Shown here: positions 1-64,000 of the stretch, in pieces
Layout: each line of letters opens with the position of its first letter
How positions within the stretch are numbered: the first letter of the stretch is position 1
DNA from: Burkholderiales bacterium RIFCSPHIGHO2_12_FULL_63_20
GTDB taxonomy: Bacteria > Pseudomonadota > Gammaproteobacteria > Burkholderiales > Burkholderiaceae_C
Assembly: GCA_001770775.1 (NCBI GenBank)
Contig: MESA01000041.1
Coordinates: 62,001 to 126,000 of the forward strand
Direction of reading: 5' to 3'
Length of the DNA stretch: 64,000 nt
Program-made: the position numbers and the translations under genes
The notes under the pieces: model-generated
Databases searched by the model: none
Seen by the model: only the letters and a program-made list of their open reading frames with translations
Told to the model about the DNA's origin: nothing

Positions 1-1543
1 CTTCGATCTCTCGGGTGCCCAGGCGGTGGCCGGCCACGTTGATCACGTCGTCGGTGCGGCCCAGGATGAAGTAGTAGCCGTCCGCATCGCGGATGCCCCA
101 GTCGAAGGTGTTGTAGACCTGTTTGCCCGGGAAGGTGGACCAGTAGGTCTGCACGAAACGCTGGTCATCACCCCAGATGGTCTGCAGACAACCTGGGGGC
201 AGGGGGCCTTCGATGGTGAGCACGCCCTTCTGGTTGGCGCCGGTCAGCTCCTCGCCAGTCTGGTCGTCCAGCAGCTTGACCTGGTAGCCGGGCATCGGGA
301 ACCCTGGCGAGCCCAGACGCGGGGTGAGCGTGGGGTCGACGCCGCGTGCCAGGCTGAGGATGGGCCAGCCGGTTTCGGTCTGCCAGTAGTTGTCGATGAT
401 GGGTTTGCCGATCGCATCGCCGATCCACTTGGCGGTGGGCTCGTCCAGCGGCTCGCCGGCCAGGAACAGCTGCTTGAGGCTGGACAGGTCGTGGCGCTTG
501 AGGCAGTCCGGGTCCTGCTTCTTGAGGACGCGGATGGCGGTGGGCGCCGAGAACATCACATTGACCTGGTACTTCTCGACCAGCGACCACCAGATGGCCG
601 CATCGGGACGGATCGGCAGGCCTTCGTAGATGATCGTGGTCATGCCAGTGAGCAGCGGGCCGTAGACGATGTAGCTGTGGCCCACGACCCAGCCGATGTC
701 GCTGGCGCAAAAGAAGGTCTCGCCCGGCTTGCCGCAGTACACTTGCTCCATCGAGGCGGCCAGGGCCACGGCGTAGCCACCGGTGTCGCGCTGCACGCCC
801 TTGGGCTTGCCGGTGGTGCCGCTGGTGTAGAGCGTGTAGCTGGGGTGGGTGGCTTCGACCCACTCGCAGGGCACGATGGCGTCCATCACGCTGCTGCGGG
901 CGTCCCAGTAGTCCACGTCACGCGGGGTGTCCATCTCGGCCGGGGCCAGCTTGCGGTCGACCAGCAGCACGTGGGGCACGGTGTGCGTGCTTTGGCGCAG
1001 GGCTTCGTCCAGCAGCGGCTTGTAGGGGATGACCTTGCCGCCGCGCGAGCCCGCATCGGCGGTGACGATGACCGACGGGGTGGCATCGTCGATGCGGCTG
1101 GCCAGCGCGTGGCTGGCGAAACCGCCGAACACCACCGAGTGGATGGCGCCCAGGCGCACCGTGGCCAGCATGGCGATCACGGCCTGCGGGATCATGGGCA
1201 TGTAAATCAGCACCCGGTCGCCCTTGCCGACGCCCAGGCCGTGCAGGATGGCGGCCATGCGTTCGACCTCGACCAGCAACTGGCCGTAGCTGATCGTCTC
1301 TTCGGTGTTGGTTTCGGTGGACACGAAGACCAGGGCGGCCTGGTCGGCCCGGTCGTGCACGTGGCGGTCGACCGCGTTGTGGCACAGATTGGTCAGCCCG
1401 CCGTCGAACCATTTCACAAACGGCGGGTTGCTGACATCGCAGACCGTGTCAAACGGGCGGTGCCAGTGGATGCGGGAGGCCTGTTCAGCCCAGTAAGTGT
1501 CGCGTTCGTGGATGGAACGCTCGTACAGCGCGCGGTAGCTCAT
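1..1543 (-). CDS. prpE: Propionate--CoA ligase (PrpE), 3' end cut by window edge
   Basis: Acyl-CoA synthetase of the AMP-forming family, activating propionate to propionyl-CoA through an acyl-adenylate in the cytosol. About 514 residues are visible; the C-terminal part lies beyond base 1. The N-terminus (MSYRALYERSIHERDTYW) followed by a TNLCHNAVDRH block, and the P-loop-like motif YTSGTTGKPKGVQRDTGG, are typical of PrpE rather than acetyl-CoA synthetase, which usually has a different residue pattern after the GTTGKPKG core. Motifs FFCASDIGWVVGHSYIVYGP and DNYWQTETGWPI are the substrate/AMP regions. The start ATG at 1543 gives the family N-terminus. No other propionate gene is in view. Acetyl- or short-chain acyl-CoA synthetase is the alternative. 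Confidence 0.88.
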   Translation of the reverse strand, partial: MSYRALYERSIHERDTYWAEQASRIHWHRPFDTVCDVSNPPFVKWFDGGLTNLCHNAVDRHVHDRADQAALVFVSTETNTEETISYGQLLVEVERMAAILHGLGVGKGDRVLIYMPMIPQAVIAMLATVRLGAIHSVVFGGFASHALASRIDDATPSVIVTADAGSRGGKVIPYKPLLDEALRQSTHTVPHVLLVDRKLAPAEMDTPRDVDYWDARSSVMDAIVPCEWVEATHPSYTLYTSGTTGKPKGVQRDTGGYAVALAASMEQVYCGKPGETFFCASDIGWVVGHSYIVYGPLLTGMTTIIYEGLPIRPDAAIWWSLVEKYQVNVMFSAPTAIRVLKKQDPDCLKRHDLSSLKQLFLAGEPLDEPTAKWIGDAIGKPIIDNYWQTETGWPILSLARGVDPTLTPRLGSPGFPMPGYQVKLLDDQTGEELTGANQKGVLTIEGPLPPGCLQTIWGDDQRFVQTYWSTFPGKQVYNTFDWGIRDADGYYFILGRTDDVINVAGHRLGTREIE

Positions 1544-1659
1544 GCTTGCTCCTGAGTGCTCCAGCGGGTAGCCGGAGCTTCAGGTCGCAGATGCTAGTTC
1601 GCCCCTCGAACGAGGGGGAGGGGAGTATCCCGCGGTGACCGGTGCGTTTTTGATGTGCG

Positions 1660-1845
1660 TCAGATGAAGACGGCGGCGCGGCGCAGCACGATCAGGCCGA
1701 CAAAACACAGGCCCAGCACCACGCCCCAGCGCAGCGAGAGCATGGCCCATTGCCGCCAGCGCGGCTGGCCTGTGACGGTGAAGACCGCCATGTTCAGCAG
1801 AAAGCCCAGGGCCAGGATGACGGCCAGCGCGCGAAACAGCACCAT
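1660..1845 (-). CDS. Small two-helix membrane protein downstream of lpxC
   Basis: A 61-residue hydrophobic protein beginning MVLFRALAVILALGFLLN. Two membrane-spanning stretches (about residues 4-24 and 34-54) are separated by a short polar turn (TGQPRWRQWA). It lies 18 bases downstream of lpxC on the same strand and probably shares its transcript. I do not recognise a function. The clean hydrophobic pattern and tight spacing argue that it is real rather than a chance frame. Confidence 0.7.
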   Translation of the reverse strand: MVLFRALAVILALGFLLNMAVFTVTGQPRWRQWAMLSLRWGVVLGLCFVGLIVLRRAAVFI

Positions 1846-1863
1846 GGGGGTGTCCGCGCCGGC

Positions 1864-2799
1864 TTACCAGGCGGGGGCCAGCTCGGCCATGCCGCGCGGC
1901 GCCTTGGCCTCGTCTTCGAAGGTCACGATCTCCCAGGCATCTTTCTGCGCCATCAGGGCATGCAGCAGCTGGTTGTTCATGGCGTGACCCGACTTGTAGG
2001 CCGTGTAGGCCGCCAGCAGCGGGTGGCCCGCCACATACAGGTCGCCAATGGCGTCCAGGATCTTGTGTTTGACGAACTCGTCGTCGTAGCGCAGCCCGTC
2101 GGCATTGAGCACGCGGTGCTCGTCGACCACGATGGCGTTGTCCATGCTGGCGCCCAGGCCCAGGCCGCGCGAACGCATCATCTCTACGTCTTTGGTGAAG
2201 CCGAAGGTGCGGGCGCGGGCGATGTCGCGCTTGTACTGGCCGGTGCTGAAGTCAAACTCGACGCGCTGGCCGGTCTGGTCGACTGCGGGGTGGTCGAAAT
2301 CGATCTCGAAGGTCAGCTTGTAGCCGTGATACGGCTCCAGGCGCGCCCACTTGAGCGTGCGGCCTTCGCCTTCGCGCACCTCCACCGGCTTGAGCACCCG
2401 CAGGAACTTCTTGGGTGCCTTCTGCAATTCGATGCCCGCGCTTTGCAGCAGGTACACGAAGGCGGCCGACGAGCCGTCGAGGATGGGCACTTCCTCGGCG
2501 GTGATGTCGACATACAGGTTGTCCAGTCCCAGACCGGCGCAGGCCGACATCAGGTGCTCGATGGTGTTGACCTTGGCCAGACCCGGATCGCCGCCCGGCG
2601 AGATGGTGGTGGCCATGCGGCAGTCGCACACCGCCCCGGTGTTGACGGGGATGTCCACTGGCTCGGGCAGGTCCACGCGGCGGAACACGATGCCCGTGTT
2701 GGGCGGCGCTGGACGCAGCGTCAGCTCGACGCGCTGGCCGCTGTGCAGGCCCACGCCGACGGCGCGGGTGAGGGATTTGAGGGTGCGTTGTGGCAGCAT
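1864..2799 (-). CDS. lpxC: UDP-3-O-acyl-N-acetylglucosamine deacetylase
   Basis: Zinc metalloamidase for the committed step of lipid A synthesis, removing acetate from UDP-3-O-acyl-GlcNAc in the cytosol. The 311-residue length matches the family (about 305). Visible hallmarks are the N-terminal [18 protein letters not shown], the first zinc-ligand motif [14 protein letters not shown], the second motif [12 protein letters not shown] with its His and Asp ligands, and the catalytic His in [13 protein letters not shown]. The start MLPQRTLKS at 2799 is preferred over an in-frame codon 39 bases upstream because family members begin at this sequence. Confidence 0.96.
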
Positions 2800-2885
2800 C
2801 CTTCGATTATCGCGTTTGTACCGATTTCGTGCCGTCAATCGGGTCTATGACGCCGATTGAAAATGTCACATGACGTCGCACTGAG

Positions 2886-4103
2886 TCACAAGGTGTGCGT
2901 GCGGTCGCCGTGCGCAAAGCCGATGGCCTCGAACCATGGGCCCTTGACGAAGCCGATCACCTTGAACAGCTCGCCCATTTCGTGCTCGGCCAGCAGCATC
3001 TGCATGGCGCCCCGGGCCTTGAACTGCTCGGCGGTGCTGGCCTCGCCGGTGCGCGCCAACGCTTCGCCCAGGCCGCAGTTGGTCAGGAAGCGTCCCTGCG
3101 AGGTGTAGCCCAGCACCTCCCAGTCGGCTTCCTGGCCCGCCAGGGCGATGCCGGTGAAGTTGACGTGGCTGGTGATGTCCTTCTCGCCCACCTTGACCAG
3201 CGGGTCGGGGTCGCTCTGGTGCAGGTGGTGGCACATCAGCGTGCCGCCGGTGCGTTGCGGGTGGTAGTACTCGCCCTCGGGGAAGCCGTAGTCCAGGAAA
3301 AAGGCCGCGCCGCGCGTCATGCGCTCGGCCAGCGTGGCCACGAAGGCCTCGGCCTGGCCGTGGGTTTCGGTGACGGTGCCGGGCACGTACTCGCTGTCGG
3401 CGCGCTCGGTGGGTGGGCGCACGCCTTCGGGCGCGGGGCGGTCCAGCCAGACGAAACGGGGGGATGTGTCGGGGGTGTCGCCCGCTGCCGCATCGGGTGC
3501 CGTCTCGGGGCCAGCCAGGCCCACGCCGCGCTCCAGCCAACGCTCGCCATCCCAGCTCATCAGGTGCACGGGCATGGCGTCCAGCACCTCGTTGCCCACG
3601 ATCACGCCTTCCAGCGCGTCGGGCAGGCTGTCGGCCCACACGACCTTGTGCACCAGGCTCGGGTGCTCTTTCTGCAGACGCTGGTGCTGGCGGTCGCGCA
3701 AGGTGCCCGACAGGTCGACGATGGTGTAGCGCTCGATGCGCTCGCCCAGCTCGCCCAGCAGTTGCTCGGCCAGGGCCCCGGTGCCGGCGCCAAACTCCCA
3801 GATCTCGTTCGTGCCGGTGGCGTCCAGCGCCTGGCGCAGCTGGGTGGCCACGACCTGGCCAAAGAGCGGCGTCAATTCGGGGGCGGTCACGAAGTCGCTG
3901 CCGTCTTGCGGACCGGTGCCGATCACACGGCGACCACCGCTGTAGTAGCCCAGTCCCGGGGCGTACAGGGCCAGTTCCATGAAGCGTTCAAAGCGCATCC
4001 AGCCGCCACGTTCGCGGATTTCGTGCGCAATCAGGTCGGCCAGCGGGTGGCCGTTCAGGGGGGCGGCCACTACACTGTGGTCCGTTGTCGTCGGGCGGTT
4101 CAT
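2886..4103 (-). CDS. MidA/NDUFAF7-type class I SAM-dependent methyltransferase
   Basis: 405-residue protein of the MidA family (DUF185), homologous to the mitochondrial complex I assembly arginine methyltransferase NDUFAF7. The N-terminal region ERGGWMRFERFMELALYAPG leads into YYSGGRRVIGTGPQDGSDFV and then TAPELTPLFGQVVATQL, the family signature. The SAM-binding glycine motif is IWEFGAGTGALAEQLL. The start at MNRPTTTDHS (4103) is chosen; the frame extends six codons further. The next gene is divergent, with starts only 20 bases apart, so both share a compact promoter region. The substrate in bacteria is uncertain. Confidence 0.88.
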   Translation of the reverse strand: MNRPTTTDHSVVAAPLNGHPLADLIAHEIRERGGWMRFERFMELALYAPGLGYYSGGRRVIGTGPQDGSDFVTAPELTPLFGQVVATQLRQALDATGTNEIWEFGAGTGALAEQLLGELGERIERYTIVDLSGTLRDRQHQRLQKEHPSLVHKVVWADSLPDALEGVIVGNEVLDAMPVHLMSWDGERWLERGVGLAGPETAPDAAAGDTPDTSPRFVWLDRPAPEGVRPPTERADSEYVPGTVTETHGQAEAFVATLAERMTRGAAFFLDYGFPEGEYYHPQRTGGTLMCHHLHQSDPDPLVKVGEKDITSHVNFTGIALAGQEADWEVLGYTSQGRFLTNCGLGEALARTGEASTAEQFKARGAMQMLLAEHEMGELFKVIGFVKGPWFEAIGFAHGDRTHTL

Positions 4104-4123
4104 GCCCCATTGTAAAAACACCC

Positions 4124-4948
4124 ATGCCTGATTCGTCTGTGACCTTGCCGCAGCCCCTGGCTGCAGCCTCCGCCGCTGGCGCCGCTGCCGCAGTTGTGCG
4201 CCGCGTGGCCTTGGTGACCGGTGCCGGCAAGCGCCTGGGCCGCCACATTGCCCTGACCCTGGCCCAACAAGGCTGGGACGTGGCCGTGCATTGCCGCGCC
4301 TCGCGCACCGAGGCCGAGGCCACTGCCGACGAGATCCGCGCTCTGGGCCGGCAAGCCGTGGTGCTGAGCGCCGACCTGTCGGACGAGTCCGCGACGCGGG
4401 CGCTGCCTGTGCTGGCCGTGGCCGAGCTGGGCCAGCTCGATGCCGTGGTCAACAGCGCCTCGACCTTTGAATACGACACCGCCGCCACCTTCAGCTACGC
4501 CATGCTGGAGCGCCACCTGCGTGCCAACACGGCCCCGGCCATCGTGCTGGCGCAGTGCCTGGCCGAGCATGTGGCGCAGCGTGGCGTGCAAGGCGCGGTC
4601 GTCAACCTGCTGGACCAAAAGCTGTGGAATCCCAACCCGGACTTCCTCAGTTACACCCTGTCGAAAGCGGCGCTGGAGTCGGCCACTACCTTGCTGGCGC
4701 TGGCCCTGGCCCCGCAGGTGCGCGTGGTGGGCGTGGCCCCCGGCCTCACGCTGACCAGCGACTGGCTGCAAGGCGAGGCCTTTGCACAGGCGCACACGCT
4801 GTCGCCGCTGGGGCGCTCGTCCACCCCCGAGGACGTGGCTGCCACCGTCGCCTTTGCCCTGGGCAACCGCTCGATGACGGGCACGACGCTGCTCGTCGAT
4901 GGCGGCCAGCACCTTCAGCGCTTTGAGCGCGACTTTTCCATGATGTGA
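4124..4948 (+). CDS. SDR family pteridine (dihydromonapterin/dihydrofolate) reductase-like protein
   Basis: 274-residue short-chain dehydrogenase of the FolM/pteridine reductase type, probably reducing dihydropterin substrates with NADPH. The Rossmann motif VTGAGKRLGRHIA has the GxxxRLG signature of pteridine reductases, with Arg following the glycine run for NADPH phosphate binding. The catalytic Tyr-x3-Lys lies in SYTLSKAAL, preceded by NLLDQKLWNPNPDF, a stretch typical of this subfamily. The following gene is folB, six bases away, which supports a folate or pterin role. The start at MPDSSVT is inferred; the frame is open 39 bases further upstream. Confidence 0.82.
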   Translation: MPDSSVTLPQPLAAASAAGAAAAVVRRVALVTGAGKRLGRHIALTLAQQGWDVAVHCRASRTEAEATADEIRALGRQAVVLSADLSDESATRALPVLAVAELGQLDAVVNSASTFEYDTAATFSYAMLERHLRANTAPAIVLAQCLAEHVAQRGVQGAVVNLLDQKLWNPNPDFLSYTLSKAALESATTLLALALAPQVRVVGVAPGLTLTSDWLQGEAFAQAHTLSPLGRSSTPEDVAATVAFALGNRSMTGTTLLVDGGQHLQRFERDFSMM

Positions 4949-4953
4949 GAGAC

Positions 4954-5325
4954 ATGTCCCTGACCAAAGGCACCCAGACCCTGAACCTGACCGGCTTGCG
5001 TTTCGACGCCAACCTGGGCGTGCTCGATCATGAAAAGACCGCGCCGCAGCCGATCATGGTGGACGCCGAGCTGAACATGGGCAGCCAGCCCCTGCTGCCC
5101 AGCGACGATGACCTGATGCACGTGCTGGACTACCGCCGCGTGCGCACCATCATCATCGAGGAGTGCACGGCCCAGCACGTCAATCTGCTCGAAACGCTCA
5201 TTGGCAAGCTGTGCAAACGCCTGATGGAGCTGCCCGGCGTGCAGGGGGTGCGCGTGCGCATCGCCAAGCTGGAAATTTTTGATGATTGCGAAGTCGCGAT
5301 TCACATGGAAGCCGGTCAGTGGTGA
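4954..5325 (+). CDS. folB: Dihydroneopterin aldolase
   Basis: 123-residue tunnel-fold enzyme that cleaves 7,8-dihydroneopterin to 6-hydroxymethyl-7,8-dihydropterin plus glycolaldehyde in folate synthesis. The catalytic Glu region is NLGVLDHEKT. The segment QHVNLLETLIGKLC corresponds to the conserved helix, and the active-site Lys lies in VRIAKLEIFDDCEVAI. It starts five bases after the upstream reductase stop, so the two genes are very probably translated from one transcript. Length is normal for FolB. The C-terminal half departs somewhat from the enteric sequence, as is common in beta-proteobacteria. Confidence 0.88.
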   Translation: MSLTKGTQTLNLTGLRFDANLGVLDHEKTAPQPIMVDAELNMGSQPLLPSDDDLMHVLDYRRVRTIIIEECTAQHVNLLETLIGKLCKRLMELPGVQGVRVRIAKLEIFDDCEVAIHMEAGQW

Positions 5326-5410
5326 CGTTCTGAAGGTTTTGCCCCAGCCTGAGGGGGCATGGCGCTGACAAGTTTGGTGTCTGAAGGCGAATCGGCGAAA
5401 ATGGAGGGTT

Positions 5411-6421
5411 ATGACCCCAGCCGCCACCGCCATGTCCGAATCCACTCTGATGTCCGAAGCCCCTGCCGTGGATGCGGCCGATACTGCAGCCGATGCCGCT
5501 GAAACCGCGCGCCTGAAGAAGGAAGCGTTCGAGCGCAACAAGCTCAGCAAGCGCCTGCACCGTGAGGTGGGTGAGGCCATCACCGACTTCAACATGATCG
5601 AAGACGGCGACAAGGTGATGGTGTGCATGTCGGGCGGCAAGGACAGCTACGCCATGCTCGACATCCTGATGAACCTGCAAAAGCGGGCGCCCATCAAATT
5701 TGAAATCGTGGCCGTCAACCTCGACCAGAAGCAGCCCGGCTTTCCTGAGCATGTGCTGCCCGAGTACCTGACCAAGGTGGGCGTGCCCTTCCGCATCGAA
5801 GAGCAGGACACCTACAGCGTGGTCAAGCGTGTGGTGCCCGAAGGCAAGACCACTTGCTCGCTGTGCTCGCGCCTGCGCCGCGGCATCTTGTACCGCGTGG
5901 CCACTGAACTGGGCTGCACCAAGATCGCCCTGGGCCACCACCGCGACGATATCTTGCAGACCCTGTTCATGAACATGTTCTTCGGCTCCACGCTCAAGGG
6001 CATGCCCCCGAAGCTGGTGACCGACAACGGCGAGCACGTGGTGATCCGCCCGATGGCTTACTGCCGCGAGCAGGATCTGGCCAGGTACGCCGAGCACCGC
6101 GAGTTCCCCATCATCCCGTGCAACCTGTGTGGCAGCCAGGAAGGCTTGCAGCGTCAGCAGATGCGCGAGATGATCAACGAGTGGGACCGCAAGTTCCCCG
6201 GTCGCGTGGACAACATGTTCACCGCGCTGTCGAACATCGTTCCCTCGCACCTGATGGACCGCAAGCTCTATCCGTTCACGACGATCCAGGCCACCGGCAA
6301 GCCCATGCCGGGCGGTGACATCGCGTTCGACGAGGATGAGGGCTGTGGTGATGTGAACAATGGCCTGCCGGCCGAGACCACCGTGTCCCTGTCGGCCATC
6401 CCGATCCGAAAGGCGGTGTGA
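5411..6421 (+). CDS. ttcA: tRNA 2-thiocytidine(32) synthetase TtcA
   Basis: 336-residue ATP-dependent tRNA thiolase that forms 2-thiocytidine at position 32, using a [4Fe-4S] cluster. The ATP-pyrophosphatase loop is [13 protein letters not shown]. Two CxxC pairs are present, in [16 protein letters not shown] and [13 protein letters not shown]; these coordinate the cluster. The GHHRDD motif and the [15 protein letters not shown] block are diagnostic. A GGAGG Shine-Dalgarno sequence precedes ATG 5411. An alanine-rich, low-complexity extension of roughly 30 residues precedes the conserved core, so initiation at an inner Met is possible. Confidence 0.96.
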
Positions 6422-6422
6422 C

Positions 6423-7031
6423 ATGCGACGCTGGCTGCTGGCTTCTCTGTGGTGTCTGAGTGCATTGGGGCTGGCCGGTTGTGCCGGCAGTCCGAACGTG
6501 GTGAGCCAGGTGTCCAGCTATGGCAGCTGGCCGCAGGGCCGCGCACCGGGCGCGTATGTGTTCGAGCGCCTGCCCTCGCAGCAGGCCCAGGCGGGGCTGC
6601 AAGACCGGCTGGAGGCCGCGGCCGAGCCGGCGTTGCAGGCGGCAGGTTTCCGCAAGGTGGCCCAGCCCGCACTCGCCGATGTCAGCGTGCAGCTCAGCGC
6701 GCAAAACCGTGAAGACCCCAGCATGCGCTACGACCCCTTCTGGGGCGGTGGCCGCTTTGGCTGGGGCGGCTGGTGGGGCAGCGGTGGCTGGGGTGGCATT
6801 GGCCTGAGCATGCGCATGGAGCCTACCTGGGTGCAGATGCAGGTGGACCTGCTGATCCGCGATCGCCGCAGCAACCTGGTGCTGTATGAAACCCACGCGG
6901 TACACGACCGCCAGAACACCGTCGATCTGGACCTGTTGCCCTACCTGTTCGAGGCGGCGCTCAAGGACTTTCCGCATCCGGCTGTCAGCCCCCGCACCGT
7001 GACCGTCACACGGCCGGTGGACAATCGCTGA
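6423..7031 (+). CDS. DUF4136-like outer-membrane lipoprotein
   Basis: 202-residue predicted lipoprotein. The signal peptide [20 protein letters not shown] ends in a lipobox (LAGC), with lipidated Cys20. The mature part has the [12 protein letters not shown] segment of DUF4136-like proteins and a Gly/Trp-rich stretch at about residues 103-127 ([17 protein letters not shown]). It ends with a beta-rich domain ([21 protein letters not shown]). It starts one base after the ttcA stop, so it is transcribed with it. The function is unknown; proteins of this type are assigned to the envelope. Confidence 0.8.
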
Positions 7032-7056
7032 TCTTCCAAGTCAATTCAGGGTTTTC

Positions 7057-8451
7057 ATGTCGCTTTCGATCGTCATCATGGCCGCGGGCAAAGGCACCCG
7101 CATGAAGTCTTCGCGCCCCAAGGTGCTGCACAAGTTGGCCGGTCGGCCCATGTTGTCGCATGTGATTGCCAGCACCTCGGGCCTGAACGCCGCGCAGCAG
7201 GTGGTGATCACGGGCCATGGCGCCGAGATGGTGGAAGCGGCGATGACCGCCGAGTTTGCGCAGGCCCCGCTGCAATTCGTGCGTCAGGAGCCGCAGCTGG
7301 GCACCGGCCATGCCGTGCAGCAGGCCGTGCCCGTGTTGCCCGATGACGGCATCACGTTGATCCTCAATGGCGACACGCCGCTGATCCACGCCAGCACGGC
7401 CCAGGCCCTGGTGGACGCCTGCGCGGGCAAGCAGCTGGCGCTGCTGACCATCCGCCTGGACGACCCCACCGGCTACGGCCGCATCGTGCGTGACGAGACC
7501 GGCGTGAAGGTGCTGGCCATCGTCGAACACAAGGACGCCACGCCCGAGCAGCGCGCCATCTGTGAGGTCTACACCGGCATGATGGCCGCGCCCACCGCGC
7601 GCCTGAAGCACTGGCTGTCCAAACTGAACAATGACAACGCCCAGGGCGAGTACTACCTGACCGACGTGGTGGCCATGGCCCAGGCCGAGGGCCTGAGCGT
7701 GGTGGCTGCGCAGCCGCGCGACGAGGTCGAGGTGCTGGGCGTCAACAGCCCGGCGCAGCTGGCCAATCTGGAGCGCCGTCATCAGCTCGCCCAGGCCGAA
7801 CGCCTGATGGAGCAGGGCGTGCGCCTGGCCGATCCGGCCCGCTTTGACCTGCGCGGCACCTTGCAGTGCGGCCAGGACGTGGACATCGACGTCAACTGCA
7901 TTTTTGAAGGCAGCGTGGTGCTGGGCGACGAGGTGCAGATTGGCGCCAACTGCGTCATCCGCAACGCCACCATCGCGCGGGGCGCGGTCATCCACCCGTT
8001 CACGCATATCGATGGCGACACGCTGGGCGTGCACGTGGGCGAAGGCTCGCTGATCGGCCCGTTCGCCCGCTTGCGTCCTGGTGCACAGCTGGGCGCCGAG
8101 GTGCACATCGGCAACTTCGTCGAGGTCAAGAACAGCACGATGGGCAAGGGCGCCAAGGCCAACCACCTGGCCTACCTGGGCGATGCGACGGTGGGCGAGC
8201 GCGTCAACTACGGCGCCGGCAGCATCACCGCCAACTACGACGGCGCCAACAAGCACCGCACCGTGATCGAAGACGATGTGCATGTGGGCTCGAACTGCGT
8301 GCTGGTGGCCCCGGTGACGCTGGGCGCGGGCGTGACCATCGGCGGTGGCAGCACCATCACCAAGGACGTGCCGGCCGAGAGCCTGGCCGTGGCGCGCGGC
8401 AAACAGATCACCCTGGCTGAGTGGAAACGCCCCCAGAAAATCAAGCGATGA
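7057..8451 (+). CDS. glmU: Bifunctional GlcNAc-1-phosphate uridyltransferase / GlcN-1-phosphate acetyltransferase
   Basis: 464-residue enzyme making UDP-GlcNAc for peptidoglycan and lipopolysaccharide. The N-terminal pyrophosphorylase domain (about residues 1-230) opens with [20 protein letters not shown] and has [11 protein letters not shown] and NGDTPLI. The C-terminal left-handed beta-helix (about 250-450) shows hexapeptide repeats, the acetyltransferase signature [19 protein letters not shown] and the [10 protein letters not shown] loop. Length and domain order are normal. The GlcN-6-P synthase gene glmS lies three genes downstream, so two steps of the pathway are neighbours. Confidence 0.97.
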
Positions 8452-8496
8452 ACGGCTAACATCCTGTCACCAATTGCTGTGCCGGATGTTGTTGCC

Positions 8497-9342
8497 GTGA
8501 ACCATTACGAACGCTTGAAAGTCACCCAGGATGCCCCTCCTGAGGTGATCCGTGCGGCGTACCGGGCGCTGGCGCAGGCGCTGCCGCAGGACCAGCACCG
8601 TGAGGCGCGGCTGACCGAGCTCAACACGGCCTACGAAACGCTGATCGATCCGGAACTGCGGCAGGCGTACGACACCGTGTTGACCGTGTCGGTGCCCGAC
8701 AGTGAGGTCGACGAAGACCCCGGCCTGGACATCGCACTCGACGCACTGGCCTTGCCGCCGGAGGCGTTCGCGTCCGCCGATGGCGGCGGCAACACACCTG
8801 GAGCCGCTGCCGAGGCGGCCCAGGTCGATCAGGACATGGTGGACCCCTGGCAGGGGGCCTACGAGGCGTCGGCCTACCAGCCTCCCAAGCACTGGTCGCG
8901 CCAGCCCGTGGTGTGGATGGGCGGTGGCCTGGTGCTGTTGTTGGCGGCGGCGGCCGGTGTCGGACTGTGGCAGATGCAAAAAGCCAACCAGCTTTCGCAG
9001 GGCATGGCGGTGCAACTGGGCGAGGCGGCGTCTGCGCCGTTGCAGCCTGACGATCTGCTCACGCCCCCGTTGTCTGCCGATGCAGAAGGTGCGCTGAGCG
9101 TCGAAGACCTGTCGCGCCTGTCGGACGAGGAATTGCTGGAGGTGCTGCCCACCCTGGGTGAGGCGACCGCCTCGCGCAGCGTGCGAGATCTGCCCTCGGT
9201 GGCCTCGCCCCGGCCGTCGCGTGGCGCGGCGGGTGCGCGTCACCCGCTGGACGGTGCACCTTTGGATCTGCGTACCGAGGGCGAACTGATCGACCCGCTG
9301 GCGCCCACGGCGCCGTCACCAGTCTCCCCGCGCGGTCGCTGA
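8497..9342 (+). CDS. Degenerate J-domain membrane protein lacking the HPD motif
   Basis: About 281 residues. The N-terminus (NHYERLKVTQDAPPEVIRAA, then YRALAQALPQDQHREARLTE) aligns with helices I-III of a DnaJ J-domain, ending in LIDPELRQAYD. The invariant His-Pro-Asp loop that stimulates DnaK is replaced by LPQDQ, so classical co-chaperone activity is doubtful. A hydrophobic segment (VVWMGGGLVLLLAAAAGVGLW) lies near residue 150, followed by an acidic, proline-rich tail. The start is uncertain: GTG 8497 gives the usual J-domain N-terminus and GTG 8479 adds six residues. Neither has an obvious Shine-Dalgarno sequence. Confidence 0.72.
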   Translation: MNHYERLKVTQDAPPEVIRAAYRALAQALPQDQHREARLTELNTAYETLIDPELRQAYDTVLTVSVPDSEVDEDPGLDIALDALALPPEAFASADGGGNTPGAAAEAAQVDQDMVDPWQGAYEASAYQPPKHWSRQPVVWMGGGLVLLLAAAAGVGLWQMQKANQLSQGMAVQLGEAASAPLQPDDLLTPPLSADAEGALSVEDLSRLSDEELLEVLPTLGEATASRSVRDLPSVASPRPSRGAAGARHPLDGAPLDLRTEGELIDPLAPTAPSPVSPRGR

Positions 9343-9346
9343 AGCC

Positions 9347-9844
9347 TCAGGCCGGCGGCAAGGGAATCTGCGTGCCGAACTTGGCGCGCTTGACCGCAAA
9401 GAAGGCCCGCACATTGCGCACCTGAAGGTGGGCGGTGAACAGGCGCTGGGCCAGGGCCTGGTAGGCGGGCATGTCGGGCACCTGCACCACCAGCACGAAG
9501 TCAGGCCCGGGCGAGACCCGCCAGCATTGCTGCACCTGCGCATCGGCCACCACATGGGCCTCGAAGGCGTCCAGCGCCTCTTGCGTCTGCACGTCCAGGC
9601 TGACCTCGACCAGGGCGCTCACCCCCCAGCCTATCGCCTCGGCCACCCGATGCGGCGAGAGGATGGCCACCTGTTTTTCGATCACGCCCTCTTCGCGCAG
9701 GCGCTTGAGCCGGCGGTGGCACGTGGCGGGCGAGAGGTGAGCCAGATCGGCGAGGGCCTGGTTGGACAGGCTGGCGTCGTCCTGCAGCAACGCGAGCAGA
9801 CGCAGGTCGGTGGCATCGAGTTGAAGGGGGGAGGGGGTGTTCAT
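9347..9844 (-). CDS. Lrp/AsnC family transcriptional regulator
   Basis: 165-residue regulator. The N-terminal winged helix-turn-helix is LDATDLRLLALLQDDASLSN, then QALADLAHLSPATCHRRLKRLREEGVI. The C-terminal RAM/AsnC ligand domain carries the VEVSLDVQTQEALDAFEAHV and CWRVSPGPDFVLVVQVPDM segments. The effector, probably an amino acid, cannot be told from sequence. The gene is divergent from glmS, and its start abuts a set of phased GGTGAA repeats at 9846-9910 that may be its own operators. The start at MNTPSPLQLD is preferred over a Met six codons upstream, which falls inside the first repeat. Confidence 0.9.
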   Translation of the reverse strand: MNTPSPLQLDATDLRLLALLQDDASLSNQALADLAHLSPATCHRRLKRLREEGVIEKQVAILSPHRVAEAIGWGVSALVEVSLDVQTQEALDAFEAHVVADAQVQQCWRVSPGPDFVLVVQVPDMPAYQALAQRLFTAHLQVRNVRAFFAVKRAKFGTQIPLPPA

Positions 9845-9845
9845 G

Positions 9846-9910
9846 GGTGAATATTTCACCACAGATCATTTGTTCGGTGAAAATTTCTCACGCCATGTAT
9901 GTTTGGTGAA
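9846..9910. promoter_or_regulatory. Three phased GGTGAA repeats, candidate Lrp/AsnC operators
   Basis: GGTGAA occurs at 9846, 9876 and 9905, about three helical turns apart. The first copy is part of a perfect inverted repeat, GGTGAA-TAT-TTCACC (9846-9860). The second is an imperfect one with GTGA/TCAC arms (9877-9891). The array lies in an AT-rich stretch immediately upstream of the regulator start and about 100 bases before glmS. Lrp/AsnC proteins bind phased sites and often autoregulate; assigning this array to the adjacent regulator is inference. Confidence 0.5.
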
Positions 9911-10009
9911 TGTTTTCGTTTTGTTGATGAATTAGAAATGATATTTCTGTTCAAAGTCTCTAGGATGGCTGATTGGATTGAATGACATCGCAGTCAGGGA
10001 GAGCAAAGT

Positions 10010-11890
<1,881 letters not shown>

Positions 11891-12035
11891 GCCGACCTGG
11901 TGCGCCAATGCACATTCATGCAGTAACTGCATAGCCGCCGCATTAAACGCATAGTCAGATCTCTGCGCCTGTCCAAAACTGCAAGCCTCGTCACCTCACG
12001 ACGGGCTTCACACACAGACGACGGAGACACAACAG

Positions 12036-13268
12036 ATGCGTAACATCACCATCATCGGCGCAGGCCATGCGGGGCTGCAACTGGGCATTGGTCTGCTGGG
12101 CCAAGGTCACAGCGTCACCATCATTTCAAATCGCACGGCAGACGAAATCGCTCAGGGCAAGATCACGTCGAGCCAGTCGATGTACAACCTGGCCGTAAGC
12201 CAGGAGCGCGAGCAGGGTTTGCTGTTCTGGGACGACACCTGCCCTTCCTTGGAAGGGATGCATGTGCGTGCGGGTAATGCGGATGCCGGGGTCATGCTGG
12301 ACTTCAAAACCCGTATGCCCGCTGGCCAGTCGGTTGACCAGCGATTGAAGATGCCGCGCTGGATGAACGAATTCGAAGGGCGGGGCGGCAAACTGCTCAT
12401 TCAGGATGTGGACCTTGAGACGGTCGAGCGGCTGGCTGATCAGTCTGATCTGCTGCTCGTAGCCACTGGCAAAGGCGAACTGGGCAAGCTGTTTGAACGC
12501 GATACAGCACGTTGCCAATTCGATGCGCCTCAGCGCATCACGGCATTGACCTATGTCCACGGCATGAAGCAGAGAGAGGATTTTGGTGCGGTCAACATCA
12601 ACGTGAATCCGGGCATTGGCGAGTTCGTACATTTCCCCGGGCTGACCCACACAGGGCCCTGCGACATCATCAACATCGAGAGCATCATCGGCGGCCCCAT
12701 GGATCGATGGGACGGCGTCAAGACGCCCGAGCAGCACCTGGCCTTGACACTGGAGCTGATTCGGGAATTCTTCCCTTGGGAGGCGCCGCGGTTTTCGAAT
12801 GTCAGGCTGACCGATGACAACGGCGTGCTGTTCGGCGGCGTGACGCCGACGGTCCGCAAGCCGGTGGGGACCCTGCCGTCTGGTCGGCCAGTGCTCGGCA
12901 TCGGTGACATTCACGTCTTGAACGATCCCATGACCGGTCAAGGCTCCAACAACGCCAGCAAGGGGGCCACCATGCTCTTGCAAGCGATTGCCGAACGAGG
13001 CGAACGACCCTTTGACCGGGTCTGGATGCAGCAGGTGGCAGAGTCCAACTGGGACAGTGCGCAATGGTCTGCACGCTTGACGAACACCATGCTCACGCCA
13101 CCGAATCACGTGCTCAACATTCTGGGTGCATGCCAGGGGAGCTCCCAACTCGCTCAAAAGTTGGCCGCAGGTTTCAACGATCCCCGCACCATGGCCAACT
13201 GGTATTTCGATGAACAGGGCGCCAATCAGATGATCGAGGCTTGTTCGGAGAGTATGGCCGAGGCGTGA
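12036..13268 (+). CDS. Orphan StyA-like two-component flavoprotein monooxygenase
   Basis: 410-residue FAD-binding oxygenase resembling styrene/indole monooxygenase StyA (group E). The dinucleotide fold ITIIGAGHAGLQLGIGL is at the N-terminus; LLLVATGKGELGKLFERD and GIGDIHVLNDPMTGQGSNNA match StyA's internal landmarks. Such enzymes epoxidise vinyl-aromatics or indole using FADH2 from a separate reductase (StyB), but no styB lies next to it; flavin reductases occur only at 37.2 and 53.7 kb. A GGAGA ribosome site precedes ATG 12036. An AraC gene follows and may control it. The substrate is unknown. Base composition looks a little less GC-rich than the flanks. Confidence 0.8.
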   Translation: MRNITIIGAGHAGLQLGIGLLGQGHSVTIISNRTADEIAQGKITSSQSMYNLAVSQEREQGLLFWDDTCPSLEGMHVRAGNADAGVMLDFKTRMPAGQSVDQRLKMPRWMNEFEGRGGKLLIQDVDLETVERLADQSDLLLVATGKGELGKLFERDTARCQFDAPQRITALTYVHGMKQREDFGAVNINVNPGIGEFVHFPGLTHTGPCDIINIESIIGGPMDRWDGVKTPEQHLALTLELIREFFPWEAPRFSNVRLTDDNGVLFGGVTPTVRKPVGTLPSGRPVLGIGDIHVLNDPMTGQGSNNASKGATMLLQAIAERGERPFDRVWMQQVAESNWDSAQWSARLTNTMLTPPNHVLNILGACQGSSQLAQKLAAGFNDPRTMANWYFDEQGANQMIEACSESMAEA

Positions 13269-13379
13269 CTTCGTCTAGGGGATGTACCGAGTCACTGGGG
13301 ACTGATTTCAGGTAACGTGACTGGTGCATCCCGTGCCTGCCTTGAGAAGGTGTTGCTTGGCTTGGATGCAGGGTGACGC

Positions 13380-14399
13380 ATGTCAATGCGCTCATGTGGC
13401 AGTGACCAAGCTGGAGCAACCGTCGTGGAGTCGCATTCGAGTCACTTCAAATCGCTGCAGTCGCAAGATTTGGATGAAGCTCGAAACTTGGTGGCCGGCG
13501 TGTTCAACGATCATCAGCTTCGTTGTACAGGGCGCCGAGTCGGCTTGAACTACAGGCATCGTTACACCGTTGCGGGTTCATTGGGCTTCAGCGTGATCGG
13601 CTACGGCGCCCCGGTGCAGATCCAGACCCGAGAGCTGGAGTCTTTCTACCTGCTTCAGCTTCCTCTGGCCGGCGAAGACCGGCAATTCAACCGAGGTGCG
13701 CCCGTGCACAGCAAAGCCGGCGGCGCCACGGTGCACGGCCCAAACGACCGGCTGACCATGAACTGGAGCGCAGACTGTCATAAGCTTGCCATCAGGATCG
13801 ATCGTGACGCTTTGGAGCGCTACGCCTCATGTTTGAGCGAACGTGCGCTCAACTTTCCCATCCAGTTTAACCATGACGTTGACACCAGACAGGGGGGTGG
13901 ACTGGCGCTCAAGTTGGCTGCAGGCCAGATGTTCAGAAATCTGTGCAAACAGCCTGACTTGTTCAAGTTGCCCATGGTCTGCAGCCAGTTCGAACAGATG
14001 CTGTTCCTGCACCTCTTGACCCTGCAACCCCAGGTCATGGTCTCGGGTCGTTTGCAGGTGCCCATGGATGTGCTGCCTAAAACCATCAAGCTGGCTGAGG
14101 ACTACATGCGGGCCCATCTGGATGAGGACATCACGATGGAGACCTTGGTCCATTTGACTGGTGCCAGCATGCGCTCACTGTACGAAGGCTTTCGCAAGCA
14201 CCGCAGCGAGAGTCCCATGCGTTACCTCAGACACTTGCGCTTGGAGAAGGTGCGAGAAGAACTGCTGAGCCCCACGCGCAAGGCGAACATCACCGATGTG
14301 GCACAACAGTGGGGGTTTGTCGAATTAGGGCGTTTTGCCTCCCTGTATCGCGAGCGCTATGGCGAACTGCCCAGTGAAACGCTGCGTCGCGTGCAGTGA
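13380..14399 (+). CDS. AraC/XylS family transcriptional regulator
   Basis: 339 residues. The N-terminal half resembles the AraC-type ligand-binding domain of aromatic-responsive regulators (GFSVIGYGAPVQIQTRELES; FYLLQLPLAGEDRQF). The C-terminal double helix-turn-helix (about residues 235-339) reads AEDYMRAHLDEDITMETLVHL, then GASMRSLYEGFRKHRSESPM, ending with DVAQQWGFVELGRFASLYRERYGELPS. It lies 111 bases downstream of the StyA-like gene on the same strand and likely regulates that gene or the convergent cupin/SDR genes. The start could be either of two nearby Met codons (13380 or 13386). Confidence 0.88.
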   Translation: MSMRSCGSDQAGATVVESHSSHFKSLQSQDLDEARNLVAGVFNDHQLRCTGRRVGLNYRHRYTVAGSLGFSVIGYGAPVQIQTRELESFYLLQLPLAGEDRQFNRGAPVHSKAGGATVHGPNDRLTMNWSADCHKLAIRIDRDALERYASCLSERALNFPIQFNHDVDTRQGGGLALKLAAGQMFRNLCKQPDLFKLPMVCSQFEQMLFLHLLTLQPQVMVSGRLQVPMDVLPKTIKLAEDYMRAHLDEDITMETLVHLTGASMRSLYEGFRKHRSESPMRYLRHLRLEKVREELLSPTRKANITDVAQQWGFVELGRFASLYRERYGELPSETLRRVQ

Positions 14400-14421
14400 G
14401 GCAGGGTGTCGTCTGGCGTTT

Positions 14422-14856
14422 TCACCGGTACGCGATGAACTCGGCCATGAGTTCATCATCGTGAAAGACGGGCGTCTCGTATGAGTTGGGCCCGTCATAC
14501 ATCTCGATCAAGACCGTGCGCTCGTGGGCAATCGTTGGCCCGTGTGGATGGTCCTTGGCGTTGATGTAGAACGAGCCGGCCTTCAGTCGCAACTGCGAGT
14601 TCGTGTACTCGTATTCGCCCTCGATGCAGTACATGAACTGGTTGGATGCATGGCTGTGCCTGACTGGAAAGCCGCCCCCTTTTTGAAATTCCAGCAGTGC
14701 AATGCTGGCGCCCGTGTCTCGGTTCTTCCAGAGGGGGTACTGGCGGAACCCATGTCCGGCGTAGTCGATCCACTGGTCCGGGATGAGGTCCATGTGATGG
14801 ACAAGCTGCGCTAGTTTTGTCACGTCCATGGTGGTGAGCAAATTGATCCTATCCAT
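14422..14856 (-). CDS. Small cupin-domain protein, paralogue of the module B cupin
   Basis: 144-residue single-domain cupin. The first motif (HSHASNQFMYCIEGEYEY) has His67 and His69, but Gln73 stands where the usual metal-binding Glu would be. The second motif (GSFYINAKDHPHGPTIAHE) supplies His105. It is clearly paralogous to the cupin at 56034-56456, sharing DQWI, GFRQY, HASNQFMYC and HGPTIAHER blocks. It lies 34 bases downstream of an SDR gene on the same strand. The function is unknown: an isomerase, dioxygenase or sensor is possible. The start at MDRINLL is chosen; Met10 is an alternative. Confidence 0.8.
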   Translation of the reverse strand: MDRINLLTTMDVTKLAQLVHHMDLIPDQWIDYAGHGFRQYPLWKNRDTGASIALLEFQKGGGFPVRHSHASNQFMYCIEGEYEYTNSQLRLKAGSFYINAKDHPHGPTIAHERTVLIEMYDGPNSYETPVFHDDELMAEFIAYR

Positions 14857-14890
14857 GATCCCACGACGGCCAAGGTCATTGATGCTTCGG

Positions 14891-15583
14891 TTACCAGGGT
14901 AGGGCTTGGCCTTGGTGATCAAGGAAGTCGCAGCCGGCTTGTCCGGCCGCCTGTTCGATGACACGCACCAGGCCGCGCACACTGTCTTCGACGCTGAGCG
15001 GGGCCTGGGCGCCTCCCATGTCGGTACGTACCCAGCCGGGGTGTAGTGCCAGCAGGCGGATGTCCAGCGCCTCACCCTGCTCGGTGGCCCAGTTGCGGAT
15101 CAGGCTGTTCAGGGCAGCTTTGCTGGCACCGTACAAGGCCATGTCAGGGGCCAGCGCCAGTTGAACGCTGCCCAGGATGGAGCTGGTGAAGGCCATCACC
15201 CCACCGCTCGGGACGAGTGGTCTGAGAGCGCGTGCGATGCGCAGTGGTGCAATGGCGTTGCTCAGGAAGATCTGTGTGATGTCGTCGGTGCCGAGGTGTT
15301 CGGGCTGCTGGTCTTTCGGCCCGGAGATGCCGGCATTGAGGATCACGCGGTCCAGCGGGTGGTGTGAGAGCGCCTTCACGATGGTGTCGGAGGCATCAAG
15401 AGAGGTGAGGTCGCAGGCCACAGTGTGGAGGGTGTCGGGATACTGAGTTTTTAGCGCGATCAGACCGGGGGCCTGAGCAGGGTGGCGGGCGATGGCGGTG
15501 ACGTGGTCGCCGCGGGCGAGGTAGGCCTGGGTGAGGCCAAGGCCGATGCCGCGCGAGGCGCCGGCGATGAGGACATGGGACAT
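14891..15583 (-). CDS. SDR family NAD(P)-dependent oxidoreductase
   Basis: 230-residue classical short-chain dehydrogenase. The coenzyme motif is VLIAGASRGIGLGLTQAYL, the structural motif is LNAGISG (NAG in place of NNAG), the catalytic Ser is in AFTSSILGS, and Tyr-x3-Lys is in LYGASKAALNSL. The region LLALHPGWVRTDMGG is typical of carbonyl reductase-like (csgA) SDRs. It follows the MFS gene by 12 bases and precedes the cupin by 34, so pyc, MFS, SDR and cupin form one probable transcription unit. The substrate is unknown. Confidence 0.85.
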   Translation of the reverse strand: MSHVLIAGASRGIGLGLTQAYLARGDHVTAIARHPAQAPGLIALKTQYPDTLHTVACDLTSLDASDTIVKALSHHPLDRVILNAGISGPKDQQPEHLGTDDITQIFLSNAIAPLRIARALRPLVPSGGVMAFTSSILGSVQLALAPDMALYGASKAALNSLIRNWATEQGEALDIRLLALHPGWVRTDMGGAQAPLSVEDSVRGLVRVIEQAAGQAGCDFLDHQGQALPW

Positions 15584-15595
15584 GTGGACTCCGAT

Positions 15596-16819
15596 TCAGC
15601 TCACGTTGTGTGAAGGCGGGGTGGCTGCTGGCGCGCGGCCCTGAACGCCGCGCGAGACCGCGAAGCCGGTCACGCAGAGCAAGGCGGCGATGGCACTGAA
15701 CGACGTCAGCAGGCCGCCTTGATCGACGAAGAGACCGACCACCAGCACGCCCAGGGCCTGGCCCAGGAAGAGGCTGCAGGCGAACAGGGTCATGCCTGTG
15801 CCGCGGGCTTCAGGGGCCATCTGGGTGGCCTGGGTCTGCAAGGTGCTGTGGAGCATGTAAAAGCCCAGGCCCGCGAGACCGCAGCCGCCGATGGCAAAGG
15901 CCGATATGGGAGACCAGGCGATGCCGATGACGCTGGCGGCCAGCAGCAGGCCGCCGCCCAGGGCCAGACCGCGTTCACCCAGAAGCGTGAGCCAGCGGCG
16001 CGCAAACTGGCTGTAGAGCAGGCCGCCCACGCCATAGAGCACCATGATCGCGGCGGCCGTCGAGATGGAGAAGCCGAACTGGCTGACCAGCCAGGCGGGT
16101 GCGAACGGCAGCCAGCCGTAGGCCAGCGCCCCTTCGATCAAGGCGAAGCCCAGGACCCAGCGCACGCGCGGGATCTGAAAGAGCGCGGTGGTGCGAGCGA
16201 TGGAGGCGCGGGCGCTCAGCGGCACGGCCGATGCCGCAGAGGTGGCTGAGGCACGGCGCCGCAGCAGGCTGATGGCGGCGATGAGAAAGCCCAACCCGAG
16301 GGCGAGGAAGGCGCTCTGCCACCCCCACATCTCGGAGGCGAAACCGCCGAACCACTGTCCGGCCATCATCCCGAGCACGATGGACCCCAGCAGGCGGGCG
16401 AGCGTTTCCTGTCGCAGGTCGTAGGCCACCTGATCGCCCACCCAGGCCAAGGACAAGGGGATGACGGCGGCCGCGCTGGCGCCCATGAGCGCGCGGGCGA
16501 TCACCAGGGTGGTGAAGTTGGGGGACAGGGCGGTGAGCAGGCAGATGAGGGCGCTGGCCAGGCAGGCCCAGGTGATCACCTGGAGCTTGCCCATCGCGTC
16601 GCCCAGGGGGCCGTAGAACAGCTGCAGCACGCCGTAGGCGAGGGCGAACGAGGACACCACCCAGGCGGCATCCCCTGTGGAGACCTGGAAGCTGTGCACC
16701 AGCGAGGGCAGCATGGCGTCGCAGATGCGCAGGGCGGCCATGGCCGAGAAGCCGGCCAGACCCAGCAGCCGGAGCGTGGCGGCGTGGTCGGAGTGTGCGG
16801 TGTGGGTGGCAGAGGTCAT
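15596..16819 (-). CDS. MFS transporter
   Basis: 407-residue major facilitator protein with about twelve hydrophobic helices. The loop 2-3 signature is FYGPLGDAMGKLQVI, and ALMGASAAAVIPLSLAWVGD resembles helices 4-5 of the drug/metabolite exporter families. The C-terminal half includes GGCGLAGLGFYMLHSTLQTQ. Its start lies two bases after the pyruvate carboxylase stop, which indicates coupled expression. The direction and substrate of transport are not deducible; uptake or efflux of an organic acid would fit the context. The frame is open much further upstream inside pyc, but that sequence is antisense-like, not transporter. Confidence 0.85.
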   Translation of the reverse strand: MTSATHTAHSDHAATLRLLGLAGFSAMAALRICDAMLPSLVHSFQVSTGDAAWVVSSFALAYGVLQLFYGPLGDAMGKLQVITWACLASALICLLTALSPNFTTLVIARALMGASAAAVIPLSLAWVGDQVAYDLRQETLARLLGSIVLGMMAGQWFGGFASEMWGWQSAFLALGLGFLIAAISLLRRRASATSAASAVPLSARASIARTTALFQIPRVRWVLGFALIEGALAYGWLPFAPAWLVSQFGFSISTAAAIMVLYGVGGLLYSQFARRWLTLLGERGLALGGGLLLAASVIGIAWSPISAFAIGGCGLAGLGFYMLHSTLQTQATQMAPEARGTGMTLFACSLFLGQALGVLVVGLFVDQGGLLTSFSAIAALLCVTGFAVSRGVQGRAPAATPPSHNVS

Positions 16820-16821
16820 GG

Positions 16822-19800
16822 TCAGGCGGCCCACTCCATGAGCAGGCCCTTGGCGGGCACGCTGTCCCCTTGTTGAACGCAGAGGCTTTGCACGACGCCG
16901 TCGCGCTCGGCCACCACCAGGCTTTCCATTTTCATGGCCTCGATGACGGCGAGCACATCTCCCTGGTTGACGCGCTGGCCCGCCTGGACCGAGATGCGGG
17001 TGACCGTGCCCGGCATGGGCGCGCCGATGTGGCAGGGGTTGTCCTCGTCTGCCAGGCGATGGCGGCGGTGCGAGGTGCCGGCACCGGCCTGCGGGACGCG
17101 CACCAGGCGGGGTTGGCCATTGAGTTCGAAGAAGAGACGGCATTGGCCATCAGGGTCAGCCGGGGTGCGGCCTTGCAGTTGCACGTGCAGGATCTTGCCC
17201 GGCTCGATCGGCACGGCGATCTCTTCGTGCTCTTGCAGACCGTAGAAGAAGGTGGGGGTGGGGATGGCGCTGACGTCCCCATACTGCTTCTGGTGGCGCG
17301 CGTAGGTGACGAAGACCTGGGGGTACATCAGGTAGGACGCCAGGTCGGTGTCGCTGAGCTTGTGGCCGACGAGTTGCTCGGCACGTTCGCGCTCGACCTC
17401 CAGGTCCACGGGGGGCAGGTGCTCGCCGGGGCGGCCGGTCAGCGGGGCGGCACCCTTGAGGACCTTAGCTTGCAGGGCGGAGGGGAAGCCATCGGCAGGG
17501 AAGCCCAGTTCGCCCTTGAACAAAGAGACGACGGATTCAGGGAAGGCAAGGTCCTTGGCCGGGTCGAGGACGTCGGCGGGGTGGAGACCATTGGCGACCA
17601 TGAAGAGCGCCATGTCACCGACGACCTTGGAGGTGGGCGTGACCTTGATGATGTCGCCAAACAGCAGGTTGACCTGGGCATAGGCCTCGGCGATGTCGGG
17701 CCAGCGTGAGGACAGGCCCATGGAGCGCGCCTGCTCGCGCAGGTTGGTGTACTGGCCGCCGGGCATCTCGTGGCGATACACGTCGGAGGTGCCGCTGCGG
17801 ATGTCGCTCTCGAAGGGGCTGTAGGCGCGGCGCACGTCTTCCCAGTAGTGGGACAGTTCGCGCAGGGCGGCGAGGCTGACCTGGGGTTCACGCGGTGCGC
17901 CTTCCAGGGCGGCCACGAGGCTGCCCAGATTGGGCTGAGAGGTGAGGCCGCTCATGGCGTCCAGGGCGCCGTCCACGATGTCGCAACCGGCCTCAATGGC
18001 GGCCAGCACGCTGGCACCGGCCAGGCCGCTGGTGTCATGGGTGTGAAAGTGAATGGGCAGGCCAGTTTCTTCTTTCAGGGCCTTGACGAGGGCATAGGCT
18101 GCACGGGGACGGCAGACGCCGGCCATGTCCTTGATGGCAAGCAGGTGCGCGCCAGCCTGCTTCAGTTCCTTGGCCATGCGCACGTAATAGGCGAGGTTGT
18201 ACTTGCTGCGATGGGTGTCGAACAGATCGCCGCTGTAGCAGAGGGCTGCCTCGCACAGGGCGCCGGTCTCGCGGATGGCGTCGATGGCGACGCGCATGTT
18301 GTCGACGGCGTTGAGCGAGTCGAAGACGCGGAAGACATCGACCCCGCCCTTGGCTGCTTGCTGGACGAAGTAGCGCACCACGTTGTCGGGGTAGTTGGTG
18401 TAGCCGACGGCGTTGGAGGCGCGCAGCAGCATCTGCAGCGGGATGTTGGGAGTGGCCTCACGCAGTTGGGCCAGGCGTTGCCACGGGTCTTCGTTGAGGA
18501 AGCGCATGGCAACGTCGAAAGTGGCGCCGCCCCAGCATTCAAGCGAAAACAGGTGCGGCGCCAGGCGGGCATAGTGCGGGGCCACCTTGACCATGTCGTG
18601 GGTGCGCATGCGGGTGGCCAGCAGGGACTGGTGGGCATCGCGCATGGTGGTGTCGGTGAGCAGCACCTGAGGTTGGGCCAGCACCCATTGGGCAAAGCCT
18701 TCGGGGCCGAGTTCGCGCAGGCGGTCGCGGGTGCCGGTGGGCACGGGTTGGCGCAGGTCGCAGTGGGGCAGGGTGGGCTGCGGCAGGGGCAGCGCGGGGA
18801 GTGCGCGGCCCTTCATCTCCGGGTGACCGTTGACACTGACTTCGCCGAGGAAGCGCAGCAGCTTGGTGGCACGGTCGCGGCGGGGATGGAAGCGCAGCAG
18901 TTCGGGCGTCTGGTCGATGAAGCGGGTGGTGCATTGGCCGCTGCGGAACAGCGGGTGGTCAATGACGTTTTCTAGGAAGGCCAGGTTGGTGGCGACGCCG
19001 CGGATACGGAACTCGCGTAGGGCACGGTCCATGCGGGCAATGGCGTCGTCGGCTGTGGCGCCCCAGGCGGTGACCTTGACAAGCAGTGAGTCGAAGTAGG
19101 GGGTGATGACCGCTCCGGCGTAAGCGGTGCCGCTGTCCAGGCGCAGGCCAAAACCGCCGCTGGAGCGGTAGGTGCTGAGGCGGCCGTAGTCGGGCACGAA
19201 GTTGCGCTCGGGGTCTTCGGTGGTGACGCGGCACTGCAGGGCGTGGCCGTTGACGCGAATCAGCTCCTGCGGGGGCACGATGGCGCCGGGCTCGCCGATG
19301 ACGGCGCCTTGGGTGATGGCAATCTGCGCCTTGACCAGGTCGATGCCGGTGACCTGTTCGGTGACGGTGTGTTCGACCTGGATGCGCGGGTTGACCTCGA
19401 TGAAGTAAAAGGCCCCGGTGTCGGCGTCCATCAGGAACTCGACGGTGCCGGCATGGGTGTAATGCACGGCTTGGCCGATGCGCAGCGCGGCGTCGCACAA
19501 GGCTTGGCGTTGGACGTCGTCAAGGTAGGGCGCAGGAGCGCGTTCCACCACCTTCTGGTTGCGTCGCTGAACGGAACAGTCGCGCTCGAACAGGTGCAGC
19601 AGGTGGCCGTGGGTGTCTCCGAGGATCTGCACTTCGACGTGGCGGGCACGCTGCACGAGCTTCTCGAGGTAGATCTCGTCGTTGCCGAAGGCGGAGAGAG
19701 CCTCGCTGCGGGCCACGGGCATTTGTGTGAGCAGGTCCTGGGCTGTCTCGATGACGCGCATACCGCGTCCGCCGCCACCCCAACTGGCCTTGAGCATGAC

Positions 19801-20277
19801 GGGGAAGCCGATGCGTGCGGCGGCGGCGAGCGCTTCATCCGGGTCGCGGGACAGGGGTGGCGTGGCGGGCATGACAGGCACATCGGCGGCCTCGGCCAGG
19901 TTGCAGGCGGAGACCTTGTTGCCCAGCGCGCGCATGACGTCGCTGGTGGGGCCGATGAAGGCGATGCCGGCGGCGGCGCAGGCGTCGGCAAACTCGGGGT
20001 TCTCGGAGAGAAAGCCGTACCCAGGGTGGATGGCGTCGACCTTGGCAGCCTGGGCCACGCGGATGATCTCGGCGATGTCGAGGTAGGCCGCGATGGGCTT
20101 TTGGCCGACGCCGATGGGATAGCTTTCGTCTGCCTTGAAGCGGTGCAGGGCGAAGCGGTCTTCGGTGGCGTAGACAGCGACCGTGCGGATGCCCATCTCG
20201 GTCGCGGCCCGCATGACCCGGATGGCGATCTCACCGCGGTTGGCGACGAGGAGGGACTGGATGGGGGCTCGGTTCAT
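16822..20277 (-). CDS. pyc: Pyruvate carboxylase, single-chain
   Basis: 1151-residue biotin enzyme that carboxylates pyruvate to oxaloacetate for anaplerosis. Biotin carboxylase spans about residues 1-460 (LLVANRGEIAIRVMRAA, KASWGGGGRGMRV, FIEVNPRIQVEHTVTE). Carboxyltransferase spans about 535-800 (LLTDTTMRDAHQSLLATRMR, LECWGGATFDVAMRFL, HFHTHDTSGLAGAS, DALDAMSGLTSQPN). The biotinyl carrier is C-terminal, with Lys1116 in IEAMKMESLV. Domain order and length match bacterial homotetrameric pyruvate carboxylases. It lies just beyond an itaconate-type cluster whose predicted products include pyruvate. Confidence 0.96.
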   Translation of the reverse strand: MNRAPIQSLLVANRGEIAIRVMRAATEMGIRTVAVYATEDRFALHRFKADESYPIGVGQKPIAAYLDIAEIIRVAQAAKVDAIHPGYGFLSENPEFADACAAAGIAFIGPTSDVMRALGNKVSACNLAEAADVPVMPATPPLSRDPDEALAAAARIGFPVMLKASWGGGGRGMRVIETAQDLLTQMPVARSEALSAFGNDEIYLEKLVQRARHVEVQILGDTHGHLLHLFERDCSVQRRNQKVVERAPAPYLDDVQRQALCDAALRIGQAVHYTHAGTVEFLMDADTGAFYFIEVNPRIQVEHTVTEQVTGIDLVKAQIAITQGAVIGEPGAIVPPQELIRVNGHALQCRVTTEDPERNFVPDYGRLSTYRSSGGFGLRLDSGTAYAGAVITPYFDSLLVKVTAWGATADDAIARMDRALREFRIRGVATNLAFLENVIDHPLFRSGQCTTRFIDQTPELLRFHPRRDRATKLLRFLGEVSVNGHPEMKGRALPALPLPQPTLPHCDLRQPVPTGTRDRLRELGPEGFAQWVLAQPQVLLTDTTMRDAHQSLLATRMRTHDMVKVAPHYARLAPHLFSLECWGGATFDVAMRFLNEDPWQRLAQLREATPNIPLQMLLRASNAVGYTNYPDNVVRYFVQQAAKGGVDVFRVFDSLNAVDNMRVAIDAIRETGALCEAALCYSGDLFDTHRSKYNLAYYVRMAKELKQAGAHLLAIKDMAGVCRPRAAYALVKALKEETGLPIHFHTHDTSGLAGASVLAAIEAGCDIVDGALDAMSGLTSQPNLGSLVAALEGAPREPQVSLAALRELSHYWEDVRRAYSPFESDIRSGTSDVYRHEMPGGQYTNLREQARSMGLSSRWPDIAEAYAQVNLLFGDIIKVTPTSKVVGDMALFMVANGLHPADVLDPAKDLAFPESVVSLFKGELGFPADGFPSALQAKVLKGAAPLTGRPGEHLPPVDLEVERERAEQLVGHKLSDTDLASYLMYPQVFVTYARHQKQYGDVSAIPTPTFFYGLQEHEEIAVPIEPGKILHVQLQGRTPADPDGQCRLFFELNGQPRLVRVPQAGAGTSHRRHRLADEDNPCHIGAPMPGTVTRISVQAGQRVNQGDVLAVIEAMKMESLVVAERDGVVQSLCVQQGDSVPAKGLLMEWAA

Positions 20278-20422
20278 GGTGGGATGTCCAGGCTAGGCGG
20301 GGCTCTATGGGGATCTCAGTGGTGGCGCCAAGGTGAAGGGCGCCACGCCCGCCCGTCGGAGGCGACGGGCAGCGAGCAAGGTGACGGGGCGTTGGCTGAG
20401 GTGGGTGAGTCGGGGCGCTGGG

Positions 20423-21628
20423 TCAGTCCGGGGCTGGCCAGGGCTGGGGTGCGGTGGTCTGGCTGGCGAAGAAAGCCCAGCCGAAGCCGACCGACAGCAC
20501 CACGCCAACGACCAGACCTGCGGCCAGGTGCAGGGCGCTGCCGAACAGGACCGGGGCGACGAAACCACTGATGAGCGCGAAGATCAGCATCTGTACGAAG
20601 TTCTGCACGGAGGCGGCGAGACCCCGCATGGTGGGCAACAGGCCTTGGGCTGTCACCGACAACACAGGCATCACCAGGGCCACACCAAAGGTGTAGACAA
20701 AGATGGGCAGAACGGCCCAGGGCACGGTGGCCGGGTAGAGCGCACAGTAGCCGAGGTTGACGAGCGCGGCAAGGGCCATCAGGCCCATGCCCAGGGCCAG
20801 CAGGGTGTGGGGGGGGAGACGGTGTGCGAGTCGCCCCCCGAGGCCCGAGCCCACCACCATGCCGCCGATCATGGGCACGAACAGCCAGCCGAAGGCCGTC
20901 TCCGGCAGGTGCAGCACGTCCATCACGAAGTGGGCGGCCGAGGAGATGTAGAGCGCAAAGCCGCTGAAGGCGAACCCGGCCGACAGCACTCCCAGCATGT
21001 AGGGGCGGAAGGTGAGGGCGTGTCGGTAGCTGTGCAACAGCCGCGTCGGATGCAGGGTGTGGCGCTCGCTGCGCGGCAGGCTTTCAGGCAGCCACAGCAG
21101 CGTGAGGCCGATCAGCAGCAGGCCGATCACGCACAGCAGCGCGAAGTTGGCCTGCCAGCCCAGGTAGACGTTGAGGTGTCCGCCGATGATCGGCGCGATG
21201 GCGGGCGCGACGCCGAACACCATCATGATGTGAGACATCATGCGTTGGGCGGGCGCCCCATGGAGCAGGTCGCGCACGATGGCCTGACCCACGACCATGC
21301 CGGCACCGGCCGAGATGCCTTGCAGCAAGCGAAAGACCAGCAGCCAGTTCAGGCTGGGCGCCAGGGACGCACCGACGGACGCCAGAGTGAACAGCAGCAG
21401 CGAGGCCAGGATCACCGGCCGACGCCCCAAGGCGTCGGACAGCGGGCCGTAGAACAGGTTCATCACGGCGTAGCCGAAGAGGTAGATGCTCAGCGTCTGC
21501 TGGACCGCGACGTCGCCCACGCCGTAGTGTGCTGCGATGCTTGGGAAGGAGGGCAGGTAGGTGTCGGTGGCGAAGGGGCCGAGCATGGCCAGGCCGCCGA
21601 GGACCAGGGTGAGGACGAGGGCTTGCAT
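20423..21628 (-). CDS. Bcr/CflA-type MFS efflux transporter
   Basis: 401-residue twelve-helix transporter. The start LVLGGLAMLGPFATDTYLPS and the helix 2-3 loop FYGPLSDALGRRPVIL are signatures of the Bcr/CflA drug:proton antiporter group; RLLQGISAGAGMVVGQAIVRD covers helices 4-5. ATG 21628 lies ten bases after the upstream LysR stop, so the pair is probably co-transcribed. Substrates in this family include drugs and some metabolites; here it could export an acid, but that is speculation. Confidence 0.85.
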   Translation of the reverse strand: MQALVLTLVLGGLAMLGPFATDTYLPSFPSIAAHYGVGDVAVQQTLSIYLFGYAVMNLFYGPLSDALGRRPVILASLLLFTLASVGASLAPSLNWLLVFRLLQGISAGAGMVVGQAIVRDLLHGAPAQRMMSHIMMVFGVAPAIAPIIGGHLNVYLGWQANFALLCVIGLLLIGLTLLWLPESLPRSERHTLHPTRLLHSYRHALTFRPYMLGVLSAGFAFSGFALYISSAAHFVMDVLHLPETAFGWLFVPMIGGMVVGSGLGGRLAHRLPPHTLLALGMGLMALAALVNLGYCALYPATVPWAVLPIFVYTFGVALVMPVLSVTAQGLLPTMRGLAASVQNFVQMLIFALISGFVAPVLFGSALHLAAGLVVGVVLSVGFGWAFFASQTTAPQPWPAPD

Positions 21629-21638
21629 CGGAACAGGA

Positions 21639-22586
21639 TCAGGGTGGGGGGCTGATGTGGGTGGCGACGATGTCGTCGAGAACGCTGCAGACACGTCGCA
21701 TGAGGTCTTCGCGCTCACGGCTGGGTTGCCAGATGAGGCCGACTTGCAAGGAGATGTTGGGGAGCACGAAGGGCAGCTTGGCGAGCAGGTTCAGGTCGAC
21801 GAAGCGGTTGGCCAGGGCGTTTGAAAGGACGCCTACGGCGTCGGTGGCGCGCAGGATGCCCACATTGCTCATGTTGGACACCGAGTCGATGTGGCGACGG
21901 GGCAGGGTGATGTTGTGCTGCGCGAAGAACTCGTCGATGGCGGCGCGGGTGATGGTGCGCGGCGGCGGCAACAGCAGCGGATATCGGGCCACGTCTTCCC
22001 AAGCGATGCGGGCTTGCCTCAGCAGCGGGTGGCCGACGCGAACGACCGAGGTGATCGGGTCTTCGTAGAGGGGGCGGGTGGCGAGGTCGGCAGCGATGTT
22101 GGAGTGCGAGAGGTTGCCGATGATGAAGTCGAGCTCGCCCGATCGCAGCTTGGGTAGCAGGGTGCTGGTGGTGCCTTCTTCGACGCGAATGGAGGCGCCG
22201 ATGGACGTGGCCTCGATCCGCTGGATGAACTGGGGTACGAGGAGGGCCGCTGCGGCCGGCAGCACGCCCATGGAGAGCTTGGCAACTCGGCCTTCGCGGA
22301 TGTGCTGGAGCTCGTCGTGAGCCTTGTCCATCTCGGCGAGGATGTCGCGGGCGTGACTGATGAGGCTGGCGCCGCGCACGGTGGGTTCCATGCCGCGAAT
22401 GGTGCGTTTGAACAGTTCGACGTTCAGCTCGGTTTCCAGTGCGGTGAGCGCCTTGGAGACGGCCGGCTGGCTGACGTTGAGGTGCTCCGCCACTTTGCTG
22501 ACGCTGCGGTGTTCGTCCAACGCCACCAGCATCTGCAGGTGACGGAACTCAAGTTTGGCGACGAGGTTGCCGTTGGGGATGGTCAT
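21639..22586 (-). CDS. LysR family transcriptional regulator (GbpR/PcaQ-like subgroup)
   Basis: 315 residues. The N-terminal winged helix-turn-helix contains FRHLQMLVALDEHRSVSKVA, then EHLNVSQPAVSKALTALETE and LFKRTIRGMEPT. The effector domain carries the landmark LPRRHIDSVSNMSNVGILRA shared with two other LysR proteins in this window. It is followed by an MFS gene ten bases away and preceded by the ccl-like lyase 61 bases away, all on one strand. It may regulate that MFS gene or the itaconate-type cluster. The effector is unknown. Confidence 0.9.
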   Translation of the reverse strand: MTIPNGNLVAKLEFRHLQMLVALDEHRSVSKVAEHLNVSQPAVSKALTALETELNVELFKRTIRGMEPTVRGASLISHARDILAEMDKAHDELQHIREGRVAKLSMGVLPAAAALLVPQFIQRIEATSIGASIRVEEGTTSTLLPKLRSGELDFIIGNLSHSNIAADLATRPLYEDPITSVVRVGHPLLRQARIAWEDVARYPLLLPPPRTITRAAIDEFFAQHNITLPRRHIDSVSNMSNVGILRATDAVGVLSNALANRFVDLNLLAKLPFVLPNISLQVGLIWQPSREREDLMRRVCSVLDDIVATHISPPP

Positions 22587-22647
22587 GGGAATGTGGCCTG
22601 GTACTGCTCTGAGGCGACGATCTCAGCAACACATCGAGTGTAGTGAG

Positions 22648-23520
22648 TCATGGTGTAGCCCGGGCATGCTTCAAGATCCGTTCCGCCAAACGAATCACCG
22701 GTGCATCGACCATGGCGCCGTCCACACGGATGGCGCCACCCGCAGCCTGCTGGGCGGCCGCGAGCACCCGCTGTGCCCAGGCTTCCTCGTCCGCGTAGGC
22801 GCGGAAGGCGCGGTGCACGGTCTCGATCTGCTTGGGGTGGATGCACATCTTGGCGCCAAAGCCAAAGCGGCGGCTGCGCTGGGTGTCGCGTGTGAGGACT
22901 TCGGTGTCATCCACCGCAGCGGTCACGCCGTCCACGGGGGGCGGCAACTGATGGCAGCGCGAGGCGGTGAGCAGGGCCCAGCGTGCGGGGGCGAGCTCGG
23001 CCTCGTCCGGGCCACATGCCATGCCGAGGTCCACCTGCAGGTCGAGATGGCCCAGGGCGAGGCGGGCGACTTGGGGGGCGGCGGCGATGGTATTGAGCTG
23101 GGCAAAGCCCTGGGCACTCTCGAGCAGGGGCAGCAATGGCAGTCCGGGCAGTTGCGCAGCGACCTCGTGCAGCGCAGTGCCGGATTCGGCTTTGGGTAGC
23201 ATCAGGGCCAGCAGACCAGGGGCGTGGGAGGAGGATTGCAGATCGCGCAGCAGGGCGAGGTCGGCGGCCCACTCGCTGGTGCCGTGGGGGTTGCTGCGCA
23301 GCAGCAGGCGAGCGCGGTCATCGGCGCTCAGACCGGGCCAGGCGGCCCGCAGGGCCTCGCGGGCGCAGGCCTTGCGCTCGGGCGCGACGGCATCTTCGAG
23401 GTCGATGATGACGAGGTCGGCGCCGCTGGCCAGGGCCTTGGCCCAGCGCTCGGGGCGGTCACCCGGGACGAACAGGAGGCTGCGCGCCCAGCCGAGGCGT
23501 GAGGTGGGGGAGTGGCTCAT
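22648..23520 (-). CDS. ccl: HpcH/HpaI-CitE family lyase, predicted citramalyl-CoA lyase
   Basis: 290-residue CitE-like lyase, predicted to split (S)-citramalyl-CoA into acetyl-CoA and pyruvate. Landmarks are SLLFVPGDRPERWAKALASG with IDLEDAV, the Arg-containing LLLRSNPHGT, metal-site Glu in MLPKAESG, Asp in LGHLDLQVDLGM, and KMCIHPKQIE. ATG 23520 overlaps the upstream MmgE/PrpD stop by four bases (ATGA). The gene order matches Pseudomonas PA0877-PA0883, where this gene is ccl. Other CitE-like beta-methylmalyl- or citryl-CoA lyases are the alternative. The symbol rests on context plus family. Confidence 0.82.
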   Translation of the reverse strand: MSHSPTSRLGWARSLLFVPGDRPERWAKALASGADLVIIDLEDAVAPERKACAREALRAAWPGLSADDRARLLLRSNPHGTSEWAADLALLRDLQSSSHAPGLLALMLPKAESGTALHEVAAQLPGLPLLPLLESAQGFAQLNTIAAAPQVARLALGHLDLQVDLGMACGPDEAELAPARWALLTASRCHQLPPPVDGVTAAVDDTEVLTRDTQRSRRFGFGAKMCIHPKQIETVHRAFRAYADEEAWAQRVLAAAQQAAGGAIRVDGAMVDAPVIRLAERILKHARATP

Positions 23521-24905
23521 GCGGTGCGCTCCGGCAGCAGGCGGCCCACGGTGGGCCAGCTGGCGATCTGCCACAGGCGGTCTATGGCTGAGGCCATTTC
23601 GGCGGCAGTGGCACCCTGGCTGAAGGCGGACAGGCGCAGGGCCTTGGCGGTCAGCTCCTCGCGACTGAGCGTGTTGCCGGGGTCGCCCTTGGGTTCGTCC
23701 ACGCGGCCCTCGAAAACGCGCCCGTCTTGGGTGGTCACGGTGACCTTGCCGATCCAGCGGCGTGGGTAGGCGCTGTCCACCTCTTCGTCGAGCACCATGG
23801 TGACGCGGTCGCGCAGGGCCTGGGTGACCTCGTCCTGGAAGTGGTGTTCGAACTCGACCAGACCGGCATGCCCGTACTGCGCGACCAGCGCGAGCACGGT
23901 GCCCATCGAGAACTTGCTTTGGTGCACCGTGACCGGCTTGACGACGGGGCCGAGCACATCGATGGCGCCTTGGTGCACCCGGGTAGTGACCTGGGCCAGA
24001 TCGTGGTGGCCCAAGCCGTGCGCCTGCATCACGGCCAGCAGGGCATCGGCGGCCGGGTGGGTGTGGCGGCAGGATGCGTGGTACTTGAACGAGGTCTCGA
24101 CGGTGGCCCAGCGGGTGACGGGCCCCCCGGTCATGACCTTGTCGAGGCCATCGGTCAGGCGTGCCGGATCGGCGTCGGTGGACATGCCCACGCCCATGCC
24201 CTGCGGGCCTTCGAGGATCTCGGCGGCACCGGTGAAGCCTTGTTGGGCCAGCGCGGCCGACATCAGGCCGGCGGCGGCCGCATGGGCGGTATGGAGTTGC
24301 TTGCTGTCGGCTGCGGTGCGCAGGAACTCCCACAAGCCGGCCGACTGTGTTCCGGCCGAGCCGAGAGCGTGCTGCATGGCCTTGGCATCGAGCTTCAGCA
24401 GGTGGCCCACGGCAGCGGCCGCGGCCAGGGTGCCAACTGTGCCGGTGGTGTGGAAGACACGGTAGTGCGAGCGGCCGAGGAACTCGCCGATGCGGATGCC
24501 GACTTCGTAGCCGGCCACGCAGGCGGTGAGCAGGTCGCGACCGGAGGCGCCCAGCGCCTGCGCCATCGCGACGGCAGCGGGGAAGACCACCGTGGCCGGG
24601 TGGAAGACCGAGCCGTTGTGTACGTCGTCCTGCTCTGCCACATGCGATGCGGCGGCGTTGGCCATGGCGGCCAGATAGGGGCTGGTGCTGGCGCGGGTGG
24701 TGATCACCTCGGCTGGGCCGGTGGCCGGTCCCATCATCTGCGCGAACTGGGTGATCGTGCCCACGGGGCGCGAGCCGTGGCCGGCGACGGCCGAGCCGAA
24801 CCAGTCCACGAGCAGGTCTTCAATCTTGCGGACGACGGTCTCGGGCAAGTCGTCAAAGCGGAGTTGGGCGGTAAAGGCAGCCAGGGTGGCGCTGGGGTTG
24901 CTCAT
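23517..24905 (-). CDS. MmgE/PrpD family protein in itaconate cluster
   Basis: 462 residues of the MmgE/PrpD fold, which includes 2-methylcitrate dehydratase and the cis-aconitate decarboxylases that make itaconate. Family blocks are DLLVDWFGSAVAGHGSRPVG, AEQDDVHNGSVFHPATVVFP, TACVAGYEVGIRIGEFLG, FHTTGTVGTLAAAAAVGHLL and FKYHASCRHTHPAADALLA. It overlaps ccl by four bases and lies 37 bases after the CoA-transferase gene. Its role in such clusters (compare PA0881) is not settled; it could make itaconate from cis-aconitate or dehydrate/isomerise a related acid. The start ATG 24905 is chosen over an adjacent GTG. Confidence 0.85.
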   Translation of the reverse strand: MSNPSATLAAFTAQLRFDDLPETVVRKIEDLLVDWFGSAVAGHGSRPVGTITQFAQMMGPATGPAEVITTRASTSPYLAAMANAAASHVAEQDDVHNGSVFHPATVVFPAAVAMAQALGASGRDLLTACVAGYEVGIRIGEFLGRSHYRVFHTTGTVGTLAAAAAVGHLLKLDAKAMQHALGSAGTQSAGLWEFLRTAADSKQLHTAHAAAAGLMSAALAQQGFTGAAEILEGPQGMGVGMSTDADPARLTDGLDKVMTGGPVTRWATVETSFKYHASCRHTHPAADALLAVMQAHGLGHHDLAQVTTRVHQGAIDVLGPVVKPVTVHQSKFSMGTVLALVAQYGHAGLVEFEHHFQDEVTQALRDRVTMVLDEEVDSAYPRRWIGKVTVTTQDGRVFEGRVDEPKGDPGNTLSREELTAKALRLSAFSQGATAAEMASAIDRLWQIASWPTVGRLLPERTA

Positions 24906-24942
24906 CACAGAGGGTTCCTCAATGGGATCAAAATGGGATCAA

Positions 24943-26127
24943 TCAGATGGCGGACGCATCACGCAGGCGGGCGACAGTGACCTCGTCGCGACCGAGGCTG
25001 CTCAAGATGGCATCGGTGTGCTCGCCCAGACGTGGCACAGCGTCCATGCGGTAGTCGAAGCTGCTGTGGCGTCCGGGGGGCAGCAGCGCGGGGATGGTGC
25101 CGGCGGGCGAGCCCACCTCGGTCCAGCGTTCGCGGGCCTTCAGCTGCGGGTGGGCCCACAAGCCGGCCATGTCGTTCATCTGGGCGTTGGCGATCTGCGC
25201 CTCGTCGAGGCGGGCGAGCACCTGTTCGGACGTGAGGCTGGCGAAGGTGTCGAGAATGATGGTGCGCAGGGCCTGGCGGTTCTGGTTGCGGCGCGCGTTG
25301 GCGTCGAAGCGCGGATCGCTGGCCAGCGTGGGGTTCTTCAGCACGGAACTGCAGAAGACCTTCCACTCGCGCTCGTTTTGCAGGCCTAGCATCACCACCT
25401 TGCCGTCGCCGGCTTCAAAGGGGCCGTAGGGGTAGATGGTGGCGTGGGCGGCGGCGGCGCGGGCCGGGGGCGGGGCGCCTTCGAAGGCGTAGTACATGGG
25501 GTAGCCCATCCACTCCCCCAGCGCTTCGAGCATGGACACGTCGATGTGGCTGCCCACCCCGGTGCGCTGGCGCTGCAGGAGGGCTGCCAGGATGCTGGTG
25601 TAGGCGTACATGCCCGCAGCGATGTCGGCGATCGAGTTGCCGGCCTTGCAGGGTTCATCCGGGGTGCCTGTGACCGACAGGAAGCCCGCTTCGCTCTGGA
25701 TCAGGAGGTCGTAGGCCTTCTTGTCACGGTAGGGGCCGTCTTCGCCGTAGCCGGTGATGTCGCAGCAGATGAGCTGAGGGTGGCTCTCTTTGAGCGATTC
25801 ATAGCCCAGACCCATGCGTGCGGCGGCACCGGGCGCGAGGTTCTGCACCAGCACGTCGGCATCGCGCAGCAGGTCCTTCAAGACCGCCAGCGCTTCCGGG
25901 TTCTTCAGGTCGAGCGTGAGGCTTTCCTTGGAGCGGTTGACCCACACGAAGTGCGAGGCCTCGCCGCGCACGCGCTGGTCGTAAGCGCGTGCAAAGTCGC
26001 CCACACCGGGGCGCTCGACCTTGATCACGCGGGCGCCGAGGTCGGCGAGCTGACGGGTGCAGAACGGCGCCGCGATGGCGTGCTCCAGGGAGATGACGGT
26101 GATGCCGTCCAGCGGGCGGGTGCGCAT
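24943..26127 (-). CDS. ict: CaiB/BaiF family III CoA-transferase, predicted itaconate CoA-transferase
   Basis: 394-residue family III CoA-transferase, predicted to move CoA from succinyl-CoA to itaconate. N-terminal LDGITVISLEHAIAAPFCTR and LADLGARVIKVERP are typical, as are LTLDLKNPEAL and VQNLAPGAAARMGLGY. The catalytic aspartate is Asp140 in KKAYDLLIQSEAG. It is 18 bases downstream of the acyl-CoA dehydrogenase and upstream of MmgE/PrpD, matching the order at the itaconate locus of pseudomonads. Mesaconate- or other dicarboxylate-CoA-transferase activity would fit equally on sequence alone. Confidence 0.82.
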   Translation of the reverse strand: MRTRPLDGITVISLEHAIAAPFCTRQLADLGARVIKVERPGVGDFARAYDQRVRGEASHFVWVNRSKESLTLDLKNPEALAVLKDLLRDADVLVQNLAPGAAARMGLGYESLKESHPQLICCDITGYGEDGPYRDKKAYDLLIQSEAGFLSVTGTPDEPCKAGNSIADIAAGMYAYTSILAALLQRQRTGVGSHIDVSMLEALGEWMGYPMYYAFEGAPPPARAAAAHATIYPYGPFEAGDGKVVMLGLQNEREWKVFCSSVLKNPTLASDPRFDANARRNQNRQALRTIILDTFASLTSEQVLARLDEAQIANAQMNDMAGLWAHPQLKARERWTEVGSPAGTIPALLPPGRHSSFDYRMDAVPRLGEHTDAILSSLGRDEVTVARLRDASAI

Positions 26128-26145
26128 GGTGGAGACTCCCTGCAA

Positions 26146-27306
26146 TCAGAAGGACCTGGGCAGGCCCAGGATGTGCTCGGCCACGTAGGACAGGATCAGG
26201 TTGGTCGAGATCGGGGCCACCTGATATAGCCGGGTCTCGCGGAACTTGCGTTCGATGTCGTACTCGCAGGCGAAGCCGAAGCCGCCGTGGTACTGCAGGC
26301 AGACATTGGCCGCTTCCCAGCTGGCCTTGGCTGCCAGGTACTTGGCCATGTTGGCCTGTGGTCCGCAGGCTTCGTGGGCGTCGAAGCGGCGGCAAGCCTC
26401 GTAGCGCATCAGGTTGGCAGCTTCGATCTCGATGTAGGACTCGGCGATCGGGAACTGAACACCCTGGTTCTGGCCGATGGGGCGGCCGAAGACCTCGCGG
26501 TCCTTCGCGTAGCGGCTGACGCGGTCGATGAACCAGTAGCCGTCGCCAATGCATTCGGCAGCGATCAGGGTGCGCTCGGCGTTGAGGCCGTCGAGGATGT
26601 ACTTGAAGCCCTGGCCTTCTTCACCGATCAGGTTCTCGGCCGGGATTTCGAGGTTCTCGAAGAACAGCTCGTTGGTCTCGTGGTTGACCATGTTGGGGAT
26701 GGGGCGCACGGTGAGACCGGACTTCTCGGCTTTGCGCAGGTCCACCATGAAGATGGACATGCCCTCGGATTTGCGCTTGACCTCGCTGAGCGGCGTGGTG
26801 CGGGCCAGCAGGATCATCCAGTCGGAGTGCTGAACGCGCGAGATCCAGACCTTCTGGCCGTTGATGACGTAGCGGTCGCCGCGCTTGACGGCGGTGGTCT
26901 TGATCTTGGTGGTGTCGGTACCGGTGGTGGGCTCGGTCACGCCCATGGACTGCAGCCGCCACTCGCCGCTGGCGATCTTGGGCAGGTAGAAGCGCTTCTG
27001 CGCATCAGAGCCATGGCGCAGCAGGGTGCCCATGTTGTACATCTGGCCGTGGCAGGCGCCCGAGTTGCCGCCGCTGCGGTTGATCTCTTCCATGATGACC
27101 GAGGCCTCGGTCAGACCCAGGCCCGAGCCGCCGTACTCCTGAGGGATCATGGCGGCAAGCCAGCCGGCTTCGGTCAGCGCGTTGACGAAGGTTTCGGGGT
27201 AGGTGCGTTGCTCGTCGATCTTGCGGTGGTATTCGTCGGGGAACTGGGCGCACAGGTCACGGACGGCTTCGCGGATGTCGGGGAAGGTTTGGTCGGCAGG
27301 AGACAT
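26146..27306 (-). CDS. Acyl-CoA dehydrogenase family protein lacking the canonical C-terminal Glu
   Basis: 386-residue flavoenzyme of the acyl-CoA dehydrogenase superfamily. The FAD motifs MGVTEPTTGTDTTKIKTTA and YVINGQKVWISRVQHSDWM are intact. Near the C-terminus, FRETRLYQVAPISTNLILSY lies where most family members have YEGT with the catalytic Glu; a Pro appears to occupy that position. A Glu in LNAERTLIAAECIG, near the site used as base by isovaleryl-CoA dehydrogenase, could substitute. It is co-directional with ict and ich; a related gene (PA0879) sits in the Pseudomonas itaconate locus without a defined step. Confidence 0.85.
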   Translation of the reverse strand: MSPADQTFPDIREAVRDLCAQFPDEYHRKIDEQRTYPETFVNALTEAGWLAAMIPQEYGGSGLGLTEASVIMEEINRSGGNSGACHGQMYNMGTLLRHGSDAQKRFYLPKIASGEWRLQSMGVTEPTTGTDTTKIKTTAVKRGDRYVINGQKVWISRVQHSDWMILLARTTPLSEVKRKSEGMSIFMVDLRKAEKSGLTVRPIPNMVNHETNELFFENLEIPAENLIGEEGQGFKYILDGLNAERTLIAAECIGDGYWFIDRVSRYAKDREVFGRPIGQNQGVQFPIAESYIEIEAANLMRYEACRRFDAHEACGPQANMAKYLAAKASWEAANVCLQYHGGFGFACEYDIERKFRETRLYQVAPISTNLILSYVAEHILGLPRSF

Positions 27307-27354
27307 GGCAGGGGTGAATCGAAAGAGGTCAGAAGGGGGTGAGATGGGGTGAGA

Positions 27355-28233
27355 TCAGGCCAGTTCGGCGCTGGCCTGCATGGTCAGCCAGCCTTCATGG
27401 TCATGGGCCCAGAGCTGGACCTCGCGACCGTCGGCAGAGGGGCTGCCGCACACGGTGAAGGCATGGATGTCGAAAATGGGACGCACGGCCTTGAACCGGA
27501 AGTTCAGGACCTGAGCCTGAGGTGCATGGCGACGGACCAGATCCAGCAGCAGCGTGGCGATCAAGGGACCGTGCACGACCAGGCCGGGGTAGCCTTCGGC
27601 CTCGGTGGCGTACGGGCGGTCGTAGTGGATGCGGTGGCCGTTGAAGGTGAGGGCCGAGTAGCGAAAGAGCAGGGCCTCGTCGGCATGGATGTTGCGCTGC
27701 CAGGGCGCATCCCGTTCGGCGGCGGTAGGCGCGGGCGTGGGGTCACCAGCTTGCAGCGACGCGCGGTAGACCAGGTCCTGGGTCTCGGTGATCGCCAGGC
27801 CGCTTGCGTTGTGCACCTCATGCACCACCTGCACGAACACCAGGTCGCCGGTGCGGCCCGCCTTGTGGGTGACGGAGGCAATGCGTGACACCCGCTGCAC
27901 GGCATCGTCTACCCGCAAGGGGTTGTCGAGTTGCCAGCCGATCTGGCTGCCCGCCCACATGCGGCGGGGCAGGGGCACGGGTGGCAGAAAGCCACCGGTG
28001 CGGGCGTGTCCATCGGCACCGATTTCACACTGAAGGTGCTGGGGCAGGAAATACAACCAGTGGCTCAAGGGCGGCAGGTGGGTGCCTGCTGACACCATGG
28101 CATCGGCGTGGTCGAGCGTGGCGTGCCAACGGCGCAGGGCCGAAGCCTGCACGTCATCGCTCAGGGTTTCGGTTTGGCCCAGCCAGGTCTGCAGATGCGT
28201 GAGGGTGGCCGGGTCCAGCGTGCGGTCGTTCAT
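27355..28233 (-). CDS. ich: MaoC/FAS1-type dehydratase-like hydratase, predicted itaconyl-CoA hydratase
   Basis: 292-residue double hot-dog protein of the mesaconyl-C4-CoA hydratase/HTD2 type. The N-terminal half has HLPPLSHWLYFLPQ and LPRRMWAGSQIGW; the C-terminal half has the hydratase segment RYSALTFNGHRIHYDRPYAT followed by GYPGLVVHGPLIATLLL, containing the catalytic Asn/His region. It would hydrate itaconyl-CoA to citramalyl-CoA, the substrate for the ccl-like lyase in the same cluster. It is first in the minus-strand unit, and its promoter faces the divergent LysR gene. The start at MNDRTLD (28233) gives a normal N-terminus. Confidence 0.82.
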   Translation of the reverse strand: MNDRTLDPATLTHLQTWLGQTETLSDDVQASALRRWHATLDHADAMVSAGTHLPPLSHWLYFLPQHLQCEIGADGHARTGGFLPPVPLPRRMWAGSQIGWQLDNPLRVDDAVQRVSRIASVTHKAGRTGDLVFVQVVHEVHNASGLAITETQDLVYRASLQAGDPTPAPTAAERDAPWQRNIHADEALLFRYSALTFNGHRIHYDRPYATEAEGYPGLVVHGPLIATLLLDLVRRHAPQAQVLNFRFKAVRPIFDIHAFTVCGSPSADGREVQLWAHDHEGWLTMQASAELA

Positions 28234-28307
28234 GGTGTGATGCCAAGAGAGGATGAGGCCATCATGCAAGCCCCATCCCGCATGCACAATCACAGATTTC
28301 TGGAGTG

Positions 28308-28330
28308 AGCCTTCGGTTATGCTGAAGGCT
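28308..28330. promoter_or_regulatory. Inverted repeat AGCCTTC-N9-GAAGGCT, candidate LysR operator
   Basis: A perfect 7-base inverted repeat with a 9-base spacer lies between the divergent ich-like and LysR genes. It contains a T-N11-A core (T28313 to A28325), the usual LysR-type binding geometry, and ends 22 bases before the LysR GTG. It could mediate autoregulation and activation of the itaconate-type cluster. No T-tract follows, so a terminator is unlikely. Confidence 0.5.
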
Positions 28331-28352
28331 TGTTGGGTGACGGAGTAAGCCG

Positions 28353-29249
28353 GTGCATTTTGATCTTCAGGATCTCAGGCTGTTTGTTCGGGTGGCCGAG
28401 TCGGGTAGCTTGACGCGAGCTGCCAGCTTGCAGCATGCCTCTTTGGCTGCGGTGAGTGCGCGCATCAAGGCGCTGGAAGCTCAGGTGGGCATGGACCTGT
28501 TGGTGCGTCAGGCGCGCGGCGTCAAGCTGACACCTCCAGGCGATGCGTTCTTGCACCATGCGCGTGTGATGCTGCGACAACTGGAGTCCCTGCGCTCGGA
28601 TCTTCAGGAGTACGGTGGGGGCCTGCGCGGGCATTTGCGGGTGCACGCCAATACGACGGCGGTGTCAGACATCCTGCCGGACGTGCTGGCCGGCTACCTG
28701 GCCGATCATCCCAGGGTCAACGTGGACCTTCAAGAAAAACCGAATGCTGAAATCGCCAGTGGGGTGCTGGACGGTCGCTGCGATTTGGGCATCGTGGCAG
28801 GGCAGGTCGACCCGCTGGGCCTGCAGGCGATCCACTTCAGCACCGACCGGCTGGTGTTGGCGGCCTCACGAAAGCACCCGCTCGCGCGCCGCAAGGCGGT
28901 GAGCTTTGCCGAGGTGATCAACGAAGACATGGTGGGCATGCACCAGGGCAGCACCTTGCAGAACTTTCTGGAAGGTGAGGCCCATCGGCTGGGCAAATCG
29001 CTCAAGCTGCGGATTCAACTGAGCAGCTTCGATGCGATGTGCCGCATGATCGGCGCTGGGGTCTGTGTGGGTGTGGTGCCAGAGAGCACAGCACGCCGCA
29101 ATCAGGACAGCTTGCGCATCGCACTGGTGCGCTTGACCGATGCCTGGAGTGTGCGCGAGCGCTTCATCCTGGTGCGAGACCGCGCCAGCTTGCCCGGCTA
29201 TGCACAGGACCTGATCGCGACACTGGAGCGCCGTTACCAGAACTCGTGA
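28353..29249 (+). CDS. LysR family regulator divergent from the itaconate-type cluster
   Basis: 298-residue LysR protein with DLQDLRLFVRVAESGSLTRA, then ASLQHASLAAVSARIKALEA, at the N-terminus. The effector domain (TTAVSDILPDVLAGYLADHP, MVGMHQGSTLQNFL) is of the common aromatic/dicarboxylate-sensing type and is unlike the GbpR/PcaQ-like trio elsewhere in the window. The GTG start at 28353 is the only sensible one before the helix-turn-helix. Divergence from the ich-like gene makes it the prime candidate regulator of that operon. Its stop overlaps the convergent downstream LysR gene by 16 bases. Confidence 0.9.
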   Translation: MHFDLQDLRLFVRVAESGSLTRAASLQHASLAAVSARIKALEAQVGMDLLVRQARGVKLTPPGDAFLHHARVMLRQLESLRSDLQEYGGGLRGHLRVHANTTAVSDILPDVLAGYLADHPRVNVDLQEKPNAEIASGVLDGRCDLGIVAGQVDPLGLQAIHFSTDRLVLAASRKHPLARRKAVSFAEVINEDMVGMHQGSTLQNFLEGEAHRLGKSLKLRIQLSSFDAMCRMIGAGVCVGVVPESTARRNQDSLRIALVRLTDAWSVRERFILVRDRASLPGYAQDLIATLERRYQNS

Positions 29250-30247
29250 TGATGCAAGGGCTGGGGTTCGAACTGCATCGGCCATCTTGGAGCCTGTGCT
29301 TCGGCTTCACCTGTGGCGATCATCTGGGTACATTCGCGCAGCACCATGTGCACGAGCTTGAGCTCCATCGCCATGTGGCGCTCGCGCATCCAGATGGCAC
29401 CGATGCGCATGCGCGTGTCGCTCAGGCTCAGTGGCAGGCGCGCCAGCAAGCCGTCGTTTGCGAACTGTTCGGCCACATCGCGCGAGAGAAAGGCGATCGA
29501 GTCGGTGGCCTGCAGCACGCCCACATTGGTCATGATGGACGACGAATCGACCTGCAGGCGCGAGATCTGGATGGCGTTCTGGGTCAGGAAGGCATCAATG
29601 TGCTGGCGGATCTGGGTGCCTTGCGGTGACAGGATCACCGGGTACTGTTCCAGCACGCTCCAGTCGAGCAAGCGCCGCTGGGCGAGCGGGTGATCGCGGC
29701 GCACGGCGAGCACCAGTTCATCTTCATACAGCAGTTCGTGCATGAGGTCTTCGCTCAGCGGGCGACGCGGCAGGATGCTGATGGCCAGATCGAGGCTGCC
29801 AACACGCAGATCATGCACCAGGCTGGAGATGGTGCCCTCGCGCACGGACACGGCGAGCGGCATGGCTTCCGCCTCAAGCTTGGCCACGAAGCGTGGCAAC
29901 AGCGCTGCCGTGACAGAGGGGCTCACACCCAGGCTCACTCGCGGGATACGACCTTCTTGCAGGTCACGCAACTCTTCCTGCGCATTAAGCAGGCGGTTGA
30001 GCACCTGCCGCCCATGACGGATCAGGCAGGCGCCGTGTTCTGTGGGCTCGATGCCATGGGCGTTCGTCACGAACAGCGGTGCTTCCAGTGAGTCTTCCAG
30101 ACCGCTCAGCATCTTGAGCAGTTGTGCTTCCTTGAGGCCCAGGAACATCGCCGCGCGTGGCACGGATCGAAAGTCCTCGAGTGCGACCAGCACCTGGAAA
30201 TGTCGGATCTTGAGGTTGGCGCGGATGTACCAGTCGAGTAAAGCCAT
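29234..30247 (-). CDS. LysR family regulator divergent from module A, with unusual HTH
   Basis: 337 residues. The N-terminus (DWYIRANLKIRHFQVLVALE) and the C-terminal landmark SIMTNVGVLQATDSIAFLSR pair it with the LysR protein at 46956-47954. The recognition-helix region is abnormal: FLGLKEAQLLKMLSGLEDS replaces the usual LNVTQPAISKTLAGLE pattern, and LFVTNAHGIEPTEHG replaces LFERTARGMEPT. It is divergent from the module A binding-protein gene (226 bases between starts), the arrangement known for gbpR and the chvE sugar-uptake genes. It probably controls module A, but its DNA specificity should differ from that of its paralogue. Confidence 0.88.
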   Translation of the reverse strand: MALLDWYIRANLKIRHFQVLVALEDFRSVPRAAMFLGLKEAQLLKMLSGLEDSLEAPLFVTNAHGIEPTEHGACLIRHGRQVLNRLLNAQEELRDLQEGRIPRVSLGVSPSVTAALLPRFVAKLEAEAMPLAVSVREGTISSLVHDLRVGSLDLAISILPRRPLSEDLMHELLYEDELVLAVRRDHPLAQRRLLDWSVLEQYPVILSPQGTQIRQHIDAFLTQNAIQISRLQVDSSSIMTNVGVLQATDSIAFLSRDVAEQFANDGLLARLPLSLSDTRMRIGAIWMRERHMAMELKLVHMVLRECTQMIATGEAEAQAPRWPMQFEPQPLHHHEFW

Positions 30248-30473
30248 GGGTCTTCCGTGTTGAAGGGGCCGAGGTTACGTGCGCAAGTTCTGTGCCGCAT
30301 TGGGGATACCCCCCGGTCGATATAACTGCCTCCGTTTTTTTCGGTGCCAACGATTCATTAGACGCTGTTTGCACCGGCTGACACCATGCGACCACGCACT
30401 GAGAACAACCACTTCATTGCGTTGAATGCCCCATCCCTATTGGTTCTGTAATGGTTTCTCTACTTTCGGGAAC
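30248..30473. promoter_or_regulatory. Divergent promoter region between module A LysR and transporter genes
   Basis: This 226-base spacer holds the starts of both transcription units. A GGTTA element is at 30273-30277 and an ATATAAC element at 30320-30326; the same elements occur upstream of module B and of the porin gene. A run of seven T followed by CGG is at 30335-30344. No clear sigma-70 pair could be assigned with confidence. Confidence 0.35.
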
Positions 30474-31547
30474 ATGACGATGCTGAATGCCAAGATGATT
30501 TTGAAGGGTGCTGCTTTGGGCAGCTTGCTGGCTTGTGCCGTGAGCGCGCAAGCGGCCAACTGGTACCCCCTGACCTTGAACTCCACCAAGGACGGCAAGA
30601 CCATGCAGGTGCCGTACTCGCCGCTCGCCAAGGCTTCCAAGCCCTGGATGGTGTGCGTGTCCTTTCCGCACATGAAGGACCCCTTCTTCCTGGCTGCCAA
30701 CTACGGCATCGTCGAAGAAGCCAAGCGTCTGGGCGTGCGCGTTCAGGTGATGGACGCCGGCGGCTACACCCAGGTGAGCAACCAGATTTCGCAGATTGAA
30801 AACTGCGCGGCCGGTGGCGCCGATGCGGTGGTGATGGTGGCCATTGCGGCCGACGGCATGAACAACGTGCTGGCCAATCTGAAGAAGAAGAACATTCCCG
30901 TAGTCGACGCCATCAACGGTGTGACCTCCAAGGACACCGGCGTGCGCGTGCTGACCAGCCCGCGTGACGAAGGTCTGCGTGCGGGCCAGTACCTGGCCAA
31001 GAAGTACCCCAAGGGTGGCAAGCCGGTGAAGGTGGCCTGGCTGCCGGGTCCAGCCGGTGCAGGCTTCGTGGAGGCCTTCAACGCCGGCTTCCATGAAGGC
31101 ATCAAGGACAGCGCCGTGGTTGTGGTCGAAACCAAGAACGGCGATGTGGGCAAGGAAGTCCAGGCCCGTCTGGTCGAAGACCTGCTGCAGACCCACAAGG
31201 ATCTGGACTATCTGGTGGGCACCGCCGTGATGGCCGAGTCGGCTGTACCGCTGCTGCGCGCCCGCAACCTGCAAGACAAGGTCAAGCTGCTGTCGGTCTA
31301 CATGACCCCTGGCGTCTATCAAGGCCTCAAGAGCAAGTCGATCGAAGCGGCTGGTAGCGCGCCCGTGGTGCTGACGGCCCGCATCATGCTGGACTCTGCT
31401 GTGCGCCTGCTGGAGAACAAGGTCGAGCACACCGACATTGGCACGCTGGGCAGCGTCTTCACACAGAGCGACGTCGCGAAACTGCAGCCTGACACCGTGC
31501 TGGCACCCGCCTCGTTCAAGCCTGTCTTCCGCTTCGGTGGCAAGTGA
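30474..31547 (+). CDS. Periplasmic substrate-binding protein, TorT/RbsB-like (module A)
   Basis: About 357 residues with a Sec signal peptide (ILKGAALGSLLACAVSAQA then A/N at the mature start). The mature protein has the type I periplasmic binding fold and TorT-like segments VCVSFPHMKDPFFLAANYG, GGYTQVSNQISQIENCAAGG and SVYMTPGVYQGLKSKSIEA. It delivers a ligand to the adjacent ATPase and permease. Ligand identity is unknown; linkage to ring-modifying enzymes suggests an aromatic or heterocyclic compound rather than a sugar. The paralogue at 48334-49401 is closely similar. Either ATG 30474 or 30480 could be the start. Confidence 0.88.
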   Translation: MTMLNAKMILKGAALGSLLACAVSAQAANWYPLTLNSTKDGKTMQVPYSPLAKASKPWMVCVSFPHMKDPFFLAANYGIVEEAKRLGVRVQVMDAGGYTQVSNQISQIENCAAGGADAVVMVAIAADGMNNVLANLKKKNIPVVDAINGVTSKDTGVRVLTSPRDEGLRAGQYLAKKYPKGGKPVKVAWLPGPAGAGFVEAFNAGFHEGIKDSAVVVVETKNGDVGKEVQARLVEDLLQTHKDLDYLVGTAVMAESAVPLLRARNLQDKVKLLSVYMTPGVYQGLKSKSIEAAGSAPVVLTARIMLDSAVRLLENKVEHTDIGTLGSVFTQSDVAKLQPDTVLAPASFKPVFRFGGK

Positions 31548-31591
31548 GCCTTTGAACGTGGACTGCTGAACCCTCTGAGAGACCTGTCACC

Positions 31592-33115
31592 ATGCTTCAT
31601 CCCACCCGCGTCGATGTGGTCGAGCAGCCTGTGCTGCAAGCTCATGGCCTGAGCAAACGCTACGGCCAGCATCTGGCACTCCATGACGTCAGCTTCAGCG
31701 TGTGCGCCGGCCAGGTACATGTGCTGTTCGGCGAGAACGGGGCTGGCAAGTCCACCCTGATCTCGATGTTGGCGGGCGCCCGTGAGCCCAGCGAGGGGGA
31801 GATCGAGGTGGCAGGTTTCCGGGGCGCGTTCCGCTCCGTGTCCGAGTCCCGACAACACGGCGTGCGCGCCGTGTTCCAGGAGTTCTCGCTGATCCCGATG
31901 TTGAGCGTGGCCGACAACATCACCCTGGGTGAAGAGCCTCTGACGGGCGGGGTGATCCTGTCGCCCAGCAAGGCACGGGATGAGGCTCAACGGTTGATCC
32001 AGTTGCTGGGTTTCGATCTGGACCCGGATGCCCGTGTGGAAACCTTGCCGCGTGGCAAGCAGCAGATGGTGGAAATCTGCAAGGCGTTGCGTCATCGTCC
32101 GAAAGTGCTGATTTTGGACGAGCCCACTGCGTCTCTGTCCGAGCACGATGCGCAGTCTCTGTTCAAGCTGGTGCGCCAGCTCAAGGAGCAGGGCACGGCC
32201 ATCATCTACATCACCCACCGGATGCACGAGATCCCGCTGCTGGGCGACGAGGTGACGGTGTTGCGCGATGGTCGGCTGGTGGCCACGGTGCCGGCTGCCA
32301 CGCCCGAGGGCAAGCTCATCGAGCTGATGACCGGCCGCACGATGGCCAAGATCTACCCGGTGCTGCGCGACGAGTTTGGCCCGGAGCGCCTAGTCATGGA
32401 CCATGTGACCCTGCGTCACCAAGTGGGTCAGGTCGCGGTGCGCGATGCCAGCCTGCAGGTGCGCGCTGGTGAGATCGTCGGCATCGCCGGTCTGGTGGGA
32501 TGTGGCAAGAGCGAGTTGGCGCAGGCCTGCTTCGGCCTGCACCGCCTGCAAAAGGGCGAGATTCGTCTGGATGGTCAGGCGCTGCGCCTGCGCCGCCCGG
32601 CCGATGCGATCGCCAGCAAGATCTGGTACAGCCCGTCCGACCGCAAGAACGAAGGTTTGGCGCTCGGCCGGCCGGCGCGCGAGAACATGTCGCTGTCGGG
32701 GCTGGTGTGGGGTTCGTTTGCGAGCCGCTGGCTCAAGCCCAAGCGTGAACGCGCCATGCTGCACGACGTGGCAGGCCGTGTGGAGTTTCCCAAGCAACGC
32801 CTCAGTGAGCCGGTGGGCAACTTCTCCGGTGGCAACCAGCAAAAGGTGCTGTTGGCCAAGGGCTTGGCGCAAGACATCGAGGTCTACCTGTTCGACGAGC
32901 CCACGGTGGGCGTGGACATCGGCGCGCGCCTGGCGATCTACCAGTGCCTCGGTGAGCTGAGTGCGGCGGGTGCCGCCATCGTGATGGTGTCGTCCGACCT
33001 GCCCGAGCTGATGGGCATGACGCACCGGATGCTGGTGATGAACGAAGGTCGCATCGTCGCGGAGTTCCAGCGCGCCGAGTACGACGAGCACCGCATTCTC
33101 GAAAAGTTTTTCTGA
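31592..33115 (+). CDS. RbsA-like ABC transporter ATP-binding protein (module A)
   Basis: 507-residue double ATPase of the carbohydrate-uptake type 2 family. The first domain has Walker A GENGAGKST, a signature region LPRGKQQMVEICKAL and Walker B VLILDEPTASLSEHD. The second has a divergent Walker A (GLVGCGKSE), NFSGGNQQKVLLAKGL and FDEPTVGVD, as is usual for RbsA/XylG proteins. It starts 44 bases after the binding-protein gene and is followed by the permease gene 18 bases on. It energises import at the inner membrane. Confidence 0.94.
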   Translation: MLHPTRVDVVEQPVLQAHGLSKRYGQHLALHDVSFSVCAGQVHVLFGENGAGKSTLISMLAGAREPSEGEIEVAGFRGAFRSVSESRQHGVRAVFQEFSLIPMLSVADNITLGEEPLTGGVILSPSKARDEAQRLIQLLGFDLDPDARVETLPRGKQQMVEICKALRHRPKVLILDEPTASLSEHDAQSLFKLVRQLKEQGTAIIYITHRMHEIPLLGDEVTVLRDGRLVATVPAATPEGKLIELMTGRTMAKIYPVLRDEFGPERLVMDHVTLRHQVGQVAVRDASLQVRAGEIVGIAGLVGCGKSELAQACFGLHRLQKGEIRLDGQALRLRRPADAIASKIWYSPSDRKNEGLALGRPARENMSLSGLVWGSFASRWLKPKRERAMLHDVAGRVEFPKQRLSEPVGNFSGGNQQKVLLAKGLAQDIEVYLFDEPTVGVDIGARLAIYQCLGELSAAGAAIVMVSSDLPELMGMTHRMLVMNEGRIVAEFQRAEYDEHRILEKFF

Positions 33116-33133
33116 TTCTTCCAAGGACTTGCC

Positions 33134-34156
33134 ATGCAATCCCCTCCTACTGCCACCGCTACCCTGTCCGTGACACCGGAAGCCAGCGCACCGTCCTTCA
33201 AGCTGTTGCCCTGGCTGCAGCGTAACCGCCAGCAACTGGCGCTGCCCGTGATGTTCGTGGCCGCACTGATCTGGTTCTCCTGGCAGGCGCCCGGCTTTCT
33301 GTCGGGGGACAACCTCACCAACGTGTCACGCCAGTCGGTCTACCTGCTGATCGTGGCCCTGGGCCAGCTCATCGTGCTGATCTGCGGCGGTTTGGATCTG
33401 TCCGTCGGTGCGGTGGTGTCACTGACCTCGGTGGTCAGTGCCACGGTGATGGCCGCGGTGTACGCCGCGATGCCTGATTCGCCAGGTTTGGCGATTGCCG
33501 CGGGGCTGCTCTCTGGTGTGATCATCGCCTTGCTCGTGGGTGTCATCAACGGCATCGGGGCCACCTGGTTCAAGATCCCGCCCTTCATGATGACGCTGGG
33601 CCTGTCCTCGGTGCTGTTCGGCATCACTTTGCTGGTCAGCGGTGGTGTGCCCATCTACGGTCTGCCGCCTGAGCTGGGCCAGATCTTCGGTTACGGCCAG
33701 TTCGCCGGCATGCCCATCCCGTCGCTGGTGGCCCTGCTGCTCGTCGTGCTGACCTATGTGCTGCTGGAGTGGTCGCGTTTTGGTCGTCACCTGTATGCCA
33801 CCGGTGGCAATGCCCGCGCCGCCGAGCTGTCGGGCGTGAACACCACGAGCGTCACCATCATCGCCTTCGTCCTGTCGAGCCTGATGGCCATGCTGGCCGG
33901 CATCCTGCTGACCGCCCGCCTGGACACCGGCGAGTCGAACATCGGCGCCAGCCTGCCCCTTGAGTCGATTGCGGCCTGCGTGATCGCCGGCGTGAGCCTG
34001 GCCGGTGGCCAGGGACGCACCTTCACCGTGTTGATCGGCACCTTGCTGATCATGCTGGTTCAAAACGGCCTGAACCTGATGCAGGTCGGTGCCTATGCCC
34101 AAACCATGTCCATCGGCGCGATCCTGATTTTCGCCATGGCCCTGTCCCGTCATTGA
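33134..34156 (+). CDS. RbsC-like ABC transporter permease (module A)
   Basis: 340-residue inner-membrane permease of the branched-chain/ribose superfamily with eight to ten hydrophobic segments. Landmarks are LICGGLDLSVGAVVSLTSVV, PPFMMTLGLSSVLFGITLLV, HLYATGGNARAAELSGVNT and TARLDTGESNIGASLPLESI, followed by AACVIAGVSLAGGQG. The gap to the hydroxylase gene downstream is only 73 bases, and no terminator was seen there, so transport and catabolic genes probably share a transcript. Confidence 0.94.
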   Translation: MQSPPTATATLSVTPEASAPSFKLLPWLQRNRQQLALPVMFVAALIWFSWQAPGFLSGDNLTNVSRQSVYLLIVALGQLIVLICGGLDLSVGAVVSLTSVVSATVMAAVYAAMPDSPGLAIAAGLLSGVIIALLVGVINGIGATWFKIPPFMMTLGLSSVLFGITLLVSGGVPIYGLPPELGQIFGYGQFAGMPIPSLVALLLVVLTYVLLEWSRFGRHLYATGGNARAAELSGVNTTSVTIIAFVLSSLMAMLAGILLTARLDTGESNIGASLPLESIAACVIAGVSLAGGQGRTFTVLIGTLLIMLVQNGLNLMQVGAYAQTMSIGAILIFAMALSRH

Positions 34157-34229
34157 CCCCCACGGTCCCTGACCTTTCTTCTCAACCCCCCTGTCTGTTC
34201 CCCACTGACTTTACCGAGCGAGACACATC

Positions 34230-35777
34230 ATGAATGCACCCATGAACAAAGCTGCGCTGATTCCTTACACCGGCAAGGAATACCTCGAGAGCCTCAACGA
34301 CGGCCGCGAAGTCTGGATCTACGGCGAGCGTGTCAAGAACATCGCCGAACACCCGGCCTTCCGCAACTCGGCCCGCATGGTCGCGCGTTTCTACGATTCG
34401 CTGCATGACCCGGCCCGTCGCGACGTCCTGACGACCGAAACCGAATGGGGTGGCTACACCCACCGCTACTTCCGCGCCCCGATGAACGTGGCCGAGCAAG
34501 TGGCCGCCCGTGACGCCGTGGCCGAATCGCAGCGCATCTCGTACGGCTGGATGGGCCGCTCGCCCGACTACAAGGGCTCCTTCCTGGCCACGCTGGGCGC
34601 CAACGCCGCCTTCTACAAGGGCTATGAAGCTAACGCCACGGCCTGGTACCGCAAGGCCCAGGAACGCACCGCCTACATCAACCACGCGATCATGAACCCG
34701 CCGGTGGACCGCGACAAGCCGTCGGCCGACACCAACGACGTGTTCATCCGCGTCGTGCGTGAAACCGACGCTGGCATCTATGTGAGCGGCGCCAAGGTGG
34801 TGGCCACGGCTTCGGCCCTGACACACTTCACCTTCGTGGCCCACGCCGGTCAGATCCCCATCAAGGACGGTTCCTACGCCCCCGTCTTCATCGTGCCCAC
34901 CGGCGCCCCCGGCGTGAAGATGATCTCGCGCATGTCCAACGAGCAGCGTGCTGCCGTGATGGGCAGCCCGTTCGACTACCCGCTGTCCTCGCGCATGGAC
35001 GAGAACGACGCCATCCTGGTGCTGGACAACGTGTTCGTGCCGTGGGAAGACGTGTTCATGCACAACAACGTGGACCTGGCCAACCGCTTTGCGCCGGACT
35101 CCGGCTTCAACGCGCGCGCCGCCATGCACGGTTGCACCCGTCTGGCCGTCAAGCTGGACTTCATGACCGGCGTGCTGTCCAAGGCGCTGAGCATCACCGG
35201 CAGCAAGAGCTTCCACGGTGTGCAGTCGCGCTTCGGTGAAGTCGTCGCCTGGCGCAACACGATGTGGGGCCTGTCCGACGCCATGGCCAAGAGCAATGTG
35301 CCCTGGAACGGCATGGTGCAGCCGGATGCACGTTATGGCGCCGCCTACCGCACGATCTCGCAGATCGCCTTCCCGATGATCAAGCAGATCATCGAAGCCA
35401 GCGTCTCCAGCGGCCTGATCTACCTGCCTTCGCACGCCGACGACTTCAAGACGCCGGAGCTGCGTGGCTACCTGGACCGCTTCGTGCGCGGCTCGGGTGG
35501 TGTGGATGCCGTTGAGCGCGTCAAGGTCATGAAGCTGCTGTGGGACTGCATCGGCACCGAATTCGGTGGCCGCAGCGAGCTGTACGAGATCAACTACCTG
35601 GGCTCCAACGACGTGACCCGCCTGGCCAATCTGTGGGAAGCCCAGGGCAGCGGCGACATGGCCAACATGGAAGCGCTGGTGGACCGTTGCATGGGCGAGT
35701 ACGACCTTGACGGTTGGACCACCCCTGACCTCATCAACAACGACGACGTCAGCTTCCTGCGCAACAAGAAGGCCTGA
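34230..35777 (+). CDS. HpaB-like FADH2-dependent aromatic hydroxylase (module A)
   Basis: 515-residue oxygenase of the 4-hydroxyphenylacetate 3-hydroxylase family, which inserts oxygen ortho to a phenolic hydroxyl using FADH2 from a partner reductase. The flavin/substrate motif GWMGRSPDYKG supplies Arg110 and Tyr114, and NHAIMNPPVDRD supplies His152; these match the catalytic Arg, Tyr and His of HpaB. Further family blocks are KVVATASALTHFTF and the C-terminal RGSGGVDAVERVKVMKLLWD. The reductase is three genes downstream at 37248. A close paralogue is at 52168. The true substrate is unknown; HpaB relatives also act on chlorophenols and pyrrole-carboxylates. Confidence 0.9.
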   Translation: MNAPMNKAALIPYTGKEYLESLNDGREVWIYGERVKNIAEHPAFRNSARMVARFYDSLHDPARRDVLTTETEWGGYTHRYFRAPMNVAEQVAARDAVAESQRISYGWMGRSPDYKGSFLATLGANAAFYKGYEANATAWYRKAQERTAYINHAIMNPPVDRDKPSADTNDVFIRVVRETDAGIYVSGAKVVATASALTHFTFVAHAGQIPIKDGSYAPVFIVPTGAPGVKMISRMSNEQRAAVMGSPFDYPLSSRMDENDAILVLDNVFVPWEDVFMHNNVDLANRFAPDSGFNARAAMHGCTRLAVKLDFMTGVLSKALSITGSKSFHGVQSRFGEVVAWRNTMWGLSDAMAKSNVPWNGMVQPDARYGAAYRTISQIAFPMIKQIIEASVSSGLIYLPSHADDFKTPELRGYLDRFVRGSGGVDAVERVKVMKLLWDCIGTEFGGRSELYEINYLGSNDVTRLANLWEAQGSGDMANMEALVDRCMGEYDLDGWTTPDLINNDDVSFLRNKKA

Positions 35778-35810
35778 TCGACGACTGCACGCACCCAAGG
35801 AGTTTTGACG

Positions 35811-36755
35811 ATGCCCACCGCCATCGACGTTGCCTACGTCGTCTACCAGGCCACCGATCTGGACCGCATGGAAAGCTTCATGCAGGACTTCGGTCTGGTC
35901 ACTGCCGAGAAGCGCGGCGACGCGCTGTACATGCGCGGCGCCTCCTCGGCCCCCTTCATCCACGCGACCCGCAAGGGCGCGGAGAACCGCTTCATCGGCG
36001 GTGCGATGCAGATGGCCTCGAAGGCCGATCTGGAGGCCCTGGCGGCTTTGCCGGGTTCGTCGGCGGTGGAGCCCATCACCGACCTGCCCGGTGGCGGATG
36101 GCGCGTGCGCATGCACACCCCGGACGGCGTGCCGCTCGATGGGGTGTGGGGGCAGACGCCATCGGCATCCTTGCCCCTGCGAGAGCCCAATGCCTTCAAC
36201 GCGGGCACGGTGAAAACGCGTGTCAACTACTCCTTGCGCCCCAAGCGCGAGCCAGGTCTGGTGCTGCGCATCGGTCACTTCGGCCTGCGCTGTTCCAGCC
36301 ACGACGACACGCTGACCTGGTTCCGTGAACGCTTCGGCGTGCTGGATTCGGACTACCTGTGCGTGCCCGGCGACGAGAGCAAGGTGATCGGCACCTTCCT
36401 GCGTTTCAACCAGGGTGAGACGCCGGTGGACCACCACTTCATGCTGATCACCCAGTCGCGCAACCCGGCCGACACCGGTGTGCATCACTGCAGCTTCGAG
36501 ATGCAGGACATCGACGCGTTGATGGGCGCCCACGACTACCTCCTGGAGCGTGGTCACAAGCTGGAGTGCGGCGTCGGCCGCCACCTGGTGGGAAGCCAGA
36601 TTTTCGACTACTGGCACGACTCCTTCGGCTTCCGGGTCGAGCACTACACCGATGGGGACGTCTCCAACATCCACTACCAGCCCGTGCGTTATGCCGTGGC
36701 GGCGGACGAGACGACCCAGTGGGGCATGCAGCCTCCCAAGACGTTCTTTGACTGA
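35811..36755 (+). CDS. VOC-family extradiol ring-cleavage dioxygenase (module A)
   Basis: 314-residue two-domain vicinal-oxygen-chelate protein of the type I extradiol dioxygenase class. The predicted Fe(II) ligands are in the C-terminal domain: His156 (RIGHFGL), His226 (GVHHCSFEMQD) and Glu277 (FRVEHYTDGD); His208/209 (VDHHFML) lie where the acid-base His is found. It would cleave the catechol-like product of the upstream hydroxylase. ATG 35811 has an AAGGAG ribosome site; a TTG six bases upstream is rejected. All ligands are retained, so it should be active. Confidence 0.88.
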   Translation: MPTAIDVAYVVYQATDLDRMESFMQDFGLVTAEKRGDALYMRGASSAPFIHATRKGAENRFIGGAMQMASKADLEALAALPGSSAVEPITDLPGGGWRVRMHTPDGVPLDGVWGQTPSASLPLREPNAFNAGTVKTRVNYSLRPKREPGLVLRIGHFGLRCSSHDDTLTWFRERFGVLDSDYLCVPGDESKVIGTFLRFNQGETPVDHHFMLITQSRNPADTGVHHCSFEMQDIDALMGAHDYLLERGHKLECGVGRHLVGSQIFDYWHDSFGFRVEHYTDGDVSNIHYQPVRYAVAADETTQWGMQPPKTFFD

Positions 36756-36799
36756 GTTTTCCCTTCCTCCTGATCTCAACCCTTGTCGAAAGGTTTTCC

Positions 36800-37210
36800 A
36801 TGTCCTTGAAGAAGCAACGTTTCATCTCTCCCGATGTCGCTGAATACCCTCCTGGCCACTGGTCCAACTGCATCCGCGTTGGCGACCAGATCTGGCTGTC
36901 AGGCTTCACATCACGCGCCAATGACCTGAAGACCATTCAGGGCGAAGGCAGTGCTTACGAACAAGCCAAGGTCATCTTCCAAAAGATCAAGAGCTGTTTG
37001 GAAACGGCGGGTTCGGGTCTGGACGATGTGGTCAACATGACCATCTTCGTGGTCAACATGGCCGACAACAAGGAAATCTGGCGCGCTCGCCAGGAGTTCT
37101 TCACCGGCGACTTCCCTTGCTCGACCCTGGTGCAAGTTTCGAGCTTGGCCCAAGGCGACATCAAGCTGGAAATCCAGGCGGTGGCCATGGCCGGTAGCGG
37201 CAAGGCCTGA
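36800..37210 (+). CDS. RidA (YjgF/YER057c) family protein without the catalytic Arg (module A)
   Basis: 136-residue RidA-fold protein. Family landmarks are VGDQIWLSGFTSRA, AYEQAKVIFQKIKSCLETAG, VVNMTIFVVNMAD and RQEFFTGDFPCSTLVQVSSL. Imine/enamine deaminases of the RidA subgroup carry an Arg in the motif YPARSxVEV; here the segment is FPCSTLVQV, without Arg. This points to one of the arginine-less Rid subgroups, whose activities are mostly unknown. It lies between the dioxygenase and the flavin reductase genes, so action on a ring-cleavage product is plausible. Confidence 0.88.
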   Translation: MSLKKQRFISPDVAEYPPGHWSNCIRVGDQIWLSGFTSRANDLKTIQGEGSAYEQAKVIFQKIKSCLETAGSGLDDVVNMTIFVVNMADNKEIWRARQEFFTGDFPCSTLVQVSSLAQGDIKLEIQAVAMAGSGKA

Positions 37211-37247
37211 GCCGCCTGATTGATTGTCATTGCGTTTGGAGTTTGTC

Positions 37248-37781
37248 ATGCCCCCCATCGAACTGAAACACACAGAAGCCAGTGCGACCGTCGCGCCAGC
37301 CTCTCCGTTCACGTCCAGAGATTTTCGGGATGCGATGGGGCGGTTTGCCGCCGGCGTGGTGGTGATCACGACCAAAGTGGGCGAAGACGCCCACGCCATG
37401 ACGGCCACGGCCTTCATGTCGGGCTCGCTGGAGCCGCCACTGGTCATCGTGTCCATCGCGCACACCGCGCGCATGCACGACAAGATCAAGGACTCCGGCG
37501 TGTTCGGCGTCAGCATCCTGGGCAGCCGCCAGCAGACGGCGAGCAACCACTTTGCGGGCCGTGGTGTCGAAGGCTATGCGCCGACATTCGAGTTCCTGAG
37601 CGGTGTGCCCGTGTTGGCCGAGGCCGATGTGCAGCTGACCGCCGATGTGCGCCACAGCTACGCTTGCGGCGACCATACGCTGTACGTGGGCGAGGTCCGT
37701 CACGTGATCAACGCGCCGAGCGAACCCCAGCCGCTGGTTTACCACAAGGGCCGCTACGTCCAGGTGCAGGCTGCGGCGTGA
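37248..37781 (+). CDS. HpaC-like NAD(P)H:flavin oxidoreductase (module A)
   Basis: 177-residue flavin reductase of the HpaC/RutF family, expected to supply FADH2 to the HpaB-like oxygenase in the same operon. The FMN/FAD-binding core is FRDAMGRFAAGVVVITTKVG, then HAMTATAFMSGSLEPPLVIV, and the C-terminal GDHTLYVGEVRHV completes the split-barrel fold. The start at MPPIELK with TTTGGAG upstream is chosen; an in-frame codon eight residues earlier is less likely. It could also serve the orphan StyA-like oxygenase at 12.0 kb. Confidence 0.88.
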   Translation: MPPIELKHTEASATVAPASPFTSRDFRDAMGRFAAGVVVITTKVGEDAHAMTATAFMSGSLEPPLVIVSIAHTARMHDKIKDSGVFGVSILGSRQQTASNHFAGRGVEGYAPTFEFLSGVPVLAEADVQLTADVRHSYACGDHTLYVGEVRHVINAPSEPQPLVYHKGRYVQVQAAA

Positions 37782-37788
37782 GGCACGG

Positions 37789-40161
37789 ATGAACGCATTG
37801 TCGCTGTCTCCCTCGTCTTGCGGGATCGGCGCGCCCTTGCCGCGCCGTGAAGATGTGCGCATGGTGACCGGTCGCGGTCGCTATGCCGATGATGTGCGCA
37901 TGCAGGGCCAGGCCTATGGCTATGTGCTGCGCTCGGATGTGGCGCATGCGCGCATCCGGCGTCTCGATGTCAGCGGGGCGCTGGCCGTCCCCGGCATTCT
38001 GGCCGTGCTCACGGCCGACGACTATGCGCAAGATGGCTGGGGCGACATCCCCTGCCTGAGCATCCCGCCCACCATCACGGGCAAGACCTATCACGCCACG
38101 CCGTTTCCCCCGCTGGCCCAGGACCGCGTCGTGGCCATCGGTTCGGGCGTGGCCTTTGTCGTGGCCGAATCGCTGGCCGCGGCGATGGACGCGGCCGAGC
38201 AGATCGTCGTCGAGTACGAGAGCCTGCCTGCCGCGCCCACCGTGGAATACGCCATCGCGCCGGGCGCACCGCTGGTGTGGCCTCAGGCCGAGGGCAACCG
38301 CTGCTTCGTGCACGAGCTGGGCGATGCGGCGAAGACGGAGGCCGCGTTCGCGCAGGCCGACCGCGTCGTGCGCGCTCGCATCCGCAGCCAGCGCGTGGCG
38401 GGCAACCCGCTGGAGCCGCGTACCTGCCTGGGCCATTACGACCAGGGCACGCAGCGCTGGCACCTGACCAGCTCCACTGCCAACCCGCACCGCATCCGCC
38501 TGCTGCTGGCCGAACACGTGATCCGTGTGCCGGCCCATCGCATCCACGTGGTTGCCGGTGACGTGGGCGGGGGCTTTGGCACCAAGGGCGGCATCTACCC
38601 CGAAGAGATCCTGGTGGTGTGGGCCGCGCAGCGCGTGGGCCGTCCGGTGAAGTGGGTGTGTGACCGCAGCGAAGCCTTCCTGTCTGACTTCAACGGCCGT
38701 GACCAGATCGCCGATGCCGAGATGGCCCTGCGTGCCGATGGCACCGTGCTGGGTCTGCGCGTGGTGCTGAACCACAACCTGGGCTGCCAGCTCGGCCCCT
38801 CGACCGCACACCCGCCGCTGGTGGGCTCGCGCATGCTGTCGGGCGTGTACGCCTTCCCGGCCATGCACGTCACCATCCAGGGCATCTTCACGCACAGCCG
38901 CACGCTGACCACCTACCGTGGTGCCGGACGTCCCGAGTCCACCCTGGTGGTCGAGCGCATGCTGGAGCTGGCTGCGGCCGAGCTGGGCATGGACCCGGTC
39001 GAGATCCGCCGCCGCAACTTCATCCAGCCCGAGCAGATGCCTTACCGCACGGCCATCGGCGAGACCTATGACTGTGGCGAGTTCGAGGCCATCCTCGATG
39101 AGGCCCTGGTGTTGGCCGACTGGAACGGTTTCGAGCAGCGTCGCAAGGCCAGCGAGGCCAAGGGCCTGTTGCGTGGCCGTGGCCTGTCGATGTACATCGA
39201 GGTGTGCGCCACCATCAGCGATCGCATGGAGATCCGCTTCGATGCGACCGGTGGTCTGACCATCCTGGCTGGCACCTTCTCGTATGGTCAGGGTCACGAA
39301 ACGAGCTACCCCCAGATGATCCACGAGTGGCTGGGGGTACCAATCGATCGCATCCACTTCCTGCAGGGCGACACCGACAAGATCGCCAACGGCCGCGGCA
39401 GCTTCGGTTCGCGTAGCATGACGGTGGGGGGCTCGGCGCTGAAAGCCGCGTGCGACGAGGTCATCGACAAGGGCCGCCGTGTGGCCGCCATCTTGCTGGA
39501 CGTGCCCGAGACCGCCTTGCGCTTCGACCGGGGCGTGTACGACGTCGAGGGCAGCGACCAGCAGATCACGCTCGACCGCGTGGCGCGCACCACCTACGCC
39601 TGGGGCACGCCCAAGTCCTTGCCGGCCGATCTGTGGAACGGCCTGGAAGGCCGGGGCTTCTTCAACGCCAACCCGCAGAACTACCCGAACGGCTGCTACC
39701 TGGCCGAGGTCGAGGTCGACCCCGAAACCGGTGTGGTGACGCTGGATGCCGTGTCCGCCGTGGACGACGTGGGCACGGTCATCAACCCCCTGGTGCTGGA
39801 AGGTCAGATCCATGGGGGCATCGCACAAGCCGCCGGCCAGGTGCTCAAGGAAAAGATCGTGCATGCGCCCGATGGGCAGCTGCTGACCGGCTCCTTCACC
39901 GACTACGCCATGCCGCACGCGGGCGACTTCCCGCGCTTCAAGCTGGCCATGCACCCGGTGCCCACGCGCACCAATCCCCTGGGGGTCAAGGGCGGCGCCG
40001 AGACGGGCACCGTCGGCCTGCCGCCCGCGATCGTGACCGCCATCCTCGACGCCCTCAAGCCCCTGGGCATCACCGACATCGAAACGCCCGCCACCCCGCT
40101 GGTGGTGTGGCAAGCCATCCAGGCGGCGCGTGCCGCCCGGACTGTGGAGAACACGCAATGA
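37789..40161 (+). CDS. Molybdenum hydroxylase large subunit (xanthine dehydrogenase/CoxL family)
   Basis: 790-residue molybdopterin-binding subunit. The moco-binding GGGFGTKGG is at about residues 260-268. The segment TTYRGAGRPESTLVVER (from about 374) replaces the AYRCSFR loop of true CO dehydrogenase, so this is a CoxL form II or aldehyde/N-heterocycle hydroxylase. The catalytic base is Glu738 in GVKGGAETGTVGL. It would hydroxylate a carbon next to a ring nitrogen or oxidise an aldehyde, using water as the oxygen source. Partner subunits are at 41192 and 41695, and the maturation gene xdhC is at 45880. Confidence 0.9.
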   Translation: MNALSLSPSSCGIGAPLPRREDVRMVTGRGRYADDVRMQGQAYGYVLRSDVAHARIRRLDVSGALAVPGILAVLTADDYAQDGWGDIPCLSIPPTITGKTYHATPFPPLAQDRVVAIGSGVAFVVAESLAAAMDAAEQIVVEYESLPAAPTVEYAIAPGAPLVWPQAEGNRCFVHELGDAAKTEAAFAQADRVVRARIRSQRVAGNPLEPRTCLGHYDQGTQRWHLTSSTANPHRIRLLLAEHVIRVPAHRIHVVAGDVGGGFGTKGGIYPEEILVVWAAQRVGRPVKWVCDRSEAFLSDFNGRDQIADAEMALRADGTVLGLRVVLNHNLGCQLGPSTAHPPLVGSRMLSGVYAFPAMHVTIQGIFTHSRTLTTYRGAGRPESTLVVERMLELAAAELGMDPVEIRRRNFIQPEQMPYRTAIGETYDCGEFEAILDEALVLADWNGFEQRRKASEAKGLLRGRGLSMYIEVCATISDRMEIRFDATGGLTILAGTFSYGQGHETSYPQMIHEWLGVPIDRIHFLQGDTDKIANGRGSFGSRSMTVGGSALKAACDEVIDKGRRVAAILLDVPETALRFDRGVYDVEGSDQQITLDRVARTTYAWGTPKSLPADLWNGLEGRGFFNANPQNYPNGCYLAEVEVDPETGVVTLDAVSAVDDVGTVINPLVLEGQIHGGIAQAAGQVLKEKIVHAPDGQLLTGSFTDYAMPHAGDFPRFKLAMHPVPTRTNPLGVKGGAETGTVGLPPAIVTAILDALKPLGITDIETPATPLVVWQAIQAARAARTVENTQ

Positions 40162-40466
40162 ACCTGTACATGGTCTACCGACTGGACCGCACCGACGGCC
40201 AGGCCCCCGCCATCCGCGAGGCCGTGCGCCCCGCCCACCGCGCCTACATGGACCGCTTCAGCGCCCGCGTGCGCCTGGGCGGCCCGGTGCTGGACGCCCA
40301 TGGCCAGGGCTGTGGTGGCCTGATGGTGATCGAAGCTGAGAACGAAGACGAGGTCCGCGCCATGGTGCAGGACGATCCCTTCGAGCAGGCCGGCCTGTCG
40401 GCGCACATCGACATCCGTCCCTTCCGCTGGCAAACCAAGCGCCCGGCTGATCTGCCCCCCCTGTAA
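40158..40466 (+). CDS. YciI family protein
   Basis: 102-residue dimeric alpha-beta barrel protein of the YciI type. Characteristic elements are the N-terminal beta strand MVYRLDRTDG, RPAHRAYMDRFSARVRLGGP and a C-terminal DDPFEQAGLSAHIDIRPF with the conserved Asp-Pro-Phe. Its ATG overlaps the molybdenum subunit stop by four bases, so the two are translationally coupled. YciI-like proteins include muconolactone isomerase-like enzymes and a dehydrochlorinase, so a catalytic role on a small acidic intermediate is possible, but none is proven. Confidence 0.85.
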   Translation: MNLYMVYRLDRTDGQAPAIREAVRPAHRAYMDRFSARVRLGGPVLDAHGQGCGGLMVIEAENEDEVRAMVQDDPFEQAGLSAHIDIRPFRWQTKRPADLPPL

Positions 40467-40493
40467 AGCACGCGAAGAGAGAGGACCACGGCC

Positions 40494-41153
40494 ATGGAGC
40501 TGAGTGGAGCACAAGTCATTCCCCAGCCGCGTGAGCGCGTCTGGGCCGCCCTGATGAGCCCGGCCATCCTGCAGGCCGCCATCCCGGGTTGCGAAGCCAT
40601 TGAAGACCAAGGGCAGGGCGTGTTCGCCGTGACCGTGATGGCCGCAGTGGGCCCTGTCAAGGCCCGTTTCAAGGGCCGTCTGCAACAGCTCGACTTGCAG
40701 GCCCCCACGCGCTACACCCTGAGCTTCGAAGGCAACGGCGGCATGGCCGGCTTCGCCAAGGGCAGCGCCGAGGTGGGCCTGGAAGCCATCTCCGAGAACG
40801 AGACCAAGCTGGTGTATCGCACCCAGGCCGACATCGGTGGCCGTCTGGCCCAGATCGGTTCGCGTCTGGTCGATGCGGCGGCGGCGCACATGTCCAAGCA
40901 GTTCTTCGAGCGCCTGGTGCAGGCCATGCAGGCGCCCGCGCCCCAGGCTGCGGTCGCGGCCCCGGTGGCCCCTGCCGGCGGCACTCCTTTGGCAGCCTCG
41001 ATCCCGGTGGCCGCGCCCGTCGCGGTGGCGGCACCGGTGTCCGTCGGCGGCACCGGCCTGGGTTCGGTCGTCAGCGTGCAGATGCCGGCGTGGACCTGGG
41101 CGTTCACCGTCAGCGTCATCGCCTTGCTGGCCGCGTATCTGGGCACGCACTGA
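40494..41153 (+). CDS. CoxG-like SRPBCC protein with C-terminal membrane anchor
   Basis: 219-residue protein. Residues 1-150 form a CoxG/SRPBCC domain (MELSGAQVIPQPRERVWAAL; MSPAILQAAIPGCEAIED). An Ala/Pro-rich linker of about 45 residues follows, then a single transmembrane helix (WTWAFTVSVIALLAAYLGTH) at the C-terminus. CoxG anchors carbon monoxide dehydrogenase to the membrane in Oligotropha; here it probably recruits the molybdenum hydroxylase encoded on either side to the inner membrane, which would deliver electrons to the respiratory chain. Confidence 0.88.
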   Translation: MELSGAQVIPQPRERVWAALMSPAILQAAIPGCEAIEDQGQGVFAVTVMAAVGPVKARFKGRLQQLDLQAPTRYTLSFEGNGGMAGFAKGSAEVGLEAISENETKLVYRTQADIGGRLAQIGSRLVDAAAAHMSKQFFERLVQAMQAPAPQAAVAAPVAPAGGTPLAASIPVAAPVAVAAPVSVGGTGLGSVVSVQMPAWTWAFTVSVIALLAAYLGTH

Positions 41154-41191
41154 CCCGTTCGGATCGCTGACACGCTGAAAGCAGGTTTCCC

Positions 41192-41692
41192 ATGTCCCAG
41201 ATTTCCATCACCGTCAACGGCATCGTGCAGACGCACGAGGTCGAGCCCCGCACCCTGCTGGTCAAGTTCCTGCGTGAGCACTGCGGCCTCACCGGCGCCC
41301 ATGTGGGCTGCGACACCACACAGTGCGGCTGCTGCACCGTGCACCTTGATGGCCGTGCCGTGAAGTCCTGCACCATGTTGGCCGTGCAGGCCGATGGCGG
41401 TCAGGTCACCACCATCGAAGGGCTGGGTTCGCCCACCCAGATGCACCCGATGCAGGAGGCCTTCCAGCAGCACCACGCGCTGCAATGCGGCTACTGCACC
41501 CCCGGCATGATCATGCAGGGCGTGGACATCGTCCGCCGCGGCCTGGCCGGGGACGAACGTGTCATCCGCCATGAGCTGGAGGGCAATCTGTGCCGCTGCA
41601 CCGGCTACCAGAACATCGTGGAGGCGATCGCCGATGTCGGCCGCCGCTGCCCTGAGTCCTGTGGCGGCGCACGCCGCACCGCCGAGGTCTGA
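41192..41692 (+). CDS. Molybdenum hydroxylase [2Fe-2S] subunit (CoxS-like)
   Basis: 166-residue small subunit with both iron-sulfur clusters intact. The N-terminal plant-type ferredoxin domain has Cys40, Cys45, Cys48 and Cys60 (GCDTTQCGCCTVHLDG). The C-terminal helical domain has Cys99, Cys102, Cys134 and Cys136 (QCGYCTPGM; NLCRCTGYQNI). It passes electrons from molybdenum to the FAD subunit. The gene lies two bases before the FAD subunit gene. A short Arg/Gly tail follows the conserved domain. Confidence 0.95.
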   Translation: MSQISITVNGIVQTHEVEPRTLLVKFLREHCGLTGAHVGCDTTQCGCCTVHLDGRAVKSCTMLAVQADGGQVTTIEGLGSPTQMHPMQEAFQQHHALQCGYCTPGMIMQGVDIVRRGLAGDERVIRHELEGNLCRCTGYQNIVEAIADVGRRCPESCGGARRTAEV

Positions 41693-41694
41693 GC

Positions 41695-42504
41695 ATGGTG
41701 GATTTTGACTACGTCAAGCCGGCCACCCTGGCCGAGGCCCTGGCCCTGCTGCGTGCCGACCCCGAGGCCAAGCCCCTTTCGGGTGGCCAGACCCTGATCC
41801 CCACCCTCAAGCAGCGCCTGGCCCGGCCCAGCCTGCTGGTCGACCTGCAGGCCCTGCCCGAGCTGCGCGGCATCGAGGTCAGCGACACGCACGTCAGCGT
41901 GGGCGCCATGACCCGCCACGCCGAGACCGCCTCGCACTCCGGCATCGCGGCGGCCATCCCCGTTTTGACGCACCTGGCCAGCGGCATCGCCCACCCCCAG
42001 GTGCGCCATGTGGGCACCATGGGCGGCTCCATCGCCAACAACGATCCGGCGGCCGACTATCCTGCGGCCCTCGTCGGCCTGGGGGCCGAGGTGCAGACGA
42101 CGGAGCGCGTGATCCCGGCCGACGAGTTCTTCACGGGCCTCTACAGCACCGCGCTGACCCACGGCGAGCTGGTGCTGCGCATCTGCTTTCCGCGCCCCTT
42201 GCGCGCGGGCTATTGCAAGATGCCCAACCTGGCCTCGGGCTATGTCACGACCGGCTGCTTCATCGCCGAGACCGCACCGGGCGTGGTCCGTGTTGCCGTC
42301 AATGGTGCCGGCCCGTGCGTCTTCCGCCATCGCGAGATGGAAGCGGCCTTGTCGGCCGACTTCTCACCCACGGCCTTGCGCACCTGCACCCAATCTGCCG
42401 AAGGCTTGAATGCCGACCTGCACGCCACCGCTGCCTACCGCGCCCAACTGGTGCTGGTGGCGGCCCGGCGTGCCCTCGACATGGCCTTGCGCACCCCCAT
42501 TTGA
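41695..42504 (+). CDS. Molybdenum hydroxylase FAD-binding subunit (CoxM-like)
   Basis: 269-residue medium subunit. The FAD-binding landmarks are PLSGGQTLIPTLKQRLA near the N-terminus and HVGTMGGSIANNDPAADYPA centrally, matching the AGGHS and TIGG motifs of the family. FFTGLYSTALTHGELVLRI marks the end of the flavin domain. It accepts electrons from the [2Fe-2S] subunit and passes them on to an acceptor. With 37789-40161 and 41192-41692 it completes a three-subunit enzyme. Subunit order (L, then S, then M, split by YciI and CoxG) is unusual. Confidence 0.93.
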   Translation: MVDFDYVKPATLAEALALLRADPEAKPLSGGQTLIPTLKQRLARPSLLVDLQALPELRGIEVSDTHVSVGAMTRHAETASHSGIAAAIPVLTHLASGIAHPQVRHVGTMGGSIANNDPAADYPAALVGLGAEVQTTERVIPADEFFTGLYSTALTHGELVLRICFPRPLRAGYCKMPNLASGYVTTGCFIAETAPGVVRVAVNGAGPCVFRHREMEAALSADFSPTALRTCTQSAEGLNADLHATAAYRAQLVLVAARRALDMALRTPI

Positions 42505-42519
42505 ACCGAGGAGCACAAC

Positions 42520-43377
42520 ATGAAATGGATGTCATTCGCCACCCCGATGGGGAGCAGTTTCGGGGTCGTCCAGGGCGACCACATCATCGACATCGGAATG
42601 CGTCTGGGCCCCACTTGCCCGGACCTGCGCACCGCCTTGCGTGCCGGCCCGCTGGAGCGTTTTTCCGCCCTGGTGGCAGGCGCGACGCCGGACCACCACG
42701 TCAATGACGTGATGTTCCTGCCCGTCATCCCCAACCCCGGCAAGATCCTGTGTGCCGGCCTGAACTACGTGGCGCACCGCGTCGAAGGCCAGCACAAGAC
42801 CGAAGCTGCCGTGCCGCCTTTCTTCACCCGCTTTGCGCAGTCACAAGTGGGGCACGCTCAGCCCATGGTGTGCCCGCGTGAATCGACCCAGTTCGACTAC
42901 GAGGCCGAACTGGCCGTGGTCATCGGCCGTGCGGGCCGTCGCATCGCCGAGGCCGATGCCCTGAGCCACATCGCCGGCATCAGCTGCTACAACGACGGCT
43001 CCGTGCGCGATTGGCAGCTGGCTTCCGGCCAGTGGACGCCGGGCAAGAACTTCCCGGCCACCGGCGCCTTCGGCCCCTGGATGGTGACGAGCGACGAACG
43101 CGCTCCGGACAGTGTGCTCAGCCTGGTTTGCCGCCTCAACGGCGTCGAGATGCAGCGCACCACCACCGATCTGATGATGTTCAACATCCCGCAGCTCATC
43201 GCGTTTTGCTCCACCTTCACCACGCTGGAGCCGGGTGATGTCATCGTCACCGGCACCCCCGGTGGCGTGGGCCTGCGTCGTGATCCGCAGGTGTGGATGA
43301 AGCACGGCGACGTGGTCGAGATCGAACTCGAAGGCGTCGGCATTTTGCGCAACCCCATCGTCAAGGAAGCCGCATGA
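42520..43377 (+). CDS. Fumarylacetoacetate hydrolase family protein (module A)
   Basis: 285-residue FAH-fold enzyme. The metal-binding acidic residues lie in FDYEAELAVVIGRAGRRI and GISCYNDGSVRDWQL; other landmarks are NPGKILCAGLNYVAHRVE, GKNFPATGAFGPWMVTSDE and VIVTGTPGGVGLRRDP. FAH-family members in meta-cleavage pathways act as hydratases, decarboxylases, isomerases or acylpyruvate hydrolases, so the exact step cannot be named. Its stop overlaps the RraA gene start by four bases. The paralogue in module B is at 58471. Confidence 0.9.
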   Translation: MKWMSFATPMGSSFGVVQGDHIIDIGMRLGPTCPDLRTALRAGPLERFSALVAGATPDHHVNDVMFLPVIPNPGKILCAGLNYVAHRVEGQHKTEAAVPPFFTRFAQSQVGHAQPMVCPRESTQFDYEAELAVVIGRAGRRIAEADALSHIAGISCYNDGSVRDWQLASGQWTPGKNFPATGAFGPWMVTSDERAPDSVLSLVCRLNGVEMQRTTTDLMMFNIPQLIAFCSTFTTLEPGDVIVTGTPGGVGLRRDPQVWMKHGDVVEIELEGVGILRNPIVKEAA

Positions 43378-44117
43378 GCCAGCCCGCCCCGCACCAACCC
43401 ATCTCGGACGAGTTGCGCGCCAAGCTGTCACGCTGTGGCGCCGCCACCATCAGCAACGCCTTGCTCAAGCGCGGCTACCGCAACACCTTCTTGCTGGGTG
43501 TGCAGGGCGTCGCGCCCGGCCAGCCTGCGATGGTGGGGCCGGCCTTCACGCTGCGCTTCATCCCGGCGCGCGAAGACAAGGACACCATGGCGCTGTACGC
43601 CCGCGACGATGGCATGCATCGCCGCGCCATCGAAGAATGCCCACCGGGCGCCGTGCTGGTGATGGACGCTGGTGGCGACGCCCGCGCTTCGTGCATGGGC
43701 GACATGATGGCCCTGCGACTCAAGATGCGCGGCGTGGCCGGTGTGGTCACCGACGGGGGCTTCCGCGATGTGCCGGGTATTGCGGCCACGGGCCTGCCCA
43801 GCTTCCAGCGCCAGGCTTCCGGGCCGGCCACCCCCATTGCTTTGCACCCGGTGGAGTTTGATGCGCCGGTGGGCTGCGCCGGGGTGGCGATATACCCCGG
43901 CGACGTGATCGTCGGCGATGGCGAGGGCGTGGTGGCCATTCCGCGTGAACTGGTGGAAGAGGTGGCCGCCGAGGCCTTGGCCGCCGCCGAATATGAAGCC
44001 TTTGCCGCGGCTCATATTGCCAAAGGGCGCTCCATTTTTGGTTTGTTTCCGGCCACCCCGGAAAGCCGAGTTGAATATGAGCAATGGGTTGCCGCAGGGC
44101 GTCCGGCCATCACCTGA
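43374..44117 (+). CDS. RraA-family aldolase-like protein (module A)
   Basis: 247 residues of the RraA/HMG-CHA aldolase family. The metal-binding Gly-x-x-Arg-Asp signature is VVTDGGFRDVPGIAATGLP, with the phosphate-like loop GDMMALRLKMRGVAGV upstream; GPVGCAGVAIYPGDVIVGDG, except for an Ala before GPV's counterpart (APVGCAG), and EGVVAIPRELVEEV complete the core. Members of this fold cleave 4-hydroxy-4-methyl- or 4-carboxy-4-hydroxy-2-oxo acids to pyruvate, or decarboxylate oxaloacetate; others only bind RNase E. In a ring-cleavage operon the aldolase role is the better guess. It is the last gene of module A. Confidence 0.87.
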   Translation: MSQPAPHQPISDELRAKLSRCGAATISNALLKRGYRNTFLLGVQGVAPGQPAMVGPAFTLRFIPAREDKDTMALYARDDGMHRRAIEECPPGAVLVMDAGGDARASCMGDMMALRLKMRGVAGVVTDGGFRDVPGIAATGLPSFQRQASGPATPIALHPVEFDAPVGCAGVAIYPGDVIVGDGEGVVAIPRELVEEVAAEALAAAEYEAFAAAHIAKGRSIFGLFPATPESRVEYEQWVAAGRPAIT

Positions 44118-44268
44118 GACGTCAATCGGGTTTGCCCTGATCTCAAGGGGGCGGTGTAGAGAGTTTGCAACGCCCCTTCTGATGTCCGAATACATTTTAT
44201 TCTGTGAATTAAAGCATGAATTGAATATATCGCAACAACCTGGTGAGGTGATGCACCACATTCAGTAT

Positions 44269-44279
44269 TAACCCGGTTA
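44269..44279. promoter_or_regulatory. TAACC-C-GGTTA inverted repeat
   Basis: Perfect 5-base arms around one base. The half-sites match the GGTTA/TAACC elements upstream of module B (48188-48205) and resemble the ATAACC/GGTTAA half-sites described for PcaQ, a LysR protein. It lies upstream of the terminator, 311 bases before the porin gene, so a role at the porin promoter is uncertain. Confidence 0.35.
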
Positions 44280-44286
44280 TTGGAGT

Positions 44287-44319
44287 GCCCGGTTGGCAGT
44301 TTGCCGCCGGGCTTTTTTT
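44287..44319 (+). terminator. Rho-independent terminator ending module A
   Basis: GCCCGG (44287-44292) pairs with CCGGGC (44307-44312); an inner GGCA/TGCC stem closes on a three-base loop. Seven T residues follow directly (44313-44319). It is 170 bases after the RraA-family gene on the same strand, so it would end the long module A transcript. Confidence 0.85.
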
Positions 44320-44590
44320 CATCTTTTCAAAAAGGGATGTTTGAGGGTTTGGGTTTGTCTGGATATAACTTTCTGGAATTTTTTCAAATGGCTTAATTCA
44401 TTGGTCACAAATCGTGTGCATGGGAACAATCAAATCACCTTGCGACACATCCCCTCTGTCACAAGAGACCCGGAACGATGCTGGACACAACCAGGTTTGC
44501 AGCCCCTGCTGCACCTGACCAGCGCCGGGGCGATCCCAGAGCATCACAAGCCCATCGGGCCCTCCAACCACACGTACGAAAAGGTGATTC

Positions 44591-45649
44591 ATGAAAAAGA
44601 CCGTCATTGCGCTGGCAACCCTGTTGGCTTCCGCCGCATATGCCCAATCGAGCGTCACGTTCAGCGGTGCCGTGGACCTGAGCGTTGAAAAATCCGGCTC
44701 GGGTGAGCCGGTCAAGCTCGAATCCGGCCGCAGCAGCAACACTTTCTTCCGCATTGCCGGCGTCGAGGACCTGGGTGGTGGCTTGAAGGCCAACTTCTTC
44801 ATCCAGACCGTCGTGTCGGCCGACACAGGCTTCAGCTCCAGCGTCGGCAACGACGGCTCTTTCGTGGGCCTGAGCGGCGGCTTCGGTGCCCTGACCATCG
44901 GCAAGAGCTTGAACCCCATCTTCCTGCAAGCCCTGGCCTACACCGCCAACAACACCAAGGGCGTGAGCGGCTTCGCCACCCTGGGTGATGGCATGGGCGA
45001 CACGGTGGTCCCTGGCGACAAGGGCACGCTGAACAACGGTGGCGTGACGGTGAACAACCAGATCACCTACAGCACCCCCAACTTCTCGGGCTTGAGCGCT
45101 ACCGTGGGCTATGCACCGTCTGAGGTCAAGGGGCAGAAGAACCACCAGGCTGTGACGCTGCAGTACGCCAACGGCCCGCTGATGGTCGCTGTGGGCCACG
45201 CCACCCGTCCGCGTACCTTGATCCTGAACAACGGTGCGCTGCCCGGTGTCATCCCTGGTGTGGCTGAAAACCTGAATGCAGCGACCGGCGCCACCAACGT
45301 GGGCAACAAGCTCATGACCCAAGTGGGCCTGGCTTACGACTTCGGTGTGGCCCGTGCGACCCTGCTGTTCCAGAAGGACCGCAACTACGCCGATTCGAAC
45401 GCCTACTCGCTGGGGGTGACTGTGCCCGTGAGCACCGGCAGCATCTGGGCTTCGTTCGACACGCGTGAGCTGGCCAACGACGAGAGCGTCAAGGTGCTGC
45501 AGTTGGGCTACAAGCACTTCCTGAGCAAGCGCACCCACTTGTACGCGAACTTCGGTACCCGCGACAAGAGCTGGTTCACGCCCACCAACACCATGAGCAC
45601 CGACAAGCGTGTCACCGGTTATGGCTTCGGCATGAACCACACCTTCTGA
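44591..45649 (+). CDS. Gram-negative general porin
   Basis: 352-residue outer-membrane trimeric porin of the beta-proteobacterial Omp32/OmpC-like type. The signal peptide MKKTVIALATLLASAAYAQS is followed by SSVTFSGAVDLSVEKSGSG and alternating beta strands. The conserved LGGGLKANFFIQT and GFGALTIGKSLNP segments and the C-terminal YGFGMNHTF with terminal Phe (the assembly signal) are present. It has its own upstream region after a terminator. Its position between two catabolic modules suggests that it lets the substrate cross the outer membrane, which is inference. Confidence 0.92.
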   Translation: MKKTVIALATLLASAAYAQSSVTFSGAVDLSVEKSGSGEPVKLESGRSSNTFFRIAGVEDLGGGLKANFFIQTVVSADTGFSSSVGNDGSFVGLSGGFGALTIGKSLNPIFLQALAYTANNTKGVSGFATLGDGMGDTVVPGDKGTLNNGGVTVNNQITYSTPNFSGLSATVGYAPSEVKGQKNHQAVTLQYANGPLMVAVGHATRPRTLILNNGALPGVIPGVAENLNAATGATNVGNKLMTQVGLAYDFGVARATLLFQKDRNYADSNAYSLGVTVPVSTGSIWASFDTRELANDESVKVLQLGYKHFLSKRTHLYANFGTRDKSWFTPTNTMSTDKRVTGYGFGMNHTF

Positions 45650-45665
45650 TCGCACGTCGATCAGG

Positions 45666-45692
45666 TCAGGCTGGGGTACTGCTTCAGCCTGA
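45666..45692 (+). terminator. Hairpin downstream of the porin gene
   Basis: TCAGGCTG (45666-45673) pairs with CAGCCTGA (45685-45692), loop of 11 bases, followed by TTCTT. It lacks a clean T-run but precedes a strong terminator by about 40 bases, so the two may act in tandem. Confidence 0.45.
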
Positions 45693-45728
45693 TTCTTCGC
45701 TCTTTGGTCTCTACAGGGTTCTCCTTTC

Positions 45729-45761
45729 GGGTCGGCTGCAAAGTCCGACCCATTTTTTTTT
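45729..45761 (+). terminator. Rho-independent terminator of the porin gene
   Basis: GGGTCGG (45729-45735) pairs with CCGACCC (45745-45751) across a nine-base loop, followed by A and nine T residues (45753-45761). It is 80 bases after the porin stop. Confidence 0.9.
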
Positions 45762-45879
45762 GCCCACACGGGCGAGGAGACCGCTGCGGTGCAGCCCTGA
45801 GGCTCACAGATTGAGTTGGCCGAGCCTGCGCAGGTCGCCTGCGCTCAGGCCGCTGACCGCATGGGTGAAGCGCCTGGCT

Positions 45880-46926
45880 TCAGTGGCGCGTGCAAGACGG
45901 CTCCAGCAGGGCCGGGCTGCGGTCCTGGGCGTTCTTGGCGTGGCCCACCTGCATCTGCGCGGGCAGCGCGATGCCGTTCTTCGCCGCCACGATCTCGGCC
46001 AGGATGGACAGCGCAATCTCCGCTGGCGTCTTGCTGCCGATGTACAGGCCGGCCGGACCGCGAAGACGCTCCACTTCGACCTTGCTCAGGTCGAAGTGTT
46101 CACGCAGCCGCTCACGGCGGCGCTGGTTGTTGAGGCGCGAGCCAATCGCACCCACGTAAAACGCCCGCGTCTTCAAGGCGTCCATCAAAGCGAGGTCGTC
46201 CAGTCTGGGATCATGGGTGAGGGCGATCACCGCGGTGCGCTCGTCCGGCCGCATGGCTTGCACCACATCGTCGGGCATCTCGCTCACCAGCGACACGCCG
46301 CTGAGGGTCCAGCCTTGTCGATGTTCCATGCGGGGGTCGCACACGGTGATGTCAAAGCCCAGGCCCAGGGCCGTGGCACACAGGTACTGTGACAGATCGC
46401 CTGCGCCGATCACCAGCAGGCGGTAGCGCGGGCCGAGCACCAGGCTGAAGCGCGTCTCGCTCAGGCTGGGTTCGGCATCGCTGTGGGGCGCGGCTTGCAG
46501 GGTCACTTCGCCCGTGCGCAGGTCCAGATCGCGTTGCACCACCTCGCGAGCGTGCAGGGCGTCCATTAAGGCAGGGATGCGGCTGCGCGCCCCCAAGGGC
46601 TCCAGCACCAATTCGATGGTGCCACCGCAGGGCAGGCCATAGCGGTGGGCGGTGTCCTCGTCGATGCCGTAGCGCAGCACCTGGGGCAGTCCGTCCGGGC
46701 ACAAGGCCGTGGGGCCGGCTTCTCGCAGGCGTGCCACTAGGTCGTCCTCGATGCACCCACCGGACACCGACCCCACGGTGAGCCCGTCCGGGCCGAGCAC
46801 CATCAAGGCGCCCGGTGGGCGAGGGGAGGAGCCCCAGGTTCGCGCCACCATGACGAGGATCGCGCTGCGCCCTTCATTGAGCAGGCGGGCGCAGGTTCTG
46901 AGTACGCGGGTGTCGAGGTCTTCCAT
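45880..46926 (-). CDS. XdhC/CoxI family molybdenum-enzyme maturation factor
   Basis: About 348 residues. The N-terminal XdhC domain has MVARTWGSSPRPPGALMVLG, GSVSGGCIEDDLVARL and GIDEDTAHRYGLPCGGTIEL. The C-terminal Rossmann domain has LLVIGAGDLSQYLCATALGL, TVCDPRMEHRQGW, and FYVGAIGSRLNNQRRRERL. XdhC proteins bind and sulfurate molybdenum cofactor and insert it in xanthine dehydrogenase-type enzymes; the only client visible is the module A Mo hydroxylase. It follows a LysR gene on the same strand. The start is uncertain: ATG 46926 fits family N-termini, while GTG 46959 overlaps the LysR stop as GTGA. Confidence 0.9.
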   Translation of the reverse strand: MEDLDTRVLRTCARLLNEGRSAILVMVARTWGSSPRPPGALMVLGPDGLTVGSVSGGCIEDDLVARLREAGPTALCPDGLPQVLRYGIDEDTAHRYGLPCGGTIELVLEPLGARSRIPALMDALHAREVVQRDLDLRTGEVTLQAAPHSDAEPSLSETRFSLVLGPRYRLLVIGAGDLSQYLCATALGLGFDITVCDPRMEHRQGWTLSGVSLVSEMPDDVVQAMRPDERTAVIALTHDPRLDDLALMDALKTRAFYVGAIGSRLNNQRRRERLREHFDLSKVEVERLRGPAGLYIGSKTPAEIALSILAEIVAAKNGIALPAQMQVGHAKNAQDRSPALLEPSCTRH

Positions 46927-46955
46927 GGTGCCCGTCGATGGGGCTGGCTGCGAGC

Positions 46956-47954
46956 TCACAAGGCCAGAGCCAGGGCGGTGGCGGCGGCCTGCCCGCCGGG
47001 GTGATGGGGGTCACGCTGGCTGAGCAGTTCATCGCGGATTTCGCGAAACAGTGCGCGCACCTGTTGCTGCGCCTTGGTCATCTTGCGCTCCACCATCCAG
47101 ACCAGGCCGACATGCATGTCGATGTTGGGCAGGGGCAGCGGCAAGATGCGCAGCACGCCGGTGCTCTGGAAGTACTGCGCCACCTCACGCGACAGGCAGC
47201 CGACTGAATCGGTGCGCTGCAGCACGCCCACGTTCGTCAGGGTGGAGACAGAGTCGATGTGTCGGCGTGGCACGTTGACCTCGTGTTGCAGCATGAAGTC
47301 GTCGATCAGGTTGCGCGTGAACGTGCCGATTGGCGGCAGCACCATGGGGTAGTGCGACAGCATCTGCCAACCCAGGTGGGCTTCCTCCGTCAGCGGGTGG
47401 CCCACGCGCGTCACCAGCACCACCGGGTCGCGGTACAGCAACTCGGTGCCGAACTCGACGCCCATCGGACGCGGGGGCAGGTTGCCCACGATCAGGTCCA
47501 GGTCGCCCGCGCGCAGCATGGGCAGCATCGACTCCATCGTGCCCTCACGCACCGAGGCGCTCACGTCGGCAAAGTCCGCTTCCAGCCGGGCGATGAACTC
47601 GGGCACCAGGGAGGCCGTGGCCGCCGGCAGCACGCCCATGGTGACCTTGGTCACCCGGCCTTCGGTGATGTCCAGCAGCTCGCTGCGCAGCGAGACCATC
47701 TCGCCCAGGATGTTACGGGCGTGGCGAATCAGGCAGGTGCCGTGCTCGGTGGGCTCCATGCCCCGGGCGGTGCGCTCGAACAGCTTGACCTCCAGGCCGC
47801 TCTCCAGGCCCGCCAGGGTCTTGGAGATGGCCGGTTGCGTCACGTTGAGGTAGTCGGCCACACGGCCGACGCTGCGCATGTCATCGAGGGCGACCAACAG
47901 CTGCAGGTGGCGCAGTTTCACGTTGGCGCGGAGGTACCAGTCGAGTTGGGCCAT
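46956..47954 (-). CDS. LysR family regulator divergent from module B (GbpR/PcaQ-like)
   Basis: 332 residues. MAQLDWYLRANVKLRHLQLL opens the helix-turn-helix, which is canonical (DYLNVTQPAISKTLAGLESG; LFERTARGMEPTEHG). The effector domain contains VNVPRRHIDSVSTLTNVGVL, the landmark shared with the LysR proteins at 21639 and 29234. It is divergent from the module B binding-protein gene, and xdhC lies immediately downstream. This makes it the likely regulator of module B and ties expression of the Mo-cofactor factor needed by module A to it. The start at MAQLDWY is preferred over a Met five codons upstream. Confidence 0.9.
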   Translation of the reverse strand: MAQLDWYLRANVKLRHLQLLVALDDMRSVGRVADYLNVTQPAISKTLAGLESGLEVKLFERTARGMEPTEHGTCLIRHARNILGEMVSLRSELLDITEGRVTKVTMGVLPAATASLVPEFIARLEADFADVSASVREGTMESMLPMLRAGDLDLIVGNLPPRPMGVEFGTELLYRDPVVLVTRVGHPLTEEAHLGWQMLSHYPMVLPPIGTFTRNLIDDFMLQHEVNVPRRHIDSVSTLTNVGVLQRTDSVGCLSREVAQYFQSTGVLRILPLPLPNIDMHVGLVWMVERKMTKAQQQVRALFREIRDELLSQRDPHHPGGQAAATALALAL

Positions 47955-48333
47955 GGGGCGTCCGGACAAGAGGCGGAGACTGGCTCCACCCGTGGGTATG
48001 AATGGATGTGTGGTTTAAGCACAAATCGTGCCGTACATGCTTTGACGCCGTTTTGAGGGCGATTTTGCGCGCTGTCCGGTGGTGTGGCGGAATTCTGCAC
48101 CTCGAAAGTGCCGCATCAGCATTGGTGAAATCCCTTGTGCACCAAGATAAGGAGGATTCAGAGGGTTTTCCCTGAACTGGTGCTGAGGGTTAGTACGGCA
48201 TAACCAAACAGGCATATAACCGAATGGAAATATTCAATGGACGTCCGGTCTTGGTCTGGCCAACACTGTGACCGTCAACAGCGCATCTCGGCTGTTTTTT
48301 TCGGACCTTTGTACCTGCCCTCTGGACGCGATC
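47955..48333. other. Divergent regulatory region upstream of module B
   Basis: 379 bases between the LysR start and the binding-protein start, without a credible gene. It contains GGTTA-N8-TAACC (48188-48205), a further ATATAACC (48214-48221), and T7CGG (48295-48304) close to the downstream start. The long leader and repeated half-sites suggest a LysR-controlled promoter. The sigma-70 boxes could not be placed with confidence. Confidence 0.6.
48188..48221. promoter_or_regulatory. GGTTA-N8-TAACC plus second ATAACC, candidate LysR operator
   Basis: GGTTA at 48188-48192 and TAACC at 48201-48205 form an inverted repeat. A second ATAACC lies at 48216-48221, 16 bases after the first ATAACC (48200). 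The half-site resembles that of PcaQ-type LysR proteins, and the adjacent divergent regulator belongs to that broad group. Confidence 0.45.
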
Positions 48334-49401
48334 ATGAAGACTCATTTCCCCCTCGCCCGATTCGTTGCCGCCACCGCCTTGGCCTGCGCCGCCGTCGGTG
48401 CTCAGGCGGCCGAGTGGTTCCCCCTGCCGGTCAACAGCACGGCCGCCAATGGCACCACCAGCCAGGTTCAGTACCAGGCCCTGCCCAAGGCCGCCCAGCC
48501 CTGGAAGATCTGCGTGTCCTTCCCGCACATGAAGGACGCCTTCTGGCTGGCCGCCAACTACGGCGTGGTGGAAGAGGCCAAGCGCCTGGGCGTGAAGCTC
48601 CAGGTGCTGGACGCCGGTGGCTACACCCAGCTGAGCAACCAGATCTCGCAGATCGAGAACTGCGCCGCCGGTGGTGCCAAGGCCGTGGTCATTGGCTCCA
48701 TCTCGCAAGACGGCCTCAACAACCTGGTCGCCGAGCTCAAGAAGAAGAACATCCCCGTGGTGGACGCCTTCAACGGCATCGTCTCCAAGGACGTCGGCGC
48801 CCGCGTGCTGACCATCCCGCGTGAAGAGGGCGAGCGCGCCGGCCGCTACCTGGCGCAGAAACACCCCGCAGGCAGCAAGCCTGTGAAGGTGGCCTGGTTG
48901 CCGGGCCCGGCGGGTGCCGGTTGGGTCGAGCTGTTCAACGCCGGCTTCACCTCGGCCATCAAGGGCAGCGCCGTGCAGATCGCTGAAACCAAGTACGGTG
49001 ACACCGGCAAGGAAGTGCAGTCGCGCCTGATCGAAGACCTGCTGCAAACCCACAAGGACATCGACTATGTGGTCGGCACCGCCGTGACCGCCGAAGCCGC
49101 CGTGCCGGTGCTGCGTGCCCGTGGCGTGGCAGGCAAGGTCAAAGTCGTCTCGGTTTACATGACTCCTGGCGTGTACCAGGGCCTCAAGGCCAAGACGATC
49201 GATGCTTCGGGCATGGCCCCAGTGGTGTTGACCGGCCGCATTGCCATCGACCAGGCGGTGCGCCTGATCGAGAAGAAGGATGTGCTGACCAACGTCGGCC
49301 CGGTGGGCAAGGTCTACACGCCCGCAGACATCGGCACCCTGAAGGTCGAAACCGTGCTGGCACCGGCCAACTTCCGTCCCACCTTCCGAGTCGGCCAATG
49401 A
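48334..49401 (+). CDS. Periplasmic substrate-binding protein, TorT/RbsB-like (module B)
   Basis: 355 residues. The signal peptide MKTHFPLARFVAATALACAA ends near VGAQA. The mature protein parallels the module A protein: ICVSFPHMKDAFWLAANYG, GGYTQLSNQISQIENCAAGG, AWLPGPAGAGWVELFNAGFT and SVYMTPGVYQGLKAKTID. The high similarity with substitutions in loops suggests a related but distinct ligand. Its stop overlaps the ATPase gene start by four bases (ATGA), tighter than in module A. Confidence 0.88.
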   Translation: MKTHFPLARFVAATALACAAVGAQAAEWFPLPVNSTAANGTTSQVQYQALPKAAQPWKICVSFPHMKDAFWLAANYGVVEEAKRLGVKLQVLDAGGYTQLSNQISQIENCAAGGAKAVVIGSISQDGLNNLVAELKKKNIPVVDAFNGIVSKDVGARVLTIPREEGERAGRYLAQKHPAGSKPVKVAWLPGPAGAGWVELFNAGFTSAIKGSAVQIAETKYGDTGKEVQSRLIEDLLQTHKDIDYVVGTAVTAEAAVPVLRARGVAGKVKVVSVYMTPGVYQGLKAKTIDASGMAPVVLTGRIAIDQAVRLIEKKDVLTNVGPVGKVYTPADIGTLKVETVLAPANFRPTFRVGQ

Positions 49402-50930
49402 GTGCCGTGCTTGCTCATCTGGATGCGGCCCGTTGCGTGAGCCAGGCCGAACCCCTGATGCGGGTTCGGGGCCTGAGCAAGCGCTACGGCACGCACCTGG
49501 CGCTCAAGGGTGTGGACCTGGACCTGATGCCGGGGCAGGTGCACATCCTGTTCGGTGAGAACGGCGCCGGCAAGTCCACGCTGATCTCGATGATCGCGGG
49601 TGCCAATCAGCCGAGCGACGGCTGGCTGGAGGTGGCGGGCCACAAGGGCAGCTTCCGCTCGGTGGCCGAGGCACGCGCCCATGGGGTGCGCGCGGTGTTC
49701 CAGGAGTTCTCGCTGATCCCGCACCTGACGGTGGCCGACAACATCACCCTGGGTGAAGAGCCGGTGGCAGCGTTCGGATTCCTGTCGCACGCCTCGGCGC
49801 GTGAGCAGGCCGTGAGACTGATCGCCGACCTGGGCTTCGACATCGATGCCGATGCCGTAGTGGCCGATCTGCCGCGCGGCAAGCAGCAGATGGTCGAGAT
49901 TTGCAAGGCGGTGCGCCAGTCGCCCCGCGTGCTGATCCTCGACGAGCCGACAGCCTCGCTGTCCGAGCACGACACCCAGGCGCTGTTCGCGCTGGTGGCA
50001 CGCCTCAAGGCGCAGGGCACGGCCATCATCTACATCACGCACCGCATGCACGAGATTCCCCTGATCGGGGACAGCCTCACCGTGTTGCGCGATGGCGCCC
50101 AGATCGCCACCGTCTCGGCGCAAACGCCCGAGTCGGACCTGATCGAGCTGATGACCGGTCGCACCGTGTCGGACATCTACCCCGTGCCGCGTGGCGAGCC
50201 CGGCCAGGTGCTGATGTCGCTGCGTGGCCTGAGCACCGCCGATGGCGCCGTCATCGAGGCCAGCCTGGATGTGCGCGCCGGTGAGATCCTGGGTGTGGCG
50301 GGCCTGGTGGGCTGCGGCAAGAGCGAGCTGGGTCAGGCCTGTTTTGGCTTGAGCGCGATCGCGTCTGGTCATCTGACCGTGGACGGCAAATCAGCCCGCT
50401 TCAAGCATCCTGCCGATGCGATCGAAGCCGGTGTCTGGTACTCGCCGCCCGACCGCAAGCGCGACGGCCTGGCCCTGATGCGCCCCGCCCGCGAGAACAT
50501 GACCCTGTCCTCGCTGGCCTTCGGCAAGGCGCGCGGCGTGTGGCTGCGTGCCAAAGCCGAAGGTGAACTGCTGTCCCACCTGTCCTCGCAGGTCGACTTC
50601 CCCCAGCCGCGTCTGGACGAGTCGGTGGCGAACTTCTCGGGTGGCAATCAGCAAAAGGCCTTGCTGGCCAAGGGCCTGGCTCAGGACGTCAAGGTCTACA
50701 TCTTCGATGAGCCCACGGTGGGTGTCGACATCGGCGCACGCCAGGCCATCTACAAGTATCTGGGCGAGTTGAGCGCGGCCGGCGCCGCCATCGTGCTCAT
50801 CTCCTCGGACCTGCCGGAGTTGCTCGGCATGTCGCACCGCCTGATGGTGATGCGCGGCGGGCGCCTGGTGAGCGAGTTTGCGCGTGCCGATTACGACCAG
50901 CACCGGATCCTTGAACAGTTTTTTGAGTGA
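49398..50930 (+). CDS. RbsA-like ABC transporter ATP-binding protein (module B)
   Basis: 510-residue tandem ATPase. The first nucleotide-binding domain has GENGAGKST, LPRGKQQMVEICKAV and VLILDEPTASLSEHD; the second has GLVGCGKSE, NFSGGNQQKALLAKGL and FDEPTVGVD. It closely parallels the module A ATPase, including the extended Q-loop region VFQEFSLIPHLTVADNITLG. It couples translationally to the binding-protein gene (4-base overlap), and the permease start follows its stop by eight bases. Confidence 0.94.
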   Translation: MSAVLAHLDAARCVSQAEPLMRVRGLSKRYGTHLALKGVDLDLMPGQVHILFGENGAGKSTLISMIAGANQPSDGWLEVAGHKGSFRSVAEARAHGVRAVFQEFSLIPHLTVADNITLGEEPVAAFGFLSHASAREQAVRLIADLGFDIDADAVVADLPRGKQQMVEICKAVRQSPRVLILDEPTASLSEHDTQALFALVARLKAQGTAIIYITHRMHEIPLIGDSLTVLRDGAQIATVSAQTPESDLIELMTGRTVSDIYPVPRGEPGQVLMSLRGLSTADGAVIEASLDVRAGEILGVAGLVGCGKSELGQACFGLSAIASGHLTVDGKSARFKHPADAIEAGVWYSPPDRKRDGLALMRPARENMTLSSLAFGKARGVWLRAKAEGELLSHLSSQVDFPQPRLDESVANFSGGNQQKALLAKGLAQDVKVYIFDEPTVGVDIGARQAIYKYLGELSAAGAAIVLISSDLPELLGMSHRLMVMRGGRLVSEFARADYDQHRILEQFFE

Positions 50931-50938
50931 GTTCCAAC

Positions 50939-51967
50939 ATGTCCACAAGCACGACCCTTGCTGCCCCCGCGATGGTGGCGAACGTTCCTGCCAGCGAGGC
51001 CCCGGCCGCCTGGCGCCAGTGGCTGGCCCGTCACCGTCAGGCGGTGGTGCTGCCAGTGCTGTTCATCGGTGCCATGGTCATCTTCACGGCGCTGGCCCCG
51101 GGCTTCCTTAGCCTGGACAACCTGACCAACGTCGCACGTCAGTCCGTCTACCTGCTGATCGTGTCACTGGCGCAATTGCTGGTCCTCATCGGCGGCGGCT
51201 TGGACCTGTCGGTCGGCGCCGTCGTGGCACTGTCCTCGGTGGTTGGGGCTTCGGTGATGGCCGCAGTGCTGCAAGCCATGCCCGACTCGCCTGGCCTGGC
51301 CATCCTGGCCGGCACTGCCGCCGGGCTGGCCTCGGGTGCCGTCATCGGTCTGATCAACGGCTGGGGCACCTCGGCCCTGCGCATCCCGGCTTTCATGATG
51401 ACGCTGGGCATGTCCTCGGTGGTGTTCGGCATCACCTTGCTGGTCAGCGGGGGCGTGCCCATTTATGGCCTGCCGCCTGAGTTCGGCCAGTTGTTCGGCT
51501 TCGGCTCGCTGCTGGGCGTGCCAACCCCGGTGTGGGCGGCCTTGGCGGTGGTGGTCGCGGTGTACGTCCTGCTGGAGCGCACCCGATACGGTCGCCACCT
51601 GTATGCCACCGGCGGCAACCTGCGTGCGGCCGAGCTGTCCGGGGTGCGAACCCGCCGCGTCAGCATCATCGCCTTCATGCTCTCCGGTGTGCTGTCGGCC
51701 CTGTGCGGCCTGCTCCTCACAGCCCGCCTGGACACCGGTGAATCGAACATCGGCGCCAGCATGCCGCTCGAATCCATCGCCGCCTGTGTGATCGCCGGTG
51801 TGGCCCTCGCCGGTGGCGTGGGGCGCGCCCTCGCGGTGGTGGTCGGCACCTTGCTGATCGTGTTCGTGCAGAACGGCATGAACCTGATGCAGGTGGGGGC
51901 CTATGCCCAGACCATGGTCATCGGCGCCATCCTGATCACGGCCATGGCCTTGTCGAGAAAGTCATAA
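50939..51967 (+). CDS. RbsC-like ABC transporter permease (module B)
   Basis: 342-residue integral membrane protein paralogous to the module A permease. Landmarks are LIGGGLDLSVGAVVALSSVV, PAFMMTLGMSSVVFGITLLV, HLYATGGNLRAAELSGVRT and ARLDTGESNIGASMPLESIA. The start at ATG 50939 is chosen; a GTG overlapping the ATPase stop would add four residues. After it comes a 200-base gap before the hydroxylase gene, unlike module A, so the transport and catabolic genes here may be expressed separately. Confidence 0.93.
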   Translation: MSTSTTLAAPAMVANVPASEAPAAWRQWLARHRQAVVLPVLFIGAMVIFTALAPGFLSLDNLTNVARQSVYLLIVSLAQLLVLIGGGLDLSVGAVVALSSVVGASVMAAVLQAMPDSPGLAILAGTAAGLASGAVIGLINGWGTSALRIPAFMMTLGMSSVVFGITLLVSGGVPIYGLPPEFGQLFGFGSLLGVPTPVWAALAVVVAVYVLLERTRYGRHLYATGGNLRAAELSGVRTRRVSIIAFMLSGVLSALCGLLLTARLDTGESNIGASMPLESIAACVIAGVALAGGVGRALAVVVGTLLIVFVQNGMNLMQVGAYAQTMVIGAILITAMALSRKS

Positions 51968-52167
51968 CGCAGGGCCTCATGCCTGGGAAATGAGTGGCAA
52001 TGGGTTGTTCTACTCATGTCGCACAGGTTATGAGATCCGCTTGCAATCGTCATTAGACAAACCGGGTCCCGTCCCAGAACATGGGACCCACAGCACCACA
52101 ACAACAGCAATTTGAGTGAGGCGCTCGGCATCCCCCGAAGCCCTCCCTATCCCCAGGAGAACTTTCC
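51968..52167. promoter_or_regulatory. Intergenic gap with hairpin before the module B hydroxylase
   Basis: 200 bases inside module B. GGGTCCC (52064-52070) pairs with GGGACCC (52083-52089) across a 12-base loop; no T-tract follows. A GGTTAT half-site occurs at 52027-52032. It may be an internal promoter or mRNA processing/stability element separating transport from catabolism. Confidence 0.35.
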
Positions 52168-53709
52168 ATGTCAGCAGCAGAAGTCAACAAGGACCACATC
52201 CCCTTCACCGGCCAGGAATACCTGGACAGCCTGGACGACGGCCGTGAGGTCTGGATCTACGGTGAGCGTGTCAAGAAGATCACCGATCACCCGGCCTTCC
52301 GCAACTCGGCTCGCATGATCGCCCGCATGTACGACGCGCTGCACGATCCGGCCAAGAAAGACATCCTGACGGTGCCGACGGAGTGGGGTGGCTTCACGCA
52401 CCGCTTCTACCGCGCAGCCAACACCATCGAAGAACAGGTCGCACAGCGTGATGCCATCGCGGAATGGCAGCGCATCTCCTGGGGCTGGATGGGCCGCTCG
52501 CCCGACTACAAGGGCTGCTTCCTGGGCACCCTGGGCGCCAACGCCGACTTCTACAAGGGCTTTGAAGAGAACGCCCGGCGCTGGTACCGCAAGGCGCAGG
52601 AAAAGACCTGGTACGTCAACCACGCCATCATGAACCCGCCCGTGGACCGCGACAAAGGTCCGGACGCCGGCAAGGACGTGTTCGTGCGCGTCACCAAGGA
52701 AACCGACAAGGGCATCTATGTGAGCGGCGCCAAGGTCGTGGCCACCGGCTCGGCCCTGACCCACTTCACCTTCATCGGCCACGTCGGCCAGGTGGCGGTG
52801 CAGGACCCGGCCTACTGCCCGGTCTTCATCATGCCCACCAACGCCCCCGGCGTGAAGCTGCTGTGCCGCGTCTCCAACGAGTACCGCGCCGCCGCCCTGG
52901 GCAGCCCCTTCGACTACCCGCTCTCCAGCCGTCTGGACGAGAACGACGCCATCCTGGTGATGGATAACGTGTTCATCCCCTGGGAAGACGTGTTCCTGCA
53001 TGGCGACCTGAAGCAGGCCAATGCCTACAACGTCGGCTCCGGCTACCTGGAGCGCGCCTCCATGCACGGCTGTACCCGCTTCGCCGTCAAGATGGACTTC
53101 CTGGTCGGCCTGCTGACCCGCGCGCTGGAGATCACCGGTGCCAGCACCTTCCACGGCGTGCAGTCGCAGCTCGGTGAGGTCATCGCCTGGCGCAACGCCT
53201 TCTGGGCCCTGTCCGACGCCATGGCCAAGAGCGCCCAGCCCTGGAACGGCATGATCCGCCCGATGCCCGAGCCCGCCGGTGCCTACCGCGTGCTCAATCA
53301 GGAGGCGATGCCCAAGATCAAGAACATCATCGAGACCGTGGTGGCTTCGGGCCTGATCTACCTGAACTCGCACACCAGCGACTTCAAGTGCGCCGAGATT
53401 CGCCCCTACCTCGACCAGTACGTGCGTGGCTCCGGCGGCGCCGATGCGGTCGAGCGCGTCAAGGTCATGAAGATGCTGTGGGACGCCATCGGCAGCGAGT
53501 TCGGCGCCCGCCACGAGCTCTACGAGATCAACTACATCGGCTCCAACGACGTGACCCGTCAGACCAACCTGTGGTCGGCCAAGGGCAATGGCCTGTTGGA
53601 CCAGTGCAAGGCCTTTGCCCAGACCGCCATGGACGAGTACGACCTGGACGGCTGGACCGCGAAGGATCTGATCAACCCGGATGACGTGAGCATCCTGACC
53701 AAGCGTTGA
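52168..53709 (+). CDS. HpaB-like FADH2-dependent aromatic hydroxylase (module B)
   Basis: 513-residue paralogue of the module A oxygenase. Catalytic residues are again Arg110 and Tyr114 (GWMGRSPDYKG) and His152 (NHAIMNPPVDRD). KVVATGSALTHFTF and RGSGGADAVERVKVMKMLWD correspond to module A blocks. Large sections are nearly identical (GREVWIYGERVK, HPAFRNSARM), but the substrate-side loops differ, for example ANTIEEQVAQRDAIAEWQR and the segment around residues 285-295, which suggests a different ring substrate. The flavin reductase gene follows immediately. Confidence 0.9.
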   Translation: MSAAEVNKDHIPFTGQEYLDSLDDGREVWIYGERVKKITDHPAFRNSARMIARMYDALHDPAKKDILTVPTEWGGFTHRFYRAANTIEEQVAQRDAIAEWQRISWGWMGRSPDYKGCFLGTLGANADFYKGFEENARRWYRKAQEKTWYVNHAIMNPPVDRDKGPDAGKDVFVRVTKETDKGIYVSGAKVVATGSALTHFTFIGHVGQVAVQDPAYCPVFIMPTNAPGVKLLCRVSNEYRAAALGSPFDYPLSSRLDENDAILVMDNVFIPWEDVFLHGDLKQANAYNVGSGYLERASMHGCTRFAVKMDFLVGLLTRALEITGASTFHGVQSQLGEVIAWRNAFWALSDAMAKSAQPWNGMIRPMPEPAGAYRVLNQEAMPKIKNIIETVVASGLIYLNSHTSDFKCAEIRPYLDQYVRGSGGADAVERVKVMKMLWDAIGSEFGARHELYEINYIGSNDVTRQTNLWSAKGNGLLDQCKAFAQTAMDEYDLDGWTAKDLINPDDVSILTKR

Positions 53710-53717
53710 GTGTCGCC

Positions 53718-54281
53718 ATGAGAAATCTGTCCATGACCGCCCTTGCCATGATGGAAACCATGCCGCCCCCGATGGCCGCACCCGCCTCGCAACCCGCCAC
53801 GCCGCCGTTCACCTCGCGTCAGTTCCGCGACGCGATGGGCCAGTTCGCCACGGGGGTGGTGGTCATCACCACCGAGGTGGACGGTGAACCCCACGCCATG
53901 ACGGCCAACGCCTTCATGTCGGGCTCTCTGGAGCCGCCGCTGGTGATCGTGTCCGTGGCCTGCACGGCCAAGATGCACGACAAGCTGCAACGCGCAGGCC
54001 GGTTTGGCGTGAGCGTGCTGGCCAAGCCCCAGCTGTCGGTCAGCAACCACTTTGCTGGCAAGCCCTCGCCCGACTACGCACCGCAGTTCCGGTCGCTGTG
54101 CGACATGCCGGTGATCGAGGGCGCGGCGGTGCAACTGGCGGCCGAACTGCAGCACGCCTACCCCTGCGGTGACCACACGCTGTTCATCGGTCGGGTGCAA
54201 GAGCTTTGCCTGGACGGCGAATGCGATGGCCCCCTGCTGTACCACAGTGGCCGCTACGCAGCGCTGAACCAGCTGAACTGA
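53718..54281 (+). CDS. HpaC-like NAD(P)H:flavin oxidoreductase (module B)
   Basis: 187-residue reductase partner of the adjacent HpaB-like oxygenase. The core FRDAMGQFATGVVVITTEVD, then HAMTANAFMSGSLEPPLVIV, and the C-terminal GDHTLFIGRVQEL match the module A reductase. The N-terminal 25 residues are Met/Pro-rich and not conserved; ATG 53718 is adopted, but inner Met codons or a TTG at 53706 overlapping the upstream stop are possible. In module B the reductase directly follows its oxygenase, whereas module A has two genes in between. Confidence 0.88.
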   Translation: MRNLSMTALAMMETMPPPMAAPASQPATPPFTSRQFRDAMGQFATGVVVITTEVDGEPHAMTANAFMSGSLEPPLVIVSVACTAKMHDKLQRAGRFGVSVLAKPQLSVSNHFAGKPSPDYAPQFRSLCDMPVIEGAAVQLAAELQHAYPCGDHTLFIGRVQELCLDGECDGPLLYHSGRYAALNQLN

Positions 54282-54335
54282 GCGAGACGGGGCTGCGGCC
54301 CCATCTGACGACGAATCTGATTGAGAGTAGAGACC

Positions 54336-55268
54336 ATGGCACGAGCCATCGACATCGCCCAAGTGACCTATGAAGCGCCTGACCTGGCCTTGATGGAACG
54401 CTTCATGACGGACTTCGGTCTGCGTCGCGTGCCCAGTACCGATGGGGTGCTGTACATGCGCGGTAGTGGGCACCAGCATCACCTGCACGTGACCCGCCAC
54501 GCGATCAAGCAACGCTTCATCGGCGCCACGCTGGAAGTGATCAGCAAGGCCGATCTGGAAGAGCTGGCGGTCTTGCCTGGCTCATCGCCCATCGAGTGGT
54601 CGACCGAGCCCGGTGGCGGCTGGCAGGTGCTCATGTACACACCGGACGGCATCGAGATCCGCGCCGTCTGGGGGCGTGAGCACGCCGCGCCGCTGCCCAT
54701 TCGGGGGCCGCATGCCTTCAACGCCGGCCAGGCCAAGCACCGCGTCGGCTCGTCCATCCGCGTCAAGCGCGAACCGTGCGAGGCCATGCGCCTGGGCCAC
54801 TTCGTGCTGCACGTGAGCAACCACAACGAGACCGTGCAGTGGTTCAGCGAGCGCTTCGGCATGCTGCCCTCCGACTTCTTCGTGCCGCCCGGCACCGATG
54901 GCCCGCCCTACGGTACCTTCCTGCGCTTTGACCGTGGGGCCGAGCTGGTGGACCACCACAGCCTGCTGATCCTGCAGTCGGACTGGGTGGGCGTGCACCA
55001 CTGCTCCTTCGAGGTGCAGGACCTCGACGCCATCATGGGCGCGCACGACTACCTGGTCCAGCAAGGCTGGCAGCTCGACTGCGGCGTGGGTCGCCACCTG
55101 ATGGGCAGCCAGGTCTTTGACTACTGGAAAGACCCGTTCGGTTTCCGCGTCGAACACTACACCGACGGTGACGTGGTCGATGCCCACCACCAGCCCGGTG
55201 TGTTCAACGGCACGGCGCCCGAAACCACCCAGTGGGGCATGGAGCCTCCCCTGGAATTCTTCCAGTGA
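54336..55268 (+). CDS. VOC-family extradiol ring-cleavage dioxygenase (module B)
   Basis: 310-residue type I extradiol dioxygenase paralogue. The predicted Fe(II) ligands are His155 (RLGHFVLHV), His222 (GVHHCSFEVQD) and Glu273 (FRVEHYTDGD), with His207/208 (VDHHSLL) near the acid-base position. Both the N-terminal non-catalytic VOC module and the C-terminal catalytic one are complete. ATG 54336 gives the same N-terminal pattern (MARAIDIAQVTYEAPDL) as module A. It should open the ring hydroxylated by the HpaB-like enzyme. Confidence 0.88.
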   Translation: MARAIDIAQVTYEAPDLALMERFMTDFGLRRVPSTDGVLYMRGSGHQHHLHVTRHAIKQRFIGATLEVISKADLEELAVLPGSSPIEWSTEPGGGWQVLMYTPDGIEIRAVWGREHAAPLPIRGPHAFNAGQAKHRVGSSIRVKREPCEAMRLGHFVLHVSNHNETVQWFSERFGMLPSDFFVPPGTDGPPYGTFLRFDRGAELVDHHSLLILQSDWVGVHHCSFEVQDLDAIMGAHDYLVQQGWQLDCGVGRHLMGSQVFDYWKDPFGFRVEHYTDGDVVDAHHQPGVFNGTAPETTQWGMEPPLEFFQ

Positions 55269-55281
55269 CCAGGATCACCAC

Positions 55282-56037
55282 ATGAGCTACACCACCGAAC
55301 CGATCTCCGACATCACGCGCGAACGCCTGATGAAGGTGGGCACGGCCAACGTGACCAACGCACTGCTCAAGCGGGGCTTTCGCAACGTCTACCTGCTGGG
55401 TCTGGCGCCGCTCGATCCGGCGCAAGGTCAGCTGGTCGGCCCCGCCTACACGCTGCGCTTCATGCCGGCCCGTGAAGACCTGGACACCATGGCGAACTAT
55501 GGCAAACGCGACAACCTGCATCGCGTGGCGATCGAGCAGTGCCCACAAGGTGCTGTCCTCGTGATCGATGCCATGGGCTCGACCAAGGCCGCTGCCATGG
55601 GCGACATGATGGCCCTGCGCCTCAGGCACCGTGGCGTCCAAGGCGTCGTCACCGATGGGGGCTACCGTGATGCGCCCGCCATCCTGGCCACCGGTCTGCC
55701 GTGCTACCAGAAGCAGAGCGCGCCGCCGGCGACTGCCATCGCCATGCACCCCATCGAGCTGAACGGCCCGGTCGGTTGCGCCGGTGTACCGGTCTACCCC
55801 GGTGACGTCATCGTCGGAGACGGCGAAGGTGTGGTCTGCATCCCCCGCCATCTGGTCGACGAAATCGCCATCGAAGCCCTCGACGCCTTCGAATACGAAG
55901 CCTATGCCGCCCAGCTCATCGAGCGCGGCACCTCCATCCTCGACTGCTTCCCGGCTACCCCTGAGAGCCGTGCAGCCTACGACCAATGGGTGGCCGATGG
56001 CCGTCCCGCCTTCCCACCTCTGGAGACCACCCCATGA
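55282..56037 (+). CDS. RraA-family aldolase-like protein (module B)
   Basis: 251 residues, paralogous to the module A protein. The signature VVTDGGYRDAPAILATGLP carries the Arg-Asp pair, and GPVGCAGVPVYPGDVIVGDG, followed by EGVVCIPRHLVDEI, completes the core. The predicted role is retro-aldol cleavage of a 4-hydroxy-2-oxo acid or a keto-acid decarboxylation late in the pathway. It is 13 bases after the dioxygenase gene and overlaps the cupin gene by four bases, in contrast to module A where it is the last gene. Confidence 0.87.
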   Translation: MSYTTEPISDITRERLMKVGTANVTNALLKRGFRNVYLLGLAPLDPAQGQLVGPAYTLRFMPAREDLDTMANYGKRDNLHRVAIEQCPQGAVLVIDAMGSTKAAAMGDMMALRLRHRGVQGVVTDGGYRDAPAILATGLPCYQKQSAPPATAIAMHPIELNGPVGCAGVPVYPGDVIVGDGEGVVCIPRHLVDEIAIEALDAFEYEAYAAQLIERGTSILDCFPATPESRAAYDQWVADGRPAFPPLETTP

Positions 56038-56456
56038 GCCCCGATGTCAACACCATGAAGACGCTGGAAATCCTCATCAACCGTGAGGACCTGGACCCAG
56101 ACCAGTGGATCAACTTCCCCGAGTATGGCTTCCGCCAGTACTTCCTGTTCAAGAACACCGAGACCGGCGCGTCCATCGCCATCCTGGAGTACGAGAAGGG
56201 CGGCCGCATTCCGGTCAAGCACGTCCACGCCTCCAACCAGTTCATGTACTGCCTGGAAGGCGACTACGAGTACACCGACGTGGGTCTGCGGCTCAAGCCC
56301 GGTTCCTTCTACATGAACCCGGTCGGCCAGGCCCACGGCCCGACCATTGCCCATGAGCGCAGCGTGCTGATCGAGATCTACGACGGCCCCCACTACAAGG
56401 AAAAGCCGGTCTTCCACACCGACGAGACCATCGGCGACTTCCTGGCCAAGGCCTGA
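56034..56456 (+). CDS. Small cupin-domain protein (module B)
   Basis: 140-residue single cupin with His63 and His65 in VKHVHASNQFMYCLEGDYEY, Gln69 at the usual Glu position, and His101 in NPVGQAHGPTIAHE. It is a paralogue of the cupin at 14422-14856 and has no counterpart in module A. It overlaps the RraA gene by four bases and is followed by the aldehyde dehydrogenase gene 34 bases on, so a function within the pathway is likely. It could be an isomerase, lactonase-like or dioxygenase step; sequence alone does not tell. Confidence 0.85.
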   Translation: MSPDVNTMKTLEILINREDLDPDQWINFPEYGFRQYFLFKNTETGASIAILEYEKGGRIPVKHVHASNQFMYCLEGDYEYTDVGLRLKPGSFYMNPVGQAHGPTIAHERSVLIEIYDGPHYKEKPVFHTDETIGDFLAKA

Positions 56457-56490
56457 GCTGCGCCACCCCATTCAGATTGAGAGTTCATCC

Positions 56491-58020
56491 ATGTTTGACA
56501 CCCAAGACATCCTTCAGAAGGCCGGCATCGCTGCCGTCCAGTCCGGCTCTTATGGCGCCACCCTGGGCTGGGCCCCGGTTGAAGGCCGCACCACGTTCGA
56601 GGCCATCTGTCCCGCCGATGGCAAGCTGAGCGCCCGCATCGCCGGCTCGACCGCGGAAGACTACGAAGCCATCGTCTCGGCCTCGCTCGACGCCCAGAAG
56701 CGCTGGCGCATGGTGCCGGCCCCCACCCGTGGCGAGTTCGTGCGTCGCATCGGTGAGCTGGTCGAGGAAAACATGGAGATGCTGGCCGCGGTCGTCATGC
56801 TCGACACTGGCAAGTCCCTCATGGAAGCCAAGGGTGAGCTCAAGGAAGTGGTCGACATGGCCACCCTGTCGGCAGGCCAGTCGCGCATGATGTACGGCTT
56901 CACCCAGCAGTCGCAGCGCGCCAAGCACCGCATGTACGACCAGTGGCTGCCGCTGGGCGTGGTCGGCATCATCACCGCCTACAACTTCCCCGCCGCCGTG
57001 TGGGCGCAAAACGGCTTCCTGTCGGTCATCGGGGGCAACACCGTGATCTGGAAGCCCAGCCCCAAGGTGCCGCTCACGGCCATCGCCATCCAGAAGCTGG
57101 CCAACCAGGCCATGAAGGAATTCAAGTGTGAGGGCGTGTTCTCGCTCTACACCCCGGCCGACAACGAGCTGGCCGAGCTGCTGCTGTGCGACACTCGCGT
57201 GCCGCTGATCTCCTTCACCGGCTCGTCGGGCGTGGGCCGCAAGGTGGCTGATCTGGTCGGCCAGACCCTGGGCCGTCGCTTCATGCTCGAATGCTCGGGC
57301 AACAACGGCTGCATCGTCGACGAAACCGCCGACCTGAAGCTGGCTGCCCGCGCCATCACCTTCGGTGCTGTGGGCACCACCGGCCAGCGCTGCACCAGCA
57401 CCCGCCGCATCATCGCGCACCGCTCCGTCCTCAACGAACTGGTCGAACTGATGGCGCATTCCTTCGAGCAGATCACCATCGGTGACCCGCGTGAACCCGG
57501 CACCGTGGTCGGCCCGCTGATCGACGGCGCGGCGGTGGGTCAGTACGAAGCTGCACTGGCGCAGGCCGTGAGCCTGGGCGGCAAGGTCGTGTACGGTGGT
57601 CAGCGCATCAATCGTCCCGGCCACTACGTGCAGGCCGCCATCGTCACCGACGTCAAGCCCGAGTGGGAGTGCGTGCAGCACGAAACCTTCGCGCCCATCG
57701 TCTACGTCATGCCCTACGACACCCTGGACGAGGCCATCGCCATCCACAACGGCGTTCCCCAAGGTCTGGCCTCGGGCATGCACTCCACGAACCTCACCAA
57801 CATCGAAACCTTCCTGTCGGCAGCCGGCAGTGACTGCGGCATCGTGCGCATCAACATGGGCACCACCGGTGCGGACGTCGGCGCTGCTTTCGGGGGCGAA
57901 AAGGAAACTGGCGGTGGTCGTACCGCGGGGTCCGACTCCTGGAAGGGCTACATGCGCCGTCAAAGCGTGTGTGTGAACTGGGGCGGCGAGTCCGCCTGGG
58001 ACAGCCGCATCAAGCTGTGA
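56491..58020 (+). CDS. ALDH7-like NAD-dependent aldehyde dehydrogenase (module B)
   Basis: 509-residue aldehyde dehydrogenase. The catalytic residues are Cys301 (GTTGQRCTSTRR) and Glu267 (MLECSGNNG). ITAYNFPAAVWAQN, the NIPTSGAEIG-like NMGTTGADVGAAFGGEKETG and GSDSWKGYMRR resemble the ALDH7/alpha-aminoadipic semialdehyde group, although the usual ELGGNN is ECSGNN here. It would oxidise the semialdehyde left by ring cleavage, as HpaE or aminomuconate semialdehyde dehydrogenases do. Module A has no ALDH gene but a molybdenum hydroxylase in the corresponding part of the cluster. Confidence 0.9.
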   Translation: MFDTQDILQKAGIAAVQSGSYGATLGWAPVEGRTTFEAICPADGKLSARIAGSTAEDYEAIVSASLDAQKRWRMVPAPTRGEFVRRIGELVEENMEMLAAVVMLDTGKSLMEAKGELKEVVDMATLSAGQSRMMYGFTQQSQRAKHRMYDQWLPLGVVGIITAYNFPAAVWAQNGFLSVIGGNTVIWKPSPKVPLTAIAIQKLANQAMKEFKCEGVFSLYTPADNELAELLLCDTRVPLISFTGSSGVGRKVADLVGQTLGRRFMLECSGNNGCIVDETADLKLAARAITFGAVGTTGQRCTSTRRIIAHRSVLNELVELMAHSFEQITIGDPREPGTVVGPLIDGAAVGQYEAALAQAVSLGGKVVYGGQRINRPGHYVQAAIVTDVKPEWECVQHETFAPIVYVMPYDTLDEAIAIHNGVPQGLASGMHSTNLTNIETFLSAAGSDCGIVRINMGTTGADVGAAFGGEKETGGGRTAGSDSWKGYMRRQSVCVNWGGESAWDSRIKL

Positions 58021-58045
58021 TCACCGACTTAGGAATTTTTCAGAC

Positions 58046-58474
58046 ATGACCATTCTCAAAAAGCGTTCCTCCTCTCCCGCCGTGGCCGAGCCGGTCCCCG
58101 GCATGTGGACCAACTGCATGACCGTGGGCAACATCGCCTACATCTCGGGCATGACCGCCCGCAGTAACGACCGTGTGACCATCCAGGGCAAGGACGAGTA
58201 CGAACAGTCTCGCGTGATTTTCCAGAAGATCAAGGACCTGGCCGAGGCCGCCGGCGGCTCGATCAACGACGTCGTCAAGATGACCATCTTCGTCGTCAAC
58301 ATCGAGCACAACCACCTGGTGTGGAAGGCACGTCAGGAGTTCTTCAGCGGCGACTTCCCCGCCTGCACGCTGGTGGAAGTGAAGTCGCTGGCCAAGGGCG
58401 CCAGCGCCGAGATCCTGGTCGAAATCGAGGGCATTGCCCATATCGGTTGCAGCGGTGAGAAGGCCGCTGCATGA
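58046..58474 (+). CDS. RidA family protein without the catalytic Arg (module B)
   Basis: 142-residue RidA-fold protein, paralogue of 36800-37210. Blocks are VGNIAYISGMTARS, YEQSRVIFQKIKDLAEAAGG, VVKMTIFVVNIEH and RQEFFSGDFPACTLVEVKSL. In the motif that is YPARSxVEV in deaminating RidA proteins, Cys107 stands in place of Arg. The gene overlaps the following FAH gene by four bases. Retention of the same Arg loss in both copies suggests a shared, non-canonical activity in both pathways rather than general imine quenching. Confidence 0.88.
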   Translation: MTILKKRSSSPAVAEPVPGMWTNCMTVGNIAYISGMTARSNDRVTIQGKDEYEQSRVIFQKIKDLAEAAGGSINDVVKMTIFVVNIEHNHLVWKARQEFFSGDFPACTLVEVKSLAKGASAEILVEIEGIAHIGCSGEKAAA

Positions 58475-59325
58475 AGCTGATCTCCTTCCAGACGCGCACG
58501 GGCGACAGCTTCGGTCTGGTGGACGGTCAGGACGTGTACGACCTGGGCCGCCGCCTGGGTCCCGAGTGTCCTGACCTGCGCACGGCCATCGCGCAGAACC
58601 AGTTGGCGCAGTTCACCCCGTTGCCTGGCAGCGTGGCACCGGATCACCAACTGAGCCAGTTGACCTTGCTGCCGGTCATTCCCAATCCGGGCAAGATCGT
58701 GTGCGTGGGGCTCAACTACCATGCGCACCGCCTCGAAGGCGGGCACGGCGAAGTGGGGGATCCCACCTTGTTCCTGAGGGTGGCGGAGTCCCAGGTGGCT
58801 CACGGCCAGCCGATGATCTGCCCGAAGGAGTCGGACCAGTTCGATTATGAGTGCGAGATTGCTGTGGTGATCGGCCGGGGTGGCGATCGGATCACCGTGG
58901 CCGATGCACTCACCCATGTGGCCGGTATCTCGGCCTACAACGATGGCTCGGTGCGCGACTGGCAGATGGCCACGTCGCAGTGGACCGCCGGTAAGAACTT
59001 CCGCGCCACCGGGGCCTTCGGGCCCTGGCTCGTGACGTCGGACGAATTGCCGCCGGATCGCGTGCTGAGCGTCGTCACCCGCCTCAACGGTGTGGAGATG
59101 CAGCGCAGCACGACCGACCTGCTGATCTTCTCGATCCCGCGCTTGATCAGCTACATCTCGGCCATCATGCCGCTGTCCCCCGGCGACGTGATCGTGACCG
59201 GTACGCCGGGCGGTGTGGGCTTCCGCCGCACGCCCCAGGTGTTCATGCACCACGGTGACGTGGTGGAGGTGGAGGTGGAGGGCGTGGGCGTCTTGCGCAA
59301 CACGGTCGTCAAGGAAGGCGCCTGA
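58471..59325 (+). CDS. Fumarylacetoacetate hydrolase family protein (module B)
   Basis: 284-residue FAH-fold enzyme with metal-site residues in FDYECEIAVVIGRGGDRI and GISAYNDGSVRDWQM. NPGKIVCVGLNYHAHRLEGG, GKNFRATGAFGPWLVTSDEL and VIVTGTPGGVGFRRTPQ match the module A enzyme closely. It is the last gene of module B; a hairpin follows. The step catalysed (hydrolysis, hydration, decarboxylation or isomerisation of the ring-fission product) cannot be decided from sequence. Confidence 0.9.
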   Translation: MKLISFQTRTGDSFGLVDGQDVYDLGRRLGPECPDLRTAIAQNQLAQFTPLPGSVAPDHQLSQLTLLPVIPNPGKIVCVGLNYHAHRLEGGHGEVGDPTLFLRVAESQVAHGQPMICPKESDQFDYECEIAVVIGRGGDRITVADALTHVAGISAYNDGSVRDWQMATSQWTAGKNFRATGAFGPWLVTSDELPPDRVLSVVTRLNGVEMQRSTTDLLIFSIPRLISYISAIMPLSPGDVIVTGTPGGVGFRRTPQVFMHHGDVVEVEVEGVGVLRNTVVKEGA

Positions 59326-59340
59326 GTGGTCGAACACTGG

Positions 59341-59361
59341 CTGGCGCCTTCCGGGCGCCGG
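59341..59361. terminator. Hairpin between module B and rluE, possible bidirectional stop
   Basis: CTGGCGCC (59341-59348) and GGCGCCGG (59354-59361) form an 8-pair stem (one G-T pair) with a five-base loop in the 57-base convergent gap. No T-tract follows on either strand, so termination efficiency is doubtful. Confidence 0.35.
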
Positions 59362-59382
59362 CCTCGTGAACCCGCCAGATCG

Positions 59383-59955
59383 TCATGACCGCGCGACGCC
59401 CGCATCCATCCACACCCCACAAGCCAAGCCATCCAGTGAATACGGCCCGATGGCCGCGCGGATCAGGCGCAAGGTCGGAAAGCCCACGGCAGCGGTCATG
59501 CGCCGCACCTGCCGGTTGCGTCCTTCTCTGATCACCAGCTCGATCCACGAGGTGGGAATGGTCTTGCGCATGCGAACGGGTGGGTCGCGGTCCCAAAGAT
59601 GGGGCGGTGCCTCCATCCGTCTGGCCCGTGCCGGACGGGTCATGCCATCCTTGAGCATGACGCCTTGGCGTAAGGCGACCAAGGCGACCTCGTCTGGCAC
59701 GCCTTCGACCTGAACCCAGTAGGTCTTGTCCATCTTGAAGCGCGGATCGGCGATGCGAGCCTGCAACTTGCCGTCGTTCGTGAGCAGCAACAGGCCTTCG
59801 CTGTCGGCATCGAGCCGTCCGGCCACGTACACATCGGGCAGGTCGATGAAGTCCTTCAGGCCACGCCACGCCCCTTCAGCCGTGAACTGGCTGAGGACAC
59901 CGTAAGGTTTGTTGAAACGGATCAGGCGTGACGCAAGGGCAGGGTTCTGGATCAT
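59383..59955 (-). CDS. rluE: 23S rRNA pseudouridine(2457) synthase-like, RsuA/RluB/RluE family
   Basis: 190-residue pseudouridine synthase without an S4 domain, as in RluE. The catalytic Asp is in [18 protein letters not shown]; preceding [15 protein letters not shown] and following [16 protein letters not shown] and [20 protein letters not shown] are family blocks. It isomerises one uridine in 23S rRNA; the exact position is inferred from similarity to RluE. The start at [10 protein letters not shown] (59955) is used; the frame continues 33 codons upstream without conserved sequence. This gene marks the return to core genome after module B. Confidence 0.87.
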
Positions 59956-60001
59956 GGCGCGGACAGCATAGCAAGGAAGCGGCACGCCTGGCGGGGCCGC
60001 T

Positions 60002-60844
60002 TTACGGCTGCATCCGCAGGCGCCGCATGGTCTCTTCGTCCCGCGCATCGTCAATCTCGCGGATCACGCCGCCCAGGTCCACCGGCCCGCTGGCCTGGGT
60101 GAACTGGCCCGTCAACGGGGTCTCGGGGGTCAAGGCACCTTGCTCGTACAGCGCCCAGATCTCGGGCCCGTAATGGGTGGACAGCAAGTCCGGGGCGAAA
60201 CCGCCGAAGAAGTCGCGCAGGTTGCCCACGTCGCGCAGCAACATGCGCTTGGCGTGGTTGTTGCCGGCCGCATCCACCGCCTGCGGCAGGTCAATGATGA
60301 CGGGGCCATCCTGGGCCAGCAGGATGTTGAACTCGGACAGATCACCGTGCACCACACCGGCACACAGCATGCGAACCACTTCGGTCAACAAGGTCGCATG
60401 GTGGTCGCGCGCTTCCTGCGCCGTGAAGCACACATCGTTGAGCCGGGGCGCCGCATCGCCTTCGGCGTTGGCCACCAACTCCATCAGCAACACGCCATCC
60501 AGGAAGTTGTAGGGCTGCGGCACGCGCACACCCGCAGCGGCCAGGCGATAGAGGGCGTCCACTTCAGCGCTCTGCCACGCCGCTTCCTGCGCCTGTCGCC
60601 CAAAGCGGGTGCCCTTGGCCATCGCACGGGCCTGGCGCGTGTTCTTGGTCTTGCGGTTCTCGGTGTAGTCGACCGCCTGCCGGAAGCTGCGGTTCGTCGC
60701 TTCTTTGTAGATCTTGGCGCACAGCGTTTCGTCCCCACGCCGGACCACGTACACCATGGCCTCCTTGCCGCTCATCAGCTGACGCACGACGGTGTCGATC
60801 AAGCCTTCTTCAACAAGGGACTGCAGTCTGGGAGGTGTTTTCAT
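60002..60844 (-). CDS. RIO1-like serine protein kinase
   Basis: 280-residue RIO-family atypical kinase. The ATP site is [15 protein letters not shown] with Lys in [10 protein letters not shown]; the catalytic loop is [13 protein letters not shown] with Asp and Asn, and the metal-binding Asp is in [13 protein letters not shown] flexible-loop segment [20 protein letters not shown] with FGRQ lies between lobes. Bacterial RIO proteins are found in many proteobacteria and their substrates are largely unknown. The start MKTPPRLQ at 60844 is adopted; upstream in-frame sequence is antisense to the next gene. Confidence 0.88.
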
Positions 60845-61063
60845 CCGGGTAGCAAATGGCGCCGATTCAGTTTTGAATGCGGTCCATGCTAACCCATCAC
60901 GTGCTTCGTCATCAACGGGCGCGTGGATGCCCGGCCGACAGGTTTCGAGCGTGAGCTGTGTTGAGATTGACGCAGGAATGAATCGGATTGATCGACTTCG
61001 GGTGCGCAACAGGTGCGCCAAAGTGGCGACACTCTCCGGCTGCGTTTGCACCACAGGATCGTC

Positions 61064-61930
61064 ATGGCATTCAGCCCACCCCCTACCGTCAATGTGATTG
61101 ACCTCACCGCCAGGCTCGGCCTGTACGCCCTGGGGGAGCTGGGCATCACCACGACCGCAGACAGCGGACGTTGGCCCCAGATTGCGCTGGCTGGCGTATC
61201 CGTGGCGCCCAGGCTCGACTGGCACCGACCTGCCGGCATCGACGAGCTGACTGCGCCTGCGCCAGACTGCGCCGCCACCATCTTGCTGGTCGGCCCAGGT
61301 TCCGCCAAGCAGGTTCGAGCAGCGCTGGCCTTGCTGAACCCCCTGACCGACACGGTGGTCTGGGCGTTCCTGATGCCCAATGCCCTGACGGAAGCTGCCG
61401 TCTTCAAGTCGCTACCCCCAGATCAGGCGGCGCGCACGCTGGCCTACCAGTTGCCCGACAGCAGCCCGCAGACCTTTTGGTTCGTGCTGATGGAGCAACT
61501 GGGCAAGCTCAGCTTCATGGGTGACCTGGCCCTTCAACAATCTCACAACCTCTCACTGAGCAACGATATGAGTTCGAACCTGAAGCAATGCATGGACGCG
61601 GCGATGACCATTGACGGTGCCCTGGCGGTCGCCTTGGTGGACTACCGCAGCGGCATGTGCCTGGCCCAAGCGGGCGGTGGCATCAACCTGGACCTGGCTG
61701 CAGCGGGAAACACCCAGGTGGTCAACGCCAAGCTCAAGACCATGGAGTCTTTGGGCCTGCGTCGAGGCATCGAAGACATCCTCATCACCCTGGGGGACCA
61801 ATACCACCTGATCCGTCTGGTGCCCAACAACCAGGGCCTGTTCCTGTACCTGGTGCTGGACAAGGCCAAGGGCAATCTGGCGCTGGCGCGCTACAAGCTG
61901 ACGGACATCGAGCGCTCGCTCAAGGTCTGA
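61064..61930 (+). CDS. Roadblock/LC7-domain protein with novel N-terminal region
   Basis: 288 residues. The C-terminal 115 residues form a Roadblock/LC7-like fold: MDAAMTIDGALAVALVDYRS, GGGINLDLAAAGNTQVVNAK, GIEDILITLGDQYHLIRLV and FLYLVLDKAKGNLALARYKL. Such domains in bacteria often partner with small GTPases (as MglB does with MglA) or act in signalling; no GTPase gene is adjacent. The first 170 residues contain ATILLVGPGSAKQVRAALAL and QTFWFVLMEQLGKLSFMGDL and are not recognised. It is divergent from the RIO kinase. Confidence 0.75.
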   Translation: MAFSPPPTVNVIDLTARLGLYALGELGITTTADSGRWPQIALAGVSVAPRLDWHRPAGIDELTAPAPDCAATILLVGPGSAKQVRAALALLNPLTDTVVWAFLMPNALTEAAVFKSLPPDQAARTLAYQLPDSSPQTFWFVLMEQLGKLSFMGDLALQQSHNLSLSNDMSSNLKQCMDAAMTIDGALAVALVDYRSGMCLAQAGGGINLDLAAAGNTQVVNAKLKTMESLGLRRGIEDILITLGDQYHLIRLVPNNQGLFLYLVLDKAKGNLALARYKLTDIERSLKV

Positions 61931-61996
61931 GGCGGATCCTCCTGCGACCGAAGGCTGCATGATGCGGTCTTCACTGTTTGTTGACACACCCCTGCC

Positions 61997-62659
61997 ATGC
62001 TCATCCACTCGGACTTCTCACGTCGGGCCATCGTGACGGCTGCAGACCACCACTGGGTGGCGTCTCCGCAGCCGGGTGTCGAGCGCGTGATGCTCGACCG
62101 CATCGGCAGCGAGCGGGCCCGCGCGACGAGCTTCGTCCGCTACCACCCGCACTCCGTCTTTCCCGCGCATGGGCATCCCGGCGGTGAGGAGATCCTCGTG
62201 CTGTCCGGCACGTTCTCGGATGCCAGTGGCGACTACGGGCCAGGCTGGTACCTGCGCAATCCACCGGGCTCGTCGCACCAGCCATCGAGCACCGAAGGGG
62301 CGCTGATCTTCGTGAAGCTCTGGCAGATGGCAGAGAACGAATCGACCACGGTGCGGATCGACACCCATGATCCGGCCTCGTGGCACCGAGAAGGTTCGCA
62401 CGAGGTGTGCCCGTTGTATCAGAGCGAACGCGAGCAGGTGAGCCTCCAGCGACTCCCGTCTGGCGCGCCGGTGATCGTGGACACGCAGGGCGGCGCCGAG
62501 CTGCTGGTGCTGGACGGCCAGCTGGTCGAGGGGCCCGAGCCATTCGGACGCGGCAGTTGGATGCGTCTGCCGCCGGGCGCCGTCTGCACGCTCACGGCGG
62601 GCGCAGACGGCGTGACGATCTACCTCAAGACCGGCCATCTGGCGGGGCTCATCACATGA
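61997..62659 (+). CDS. ChrR-like double cupin protein
   Basis: 220 residues resembling the anti-sigma ChrR-type cupin domain, duplicated. The first cupin has FPAHGHPGGEEILVLSGTFS with His/His/Glu metal ligands, then GPGWYLRNPPGSSHQPSSTE. The second half (SLQRLPSGAPVIVDTQGGAE) is degenerate. The N-terminal zinc-binding anti-sigma helix of true ChrR is absent, so this is more likely an enzyme-associated or sensing cupin. It overlaps the following oxidase gene by four bases (ATGA). Confidence 0.8.
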   Translation: MLIHSDFSRRAIVTAADHHWVASPQPGVERVMLDRIGSERARATSFVRYHPHSVFPAHGHPGGEEILVLSGTFSDASGDYGPGWYLRNPPGSSHQPSSTEGALIFVKLWQMAENESTTVRIDTHDPASWHREGSHEVCPLYQSEREQVSLQRLPSGAPVIVDTQGGAELLVLDGQLVEGPEPFGRGSWMRLPPGAVCTLTAGADGVTIYLKTGHLAGLIT

Positions 62660-63825
62660 GCCAGTTCAGTGCACGCGTCGCCATCATCGGCGGCGGTCTC
62701 AGCGGGCTCACGGCAGCGATGCTGCTGGAACAGCAGGGCGTGCGTGACGTCGTGCTGTTCGAGGCGCGCCACACGCTGGGCGGTCGCATTTTGTCTGTGG
62801 ATGCGGGCGGGTCGGTCGTGGATGCCCGTGAGCCGGCGCTCGATCGCTTCGACCTTGGGCCCAGCTGGTTCTGGCCTGGCTTGCAGCCGCAGCTCGATCG
62901 GCTCGTGGACGAACTCGGTCTGCGGCGCTTCGCGCAGTTCGAAGACGGCGACTTGCTCGTCGAGCGCACGCCCCGCGAGGCGCCGCTGCGCATGAAGGGG
63001 TACGCCAGTTCACCCCCCTCGATGAGGTTGGCCGGTGGCACGGGGGCGCTGATCGCTGCGATCCGTGCTCGGCTCGACCACACTCAGCTGCGCACCGGTC
63101 AGACGGTGCGGCGCCTGTGCCGGGTCGGATCCCATGTCGACCTGCGCAGCGAGGACGCATCGGGGGCGCTCACCACCTGGCGTGTCGACCAGGTGCTGTT
63201 GGCGCTGCCCCCGCGCCTAGCCGAGGACCGCATCACCTTCGAGCCGCCACTGCCGAGCGACCTGGCCAGCCGCTGGCGTGCCACGCCGACCTGGATGGCG
63301 CCGCACGCGAAGTACGTCGCCGTGTATGACGCGCCGTTCTGGCGTGACCAGGGGTTGTCTGGCTCAGCGCGAAGCGCACTGGGGCCGATGGCCGAGATCC
63401 ATGATGTCTCCATGCCCGGCGGCCATGCGGCGCTGTTCGGCTTTGTGGGCGTGCCCGCGCGAGGGCGTCGCGATGTGCCTGACGGTGTGCTGCGAGCGCA
63501 TTGCCGCGCGCAACTGGGGCGGCTGTTTGGTGAACGCGCCACCACGCCCGTTGCGGATGCGTTGAAAGACTGGGCGATGGACCCATTGACCGCCACGGAC
63601 GCCGATCAGGACAGCGGCGGGCAGCACGGCGAGGCGCCCCCAAGGTGTGCCGACAGCGGGCCTTGGCAGGGGTGCCTGACCGGCATCGGCAGCGAGTGGT
63701 CGAGGCAGTTCCCGGGCTACCTGGCCGGTGCGGTCGAGGCTGCCGCCCACGGTGTGCAGGACTGTCTGGCGTCAGCAAGTTCCCAGCCGTGCGGGGGGAT
63801 CGTGCTGACGGTGCAGCGTCGATAG
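62656..63825 (+). CDS. FAD-dependent amine oxidase/desaturase-like protein
   Basis: 389-residue flavoprotein of the monoamine oxidase superfamily. The N-terminal dinucleotide-binding motif is VAIIGGGLSGLTAAMLLEQQ followed by FEARHTLGGRIL. An inserted DLGPSWFWPGLQPQLDRLVD precedes the substrate region, and the second FAD contact is near QVLLALPPRLAEDRITFEPP. The C-terminal GIGSEWSRQFPGYLAGAVEA includes the family's FAD-capping segment. It is coupled to the ChrR-like cupin gene. The substrate is unknown. The frame is open 276 bases further upstream inside the cupin gene, but the FAD motif shows this start. Confidence 0.85.
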   Translation: MSQFSARVAIIGGGLSGLTAAMLLEQQGVRDVVLFEARHTLGGRILSVDAGGSVVDAREPALDRFDLGPSWFWPGLQPQLDRLVDELGLRRFAQFEDGDLLVERTPREAPLRMKGYASSPPSMRLAGGTGALIAAIRARLDHTQLRTGQTVRRLCRVGSHVDLRSEDASGALTTWRVDQVLLALPPRLAEDRITFEPPLPSDLASRWRATPTWMAPHAKYVAVYDAPFWRDQGLSGSARSALGPMAEIHDVSMPGGHAALFGFVGVPARGRRDVPDGVLRAHCRAQLGRLFGERATTPVADALKDWAMDPLTATDADQDSGGQHGEAPPRCADSGPWQGCLTGIGSEWSRQFPGYLAGAVEAAAHGVQDCLASASSQPCGGIVLTVQRR

Positions 63826-63846
63826 CGCAGCGCCTGACGCATGGGT

Positions 63847-64000
63847 TCAACGCAGCGGCAGATCGCGCCGCAGCACCACGGGCTTGCCACCAAAGCGCAG
63901 CTTGGACATCCAATGCGCCAGGGCCGAATCCAGGTGGTCGGCATGGCCGGGAAACCAGGCCGCCAGGTGCTCGACCAGGTCGCGGCAGATGGCCGGGTCG
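63847..64000 (-). CDS. 3' end of an unidentified gene, cut by window edge
   Basis: The last 50 codons of a minus-strand frame are visible, ending LRRDLPLR at TGA (63849-63847). The peptide includes CRDLVEHLAAWFPGHADHLD and HWMSKLRFGGKPVVL. Codon choice is GC-rich at third positions, like the neighbours. I do not recognise the family from this fragment. Confidence 0.45.
   Translation of the reverse strand, partial: DPAICRDLVEHLAAWFPGHADHLDSALAHWMSKLRFGGKPVVLRRDLPLR

Follow-up and report, generated by a model that had tools for sequence, protein, structure and literature searches.

Two paralogous modules of a rare gene set, apparently undescribed, with a probable role in importing, hydroxylating and ring-opening a small aromatic compound

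Closest described pathways

In the hpa (or hpc; homoprotocatechuate) pathway, HpaBC hydroxylates the ring, a type I extradiol dioxygenase (HpaD) opens it, HpaE oxidizes the resulting semialdehyde, and an isomerase, a FAH-family step and an aldolase (HpaI) complete the breakdown. The amn (2-aminophenol) pathway, whose dioxygenase belongs to a family other than VOC, likewise includes a semialdehyde dehydrogenase, a Rid-family protein, a FAH-family step and an aldolase. In the available parts of their descriptions, hcdABC (7-hydroxycoumarin; Pseudomonas mandelii 7HK4) joins a flavin hydroxylase to a type I extradiol dioxygenase, with a hydrolase downstream (PMC6222606), and in the kpi 4-hydroxypyridine pathway of Arthrobacter sp. 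IN13 a flavin hydroxylase is joined by an extradiol step that opens a diol, the cluster also containing a FAH gene (PMC7356986).

The two modules described here, from a window of 64,000 nucleotides (the whole stretch of DNA analysed), resemble hpa at the steps of HpaBC hydroxylation, type I extradiol cleavage, semialdehyde oxidation, FAH and aldolase. They differ in that all tested members score below the hpa family cut-offs, an ALDH7-like dehydrogenase or a molybdenum oxidase replaces HpaE, Rid and cupin proteins stand where hpa has its isomerase, RraA stands for HpaI, and a dedicated CUT2 importer is present. With amn they share the semialdehyde dehydrogenase, Rid, FAH and aldolase steps, but they use a VOC dioxygenase, HpaBC entry, a Rid protein without the deaminase Arg and an RraA aldolase. 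These three components of hcdABC, as far as the available text of PMC6222606 goes, also have counterparts in the modules, and 50 of 62 loci of this type with a VOC protein of about 40% identity carry a FAH-family match; cupin and RraA, however, occur together at only one of those 62 (L057). With kpi the modules share the flavin hydroxylase, a diol-opening extradiol step and the FAH gene, but KpiC is of the amidohydrolase family rather than VOC, KpiA is not HpaB-type, and neither RraA nor cupin is among the kpi genes listed in the available part of that source (PMC7356986). Since the kpi dioxygenase is of another family, 4-hydroxypyridine degradation of this kind is ruled out as a direct match. 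No described equivalent appears among the literature matches listed, which came from word matching in open-licence full texts; the earlier statement that the set fits no nameable pathway thus stands. The gene set is rare and apparently undescribed.

Layout of the two modules

Module A (30474-44117) and module B (48334-59325), each with all of its genes on the + strand and with a divergent LysR gene, are arranged as follows:

29234-30247, -, LysR regulator of module A, divergent (PF03466, PF00126)
30474-31547, +, A: TorT-like periplasmic binding protein, CUT2 type (Peripla_BP_4; NF008185 327.8 bits, above cut-off 200)
31592-33115, +, A: RbsA-like ABC ATPase
33134-34156, +, A: RbsC-like permease (PF02653)
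34230-35777, +, A: HpaB-like FADH2-dependent hydroxylase (TIGR02310 654 bits, below cut-off 885)
35805-36755, +, A: putative VOC extradiol ring-cleavage dioxygenase (TTG start assumed)
36800-37210, +, A: Rid-family protein, Ser for the imine-hydrolase Arg
37224-37781, +, A: HpaC-like flavin reductase (PF01613; TTG start assumed)
37789-40161, +, A: CoxL-like molybdopterin large subunit (YRGAGR, no AYRCSFR)
40158-40466, +, A: YciI-like protein (PF03795)
40494-41153, +, A: CoxG-like protein (PF06240)
41192-41692, +, A: CoxS-like 2Fe-2S subunit
41695-42504, +, A: CoxM-like FAD subunit
42520-43377, +, A: FAH-family protein
43374-44117, +, A: RraA-family aldolase/decarboxylase with D-x20-R-D
44591-45649, +, between modules: Gram-negative porin (PF13609)
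45880-46959, -, between modules: XdhC-like molybdoenzyme maturation factor (NF045664 138 bits, below cut-off 350)
46956-47969, -, LysR regulator of module B, divergent (PF03466, PF00126)
48334-49401, +, B: TorT-like periplasmic binding protein (Peripla_BP_4; NF008185 377.8 bits, scored on 48316-49401, above cut-off 200)
49398-50930, +, B: RbsA-like ATPase (PF00005)
50927-51967, +, B: RbsC-like permease (PF02653)
52168-53709, +, B: HpaB-like hydroxylase (profile match, conserved residues)
53706-54281, +, B: HpaC-like flavin reductase (TTG start assumed)
54321-55268, +, B: putative VOC extradiol dioxygenase (H160, H213, H227, H259, Y268, E278, counted from a TTG start)
55282-56037, +, B: RraA-family aldolase/decarboxylase (PF03737)
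56034-56456, +, B: 3-His cupin (H63, H65, H101; family match on a longer frame)
56491-58020, +, B: ALDH7/piperidine-6-carboxylate-dehydrogenase-like ALDH (NF050084 595 bits, below cut-off 730)
58046-58474, +, B: Rid-family protein, Cys for the imine-hydrolase Arg
58471-59325, +, B: FAH-family protein

The sequence-only reading, which had placed the start of module B correctly at 48334, proposed paralogous modules with LysR regulators and importers, and every gene type that it named is indeed present twice as an open frame: the TorT-like CUT2 importer, HpaB, HpaC, VOC, Rid, FAH and RraA, besides LysR. Identities between the A and B copies are 69% (binding protein), 66% (RbsA) and 68% (RbsC) for the importer, 68% (HpaB), 56% (VOC), 55% (HpaC), 54% (RidA), 65% (FAH) and 64% (RraA) for the enzymes, and 48% for LysR. 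Intergenic gaps within the modules range from -4 to 73 nt for the starts used, the exception being 200 nt upstream of HpaB in B. The inventory left out, however, the molybdenum oxidase genes specific to A (CoxL, YciI, CoxG, CoxS and CoxM) and the cupin and ALDH genes specific to B; and the shared gene order holds for binding protein-RbsA-RbsC-HpaB only, the remaining genes being rearranged. Catalytic residues, described as intact throughout, are so in VOC, RraA, FAH, ALDH (Cys301, Glu267) and HpaB (R110, Y114, H152), but not in RidA, where the Arg105 position is occupied by Ser in the A copy and by Cys in the B copy; several of the residues checked are presumed to be catalytic.

A recent tandem duplication is ruled out: the A and B proteins fall into separate VOC clades with kin in other families and phyla, and in the HpaB tree a 100/100 branch separates the two copies.

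Protein families and recurrence in other genomes

The importer comprises a binding protein, a double-domain ATPase and a permease of matching families, as expected of a CUT2 system with a TorT-like binding protein; the A binding protein, which passes NF008185, scores 246.5 bits against TIGR02955, under its cut-off of 310. The VOC proteins are predicted to be type I extradiol dioxygenases, based on a two-domain fold, a 2-His-1-carboxylate site and a second-shell His/His/Tyr set; these residues are the same in all 20 sequences aligned, of which three come from outside the family, and presumably correspond to the active-site residues of HPCD. The top Foldseek match of the predicted model is 3b59, named a Mn-bound glyoxalase (Novosphingobium); catechol 2,3-dioxygenase and further extradiol dioxygenases come next. 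In RraA the equivalents of Arg123-Asp124 of the pyruvate aldolase/decarboxylases of this fold are kept, in the D-x20-R-D spacing.

The equivalent of E. coli RidA Arg105 is absent from all 25 Rid proteins aligned (Cys in 15, Ser in 9, Ala in one), which sets them apart from the imine deaminases (RidA, Rid1-3); in the available parts of two sources this residue is the criterion for imine hydrolysis (PMC4433059, PMC5619798), and the functions of Rid4-7, the group without this Arg, are called unknown (PMC4433059). Because the catalytic Arg is missing, RidA is ruled out as proof of nitrogen in the substrate, and a nitrogen-containing reading cannot rest on it.

The three His residues of the cupin are invariant in 13 sequences, and the protein was found in 12 of 12 carrier genomes tested (72-85% identity). 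Its nearest structural matches are acetylacetone dioxygenase (Dke1) and 2,4'-dihydroxyacetophenone dioxygenase (DAD), at TMq 0.64-0.65 and about 20% identity, with KdgF close behind; a sequence search returned only quercetin 2,3-dioxygenase-type entries (E about 5e-4). The idea that one cupin serves both modules is false, a second lying at about 14422-14856 (-) in the window.

Neighbourhoods are conserved in genera that include Streptomyces, Rhodococcus, Corynebacterium, Pseudomonas and Advenella; 80 of the loci compared are the best of at least 585 relatives. Other families and phyla contain these gene sets too, so that the modules are more than chance assemblies. The core (VOC, cupin, RraA, Rid and FAH), found across Proteobacteria and Actinobacteria, is tied neither to the TorT importer nor to Burkholderiales. 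Gene counts, for identity thresholds set by the author gene by gene, are VOC 23 (by choice), RraA 21, cupin 20, RidA 19, HpaB 15 and FAH 15 among 23 chosen loci; the FAH figure counts loci passing the threshold. Several open reading frames in relatives lie outside the annotation. The table of 23 excludes both window modules, L036 (VOC 68%, HpaB 81%), L034 (HpaB 71% only), 61 loci with VOC of about 40% identity (L054-L056, L058-L115), and four related cupin/Rid loci without this VOC type (L116, L117, L130, L131). L036 carries HpaB, HpaC and the VOC gene, yet gave no cupin, RraA, ALDH or Rid match within its 20.9 kb. At L049 an A-clade VOC is paired with a B-side HpaB, so the components need not move as one set.

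The entry hydroxylase is HpaB at 15 of the 23 loci, an FMO at three (PRK07538 class in L021 and L052, with a 61% relative in L050), an XDH-like molybdoenzyme (CoxL2) at three and unrecognised at two (L048, L057). The XDH-like genes lie directly upstream of VOC (L029, L051, L053); the L029 protein scores 595 bits as XdhA, below the cut-off of 780, and those of L051 and L053 are 82% and 66% identical to it. Neither the Gemmobacter plasmid nor the L053 genome gave a match to HpaB; L051 carries a distant HpaB (31%) alongside CoxL2. Five actinobacterial loci have an NCS1 permease. A malonic semialdehyde reductase gene adjoins the Gemmobacter cluster; as a way of reading the substrate, such plasmid neighbours are leads only.

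ALDH alone occurs at 12 of the 23 loci and CoxL alone at nine; none has both, and the contigs of the two with neither end inside the cluster. Since they are mutually exclusive in otherwise similar loci, ALDH in B and CoxLMS in A appear to be alternative semialdehyde oxidizers, and the VOC tree (window copies included) implies at least four changes between them. Aerobic CO dehydrogenase, marked by an AYRCSFR loop, is ruled out for CoxL of module A, which has YRGAGR and scores 501.5 bits against a TIGR02416 cut-off of 991.

Candidate pathway and substrate

Protein families, residues, the predicted fold and the conservation of neighbourhoods give good support to a hydroxylation and extradiol (meta-cleavage) route with its own importer, as the sequence-only reading proposed. 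We give a probability of about 0.6 to the reading in which each module forms an inducible operon for taking up and degrading a small hydroxylated aromatic, the two modules serving two related compounds; most likely they work like hpa and amn, built from other parts. LysR would sense the compound and TorT/RbsA/RbsC, judging by family and operon, would import it. HpaBC would hydroxylate ortho to an existing hydroxyl, as its family and conserved residues suggest, yielding a vicinal diol that VOC, given its predicted fold and full active site, may cleave to a semialdehyde acid. This product would be oxidized by ALDH in B and by CoxLMS in A; Rid, probably not as a deaminase, and the cupin, conceivably by isomerization or C-C cleavage, might process the resulting acid; FAH would then hydrolyse or decarboxylate, and RraA release pyruvate- or oxaloacetate-type products. 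If this is true, a rare catabolic core resides on chromosomes and plasmids of several bacterial families in at least two phyla; the non-orthologous swaps at three steps (hydroxylase, semialdehyde oxidizer and importer) make its chemistry directly testable; a role could be assigned to Arg-less Rid proteins and to the diagnostic cupin; and substrates would be added for TorT-like binding proteins.

The compound cannot be read from the entry hydroxylase or the importer, because both vary among loci; it is plausibly an N-heteroaromatic or a phenolic acid. The former (hydroxypyridine-like) has a slight edge over a simple phenolic acid, since in some relatives VOC adjoins an XDH-like molybdoenzyme gene and others carry an NCS1 permease. 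That the substrates are hydroxypyridines or related N-heterocycles, which HpaBC, an FMO or a molybdenum hydroxylase converts into a dihydroxy-heterocycle for VOC to open, is a tentative proposal, somewhat short of even odds; the PRK07538-class FMOs and the 61% relative, the lack of an HpaB match on the Gemmobacter plasmid and in L053, and the malonic semialdehyde reductase also speak for it. The window modules, however, have no deformylase or amidase among their annotated genes, their Rid proteins lack the deaminase Arg, the molybdoenzyme may work on a different portion of the compound, and L051 also has a distant HpaB. A bolder version is doubtful: an undescribed, horizontally spread ring-cleavage pathway for N-heteroaromatics in which extradiol opening leads to semialdehyde oxidation by an ALDH or a molybdoenzyme, an Arg-less Rid takes a new catalytic role, the cupin performs a second, oxygenolytic C-C cleavage, and interchangeable hydroxylases and importers feed this plug-in core.

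Equally doubtful is that the modules are diverged hpa copies for nitrogen-free, 4-hydroxyphenylacetate-like phenolic acids. HpaB, HpaC and FAH do come from hpa-related families, VOC matches HpaD weakly and HPCD structures are among its top fold matches; but scores for HpaB (654/659 bits against 885), HpaD (63/54 against 321), HpaE (ALDH, 226 against 638) and HpaG-C (FAH, 141/148 against 276) fall short, no match in the genome exceeds the HpaB or HpaD cut-off, and the annotated module genes include no HpaF- or HpaI-type gene. A standard hpa operon is ruled out by how far HpaB and HpaD lie under the NCBIfam equivalog cut-offs.

An amn-like aminophenol route is unlikely. In it VOC would form a 2-aminomuconate-semialdehyde-like product, the ALDH7-like enzyme oxidize it, Rid deaminate, and FAH and RraA finish. 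Each amn step has its parallel in the gene set, and the ALDH is closest to piperidine-6-carboxylate/aminoadipate-semialdehyde dehydrogenases, whose substrate, on chemical reasoning, resembles 2-aminomuconate semialdehyde; the amn dioxygenase, however, is of a different family, and all 25 Rid proteins lack the imine-hydrolysis Arg, to which the conserved cleft Arg117 of AmnE is assumed to be equivalent.

Biosynthetic tailoring, with HpaB modifying a tyrosine-like unit attached to a carrier, as happens in enediyne pathways, is highly improbable: among solved structures the closest relative of HpaB is 4oo2 (644 bits), presumably the enediyne enzyme SgcC, but the annotated module genes include no carrier protein, NRPS or PKS, and the importer, FAH and RraA point to catabolism.

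Gene content and proposed route

Two paralogous modules are carried by the window, which lies within a 200-kb contig of a genome of 3.69 Mb in 48 contigs:

30474-44117, module A
48334-59325, module B

The gene types named by the sequence-only reading--an importer (TorT-like binding protein, RbsA and RbsC), HpaB, HpaC, a VOC protein (a putative extradiol dioxygenase), Rid, FAH, RraA and a divergent LysR gene--were all found in both modules, the proteins of which are 54-69% identical between A and B (48% for the LysR pair). Module A additionally encodes a complete CoxLMS molybdenum oxidase, CoxG and YciI, and module B an ALDH7-like aldehyde dehydrogenase (ALDH) and a cupin. The stretch between the two modules holds a porin gene and one for an XdhC-type maturation factor. 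A and B are predicted to be operons, as their gene spacing indicates.

In the route proposed here, uptake by the importer would be followed by HpaBC, by VOC, by oxidation of a semialdehyde (through either ALDH or CoxLMS) and finally by Rid, the cupin, FAH and RraA. The first steps are so placed because of the protein families and their residues, and ALDH and CoxLMS are treated as equivalent because they are mutually exclusive across loci; the roles of Rid and the cupin are conjectural, and FAH and RraA fit a role in which pyruvate-type products would be released. Meta-cleavage is a known type of pathway; the gene combination and its modular swaps appear to be new, searches of open-access papers having shown none that describes this gene set.

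Active sites and structural models

Both VOC proteins retain a complete set of active-site residues resembling that of homoprotocatechuate dioxygenase (HPCD). In B these are H160, H213, H227, H259, Y268 and E278, counted from the TTG start, and all 20 sequences aligned have them without exception. The top Foldseek match to the VOC AlphaFold model (pLDDT 90.6) is 3b59, whose entry name is that of a Mn-bound glyoxalase; next come structures of catechol 2,3-dioxygenase, dihydroxybiphenyl dioxygenase and HPCD. HpaB retains R110, Y114 and H152, presumably its catalytic residues, which in B align with identical residues of solved HpaB. ALDH retains its Cys and Glu; CoxL contains YRGAGR and lacks the CO dehydrogenase loop. 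RraA retains the Arg-Asp pair that HMG/CHA aldolase needs, according to PMC5065237.

For the cupin (model pLDDT 87.7), the closest structural neighbours are acetylacetone dioxygenase and 2,4'-dihydroxyacetophenone dioxygenase, followed at a short distance by KdgF, so that the protein could catalyze C-C bond cleavage or isomerisation. The cupin is present in all 12 carrier genomes tested (72-85% identity) and in six plasmid records; a search of 399 genomes of the order at E 1e-20 found it in four, one of them the window genome. A second member of the same family occurs elsewhere in the window:

about 14422-14856 (-), second cupin
12036-22586, surrounding block

This block also encodes a StyA-like FAD monooxygenase (230 bits, below the cut-off), an AndR-like AraC regulator, an SDR, an MFS protein, pyruvate carboxylase, an efflux MFS protein and a LysR 50% identical to that of B, and may be a further branch supplying the same chemistry as the modules.

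Exchange of parts among related loci

From a genome scan with at least 585 relatives, the 80 best were retained; 18 of these 80, together with five further loci (L021, L028, L029, L033 and L129), make up the 23 tabulated loci.

Gene content of the 23 tabulated loci
Core: VOC 23, RraA 21, cupin 20, RidA 19, FAH 15
Importer: RbsA 13, binding protein 11, NCS1 5; TRAP, TctC or Liv-type genes at other loci
Oxidiser: ALDH only 12, CoxL only 9, both 0, neither 2 (L042 and L047, whose contigs end within the cluster)
Entry hydroxylase: HpaB 15; FMO 3 (L021, L050, L052); CoxL2, a second, XDH-like molybdoenzyme, 3 (L029, L051, L053); none recognised 2 (L048, L057)

A whole-genome search for HpaB, covering 11 genomes or records, found no match in the genomes of L050, L052 and L053 nor on a Gemmobacter plasmid, and best matches of 33% in the genome of L051 and 22% in G038, another searched genome. 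In addition to TorT/RbsA/RbsC and CoxLMS, that plasmid has a second molybdoenzyme, of XDH-like type, next to VOC. A plasmid search with VOC B also reached Streptomyces linear plasmids (VOC 62-66% identity), two of three inspected having a single run of HpaB, VOC, RraA, cupin, ALDH, Rid, NCS1 permease, flavin reductase, an acyl-CoA-dehydrogenase-like protein and FAH. One A-type core accompanied by a TRAP (DctM) transporter gene (L041) lies on a contig labelled as a Klebsiella pneumoniae MAG, which is possibly mis-binned.

In a VOC tree of 32 rows, window A falls within a 10-row clade (support 97/98; CoxLMS 8, ALDH 1, unlabelled 1) and window B within an 8-row clade (96/93; ALDH 7, unlabelled 1) whose members come from both Proteobacteria and Actinobacteria. 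On this tree ALDH and CoxLMS change at least four times, and the hydroxylase type at least five times, 'none seen' being counted as a state. A 100/100 branch separates A from B in the HpaB tree, and L049 has an A-clade VOC and a B-side HpaB; hence parts have been reassorted. In Rubrivivax (L047) an A-type set is followed by a B-type HpaB at the contig end. Each of 10 carrier genomes searched has a single VOC copy at 53% or above, so that, among those examined, only the window genome has both types; no VOC match in 36 further genomes from its genus exceeds 40%.

The substrate

That A and B belong to different clades and have a LysR gene each fits a pair of related substrates, one for each module. 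The substrate may contain nitrogen: relatives with an XDH-like molybdoenzyme or an NCS1 permease point towards it, but the Rid proteins offer it little to rest on, Arg105 (E. coli RidA numbering) being replaced in 25 of 25 aligned sequences (Cys 15, Ser 9, Ala 1), which take in both window copies and four related loci. According to PMC4433059 and PMC5619798, this residue is essential for imine hydrolysis and its presence predicts deaminase activity; the former also puts Ser at this position in about 10% of RidA proteins. The ALDH7-like enzyme would suit a product resembling 2-aminomuconate semialdehyde, but its deamination would require a catalyst other than Rid.

Rid also lacks the Arg in a related type of cluster (L116, L117, L131), which occurs in G038 and on plasmids of Agrobacterium and Mesorhizobium and combines cupin, Ldh-family oxidoreductase, Rid and monooxygenase genes, with FAH in L116 and L117 and an amidohydrolase in L116 and L131; VOC of the module type is absent from all three. 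At L029 and L051 the core has as neighbours a TorT-like binding protein, carboxymuconolactone-decarboxylase-family genes and a GMC enzyme, which in L051 weakly resembles pyranose oxidase (111 bits, cut-off 545); this is a faint hint of a glycosylated substrate at these loci. Within the window, one further gene group would seem to form an operon of its own, of a CoA-linked organic-acid type:

23517-28293 (-), MmgE/PrpD, CaiB-type CoA-transferase, acyl-CoA dehydrogenase and FAS1-dehydratase-like genes, adjoining a + strand LysR-like ORF
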